Positions 1 to 19,289 of a stretch of DNA of 19,289 bases are shown here, piece by piece. The position numbers and the translations under genes were made by a program. How positions within the stretch are numbered: the first letter of the stretch is position 1; each line of letters begins with the position of its first letter. Source of the stretch: Perkinsus olseni (Eukaryota > Perkinsozoa > Perkinsida > Perkinsidae); the NCBI GenBank assembly GCA_013115135.1, contig JABANP010000752.1:1-19289 (forward strand). The letters are read 5' to 3'. Under the pieces are notes generated by a model, which was not told the origin of the DNA, made no database searches, and saw only the letters and a list, made by a program, of their open reading frames with translations.

Positions 1-510
1 TATGGCACTGTGCGGCTCGCACGCTGGAAGTAGTGCACAAAGTTGAGGATACATAAGTCAAATCCTCCGTCCCTGATGACTGAGGCATCAGTGTGGTCAC
101 TAATAATTGTAACAGATGGGGTCAAAGAGCCAATGCCTAGTCCGCCACGGAATGATGGGCAGTGCCTGATGCATTTCTGGTCGAAGAGGAAGGACTGAAC
201 TCAGCAGTATGCCTGCGCGGAAGACCGAGTTCAGCGGGGCTCCGCACAGAACGGCATGGCTCGCACAACTGCGAACAATAAAGACTTCATTGGTAAGCAG
301 GATAGAAGTGCCGAACTTCCGGTTTTCGCGGTCCGGCGGACCGAGATTGCCTCAAGGAAGCTATTGAATAATCAGAAACAAGATGCAACGACCAAAATGC
401 ACTTTAATGGCAATCCGTTTTTCGGGACACGCTACGTCGGAGACAACAAGTGGCGATACAGCCCTAAGCTAAGATCGCGAAGCTACGTTGCCCTCATTGA
501 TGGAGCGATA

Positions 511-532
511 GTTCCTCTGAGGAACTTCCTCA
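511..532. repeat. Octamer scar, X = gttcctca (perfect)
   Basis: The sequence is X(1-7), then the reverse complement of X, then X(2-8). The homologous flank of copy 3 has only a single tttcctca here, so copy 1 carries the inserted form. It lies in the promoter-proximal flank of copy 1. Confidence 0.9.
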
Positions 533-556
533 TCGTATTAAAGCATTGACCACCTC

Positions 557-558
557 AG
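557..558 (+). promoter_or_regulatory. Candidate splice acceptor AG upstream of copy 1 start
   Basis: A pyrimidine-containing ...cctcag lies 21 nt before the ATG. An AG sits at almost the same distance before the ATG in copy 2 (6536-6537) and copy 3 (9063-9062, minus). Perkinsids are known to use spliced-leader trans-splicing, so this may be the leader acceptor. A cis-intron using the conserved ggtaagc near 290 is the alternative. Position is seen; role is inferred. Confidence 0.35.
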
Positions 559-579
559 TCCCAACGTTGGATTATCCCT

Positions 580-1023
580 ATGTACCTCCACCTAACTGGT
601 CTGTGCTTGATCTTCGTTGTCGCTCAGTGCGGCCCTGAGGTCTTTCGCGGTGACACTGAGGATTCTTCTGGTGGACTGGGATCTCCCATCGATAAAACCT
701 ACACCTATTATCGCTCTTCCACTGGTGAGCCAGATATCCTGCAGTTCAAGTTCACTCGCGAGCAGGGCGGAAGGGTTTACATAACTCCCTATAAAGACCA
801 CCTCAAGAAAGGTCAATACGATTGTGGATATACTCTCCAGCAGAGCAGCGGTGCAACAGACTTCACCGTGACGCTGCACTCTCCATGTGACCAAATCGTG
901 GAGGATTCGGCCGGGTATTATGACAATTATTTCATCACTGGTTGCTATATTGAGAATGGATATCAGTATCTCCACGTCCCAACTGCCTCTACTGGAGTGG
1001 ACCTCTATCAGCTTCAGAGATGA
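580..1023 (+). CDS. Small secreted four-cysteine protein, copy 1
   Basis: I do not recognise the family by name. The 147-residue product starts with a hydrophobic signal-like segment (residues 1-16, MYLHLTGLCLIFVVAQ) and should enter the secretory pathway. Four cysteines are shared with copy 2: C17, C82 (in YDCGY), C103 and C122. Other shared motifs are SPIDKTY near 35, a FKFT..Q.GRV.IT block at 56-69 and a VPTA...DLYQL end. There is no membrane segment beyond the signal and no repeat. The start is set by alignment with copies 2 and 3, which begin at the same MYL. The 5' flank is conserved between copies, so expression is probably controlled in common. A role as a secreted surface or effector protein is only a guess. 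Confidence 0.75.
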   Translation: MYLHLTGLCLIFVVAQCGPEVFRGDTEDSSGGLGSPIDKTYTYYRSSTGEPDILQFKFTREQGGRVYITPYKDHLKKGQYDCGYTLQQSSGATDFTVTLHSPCDQIVEDSAGYYDNYFITGCYIENGYQYLHVPTASTGVDLYQLQR

Positions 1024-1190
1024 TATGTGTGATACGTTCGACGATAAACGATGACTTCAATTCTTGACCGAACGTTGTATCATTGAATGATAATCATTCT
1101 CATTGTTGAACGACCCTTTCCATGATTTTATGTGTGGCCCACCGCACAGTAGTACTGTACCAGTACCCATTACGAGATTTATTCTTGTCG

Positions 1191-1212
1191 TCCTCTGATA
1201 GAGGACCTTTGT
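1191..1212. repeat. Possible decayed octamer scar
   Basis: cctctg a tagagg a cctttg has the scar layout and both outer pairings, but two mismatches in the core. It sits in the copy 1 3' flank where alignment with copy 2 is interrupted. Confidence 0.4.
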
Positions 1213-1588
1213 TGTTACTAGTCATCGTTCTGGACTAGGAATGATCCCTATGCCTTTACTGGTTGAGTTGTACAGTCACGAATTGAGCGAGGGTTTCGCG
1301 AGCCTTTGTCGCGTCACTCAGGCCACCGTTCGAACACCCGGTGCTCGCTCCAAGCAAAGCACTGAAAGAAAAGGAGAAAGATGTGGAAGAACTGTGTCAT
1401 CAAAGACTCAGACTCTCGGACGAGCGATGGAAATACATGAGATTTGAGAATATTCATCCCCGCCTCGGGGAACCTGAGTCAGGGAAGGTCGGCTGACGAG
1501 CAGAAAATTTAGGTAGAGTGGCGCGGTGATTCCTCCGCAAGCCGATGCGCAGAGGACATCACATTTCCGGCCGGGGGGCGTAGCACCT

Positions 1589-1610
1589 ACGCGCCGGGCG
1601 CGTCGCGCCC
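1589..1610. repeat. Octamer scar, X = acgcgccc (perfect)
   Basis: X(1-7) at 1589-1595, its reverse complement at 1596-1603, X(2-8) at 1604-1610. All 14 dependent positions match. Confidence 0.88.
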
Positions 1611-1832
1611 ACTATTCAATAGTCGCTGCAACTGAGCCGCACTAGCCTCTCCTAACGGATAGATGTGCGACTGCGGGCAATTGTACCGTACAGAGTGACT
1701 GAGGGAGAAGACTGGTGAGCTTTGCGAGCTGGGCCGACTCCCAATCGAACTGCTCGATATTGTTGCTTCAATGCTTCCATATTCAGGAATTCGGGCACGC
1801 AAGGAATCGAAGAAGGGAGACCTCCAGGTGAA

Positions 1833-1854
1833 CCGGGGACTCCCCGGCGGGGAG
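1833..1854. repeat. Octamer scar, X = ccggggag (perfect)
   Basis: X(1-7) at 1833-1839, reverse complement at 1840-1847, X(2-8) at 1848-1854. It lies in the weak F-box-like open stretch. Confidence 0.88.
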
Positions 1855-2309
1855 AGAAGGAATAAAAACGTGATGATACTGTTTGAAAAAAAATTGAAAC
1901 CGTCCTTGGACCGTCCTTTCATTCTCTCCTTGAAGTTCAAGGAGGGCGCAAAGGGATGTTTCGAGATGTGACTCACATGTGAGTTGAAGTGCGACATTGA
2001 GACAAGGACAACCGCCAGGCTGAAAGTTCCAGAACTGCGTACGTTAAGCGTATGGGACTCTGTGAGACCCGCCAGAGTTGAGTCAACTATTTTTCTCGAC
2101 CGAGCTGACGGTAAAGAAAAAGTACTATGAGATTTTTGTCGTAAAGTAATAGTGGCGCTAGGCGGGAACGAACAAAGAAGGGAGAAGCAATGTTGAACCC
2201 TAGAAGGTGCCGCCCTCTACTAGAGCTTTCCCCCTTCAAGGCGGGAAAATCGGTACCAGGAATCCCTATGTGACACTTATAATGAGAGATCTTTTTGTAC
2301 CCGTCAAAT

Positions 2310-2380
2310 AAGCTTGCTTCGCTATCAGTACTACTGATTCAGTAGTCGAGGTTTTCAACTACTGATAGCGAAGCGAGCTT
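2310..2380. repeat. Long hairpin with nested palindrome
   Basis: Outer arms 2310-2330 and 2360-2380 pair over 21 nt with one mismatch. Their loop holds a second odd palindrome, 8+1+8, at 2330-2346. A short T run follows. It resembles a bacterial terminator in shape only; in this eukaryotic context I read it as part of the palindrome-rich background. Confidence 0.75.
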
Positions 2381-2614
2381 TTTTGCCAAGCTTCTCTTAA
2401 CTTGAGAGGTCTTTGAAGCAAATTATTTGGTAGCATTCATAGTTCTCCTAGTGAGTTTGCGGAACTGGAAGATCGCTATCAGCGATCCCGTACAAATATA
2501 GGAGCCGGCGGCAGTGACGCTGTCACTGTCAACGAGATGCCAGCTCGTTGCGACACTCGCGGTGCGCAGTACCGGTCGGGGTAGGCATTGCTCATTGAAG
2601 TTCCACGCGAGATA

Positions 2615-2636
2615 GTTGGAGACTCAAACTTTGAGT
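2615..2636. repeat. Octamer scar, one mismatch
   Basis: ttggag a ctcaaa c tttgag, flanked by the pairing bases g and t that the rule predicts. One mismatch lies in the first arm. Confidence 0.65.
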
Positions 2637-3254
2637 TCTGCTCGAGCACTGTTCTTGACTGTTTGAGACAGTTTAACGCGAAGTGCTCATTCAATGAACT
2701 TCATTGCGAAGACGCGATGTTTCGCTTGCAACAGTTTTTACTCCTAGGCGACATCCACGGACGTCGGAGTAACATCGTGGTAGTGGCTCTAAATTAAACT
2801 GCTAAATTTCAGCGTATCATATAACTGTGATACAGTGCGTTCTCTTTTGATATGCAAATCGCTAAAACTGAGCTTTCTTCGTTAGTATGGAGCTTTTGCG
2901 GGTGAAAGTTGGACTGCTCATGTATTTCTGAGAGAGGAATCCAATGGTGTATCGATCAGCCGTTTCATCGACCGTTTCATCGTTGTAGAGAGCGCGGACG
3001 CCGCGAAGTGAATTTCGCGCTTGCCAAGTGTTCGGTTTTGATATCAGGGTGGCCTACGCGCACGGTGCGCGTCGGACGTAGTCGGCCTCGAGGGTCACCG
3101 GGTGACGTGACGTCAGGGGCGTCCGTGAGACCGTGTCACGATACACCCGCCCAGCCGCCTCGCTTTCCTTCGTGAGGTCTCGCATACGCTCCTTCCAACC
3201 TCTGGCAGGTTGTTGCTTTATCCTGCAATTAACTTGGACATAGAGCGAAATGTC

Positions 3255-3276
3255 GTATCAGGCTGATACTATCAGC
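3255..3276. repeat. Octamer scar, X = gtatcagc (perfect)
   Basis: X(1-7) at 3255-3261, reverse complement at 3262-3269, X(2-8) at 3270-3276. It lies 63 bp upstream of the protease start codon. Confidence 0.88.
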
Positions 3277-3456
3277 GTCAACATATTGCCGATGTAGCAG
3301 GACGCGCTTCTCCTCAGAACAGTCGATTCTCCATTTCAATGCTGCAGGTAGTATCATTTATCTCGACCCTCCTAGTCTTCTCGAGAGCCGACATTGCCGA
3401 TGACCGGACGCTTGTATCCATCAGGAGGGCCAACCCATTTCCCAGATTCCTGCAAG

Positions 3457-3514
3457 CGGGGTCGACCTTACCCTTCGACGAAGGGTAAGGTCGACCCCGA
3501 CGAAGGGCCTTCGT
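3457..3514. repeat. Extended octamer scar, X = cccttcgt, in protease
   Basis: A 43-nt palindrome with a single central base (21+1+21, 3457-3499) is followed by a 7+1+7 palindrome (3500-3514). Both are built on one octamer: X(1-7) at 3471-3477, its reverse complement at 3478-3485 and again at 3500-3507, X(2-8) at 3508-3514. The first centre is the complement of X8 and the second the complement of X1. Net insertion is 36 nt and includes an in-frame stop codon. Confidence 0.85.
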
Positions 3515-3563
3515 GGATGTTGGTCTGGTGCCAGACATGCTTGCAACCCATACCGGCGCTAGA

Positions 3564-3585
3564 CGATTATCATAATCGGATTATG
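3564..3585. repeat. Octamer scar, X = cgattatg (perfect), in protease
   Basis: X(1-7) at 3564-3570, reverse complement at 3571-3578, X(2-8) at 3579-3585. The 14-nt insertion changes frame between the signal-peptide half and the propeptide half. Confidence 0.9.
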
Positions 3586-4758
3586 CTCCACTGAGCAGAC
3601 GGTTGCGCCTTGCTTGTCCAACGGTGCTGCAGTGAGGAGCTTGGCCACTTTGGGTGTTCAAATTATCAACACAGCCTCTGCAAACTGCAATGCTACTCGA
3701 GAAGATATGTGCCAATACATAGCTGATGCTGTCGAGACTTTGAGGCTACAAGTGTTATGCGAGCCCAACTACGCGATGGAGCTGAGCTCTGGAGGTGTCA
3801 AGAAGGTCGTGCTCGATGTGAATGATAAATTTACTGGAAGGCAGTGGAATCTAGCTTCGATCGGCATGAAAGAGGCCTGGCAGGCGTTGAAGGGCCGCCC
3901 ACTGCGAGAAGTCGTCCAAGCCGTTATTGACAGTGGCGTTGACTTCCGCCATGAGGACCTAGCTGGTAACATATTCTCGTATGAGAACTGCTCCCACGGT
4001 TACAACTTCTACGATGATAATAACGATGTTAGTGACGCTGAAGTGCTGGGCATTGCTGGTATACTGGGCGCCGCGACGAATAATGGCATTGGAGTAGCCG
4101 GTATCGCACCGGTGAAAATTATGCCAGTTAAAGTGTTCGGTTCGGGCCCCAGTGGTTCTGGTGCGGATATCGTGAAGAGCTTGGACTATACTATAGAAAA
4201 CGGGGCAGACTTATCGACTCATTCTTATGGCGGTAAGACAGACTCGATATTGGGAATCGCAATAGAAACGGCCGCTCTACGTGGACACCTCGTCGTGTCC
4301 ACAAGGGCTCTGATATCAGCGTCAATAAGCAATACCCATGTGCCTGGACGGAGCAAGTTGAAATGCCATGTGTAGCTTCCAGTGACAGAAACGGTCACCT
4401 CGCATCTTCAAGTAACTACGGCCCTTACGTTGACATCGCTGCACCCGGGGATCGGGTATTCACGACTAAACCTGGTAACAAGTACGGCTCCTTTTCTGGT
4501 ACCTCCTTTGCTGTTCCGCACGTCGCCGGAGCAGCCGCCCTTCTTTCCGGTTTGGGTCTTTCTGGAGCTGATGTCAGGAGGTCACTATTGGCCTCGGTCG
4601 GAGATCTCACTGATCGTTCTGGCCATAAAATTGCCGATTACGGGCGACTTAACGTTGCAAAAGCCATCGAAGTTGCTTTAACCAAACCAACCGTCGCTCC
4701 TAAGGAACGGCGTTCAGTCGGTAATTGTCAGGAAGTGTCAGGGAACGGTGTGAATTAA

Positions 4759-5590
4759 TGAGGTCGGAGATGACAGCGTCCACAAGGTTGGACGCATGTG
4801 AGTGGCGTCGCACTCACATGCGTCTGTCTCGTCTCGCCACTGTGGCGAAGACATGGGCGGCGCGGCACTGCACGTTCGTCTTGTCTCGTCTCGTCTCGCT
4901 AGCTTTGATCTTTTTTCGGTTTTATAGCTCTAACCTCCGCTCTTCTCTCGCTCATAACAGATTATGCACAGCGACTGGTCCATTACCCGCCAAGTCTCGA
5001 GTTCCCAGTCCGTCAATCCGAATGATAGCGGTCTCAGAGCTCTACGGGGACCCCCTACCAATGCCAACCGACTGACTGACTACTAGGATGTTTTCACTCC
5101 AATTTTTTTCACTCAGGTCCTACGATGGCGGGCCACCATTGGTGACACGTTTCGCCTCGGACAGAGAAGACTTGAGACCCACGGAGATACAGAAAACGCA
5201 ACTTGCATATAGAAATTGGCATTTTTGGCAGGAAACGATTTTTCAGGCCGAGGGAATGCATCAGAAGAGTGGTAACCACCCGGTGGTCTCGTACAGAAAC
5301 AATGTCGCATTCCTTGAATTACTCTTCGATCACCATGACTCATCGCGAGGATATAGATATAGATATAAATTGCGGATACGAGCTCCATTGGAGCTCGTTT
5401 CCGCAATTCTATTACCCTTGGTAACTGTGTACAAGTAACTGTAGTGTACTTGAAGAACTCAATAGGGTAACTCGAGAGGAGATGATAATGTTAGTAACAG
5501 CGAAAGACATACAGAGACAGATTGTGTAAGCTTAAGTAGGAAGGACTCCCTCAGAAAGGGACAACAATTGTGTAGATACATCACAGTAAC
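4759..5590. other. No convincing gene; hairpins and microsatellite
   Basis: A 14-bp-arm hairpin with 6-nt loop lies at 4791-4824, a 7+1+7 at 4834-4848, a (tctcg)n-like run near 4878-4900 and a (gatata)n run at 5349-5366. The 116-codon stretch at 5088-5438 reads through the microsatellite and the 41-nt palindrome and shows no domain, so I do not call it. Confidence 0.5.
5368..5408. repeat. 41-nt odd palindrome
   Basis: Arms of 20 nt around a single central base (5388), one mismatch (5377/5399). It adjoins the gatata microsatellite. No second half that would make it a complete octamer scar was found, so it may be a one-sided version. Confidence 0.85.
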
Positions 5591-5679
5591 CCTATGGCCC
5601 TGCTGGTGAATAAACTTCATGTGGTTAATCAGTGGAAGAGGAAAAATAGGCGCCGGTTTCATCGAACGGAGATCCCAGT

Positions 5680-5701
5680 CCGCCAGTCTGGCGGCGTCAG
5701 A
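5680..5701. repeat. Octamer scar, one mismatch, in copy 4
   Basis: cgccag t ctggcg g cgtcag, with both predicted outer pairs (c/g and t/a). One mismatch lies in the last arm. Confidence 0.65.
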
Positions 5702-5767
5702 GTTCCCGGCCCAGAAGAAACCTCATTGTCAGACCTCAGACCCACAGACAGCAGATATGAAGATGAA

Positions 5768-5789
5768 GTGCAGAGTCTGCACTGCAGAC
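5768..5789. repeat. Octamer scar, X = gtgcagac (perfect), in copy 4
   Basis: X(1-7) at 5768-5774, reverse complement at 5775-5782, X(2-8) at 5783-5789. The matching site in copy 1 (minus sense gtctgtgc) is a single octamer, so this is an inserted state. Confidence 0.9.
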
Positions 5790-5800
5790 CCGTGGCGCGT

Positions 5801-6204
5801 CAGACTGCGGAAACTTGCCGTCCTGTTGTGTTTTCGCTTGTGCCGCAGGCGTGTCACGTAGTGCAGATCCCGAGCTTCGGGGCTTGCTATTTGACCGGAG
5901 ACCTTTATAACATCACATCTCATTATCGAATCTTCATTGCGTAAGCGAGCATTACATCCATCTTTCAACCTTCGGTACGATATTTGTCAGCTTTTGTGCT
6001 GACCGCACAGTACCATAGAGATTGTCTCTTCACCTCGAATAGATTTCAAGATTCGGGCACTCCACTGAGGGATGCTCTGCCGACTGTGAGCACGCCTGTG
6101 ATCATCCCGGGGAAACGTGTTTCGCTATCCAATGGAATGTCATGGGAAGTATATCATCAGCTGGACAAGATTTTCTGAGCTGTTCAGACTGAACACCCAC
6201 TGCA
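5801..6204. other. No convincing gene
   Basis: Open stretch 5984-6178 (64 codons) has no recognisable domain. A one-mismatch scar lies at 6174-6195. Confidence 0.45.
6174..6195. repeat. Octamer scar, one mismatch
   Basis: ctgagc t gttcag a ctgaac with the predicted outer pairs t/a and t/a. One mismatch lies in the first arm. It lies just before the conserved 5' flank of copy 2. Confidence 0.65.
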
Positions 6205-7265
6205 CGCCTGCCCGTATGAACGGCTGTGAACACAGGGCTCCGCACAAGAAAGCATGCCTCGACGATTAACGAATAACTCACGCATAAGTATGATGGACAA
6301 TTCAGTACCCGCTTACCGAAAACCGGCATGCCGAGACCGCTCCGAGGATGCTTCCCTATCCGGGAAACTTGAACGAAATTCTATATCCCTACCTTTAGGG
6401 TCCATTCGGAGACTAGGAGACACTACTACCAAGGCACCCGCTGTCGAATCAGCGATTAGCTAAAATTTCGCAGTCTTCGCACCCTCGTTGATGGCGCGAT
6501 AGTCCGAGTTTGAGGGCTTGAAGACCAACCATTTCAGCATGTCTACCTTCTCTCAATGTACCTGCGCCTATCTAGTCTGTACTTGATCTTCGCTGTCGCG
6601 GAGTGTGATTCTGAAGTCTTCCTCGGCAATAAGGAGGACTATTCTGGTAGACTCGGAGCTCCTATCGACAAGACCTACGCCCTGAACACTTCTTCAAGTA
6701 AGGAGCCACTTATCCAGAGATTCAAGTTCACGAGCCAGCAGAGTGGGAGGGTATTCATAACCGCTATCAAAGGCCGCCTACGCAAAGGACAATACGATTG
6801 TGGATATAATATTGCTAACGGCAGCAACAACGTGACGCTGATGGACCCATGCCGCCAAGTTGTTCAGGACTCGAACGGTTATTACGGCGATTCCTTCCTG
6901 AGTGGCTGCTATATGAGTTCTAACAATCAGTTCTTGAATGTGCCCACAGCGACCGTTGGGTATGATCTCTACCAGTTGGAAGAATGATCCATATGATTAG
7001 TTAGCTGATCAACCTACCTTATTATCATATGTACGAAAAGCAACAGCGGAGTGTAGGATCCTAAGAGGATGATTGATGATGTCGATTCTTGACACCAAAG
7101 TTTAAGATTACAGTTGTTGAGAAACTCTTCTGAACTAGCTATAATACAATACGTATTCCGAGATCCATTCTTGTTGCCAAGTTGTCCGGAATGGTTGTAG
7201 GCTCGCTTCCCATGTTGAGTTGAACAATAACCACTTGAGCGAGAGTTGACGGGAAGTTCGGGAAC
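6205..7265 (+). repeat. Secreted-protein family repeat unit, copy 2
   Basis: The copy 2 gene and its flanks. The 5' flank shares the ggctccgcaca block (6237) and the gttgatggcgcgatag block (6487) with copies 1 and 3 but is more diverged. The 3' flank shares the cgagat..attcttgt block and a tgttgagttg..ttgagcgag block (7205-7255) with copy 1. Confidence 0.65.
6556..6987 (+). CDS. Small secreted four-cysteine protein, copy 2
   Basis: A 143-residue paralog of copy 1, also unnamed. It has a signal-like start (MYLRLSSLYLIFAVAE) and the same four cysteines at C17, C82, C99 and C118. APIDKTY, RFKFT..QSGRVFIT, KGQYDCGY and VPTA..GYDLYQLEE are aligned one for one with copy 1. The loop between C82 and C99 is four residues shorter. 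The frame is intact and conserved at the amino-acid level despite many base differences, which suggests selection. An out-of-frame ATG at 6539 precedes it; the start at 6556 is chosen by paralogy. The candidate acceptor AG is at 6536-6537. Confidence 0.75.
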   Translation: MYLRLSSLYLIFAVAECDSEVFLGNKEDYSGRLGAPIDKTYALNTSSSKEPLIQRFKFTSQQSGRVFITAIKGRLRKGQYDCGYNIANGSNNVTLMDPCRQVVQDSNGYYGDSFLSGCYMSSNNQFLNVPTATVGYDLYQLEE

Positions 7266-7382
7266 AAAAGTTGCGGCATTCAAGAAGGCTATTAAAGGGA
7301 TGTAGCAGCGGTGTGAATGGACAGAGTCACTGATTCTGCGTCACTCACTGTGTCGAGTCCACCCACTCGGCCCCGTCAATAG

Positions 7383-7404
7383 GAAATACGGTATTTCAAA
7401 TACC
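7383..7404. repeat. Octamer scar, X = gaaatacc (perfect)
   Basis: X(1-7) at 7383-7389, reverse complement at 7390-7397, X(2-8) at 7398-7404. Confidence 0.88.
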
Positions 7405-7769
7405 GTCTCAGGGTATCATCAGTAATGCGCTGACCAGCGGCTGGGTGAGGGCCTCTGCAATGAGGGTGTCAACTCCATCATTATTCGGTTCCTGGCTTAC
7501 CATTAAGCATCAGTAAAAACTTTCTTTCAAATGGGCGCGTTATAAAGTTTGAACCTGATTATGTTAAGTGGCGTCTAAGTTTGCCTGGGAGTCAGTTCGA
7601 TCTGGTACACTATCGCGCGTGCACAGACTCGATATTGCTGTTATCCGTACAACTTATACGTTGACAACGTACAACGGTCCCAGATAGACGAATGGATATG
7701 TGAGTATCCGGCAGCACTGACTCCCTACATATTAGTGTACCGTAATCAAGCGTGGTCATCGCAATTATC

Positions 7770-7791
7770 CCCTCCGTCGGACGGCGTCCGA
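7770..7791. repeat. Octamer scar, one mismatch
   Basis: cctccg t cggacg g cgtccg with the predicted outer pairs c/g and t/a. One mismatch lies in the first arm. Confidence 0.62.
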
Positions 7792-8119
7792 GTTATTCCG
7801 GCTAGACGTGGCATTTTATCCGGCTTGATATATGCAAACTTTGACCTGTAACTTCCTGAGTATAAACCAAAGCCTCCAGCAAGAGTTCGTTTCCTCAAAA
7901 TCAGCTGACCTCTCGCTATATAGAGTAAAGTTTCAGATTCAAAACACGTGTGACTGATTTAAGGCACTTCTTGATGTCGGGAGTACTGTACTTCTTACAA
8001 ATACGCTGTAATCATGTCATCAGGAGTAATGTTGTCTCTCTGGTTGAATATAACCCTGAGAATAGCTTCTTGACAATCTATCTGATTGCACCGAATGTCA
8101 ATGCTACAGAAAGTCTCCA

Positions 8120-8141
8120 GTCTTCACTGAAGACTCTTCAG
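8120..8141. repeat. Octamer scar, X = gtcttcag (perfect)
   Basis: X(1-7) at 8120-8126, reverse complement at 8127-8134, X(2-8) at 8135-8141. Confidence 0.88.
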
Positions 8142-8157
8142 CATCTCATTGAGATAA

Positions 8158-8550
8158 GTCCGGTGTGTTAGATAATGACGATGATACCATCGAGGCACGG
8201 ACGAGTTTGTAGACTCCGTCGCGGATAGAGTGACAGCAGATCAAATTTAAGAAAGAGTGCATACTCAACCCGTATTGGGTGTCATGTTGAGGAAGAGACG
8301 AATATGTTCACTCGTAATTGGCCCAATTAAAGTACGCATACCCAATTAAATTGGGTATGCGTCACTGGAAGGAACACAACAAATCGTGGCAATAAAGCTT
8401 CGACAGCTCGAATCAGGGAGACAGAATTTTACAGTCATCATATTATTTAATCAAGACCCTTGAACGGTATGCGCTTTTCACAAGCATAGCGCAGACCGAC
8501 ACGTCCGCCCCAAAGTAAGTAGGTTCAAGATAGGATTGCGTTATAATGTG
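8158..8550 (+). repeat. Dispersed repeat, copy A
   Basis: About 390 bp that aligns in the same orientation with 14404-14812. Shared blocks include gacgatgat..catcgaggca, gcatactcaacc, gacgaatatgt, gtcactgga, acaacaaa..gtggcaa, aagcttcgacagctcg and gcgcagaccgacacg. No long frame is common to both copies, so this looks like a non-coding repeat or a transposon fragment of unknown type. Confidence 0.7.
8315..8362. repeat. Extended octamer scar, X = taattggg, in repeat A
   Basis: X(1-7) at 8315-8321, reverse complement at 8322-8329 and again at 8341-8348, X(2-8) at 8349-8355. The second palindrome extends to 14+1+14 (8334-8362) by mirroring the right flank. Repeat B carries the empty site: cg-tagttaag-tacgcg at the same place, which aligns base for base with the scar-free form (four transitions). 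Net insertion is 33 nt. Confidence 0.9.
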
Positions 8551-8611
8551 AGGCACGCTCAGCAGTCACCTCTAGAGGTCTTCGTGGTGGTGGAGTTTCA
8601 GGGTGTAGTTA

Positions 8612-9040
8612 CTACTTCTTGGTCCATGGTGTAGCCTTTCTTGTTGTAGGAGCCTTTGTTGTTGTAGGAGCCTTTGTTGTTGTAGGAGCCTCTGTTGTTA
8701 TAGGAGCCTTTGTATGGTTCACGATTTGGTCACATGAAGATTTGAGCGTCACGGAAAAGCGTCGTATGCTGCTGCCCTGGTGAAGTGTCTATCCACAATC
8801 ATATTCTTTTTTCTCTTGGTGGCCTTGATAGGGAGTTATAAATACCCTACCACGCTGCTCGCGAGTGAAGTTGAATTGCAGGATATCTGGGCACCCGCTG
8901 GAAGAGTTATAAAAGGTGTAGATTTTATCAACGGGATATCCCAGTCCATCAGAAGAATCACCATGGTCACGGCGAAACACCTCAGGGCCGCACTGAGCGG
9001 CGACGAAGATGAAGTACAGACCAGTTAGGTGGAGGTACAT
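8612..9040 (-). pseudogene. Secreted-protein family copy 3, nonsense codon, Thr/Lys-rich tail
   Basis: From the ATG at 9040 (minus) the frame matches copy 1 closely (MYLHLTGLYFIFVAAQ signal; GPVEF-like start; ITPY block) until YDCG, where the next codon, Tyr in copies 1 and 2, is TAG (8791-8789). Past that stop the same frame stays open for 58 codons. It first continues the family sequence up to a CDQIV motif, then changes into four KAPTTT-type repeats and ends at TAG 8614-8612. The second half of the normal domain, with its fourth cysteine, is missing. Either a pseudogene or a secreted form with a mucin-like tail that would need stop readthrough; the first is much more likely. Confidence 0.75.
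8632..8715 (-). repeat. 18-bp tandem repeat coding KAPTTT
   Basis: Four and a half copies of an 18-bp unit (plus strand cctttgttgttgtaggag) with few changes. In the minus-strand frame of copy 3 each unit encodes Lys-Ala-Pro-Thr-Thr-Thr, typical of O-glycosylated linker segments. Confidence 0.85.
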
Positions 9041-9600
9041 AAAGTTAATCAAAAGTTGAGACTGAAGCGGTCAACGCTTTAATACGATGAGGAAACTATC
9101 GTTCCATCAACGAGGACGACGTAGCTTCGCAATCTTAGCTGAGGTGCTGTAGTACAGCAGCTGTACCGCTACTTGTTGTCTACGACGTAGCGTGTCCCGA
9201 ATTTGGAATTGCCAATACAGCGCATTCTTGTCCTTGCGTCTCATTTCTGAGTATGCAATAGCTTGTCTGAACAAATCTCCGTTCGCCGGACCGCGAAAAC
9301 AAAAAGTTCAAAGCGCCAATCGTGCTTACCAGCGAATTTGTTGCTGTTCGTCATTGTGCGAGCCTTGCCCTTTCGTGCGGAGCCCCCCCCTGAAGTTCAG
9401 GGCCTGAACTCGGTGTCCCGCGCTGCCGTGCCGCCCGGCTCTGGGATTGCTCTTCGACCAGAAGTCCATCAAACCTCAAACCATCAAACAGATAATTCCG
9501 TGACGGACAAGGCATTGACCTCGGCCCTCCGGCAATTTGGCTTCTGTATCCTCAGCCTTGTGCGCTACTTCAAGGCTAAGAGTCCAAGCGCGCGACTCGC
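9041..9600 (-). promoter_or_regulatory. Conserved 5' flank of copy 3
   Basis: Minus-strand flank that aligns with 25-579 upstream of copy 1 over its whole length, including ggtttt cgcggtccggcg, ttcgggacacgctacgtcg, gcgaagctacgt and catcgtattaaagc near the start. It differs by a scar in each copy. Conservation with the gene suggests it carries the promoter. The candidate acceptor AG is at 9063-9062. Confidence 0.6.
9145..9166. repeat. Octamer scar, X = tgctgtac (perfect), in copy 3 flank
   Basis: X(1-7) at 9145-9151, reverse complement at 9152-9159, X(2-8) at 9160-9166. Copy 1 has a single octamer at the aligned place (atacagcc near 456-472, opposite sense). Confidence 0.9.
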
Positions 9601-9738
9601 ACAATGAGTCAGGCAGTCGTACCCTTGAGGTCGAGGCTTGCAGTAAATTTCTTAGGCAAGTCGCGGAGCCGCTCCGCGAAAAATTTTCGCATAGTGGAAG
9701 AAATGACGGTGTACGAGTGGATAGTGGGTCACCCAGTC

Positions 9739-9760
9739 ATTCCTAGTAGGAGTTTCCTAC
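9739..9760. repeat. Octamer scar, one mismatch, X = attcctac
   Basis: ttccta g taggag t ttccta with predicted outer pairs a/t and g/c. The mismatch is in the middle arm; the two outer copies are identical. Confidence 0.68.
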
Positions 9761-9786
9761 AGACACCCACTGTGGGTGTCTGTAGG
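9756..9786. repeat. 31-nt odd palindrome
   Basis: Perfect 15+1+15 around the T at 9771. It overlaps the scar at 9739-9760, so two events may be stacked. Confidence 0.9.
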
Positions 9787-10377
9787 TATGAATTTACGAA
9801 ATGCCGATGTATGAGTTGTAAGTGTACGAGCTGTACGAGCATCATGTGTACGAGTTTTACCATGTACAGGCTGTACAGTACAACACGATGTATAAGGAAA
9901 GCTTCAATCGAGTGCTACACTAGGCGATATGCCCCAGGATTTCCAGACAGCCTTCGGATTGTAGCTGGGGCTCGGTGAGCTGTAGCGCAGGGTGTTTGTT
10001 TGTTTGATTGTTTGTTTGGGGTGGCCTTGCCGATCGCTTTGCAGCAGTATACGGCCTTCACGACACGCGGAACAAGTCCGCAGAACCTCTCGTCCCGCCT
10101 GGCTTGGAACTTCACCACCTGTAGACTATAGGCTGTAGTGCTCCACCACGTCCGCTTCTCAAGCGCTGAGCGTGAAAGAAGGAAGAGAAGGGAAAGAAAG
10201 GGAAACAGTCGTGCAGCCAATCAATGGTGCTCAATGGTTCATAGTGATTCGATAATGGCAAGAAGTGATACATTTTTGTATTTTTTTCTCTCTTGTTGTT
10301 TTTGTTTTTTCGCTTTTTTTCTTTGTTTCCTTTTTTCGTTATCTTTTTTATCTCTGAGCCGCCCATTGGTCTGTGCA

Positions 10378-10628
10378 TGGACCCCAGCAGAACCATCTCG
10401 AGGGTAAATAAACAACAACGGCAATTTCACATTCTCACTAGAGTAGATTTCGAATCCCTTCTGGATGCCGGTGAGGCATCCTGCGACGCAGGCAGCAGCA
10501 CCAGGGCCTGTCGTTGAAGGAGCTGAGAACGATGCGGCAGGCTTTGCATTCGGAACGACTGCAGCTGAGAAGCAAAAGAAAAAGTCGGTCCTCGTTGCGC
10601 GGAAGGCCATCAATTTCACTTCAACTTG
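10378..10628 (+). other. Possible short coding exons, unassigned
   Basis: An ATG at 10378 starts MDPSRTISR, followed by a good donor (gtaaat), a possible acceptor at 10440 and a further open stretch to TGA at 10626-10628 with a Lys-rich end. The frame needs at least one more junction near 10463-10495, where a 7+5+7 hairpin also sits. It could be the end of an upstream gene or the N-terminal side of the dehydrogenase locus. No domain recognised. Confidence 0.2.
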
Positions 10629-10629
10629 A

Positions 10630-10932
10630 ATAATTTTTCTCCTTTGCACAGATAAATATCCATGAATTTGTTATAAATGTTTATTTGTATGATACAAATT
10701 GTATCCATACATTTATGCATTACGCATAACATGTATACATAAAATTTACATGTATAATCTATAGTTTCGTGTGCTATGAAAATGAATGTATTAATATTAC
10801 TTCACCAACTTGATATTCCCTCATTTGTTATGTTAAAAATAGCCTTACATCATAGCCATATGAATATCCATGCATATCTTTGCACTCACTAAATCTATAG
10901 ATATACTGTATTCTAATACTATAGATATTCAG
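10630..10932. other. AT-rich island
   Basis: About 300 bp that is far richer in A and T than its neighbours, with overlapping palindromes such as atgtatacat and two acatgtata repeats (near 10729 and 10750). The next exon of the dehydrogenase starts right after it, so it could be the 3' part of an intron. An inserted AT-rich element or organelle-derived DNA are alternatives. Confidence 0.55.
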
Positions 10933-13217
10933 ACAACTTCACAGCGCTTTCTCAGGTTCTTCGTTCTCGGTAGTCCTGTGGCGAAGTCCCCCTCACCAGC
11001 ACTGCACAACCACATATTTAAGACCCTCGGATTGCCTCACGAGTGAGTGGTCTAGCCTGGGTCTGCTGGACGAATCTTTGCGCTGCGCAAGATACTCGAG
11101 AGTCTCGAGTCGAAACTCGACACGAGCAGCTTGGATGATGTGCCCTCTCTGATGTCCCGGACGACTTTGGTGGTGCCAGTTTCACCATATCGTTGAAAGA
11201 AAAGGTATGCCGATCTTTCGGCTTCTTTCCGCAGGGGATGCTAGCAAAAACTTTTCATTTCAGAGTTGTTCGCGATCAATTTCTTGCGTCTCGAAGTTGT
11301 TGGTGAATTTTTTCCATTTCAGTGTTGTTTGCAAATAGTCTTCATTATAGAGTAATTCGTGAATAGTTCTCATTCAACAGCCAGCAGCGTCGTGTCTCCT
11401 CTGTCCAGGTTTTCCATTCTGTGTCCTGCGCTTGATTCTCTTTTGTCTCAGTGTTATTCGCGCATTTTTTGTCCGCGAATAGCGTTCATTTGTAACCACT
11501 AGCGTATGTTAAGGTTTTCCATGCTGTGTCCGGTGAGCCCACGTAAGGATATCAGAGTTGGCGTTATCAGCACAAGTGGTGAACACCATCGTCAAGCACG
11601 ACGACGGCTCTCTCTCATTCCACAACACTGACACGCTGGCCCTGGCAGAGTCCATGTGAGATCCCCTCGCCTGGTGTCTCTCTGTTGATGCGCTCTGTTG
11701 TTAGACGGACTAAGGCGGCTCTGGCGTCCACGTGTTTGGTGGTCGGCACTGGCGGAGCTGCCAGAGCGGCGTGCGCTGCTGCGGAGCTGCTGGGCATGGA
11801 AAAGATTTTCGTATGGGGGAGAGAACCGAACAAGGCCGCGGAGCTTGCTCAAGACTTCGTGAATGGCCAGGTGAGATTTAGCCCCATCTAGACTACAGAC
11901 AGTAGTGAAGAGTGAAAGTCCTTCGCTGAAGGAGCCATTGTAGCACAAAACCAATGAGAAAGGCGGAAACTAGTAAACTGTAAACTTGTACCTGCTGAAG
12001 GAATAATAGCTGGTAAACTTCTCAGTATGATACTCAGTAGATGACATCTGCTAGATGCGGCGGAAAGTTGCGTAGCGAGCGAGGCGAGCGGTGCATATAC
12101 CGTCACTTCTGCGCTTTTCTGTGCGTTCGTTCGTTCGTTCGTTCGCCTGGAAGCTTCAAGTTGACGCGATGTGTCTGAGCAGCTCACTCCACCAGGTGGA
12201 GTCCACCTTTGCCAAGATCGAGGCGGGAGGGCTTCGATAATTTTGATTGAACTTATGTTACTGAACGGAACATTGCGCATGGCCCTGCGCTCAGGTCTGC
12301 CCATCGGACCCCGGCACTGGTAGTTCTGACGTTATCATCGGCTGCGTGCCAGCTGGCGACGCACAGGTCTGGTCGCAGTGGCGGTTCTCAAAAGATCCGT
12401 TGGTACTTGAGATGGCGTAAGTTCGAGGTATCCATTGGCGTGAGGAAGCGCGAGTGTCAGAATCCGAGAGCCGACCGGTCGAGAGATCTGAGACCGAGCG
12501 CCATTCGTGTCAACCTCTTTTGATCATCATAAGTGAAAAGCAAGCCTCCTGCATTACCTGAGCACCAGCGTGGCATCGAGCATTTTATTTCGTTCGGGGC
12601 GCTTTGTTGACATTTCTAGTGATTTTGCTGTGCCTTTCGAGTTTCACTACTACTGACTAAAAATGCCTTCAATTCGCCTAGAATATGTATTCGCACAGAA
12701 GATGAACGTCTCGAGACCGCCGTGTCACTTCCGTAGCTCACCTGGCTCTCATATAGGATTCTTGCCCTCCCTATCGGAGCGTTCGTCAGCTCAGGGGTTG
12801 TCCTATCATGAGAAACGCCGGTACATTCCGCAGAAAACTCCATTAACGCGAACGGCAGGGGAATTGGGGTGTCGCAATATCGTCCATGGCCTCGAGATAT
12901 TGGTGAGCATCACCCCGCCTACTTGGTTCCAGGCCAGGGCGTTTTAGGTCCTTCAGGGTATTGAGCAGAGCATGCTGTGGACGGGAATGCCTAGGGAAGC
13001 CTTCGGAACTGGTGTAAGAAAAGACAGACAACGTCCGCCCGTCGCATTGCGCTCAGTGGCAGGTACGGCCCTGTGGTGCAATTTTATGGGCAGACGAGCC
13101 GATAGAGTTGACTGGATGATCACATCAGTCTTGCGAATGCAGCTGTTTGTTTTCCTACCTCTTAACACGACGTTTCAAGCAGCGCTGTTCTTCTGCTCGG
13201 AGATCGTCAACAGATAG
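10933..13217 (+). CDS. Shikimate dehydrogenase, AROM C-terminal domain type, multi-exon
   Basis: Catalyses NADPH-dependent reduction of 3-dehydroshikimate to shikimate in aromatic amino-acid synthesis. Exons read: 10933-11042 (FFVLGSPVAKSPSPALHN, substrate-binding Ser pair); 11092-11204 (DFGGASFTISLKEK, catalytic Lys); about 11537-11656 (VVNTI, then NTD with the catalytic Asp); 11706-11870 (VVGTGGAARAA dinucleotide site); 12295-12416 (DVIIGCVPAG); about 12822-12902 (QKTPLTRTAGELGC); from 12948 (QGIEQSMLWTGM). Donors are GTGAGT, GTATGC, GTGAGA, GTGAGA, GTAAGT and GTGAGC. The motif set and the LWTG end match the last domain of pentafunctional AROM; the other four domains are not visible upstream. 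Oddities: a one-mismatch scar at 11095-11116 and an extra CT near 11140 in exon 2, and no AG at the start of exon 6. The last exon may stop at a donor at 13014 or run to TAA-like end 13217. Probably a gene in early decay, or one needing unusual RNA processing. Confidence 0.82.
11095..11116. repeat. Octamer scar, one mismatch, in dehydrogenase exon 2
   Basis: tcgaga g tctcga g tcgaaa with predicted outer pairs c/g and g/c. If its 14 nt are left out, the frame entering from exon 1 (GLPHE) continues with the Tyr expected in the family (GLPHEY) and then LDTSSLDDV. Confidence 0.8.
11255..11535 (+). repeat. Degenerate tandem repeats inside dehydrogenase intron 2
   Basis: Three to five imperfect units sharing tttcag.gttgttcgcgaat..ttcatt, and two copies of ggttttccat.ctgtgtcc about 104 bp apart (near 11408 and 11512). 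This accounts for the length of this intron (352 nt or less) compared with its 45-49 nt neighbours. Confidence 0.6.
11657..11705 (+). other. Short intron, 49 nt
   Basis: GTGAGA...TTAG, phase 2. It separates the NTD motif exon from the nucleotide-binding exon. A 45-nt intron of the same kind is at 12903-12947 (GTGAGC...TTTTAG). Such sizes point to a small-intron eukaryote. Confidence 0.8.
12125..12147. repeat. (cgtt)n microsatellite in intron 4
   Basis: Five uninterrupted cgtt units within the 424-nt intron 11871-12294. Confidence 0.9.
12187..12208. repeat. Octamer scar, X = ctccacct (perfect), in intron 4
   Basis: X(1-7) at 12187-12193, reverse complement at 12194-12201, X(2-8) at 12202-12208. 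It lies inside a spliced-out region, so it has no effect on the protein. Confidence 0.88.
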
Positions 13218-13342
13218 ATTGAAACGTTCCTTAATAACGAGCAATACATGAATTAGTCATCACGTCTTCCTGCTCTAAGGCTTCGACCGACTTCATCTGC
13301 ATCTTCCTCCATCCTCGCGGTCACCGTCCCAGTCGCCATTTA
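13218..13342. other. Spacer, nothing recognised
   Basis: Short stretch between the last dehydrogenase exon and the LINE tail. It presumably holds the dehydrogenase 3' end signals, but none is identifiable. Confidence 0.4.
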
Positions 13343-14142
13343 CTATTATTATTTTTTTACAGCAAATATTCAATGGTGGGCCTCGTACAAAACAGAGGCG
13401 GAAAACCAAAAGTTGTGCCTACCCGGCACTACAATAAGCCCCTGCGAGCATCGAGATACTGCATGAGGGCCGAACAAAGTTGATTGAAGGACTTGCGTCG
13501 CTTCAAATCAACAATTAGTTTATATAAACGGTAGGGGACACCACCTTTGACCCTATTCCTAGCCTGCTCCAGGAGCGGACAGGAGAGGAGGTAGTGCCGC
13601 GTGTTCCCCACCTGCGCCCCACATTCACACTCTGGCGAGTTGACCACCCCGCATCTATAGAGATGGGCTGGGGTTGGGGCCCTTCCGAATACAACGGCAC
13701 TGCTAGCTGCCGTGACTTCCCCGCGGATCCACAAACGAGCGTGTGAAGCGCAGTAAAAGAAGTCATTGACAGAAGTGCCCAGGCTGGCTCTCTTGTCTGA
13801 CCACCACTTGCGCAGTGACAGACGGCCAGCTTCTCCTTGATACCGCCGAAGAGTCCTCACACTGATTTCCGTCTCCGCAGAGACTTCCCTCATGGAGGCA
13901 CCCTTGGCTGCCAGCTCATCGGCACGTTCGTTGGCATTGATGGAACTGTGCCCCGGTACCCATCGAAGGGATACCCTACCAGGGATTTCGGACAATGACA
14001 GATAGATCTGTCTCGCCTTATCCCACCGGGCCGTGGATGATCGGGACGACAGGATCTTGAGTACCGCCTGAGAGTCCGTGAAGATCTCCCAGGTCTCGTC
14101 ACCCGCTGTGAGATCGTCAACAAAGATAACACGAAAGGCATC
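13343..14142 (-). mobile_element. 5'-truncated non-LTR (LINE) retrotransposon
   Basis: The minus-strand RNase H reading frame is followed by a short 3' region ending in an A run plus AATAATAAT (plus strand 13343-13358). The 5' side stops abruptly near 14142 with no reverse transcriptase. This is the usual form of a 5'-truncated LINE copy. No target duplication could be identified. Confidence 0.7.
13429..14142 (-). CDS. LINE RNase H and C-terminal zinc-knuckle region (partial)
   Basis: Open from 14142 (just after an in-frame TAA at 14145-14143) to TAG 13431-13429, with no start codon that need be real because the 5' end is lost. The RNase H domain shows FTDSQAVLKIL (catalytic Asp) and RWVPGHSSINANERADELA (His and last Asp). 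Downstream comes CECGAQVGNTRHYLLSCPLL, the Cys/His cluster found at the end of many LINE ORF2 proteins. In the element it would remove RNA from the RNA/DNA hybrid. It is uninterrupted by scars, so the copy is probably young, but it cannot transpose alone. Confidence 0.85.
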   Translation of the reverse strand, partial: DAFRVIFVDDLTAGDETWEIFTDSQAVLKILSSRSSTARWDKARQIYLSLSEIPGRVSLRWVPGHSSINANERADELAAKGASMREVSAETEISVRTLRRYQGEAGRLSLRKWWSDKRASLGTSVNDFFYCASHARLWIRGEVTAASSAVVFGRAPTPAHLYRCGVVNSPECECGAQVGNTRHYLLSCPLLEQARNRVKGGVPYRLYKLIVDLKRRKSFNQLCSALMQYLDARRGLL

Positions 14143-14173
14143 TTATGAAATGTCTTCCGTTCTTGCCGAGGAA

Positions 14174-14230
14174 GTACCCTCATCATGAGGGTACACGAGT
14201 TCGGGAGACACATGAGGGCCTCATGTGTCT
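14174..14230. repeat. Extended octamer scar, X = ccctcatg
   Basis: X(1-7) at 14177-14183, reverse complement at 14184-14191 and again at 14211-14218, X(2-8) at 14219-14225. The left palindrome is 10+1+10 (14174-14194), the right 12+1+12 (14206-14230). The stretch between them is unexplained filler. Net insertion is 41 nt. Confidence 0.85.
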
Positions 14231-14313
14231 TTGATCGTGGGAGTCAAGTCGGACGAAGTAGCTCGAGCGCCTTCGAAGAGCTGTGCGAAACAGAGAACCA
14301 GCCTGGCCCAAGA

Positions 14314-14335
14314 TTCTCCGCCGGAGAATCTCCGG
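14314..14335. repeat. Octamer scar, X = ttctccgg (perfect)
   Basis: X(1-7) at 14314-14320, reverse complement at 14321-14328, X(2-8) at 14329-14335. The left palindrome extends to 10+1+10 (14311-14331). Confidence 0.9.
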
Positions 14336-14403
14336 CAAGCAGATTGTGTGGCGGCGGTTGCGATAGCCACTTGAGCCACGTCGCCCGGGAACGCTCGAGG
14401 TAG

Positions 14404-14812
14404 GTCGGGTGCGTTCCATGACGACGATGATGGCATCGAGGCATAGACGGGTTTTGCGCTATACGCCGCTGATTGAGCGATAGCAGATAAAACTTGGGAA
14501 ATGACGCATACTCAACCTGTCAAGTTGATGAACGGACGAATATGTACACCCGTAGTTAAGTACGCGTCACTGGAGAGAACACAACAGAGCATGGCAACAA
14601 AGCTTCGACAACTCGTTTTCTGCGAGACAGATTTGTTGCGGCCGTCTCGTTAATGTACTCAAGAAATAACTATTTCTGAAATTCTGAAGTCTTGAATCAA
14701 GACTTACTCTTTACATTAGGACCCTCGAACGCTACGCGCTATTGACGAGCATGGCGCAGACCGACACGACCGCTACGACATAAGTGGGTTCAAAATTGAT
14801 TCAACGAATATA
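14404..14812 (+). repeat. Dispersed repeat, copy B
   Basis: Aligns with 8158-8550. It gives the empty site for the scar in copy A and has its own 9+1+9 palindrome at 14687-14705 that copy A lacks. The right end is cut by the mariner-type element, and a few bases of homology resume after it (TATAAT at 14809-14812 joined to 15547). Confidence 0.7.
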
Positions 14813-15544
14813 CTGTGTGTGCCAGTTTGATATGCAAATGACATTTATGCTTATATATAACTCGTATGATGGAATCTCGGGATGAATCATACTTCAAATG
14901 GAAGGCCATCGTGATATGAATCCAAACCGTGACCTAGTTCAAATCGATCAACCGTTTCGCGGAAGATATCACCGGAAAACCGTTTCGCGACGAAAATCAC
15001 TGTGCCAATTTCGATACGCAAGTTGTGTTTTCCATCTCCATGGGCCGCAAATCGTTCCTGTCCGAGTCGGAGCGTGCCATCATCGTGCAGCAATTGGCAG
15101 GGGGGAAATCTACCCTTGAGATAGCCCGTTATCTACGTCGAGACCACAGGACCATCAAGATCCATCGATCCAGCCGTCAGAGATCAGGAAACTCACGGAA
15201 TCGATGGATAGCCGGCTGGAGAAAGTTTTCTTGGCCAAGGGTCCCTTGGCAAGGGAGGATACGTGCACATGTGACTAACATGAAACTATGAGTTCCTACA
15301 CACTCTAGAGTCTCTTTTTCAACATGCTTGTTGCGTTACGTATCGAAATTGGCACAGTGATTTTCGTCGCGAAACGGTTTTCCGGTGATATCTTCCGCGA
15401 AACGGTTGATCGATTTGAACTAGGTCACGGTTTGGATTCATATCACGATGGCCTTCCATTTGAAGTATGATTCATCCCGAGATTCCATCATACGAGTTAT
15501 ATATAAGCATAAATGTCATTTGCATATCAAACTGGCACACACAG
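14813..15544 (+). mobile_element. Tc1/mariner-type element with 206-bp perfect inverted ends
   Basis: Ends CTGTGTGTGCCAGTTTG and its inverse are flanked by TA on both sides (14811-14812 and 15545-15546), the target duplication of Tc1/mariner elements. The left arm 14813-15018 and right arm 15339-15544 appear identical over 206 bp. The 320-bp core encodes only a transposase N-terminal piece. The perfect arms suggest recent insertion, or ongoing gene conversion between arms. Confidence 0.93.
15040..15291 (+). pseudogene. Tc1/mariner transposase, N-terminal DNA-binding fragment
   Basis: The ATG at 15040 begins MGRKSFLSESERAIIVQQL and continues to LAGGKSTLEIARYLRRDHRTI, a helix-turn-helix of the type that binds inverted ends in Tc1-like transposases. 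The remaining residues have no DDE catalytic domain and the frame ends at 15291. It cannot catalyse transposition. It could still bind the ends and act as a repressor, but that is speculation. Confidence 0.8.
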
Positions 15545-16175
15545 TAATTTCTACCGAGCAACTCTTAAGCGACATCCTCGTACGGAATCGGCAATGCCGC
15601 ATTCCTATCACAAACTTTCTAGTATCCGAAGGCAATGGGTTCCACCTTGGAAAGGAGCTTTACAGCATAATCACCGCTCCAAGTCTTCTTCCGAGCAGAG
15701 TTCATGGTGAGCTCCGTCTGTGCGATGACAATCTGCGTTGAATGGATCGGTAAAACCCCTGGCAATAAGAAAGCCGATTGGGGCCGACTATGGAAAATGG
15801 ATAAGGTTACCGCGAACGGTCTTCGTTCAATCGAACAGCATATGATTTCGCTCTCGAAATCACCATGTATACATATTAGTCAACCCTTGGACCATGAAGC
15901 TGTAACTGTCCATTGTGATGCGAGTTATGACGGCTACTGCTGGTGTGTAGAGAGCTATGGAAGCAATTATGATCCGACACTCTTGAGCGAATACGCTTCA
16001 TTATTTAAGCCAAAAGAAAGGAGTGCTTGGCATGTGAATAGGAAAGAGATATATTGTCTGGGTCATGCTCTACAGAACGGAGCAACACTAGCTAAGCGCT
16101 TCCCATTGGGCCGAATTCACTCACTGACTGTGGTATCTGATAATCAGTGCGCAGTCAGTTGGGGAAATTCATTGG

Positions 16176-16197
16176 CCCCAAAATTTGGGGTCCAAAT
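16176..16197. repeat. Octamer scar, one mismatch, in RNase H
   Basis: cccaaa a tttggg g tccaaa with predicted outer pairs c/g and a/t. Leaving out 14 nt puts WGNSLAP in one frame with RSFDATAIN downstream. Confidence 0.8.
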
Positions 16198-16218
16198 ATG
16201 CGCTCATTTGACGCAACA

Positions 16219-16554
16219 GCCATTAACAGGGTGGCCCAGAAATTGGAAGAATGGATCATTCTTCCCATTCCCGGGAATTTCCGGGAATTCTCGGGAATAT
16301 AGCCGGGAAGAAAGAATGCATTCTTCCCCATTGAAACAAGCCCCCCAAATTTTCTTCGCGCGCCTTCGGCGCGCATATCCGCCCGTACTTGATGCTGCCT
16401 CAAGTCGAACCATTGGAATGAAGCACCTAGATACCCAGGAAGAATCTCAACCATTGTTCCAGGGAATATTGAGCATTCTTTCTTCCCGGGAATTTCCGGA
16501 ATTCCCGGTGAGAAAGAATAGCATTCTTCCCCGCTGGTCCACCCTGGCCATTAA
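16219..16554 (+). mobile_element. hAT-like miniature element, 320 bp, with 8-bp duplication
   Basis: The element 16227-16546 begins CAGGGTGGCCCAG and ends with the inverse of CAGGGTGGACCAG. Exact duplicates gccattaa lie at 16219-16226 and 16547-16554. Imperfect inverted ends extend about 90 bp, with shared CCGGGAATT and GAAGAAAGAATGC blocks. An 8-bp duplication and a CAGGG end are typical of hAT transposons. There is no transposase, so it is non-autonomous. The host RNase H frame (DATAIN before, NRLCFNL after) is continuous across a single copy of the octamer. Confidence 0.9.
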
Positions 16555-16842
16555 CCGCTTGTGTTTTAATCTCAATGAGATAATTGAGGATTTAAAAGAA
16601 AACAACGGCATCACAGTGTCAACAAGACATGTTGAAGGAGAGCAGAATGCCCGTGCGGATGCCCTTTCGAGATTGAAGTCGAAACAGCCTAACCTCGAGA
16701 TCCCATCCATTGATACTGGCCAGTTCGCCAAAAGGAACCATCTCGGAAATATCCGAGTCGTGGGCGATAATGCAGCCATTTTCGATATGGCTCCAAACGG
16801 TCCTTCTACTGAAGGTATCCTTTATTTTATACCTGCTGCAAA

Positions 16843-16891
16843 CTCCTCAGTCCTTTTCGCTACCAAGTTGGTAGCGAAAAGGACTGAGGAG
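16843..16891. repeat. 49-nt perfect odd palindrome
   Basis: 24+1+24 around the G at 16867, within the linker after RNase H. It is the longest perfect palindrome in the window. It has no second centre, so it does not meet the complete scar rule. Confidence 0.93.
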
Positions 16892-17248
16892 CGCCCGCAG
16901 GGCACGAGCCCCGAAATTTCGCGCTGAAATTTCATGAAATTTCGTGGGCTCTGTTGAAACGATGAAATCGATCACCCCGGGCGATAACACAATCTCCCGC
17001 GCAGTTATCCAGTGCGCTTAACCAGACCGAGTGCACCTGGCTTGAAACCATGATTCCAGGGTCTACCAGCATCATGGAAGTACCATGGTGTTAGAGCCGG
17101 GTGAAATACCATTGGTACAGCTAGTTGATCACGGCTTGTATCTCGTCGGTTCAGAGTTGGGTTCCATATCCCGGAGTAACTCCGGAATAACTGTTATTAA
17201 TCCGTGGCCCCACATTCTCGTTACGTTATTCTGATACGGGTAGCTATG

Positions 17249-17270
17249 GAGGATAATATCCAGTGGATAT
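17249..17270. repeat. Possible decayed octamer scar
   Basis: aggata a tatcca g tggata has the layout, with one arm mismatch and one failed outer pair. Confidence 0.4.
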
Positions 17271-17404
17271 CACTCGAAAAGTTCTAATCGAACTTCAGAG
17301 TAACTCAACAAGATCCAGCGAATTCAACTTTCATATCGCAAATCAGGCGACGAATTAGCACTGGTCGCAGCACAGATCAATTAAAACTTCACAATGTGGA
17401 CGAG

Positions 17405-17426
17405 GATGGACTGTCCATCATGGACA
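17405..17426. repeat. Octamer scar, X = gatggaca (perfect)
   Basis: X(1-7) at 17405-17411, reverse complement at 17412-17419, X(2-8) at 17420-17426. Confidence 0.88.
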
Positions 17427-18009
17427 CACAGTGTTCACATACTATCTGGAACTTCCAGACTAAAAGTACAGAGTATATACACTAAGCGGGCTGCCAACGT
17501 TGATTTGCCCACACTTATGCAACCGGCAAAACTGTTAAGCGCCACACCGATGGGGAGCTAAATTCTTGACGCGCGGAGCGCGTTTAAGATTTGATGGCCC
17601 AAGCGTGCGTTTCATGAAATTCCATGAAATTTCAGCATGAAATTTCGCTTCCATATTTCACAGCGCGTCCACCCCGGTTTTGGCACATTGTGCCGAAACC
17701 AGGTGGCCCTCTGACTCAGTCGATGATGAGCCACCTTACCTTGATGGTATCGTAGAGGAATCATCAGAAGACATCATTAACAAACTACAGAGCTTGTATA
17801 ATTCTGATGATGTAAATAACTTGCACGACTCCAAGGTATATGGTGTTTTGATTACTGATCTCTTGAGAGTATTCAAGGAGCCAGATTCTCATCATACTCC
17901 CGAGGCTGAGAAATTGATAGCTGGGGGGGGGCAAGAGGACAACAGTTTGCATGGACTGATGATCTCCCTGTTTAAACTGATTTCCATAGAGGAAAGAAGA
18001 GAAGTCGTA

Positions 18010-18031
18010 CCCTGCTGAGCAGGGCCTGCTC
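18010..18031. repeat. Octamer scar, X = ccctgctc (perfect), in integrase
   Basis: X(1-7) at 18010-18016, reverse complement at 18017-18024, X(2-8) at 18025-18031. Leaving out 14 nt joins the HRGKK-coding frame upstream to the LLPNKW and zinc-finger frame downstream. Confidence 0.9.
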
Positions 18032-18380
18032 CCTAATAAATGGTTTCAATTATGGGCAATGCAATGTTACCATGATAACCCGATAATAGGGGGGCATCGT
18101 GGAACCCCACGATGTATTGAGATGATCAATACACTTGGATTCTGGTGGCCCAGCATGAATGAACTTTATTCAATAAAGACGTGGTGGCATTCACTTCCTC
18201 TTGTTAATTATGCCAAATTGGCAAGCCAGTTGGGAGATTGATATCTCCGGTACTTCAAGAGAGAAGGCCTGGTGCAAGATTCAGTAGTATACAGATTGAC
18301 TTTATTGGTCTGATTAATGATACTGAAAGATCTTCCGGTCATTGGACCTACATGGGGTAATCATTATCGAAGCTACTAGT

Positions 18381-18402
18381 GCCGCGAATCGCGGCCCGCG
18401 AT
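18381..18402. repeat. Octamer scar, X = gccgcgat (perfect), in integrase core
   Basis: X(1-7) at 18381-18387, reverse complement at 18388-18395, X(2-8) at 18396-18402. Leaving out 14 nt keeps one open frame from IIIEATSA to the CQSDNGP motif. Confidence 0.92.
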
Positions 18403-18984
18403 GAATATACCTGCTTGGGATTGTACCACCCGGTCCGCTATAATGTGTCTCCTGATGTGGGTGAATGTATATGGCCGCCGTGGCACTTGCCAGTCCGATA
18501 ATGGGCCAGCTTTCGCTTCTGGAGATTGATCCAGTATCCTCCCTGCCTTACACATCCAAGCTCGATCCGGCACACCCGCAGTTCACCGACATCGAGGGGC
18601 TGTGGAAAGGCTCAACCGTGAGATTAAAAGTGCTGTACGAGTTGGAAATGCAGTTGATGACCATCGAAGACTACCTTGGTGGACCTCTGCCTTGGTTGCA
18701 GTAGGAATCCATAATGATAGTCTTCTTCCGGATTATCCTGTTTTAACACCCTCAGAGCTCGCACTTGGATCCGATCATACCGCCTTTCTCAGAGGGATAG
18801 AGGATCCATTGTACCAGAGTGTTGGTACGATCAACGACTCTAAACTTGAAGGCTTTTGGCATGGACTTCTTGAATATATTTCAGATGTCTATACCTTGTT
18901 TGTCCATCTGAAGGAAGAGCGAATCTCTGTTGATGAGTTTGAAGGGCTCCTCCGCGCTGAATCAGCGCCGCTGACAGGCGTGAT

Positions 18985-19278
18985 ATGACGGCCTATTCAC
19001 CCGGCGATGTGGTCCTCCTTGCTGGCTACACCCAGAAGGGAACACGGAAGATCGTCGGTGAATATAAGGTGATCATTGTCGCCCCTAACAATCGCTTTAT
19101 GTATTATCTTGATGGATTGAATGGGCTATATCCTGTGTCTCGACTCATTCCAAAGAAGTCTCATCCCCTGAGGTCATTGCTTGACGCCGCCGCCAAGCCA
19201 CAGCGCTCTGCGCTGGCATCTGCCCCTCGGGAATATTGGACCTCGTGGCATTGCGATCACCAGCTTGAAACCTGGTGA
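18985..19278 (+). pseudogene. Retrotransposon integrase C-terminal (GPY/F-like) region
   Basis: A 97-codon frame that overlaps the end of the previous one by four bases (ATGA) in a different frame. YSPGDVVLLAGY, RKIVGEYKVI and GLYPVSRLIPKK resemble the GPY/F DNA-binding module at the end of Ty3/gypsy integrases. Family integrases are one polypeptide, so I read the change of frame near 18980 as a mutation, not as two genes. Ends at TGA 19276-19278. Confidence 0.7.
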
Positions 19279-19289
19279 CTGGTTCGGCA

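Follow-up and report, generated by a model that had tools for sequence, protein, structure and literature searches.

Rule-bound 22-nt scars in Perkinsus olseni as probable products of hAT excision through flank hairpins

V(D)J coding joints arise by asymmetric opening of hairpins, which leaves palindromic additions (P-nucleotides). The hairpin of V(D)J recombination lies on the flank, as in hAT transposition (PMC6900584). For Ac/Ds, the footprints reported in another study are deletions, and palindromic insertions that have the complement of the transposon-adjacent base at their centre, and a hairpin model was given for them; they are diverse and mostly short, the longest palindromic insertion in Candida being 3 nt, and footprints in S. 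cerevisiae with arms up to 20 nt, 47% of them with arms of at least 3, are credited there to other work (PMC5873905). The hAT transposase Kat1 is described as placing its nick mostly 1 nt away from the terminal inverted repeat (TIR) and then forming a hairpin. The 8-bp target consensus of the hAT element Hermes is given as nTnnnnAn (PMC2803484). Flank hairpins and this consensus are established features of hAT elements. For mPing, a PIF/Harbinger element, one report suggests staggered cuts, finds excision generally precise, and attributes repair of the excision site to microhomology that the target duplication provides (PMC4561436).

How do the scars of Perkinsus olseni compare with these systems? 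As with Ac/Ds, there are palindromic additions centred on the complement of what would be the transposon-adjacent base, and a hairpin model would apply; the Ac/Ds spectrum, however, is short and heterogeneous, whereas a single 14-nt product is dominant in P. olseni. Short footprints of the hAT type, in which 1 to 5 bases are added, are not clearly in excess in this genome. With Hermes and Kat1 the scars would share the flank hairpins, the nick mostly 1 nt from the TIR (Kat1) and the 8-bp nTnnnnAn target (Hermes), but those are biochemical systems. As in mPing, the target duplication itself would direct repair of the excision site; the difference is that the Perkinsus copies would anneal inverted, after hairpins, leaving 14 nt. 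V(D)J recombination is similar in the RAG hairpin on the flank and differs in its coding ends, which are not known to carry a shared duplication; therefore no stereotyped annealed product is expected of them.

The window analysed here is the whole stretch of 19,289 nt from P. olseni, a shellfish parasite (assembly GCA_013115135.1, contig JABANP010000752.1, forward strand); none of the features below is assigned a strand. A scar is defined by the rule X1-7 + revcomp(X) + X2-8, where X is an octamer and the total is 22 nt, and 19 sites in the window obey it exactly. The preliminary description had listed 14 of these 22-mers; every one was exact on recheck, but the list was short by five (starts 1078, 2324, 9388, 10684 and 15235). 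One-substitution scars, 22 nt each, lie at 2615..2636 and at starts 2685, 5680, 6174, 7770, 9739, 9863, 10118, 11095, 16176, 18157 and 18954, twelve in the window. Five of them (2685, 9863, 10118, 18157 and 18954) are additional to the seven sites described earlier as having one mismatch; each of those seven is indeed one minimal substitution off the rule, but 2615, 6174 and 7770 have two mismatches if the octamer is read literally.

Is the length of eight a special one? For arm lengths from 4 to 15, the exact counts in the window were 7, 3, 1, 0, 19, 0, 0, 0, 0, 0, 0 and 0. When the number of bases lost at each junction was varied from 0 to 3, length 8 gave 19 sites where a single base was lost per side and 1 site over the remaining combinations together; at length 9, unequal loss gave 7 and 4 matches, which begin at listed sites or 1 base before them. 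Twenty stretches of 10 kb from the same genome contained 79 exact sites, at a patchy density of 0 to 12 per 10 kb, and 1 Mb of Markov-simulated sequence contained 0. These stretches and the window make up a 219-kb sample, in which the sites of length 8 with 0, 1, 2 and 3 substitutions numbered 98, 67, 72 and 135, against 0, 0, 3.8 and 20.2 expected from five simulations. The 98 exact sites at length 8 compare with 1 at length 7, 0 at length 9 and 1 at length 10. Measured against uniform sequence, there were 21 sites at length 5 (3.3 expected), 3 at length 6 (0.2 expected) and the 1 at length 7 (0.01 expected). Several of the non-8 matches sit inside or beside 8-nt scars and the second-class footprints described below, and some recur between related copies; the length-5 sites include contributions from related copies and footprint regions. 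Transib/RAG elements have a 5-bp target-site duplication, which the scars do not show: the 21 sites at length 5 stand against 98 at length 8, a length for which hardly any would be expected. In the whole genome (61.5 Mb), the pattern with X = GTCNNGAC was matched 26 times, 25 of the matches obeying the rule at the unconstrained bases as well; its 9-nt analogue has 0 matches in 61.5 Mb, and its 7-nt analogue has 1, which breaks the rule. Length 8 thus dominates in the 219-kb sample and in one octamer class genome-wide, in the comparison of arm lengths that had been proposed at the outset. The rule is exact at length 8 with differing X, and the earlier idea of a mechanism acting on arbitrary octamers is supported.

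Related copies of the same flanks were compared in 62 pairs with identity of at least 85% and a gap of at most 60 nt, where shared scars were counted from both sides. The gap was 22 nt in 36 pairs and 8 nt in 16; it was 7 or 9 nt in 7 pairs, and 21, 23 or 28 nt in 3. In 12 of the 16 pairs with an 8-nt gap the plain octamer equals X. A scar is therefore a net gain of 14 nt, since the unscarred related copies hold one single octamer. Between the window and its counterparts in C24 there are nine indels of exactly 14 nt, and all nine read as scars. At nine scar sites, with 40 of 185 candidates scored, the relatives are either scarred or of plain length. Occupied sites also have empty counterparts: the octamer GGTCCATT at 4977..4984 is the empty target, with flanks compared by eye, of a 592-bp CAGGGTCGTTGG element that occupies the C24 counterpart (C24 114227-114818). 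At 20 occupied MITE sites there were 109 candidates, of which 40, bearing on 11 of the sites, were scored; no copy among these was longer by 14. Of the scarred, occupied and empty states that were to be looked for at one site, scarred is thus seen paired with empty, and occupied with empty, but the copies compared within the genome include no site where a scar in one faces an element in another.

Signs of hAT elements are present in the genome, with 21 PF05699 matches as the transposase signal. An open frame of 581 aa carries both PF05699 and DUF4371, and TAGAGATGGGCA ends flank PF05699 matches on both sides on C25 and C209. In one MITE family, 19 of 20 fetched copies have perfect 8-bp duplications; in a second family the number is 6 of 7, where two of the 7 are one site in two contigs. 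Within the window, a 320-bp non-autonomous hAT-type element with TIR CAGGGTGGCC is in place at 16219..16554, between 8-bp duplications GCCATTAA. The octamers of the scars also have a preference, which is palindromic, GTCnngAC. In the logo of 101 de-duplicated scars, symmetrised, G1 is.36, T2.42 and C3.37, with their mirror (A7.42), and the positions flanking the octamer are nearly flat. Among octamer classes of the same composition, GTCNNGAC, GACNNGTC, CTGNNCAG and CAGNNCTG have 26, 8, 3 and 0 matches genome-wide. This preference fits the hAT consensus nTnnnnAn. The scar matrix is matched by the octamers adjoining TAGAGATGGGCA ends (p 0.0008) and by the octamers of the CAGGGTCGTTGG family (p 0.006), while for the duplications of the MITE family with 20 fetched copies the fit to the matrix is not significant (p 0.08). 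Because of this and of the 0 copies longer by 14 among the 40 candidates scored at its sites, the scars are not traced to the MITE family.

Decisive evidence for hAT hairpin excision, and against a uniform opening at 8 nt, comes from a second class of footprints. There are 28 of them (24 de-duplicated), each with two flank hairpins that have one-base tips and a common octamer and are joined through filler. Their opening depths range over 3-25 nt, where 3 nt is the threshold for arm length. Control searches of equal core length gave 2 and 0 such footprints against the 28, and simulations gave 0, 0 and 0; among looser controls with a core of 5, length 7 at loss 1 gave 4 and length 9 at loss 2 gave 3, and at a core of 4 the counts were 17 and 5. 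Outside the scars, palindromes with a one-base centre and arms of at least 10 number 32, against 0 to 2 for each of the other centre sizes from 0 to 8. In the second-class footprint at 3471..3514 (X = CCCTTCGT) the left hairpin was opened 22 nt deep and the right 8 nt. The one at 4801..4848 (X = AGTGGCGA) has arms of 4 and 8 nt, and that at 8315..8355 (X = TAATTGGG) arms of 8 and 15 nt separated by 4 nt; the C24 counterpart is a plain octamer in both cases, with a 40-nt and a 33-nt indel, respectively. Arms of 11 and 13 nt are found at 14177..14225 (X = CCCTCATG), a footprint also present in C24 (L022:5683), and arms of 6 and 16 nt at 9723..9778 (X = AGTGGGTG). The last footprint encloses the one-substitution scar 9739-9760, and one C24 copy is without that scar.

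Then what process could give both classes? In our judgement each 22-nt site is, with good probability, the repaired gap left by hAT excision between two copies of X, with its length set by annealing via X. A hAT element would insert and duplicate X, as is shown for the resident elements and presumed for the scars. The transposase would nick one base into each flank and close the flank ends into hairpins; the tip would be the single complement of X8 (left) or X1 (right), visible as a sequence signature. A host nuclease would open the hairpins at variable depth, giving 3' overhangs, the left one with revcomp(X) and the right one with X; the variable depth is seen in the second class, while the strand polarity and the enzyme are presumed. 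The two 8-nt stretches would be perfectly complementary and would therefore anneal, and after trimming of unpaired tails and filling of gaps the product would be X1-7 + revcomp(X) + X2-8, a net gain of 14 nt regardless of X. Where annealing fails, the opened hairpins may be end-joined with filler and unequal arms, which would be the second class. The loss of one base with its complement at both junctions is a signature in the letters of the DNA, and it is common to the 98 exact sites and the 28 second-class footprints, the ratio of the two products being 98 to 28. The hAT geometry put forward at first, with its 8-bp duplication and one-base-tip flank hairpins, is supported, as are a hAT-like preference and the presence of resident hAT-type elements with 8-bp duplications. 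We further suggest, as a reasonably likely generalisation, that in P. olseni the breaks left by hAT hairpins are steered to one stereotyped product: annealing via the duplicated octamer would give a rule-bound scar of 14 nt whatever the sequence.

The preliminary description had both hairpins opened uniformly, 8 nt in, with complementary overhangs that anneal. On this model the nick would fall exactly 8 nt from each tip, where the duplication ends; it would be made by a nuclease that measures the distance or by the transposase itself, and the overhangs would need no trimming. Such nicking accounts directly for the 22-nt class, and among second-class arms 8 is likewise the commonest length (9 of 48; at least one arm of exactly 8 nt in 8 of the 24 de-duplicated footprints), as would also suit a nuclease with a tendency to cut where the duplication ends. 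But the second-class arms span 3 to 25 nt, and in 10 of the 24 footprints both arms are at least 8 nt, so hairpin opening is not uniform; this part of the earlier model is not supported, and we regard exact nicking as unlikely.

Could the scars have been made by other elements, or with no transposon at all? P, KDZ/Zisupton and Mutator-like elements have 8-bp duplications, like the scars. Merlin is a candidate as well, as its related sequences are reported in Perkinsus marinus, and it has duplications of 8 or 9 bp and ends beginning GG (PMC8101967). However, hAT transposition and V(D)J recombination are the processes that pass through a flank hairpin (PMC6900584), and the octamer preference fits the hAT nTnnnnAn and the resident hAT-type ends, so that another cut-and-paste family is very improbable as the maker of the scars. 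Serial template switching in replication or break repair, which would copy the octamer reversed and then back, is able to make a short inverted copy between direct copies, and the slight surplus seen at lengths 5 and 6 could include such events. Yet it fixes neither the length of 8 nor the one-base loss per junction, and it predicts neither a palindromic preference confined to the octamer nor filler-separated, one-base-tip hairpins with a common octamer and differing depths; we give it hardly any credence, the least among the alternatives.

If hAT excision with annealing via X is the true source, single transposon hops, in numbers of the order of ten thousand, would be recorded in the genome by marks that check themselves and can be dated. 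An error check is built into every scar, and therefore its decay could date it. Cut-and-paste transposition would leave one scar per hop, so scars can far outnumber elements and would still give the number of hops once the elements have gone. Beside the short, varied hAT footprints known elsewhere, this genome shows a single dominant product in which every base is predicted from the octamer. The scars would then let hairpin opening and target-templated end joining be assayed in a natural setting, and the second class, the minority, lets the two hairpins be read separately; hairpin tip, opening depth and repair choice could be inferred for single past events from sequence. In addition, the scars supply insertions of 14 nt, which is a frameshifting length.

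Site by site, the exact scars of the window fall into several states. The C24 copy is also scarred for those at 1589..1610 (X = ACGCGCCC), 1833..1854 (CCGGGGAG), 3255..3276 (GTATCAGC), 3564..3585 (CGATTATG), 8120..8141 (GTCTTCAG), 10684..10705 (TTTGTATC), 18010..18031 (CCCTGCTC) and 18381..18402 (GCCGCGAT), and for 5768..5789 (GTGCAGAC), where the gap is 28 with a short extra repeat. A C24 relative with gap 22 exists for 12187..12208 (CTCCACCT). Scarred relatives are found in L020 for 1078..1099 (TATCATTC) and in L019 for 9388..9409 (CCCTGAAC; gap 21, at a C run). The C24 copy is empty, with an octamer equal to X, for 14314..14335 (TTCTCCGG) and 2324..2345 (ATCAGTAG), the latter lying within one inverted-repeat arm. 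A single octamer X is held at gap 8 by L021 relatives of 511..532 (GTTCCTCA), and L019 and L023 relatives of 9145..9166 (TGCTGTAC) are empty with octamer X. The scar at 7383..7404 (GAAATACC) is a 14-nt indel against C24, and 17405..17426 (GATGGACA) has no relative among those listed. At 15235..15256 (CCAAGGGA) the rule is exact, and this scar lies within a mariner-like insertion that C24 is without.

The preliminary description listed 14 perfect 22-nt scars in the window, each made of the first seven bases of an octamer X, the reverse complement of X and its last seven bases (X1-7 + revcomp(X) + X2-8), and a base-by-base test found all 14 to be exact. Five additional exact sites absent from that list were found, together with twelve further sites one substitution away from the rule. 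When the arm length was varied from 4 to 15, the exact counts in the window (contig C726 in an assembly of 61.5 Mb) were 7, 3, 1, 0 and 19, followed by seven zeros. When the junction loss was varied, length 8 gave the 19 sites at a loss of one base per side, and a single site across the remaining loss combinations; length-9 matches with unequal loss begin at, or one base ahead of, sites already known.

Does the rule hold outside the window? In twenty 10-kb stretches, length 8 accounted for 79 exact sites, lengths 7 and 10 for 1 each and length 9 for none, and five rounds of Markov simulation as control for these stretches gave zero exact sites. Seven of the 20 stretches were picked for similarity to the window; the remaining 13 hold 30 exact sites. 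Scaled from these 13, which lie at fixed, non-random positions, the whole assembly would contain very roughly 14,000 exact sites. The pattern GTCNNGAC, with six of the eight octamer positions fixed, has 26 matches genome-wide, and the free positions obey the rule in 25, which are only seven distinct sequences and may include duplicates. Its length-9 analogue has 0 matches genome-wide, and its length-7 analogue has one, which breaks the rule. The comparison of arm lengths proposed in the preliminary description thus came out with length 8 dominant in the 20 stretches and, for one octamer class, genome-wide too. This genome-wide picture is based on 219 kb of sampled sequence plus pattern and flank searches. 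Other lengths in the 219 kb were 21 sites at length 5 (3.3 expected in uniform sequence), 3 at length 6 (0.2 expected), 1 at length 7 and 1 at length 10. By position, the length-10 match falls inside a footprint of the second class described below (L029:7149, in a stretch fetched from the assembly), one length-6 match lies within the one-substitution scar at 7770, and the length-7 match overlaps the scar at L022:8288. Several of the 21 length-5 sites are in footprints or repeated between copies. Sites four and five substitutions away from the rule are also in excess; a reading of them as an age spectrum was set aside, as one-base-centre palindromes may inflate their number. Exact scars are weakly depleted in long ORFs, which make up 14.6% of bases and contain 7 of the 98 (p 0.04); scar density and long-ORF content were uncorrelated across the 20 stretches (Spearman 0.16, p 0.49).

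Related copies show what a scar adds to its site. Much of the window is matched in two separate regions of C24, a contig of the same assembly, with longer pieces at 92 to 98% identity (matches below 90% were filtered out), and this counterpart is taken as a second haplotype or close duplicate. The alignment has nine indels of exactly 14 nt, and other indel lengths occur too. Six of the nine are scars present only in the window (2325, 2616, 7383, 9146, 9740, 14315) and three are found in C24 alone (at window positions 2663, 6187 and 9660). Those at 2616, 9740 and 9660 carry one substitution, and the other six are exact. Flanks were also paired within the fetched sequence, at 85% identity or more, with both flanks reaching the junction and a gap of at most 60 nt. 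The gap was 22 nt in 36 of 62 pairs, 8 in 16, 7 or 9 in 7, and 21, 23 or 28 in 3, a scar common to two copies being scored from both sides. These pairs trace to 47 scar sites, with an 8-nt relative for 11 and a 22-nt relative for 34. The octamer in the eight-base gaps is X in 12 of 16, and differs by at most one base in 14 of 16. A whole-genome search with the joined flanks of nine scar sites found scarred relatives (+13 to 16) at four of the sites and relatives of plain length (differing by no more than 3) at six, classed by length alone among 40 scored of 185 candidates. By the indels, the flank-pair gaps and the joined-flank relatives, a scar therefore adds 14 nt to a single octamer. Pairs with gaps above 60 nt were excluded from the 62; gaps of several thousand are tentatively taken as combinations across tandem copies, and gaps of 350 as the 320-bp element described below, inside a flank. 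Among the related copies and flank relatives scored in this assembly, no site was found in all three states (empty, occupied and scarred), and none was scarred in one copy and occupied in another. In L021 and L022 (C24:125001-145000) some tandem copies have scars that others lack; the spacing between two of these copies is about 6.5 kb.

What process could make such a gain? The data fit hAT excision, in which a nick would be made one base into each flank, the flanks would then seal as hairpins, and the host would open the hairpins and join the opened ends. It is well documented that hAT elements form hairpins on the flanks (PMC6900584), and the hAT transposase Kat1 cuts mostly 1 nt from the terminal repeat. 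The opened left strand would bear revcomp(X) and the right strand X, and because of this the overhangs would be complementary over exactly the duplicated octamer, whatever the opening depth beyond X. Annealing, trimming and fill-in would then give the 22-nt form, and a nuclease measuring 8 nt would be unnecessary. The enzymes involved, and the past presence of an element at any given scar, are inferred.

A single base stays unpaired at the tip of each hAT flank hairpin, so reading through an opened one gives a palindrome centred on one base. Once scars with 0 to 2 substitutions were set apart, 32 such palindromes with arms of at least 10 were counted, haplotype duplicates included, against 0 to 2 for each of the other centre sizes between 0 and 8. 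Many of them are paired, with left and right implying the identical octamer. With each arm required to be 3 nt or longer, their sum 8 nt or more and the interior no longer than 80 nt, 28 footprints form a second class alongside the 22-nt scars, or 24 after de-duplication. Of the controls of equal core, the one at length 6 without loss gave 2 and the one at length 10 with two bases lost gave 0; controls with cores 7 and 8 (lengths 9 and 8) gave 0, core-5 controls gave 4 and 3, core-4 controls gave 17 and 5, and all three simulations gave 0. The paired-palindrome scan places five in the window, at 3471, 4801, 8315, 9723 and 14177; the insertions at 4801 and 8315 are missing in C24, which has the plain octamer there instead. 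Arm depths bear on how the scar length is set. A nuclease that measures 8 nt is possible, and the modal depth in the second class is indeed 8, with at least one arm of exactly 8 nt in 8 of 24 footprints; however, depths vary from 3 (the threshold) to 25 nt, and both arms reach at least 8 nt in 10 of 24. The uniform opening at 8 nt put forward in the preliminary description is therefore disfavoured, and the variable depths favour annealing through X instead. Short footprints of the canonical kind, with 1 to 5 added bases or with the octamer nearly in tandem, showed no clear excess over chance scaling when set beside length-7 and length-9 controls. At 14675-14705 the window has a 22-nt insertion relative to C24 whose end is a palindrome around one central base, AAGTCTTGA.A.TCAAGACTT, with the left partner absent; it is probably a one-sided hairpin product.

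The octamers themselves carry a target preference. Among 101 de-duplicated scars it is mirror-symmetric (G1.36, T2.42, C3.37), and the 20 bases on each side show almost none. Genome-wide counts of same-composition classes were 26 for GTCNNGAC, 8 for GACNNGTC, 3 for CTGNNCAG and 0 for CAGNNCTG, the last two taken from reversed-pattern controls. The hAT element Hermes makes 8-bp duplications of the form nTnnnnAn (PMC2803484). Which elements share this preference? The genome contains hAT elements: family PF05699 has 21 matches, and in L037 both PF05699 and DUF4371 fall within one open frame of 581 aa. Ends of the type TAGAGATGGGCA flank PF05699 matches on both sides in C25 and C209, and are no more than about 320 bases away from a further five (C129, C204, C206, C504, C684); the pattern has 35 matches against 5 for its reversed control. 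Octamers adjoining these ends beat background on a matrix of scar-octamer base preferences (p 0.0008; 20 of the 35 matches, a set in which at least 3 pairs are duplicates and one element is represented by its two ends), as do those of the CAGGGTCGTTGG family (n=7, one site twice; p 0.006) and of the second-class footprints (n=25; p 0.015). The 320-bp element, a non-autonomous hAT-type MITE lying at 16219-16554 between GCCATTAA duplications, is one of 35 nearly full-length copies among 40 scored of 57 candidates, and perfect 8-bp duplications surround 19 of 20 copies examined. Its octamers (n=21) show no clear fit to the matrix (p 0.08). For 20 sites that it occupies, 40 of 109 candidate relatives were scored, touching 11 of the sites, and none was longer by 14 nt; the element is unsupported as the scar source. 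A long open frame at 15704-16927 continues through this element without a stop. By eye comparison of flanks, C24 has a 592-bp element at a site empty in the window (4977-4984).

Ac/Ds footprints in Candida, yeast and plants follow the same centre rule as the scars, but they are heterogeneous and mostly short, in contrast to the one full-length product here (PMC5873905 for the Ac/Ds footprints). For mPing the target duplication also guides repair, but it belongs to another superfamily and its excision is generally precise (PMC4561436). Among the titles and abstract openings searched, a scope that most subscription papers fall outside, none describes a genome in which a single full-length inverted-target scar predominates.

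The window has some further features. A fold-back element of about 730 bp at 14813-15544, which looks Tc1/mariner-like by eye and has ends of about 200 bp, is missing from C24 and encloses the scar at 15235. The subtilase gene at 3614-4758 is broken into two frames, with PF00082 in the first part, and C24 differs through 10-nt and 6-nt indels inside the gene. A small protein family has three copies in the window (580-1023, 6556-6987 and, on the reverse strand, near 8700-9030), and P. olseni is the only source among the relatives listed. A query from the third copy matched 18 genomic places, and C24 accounts for 11 of these.
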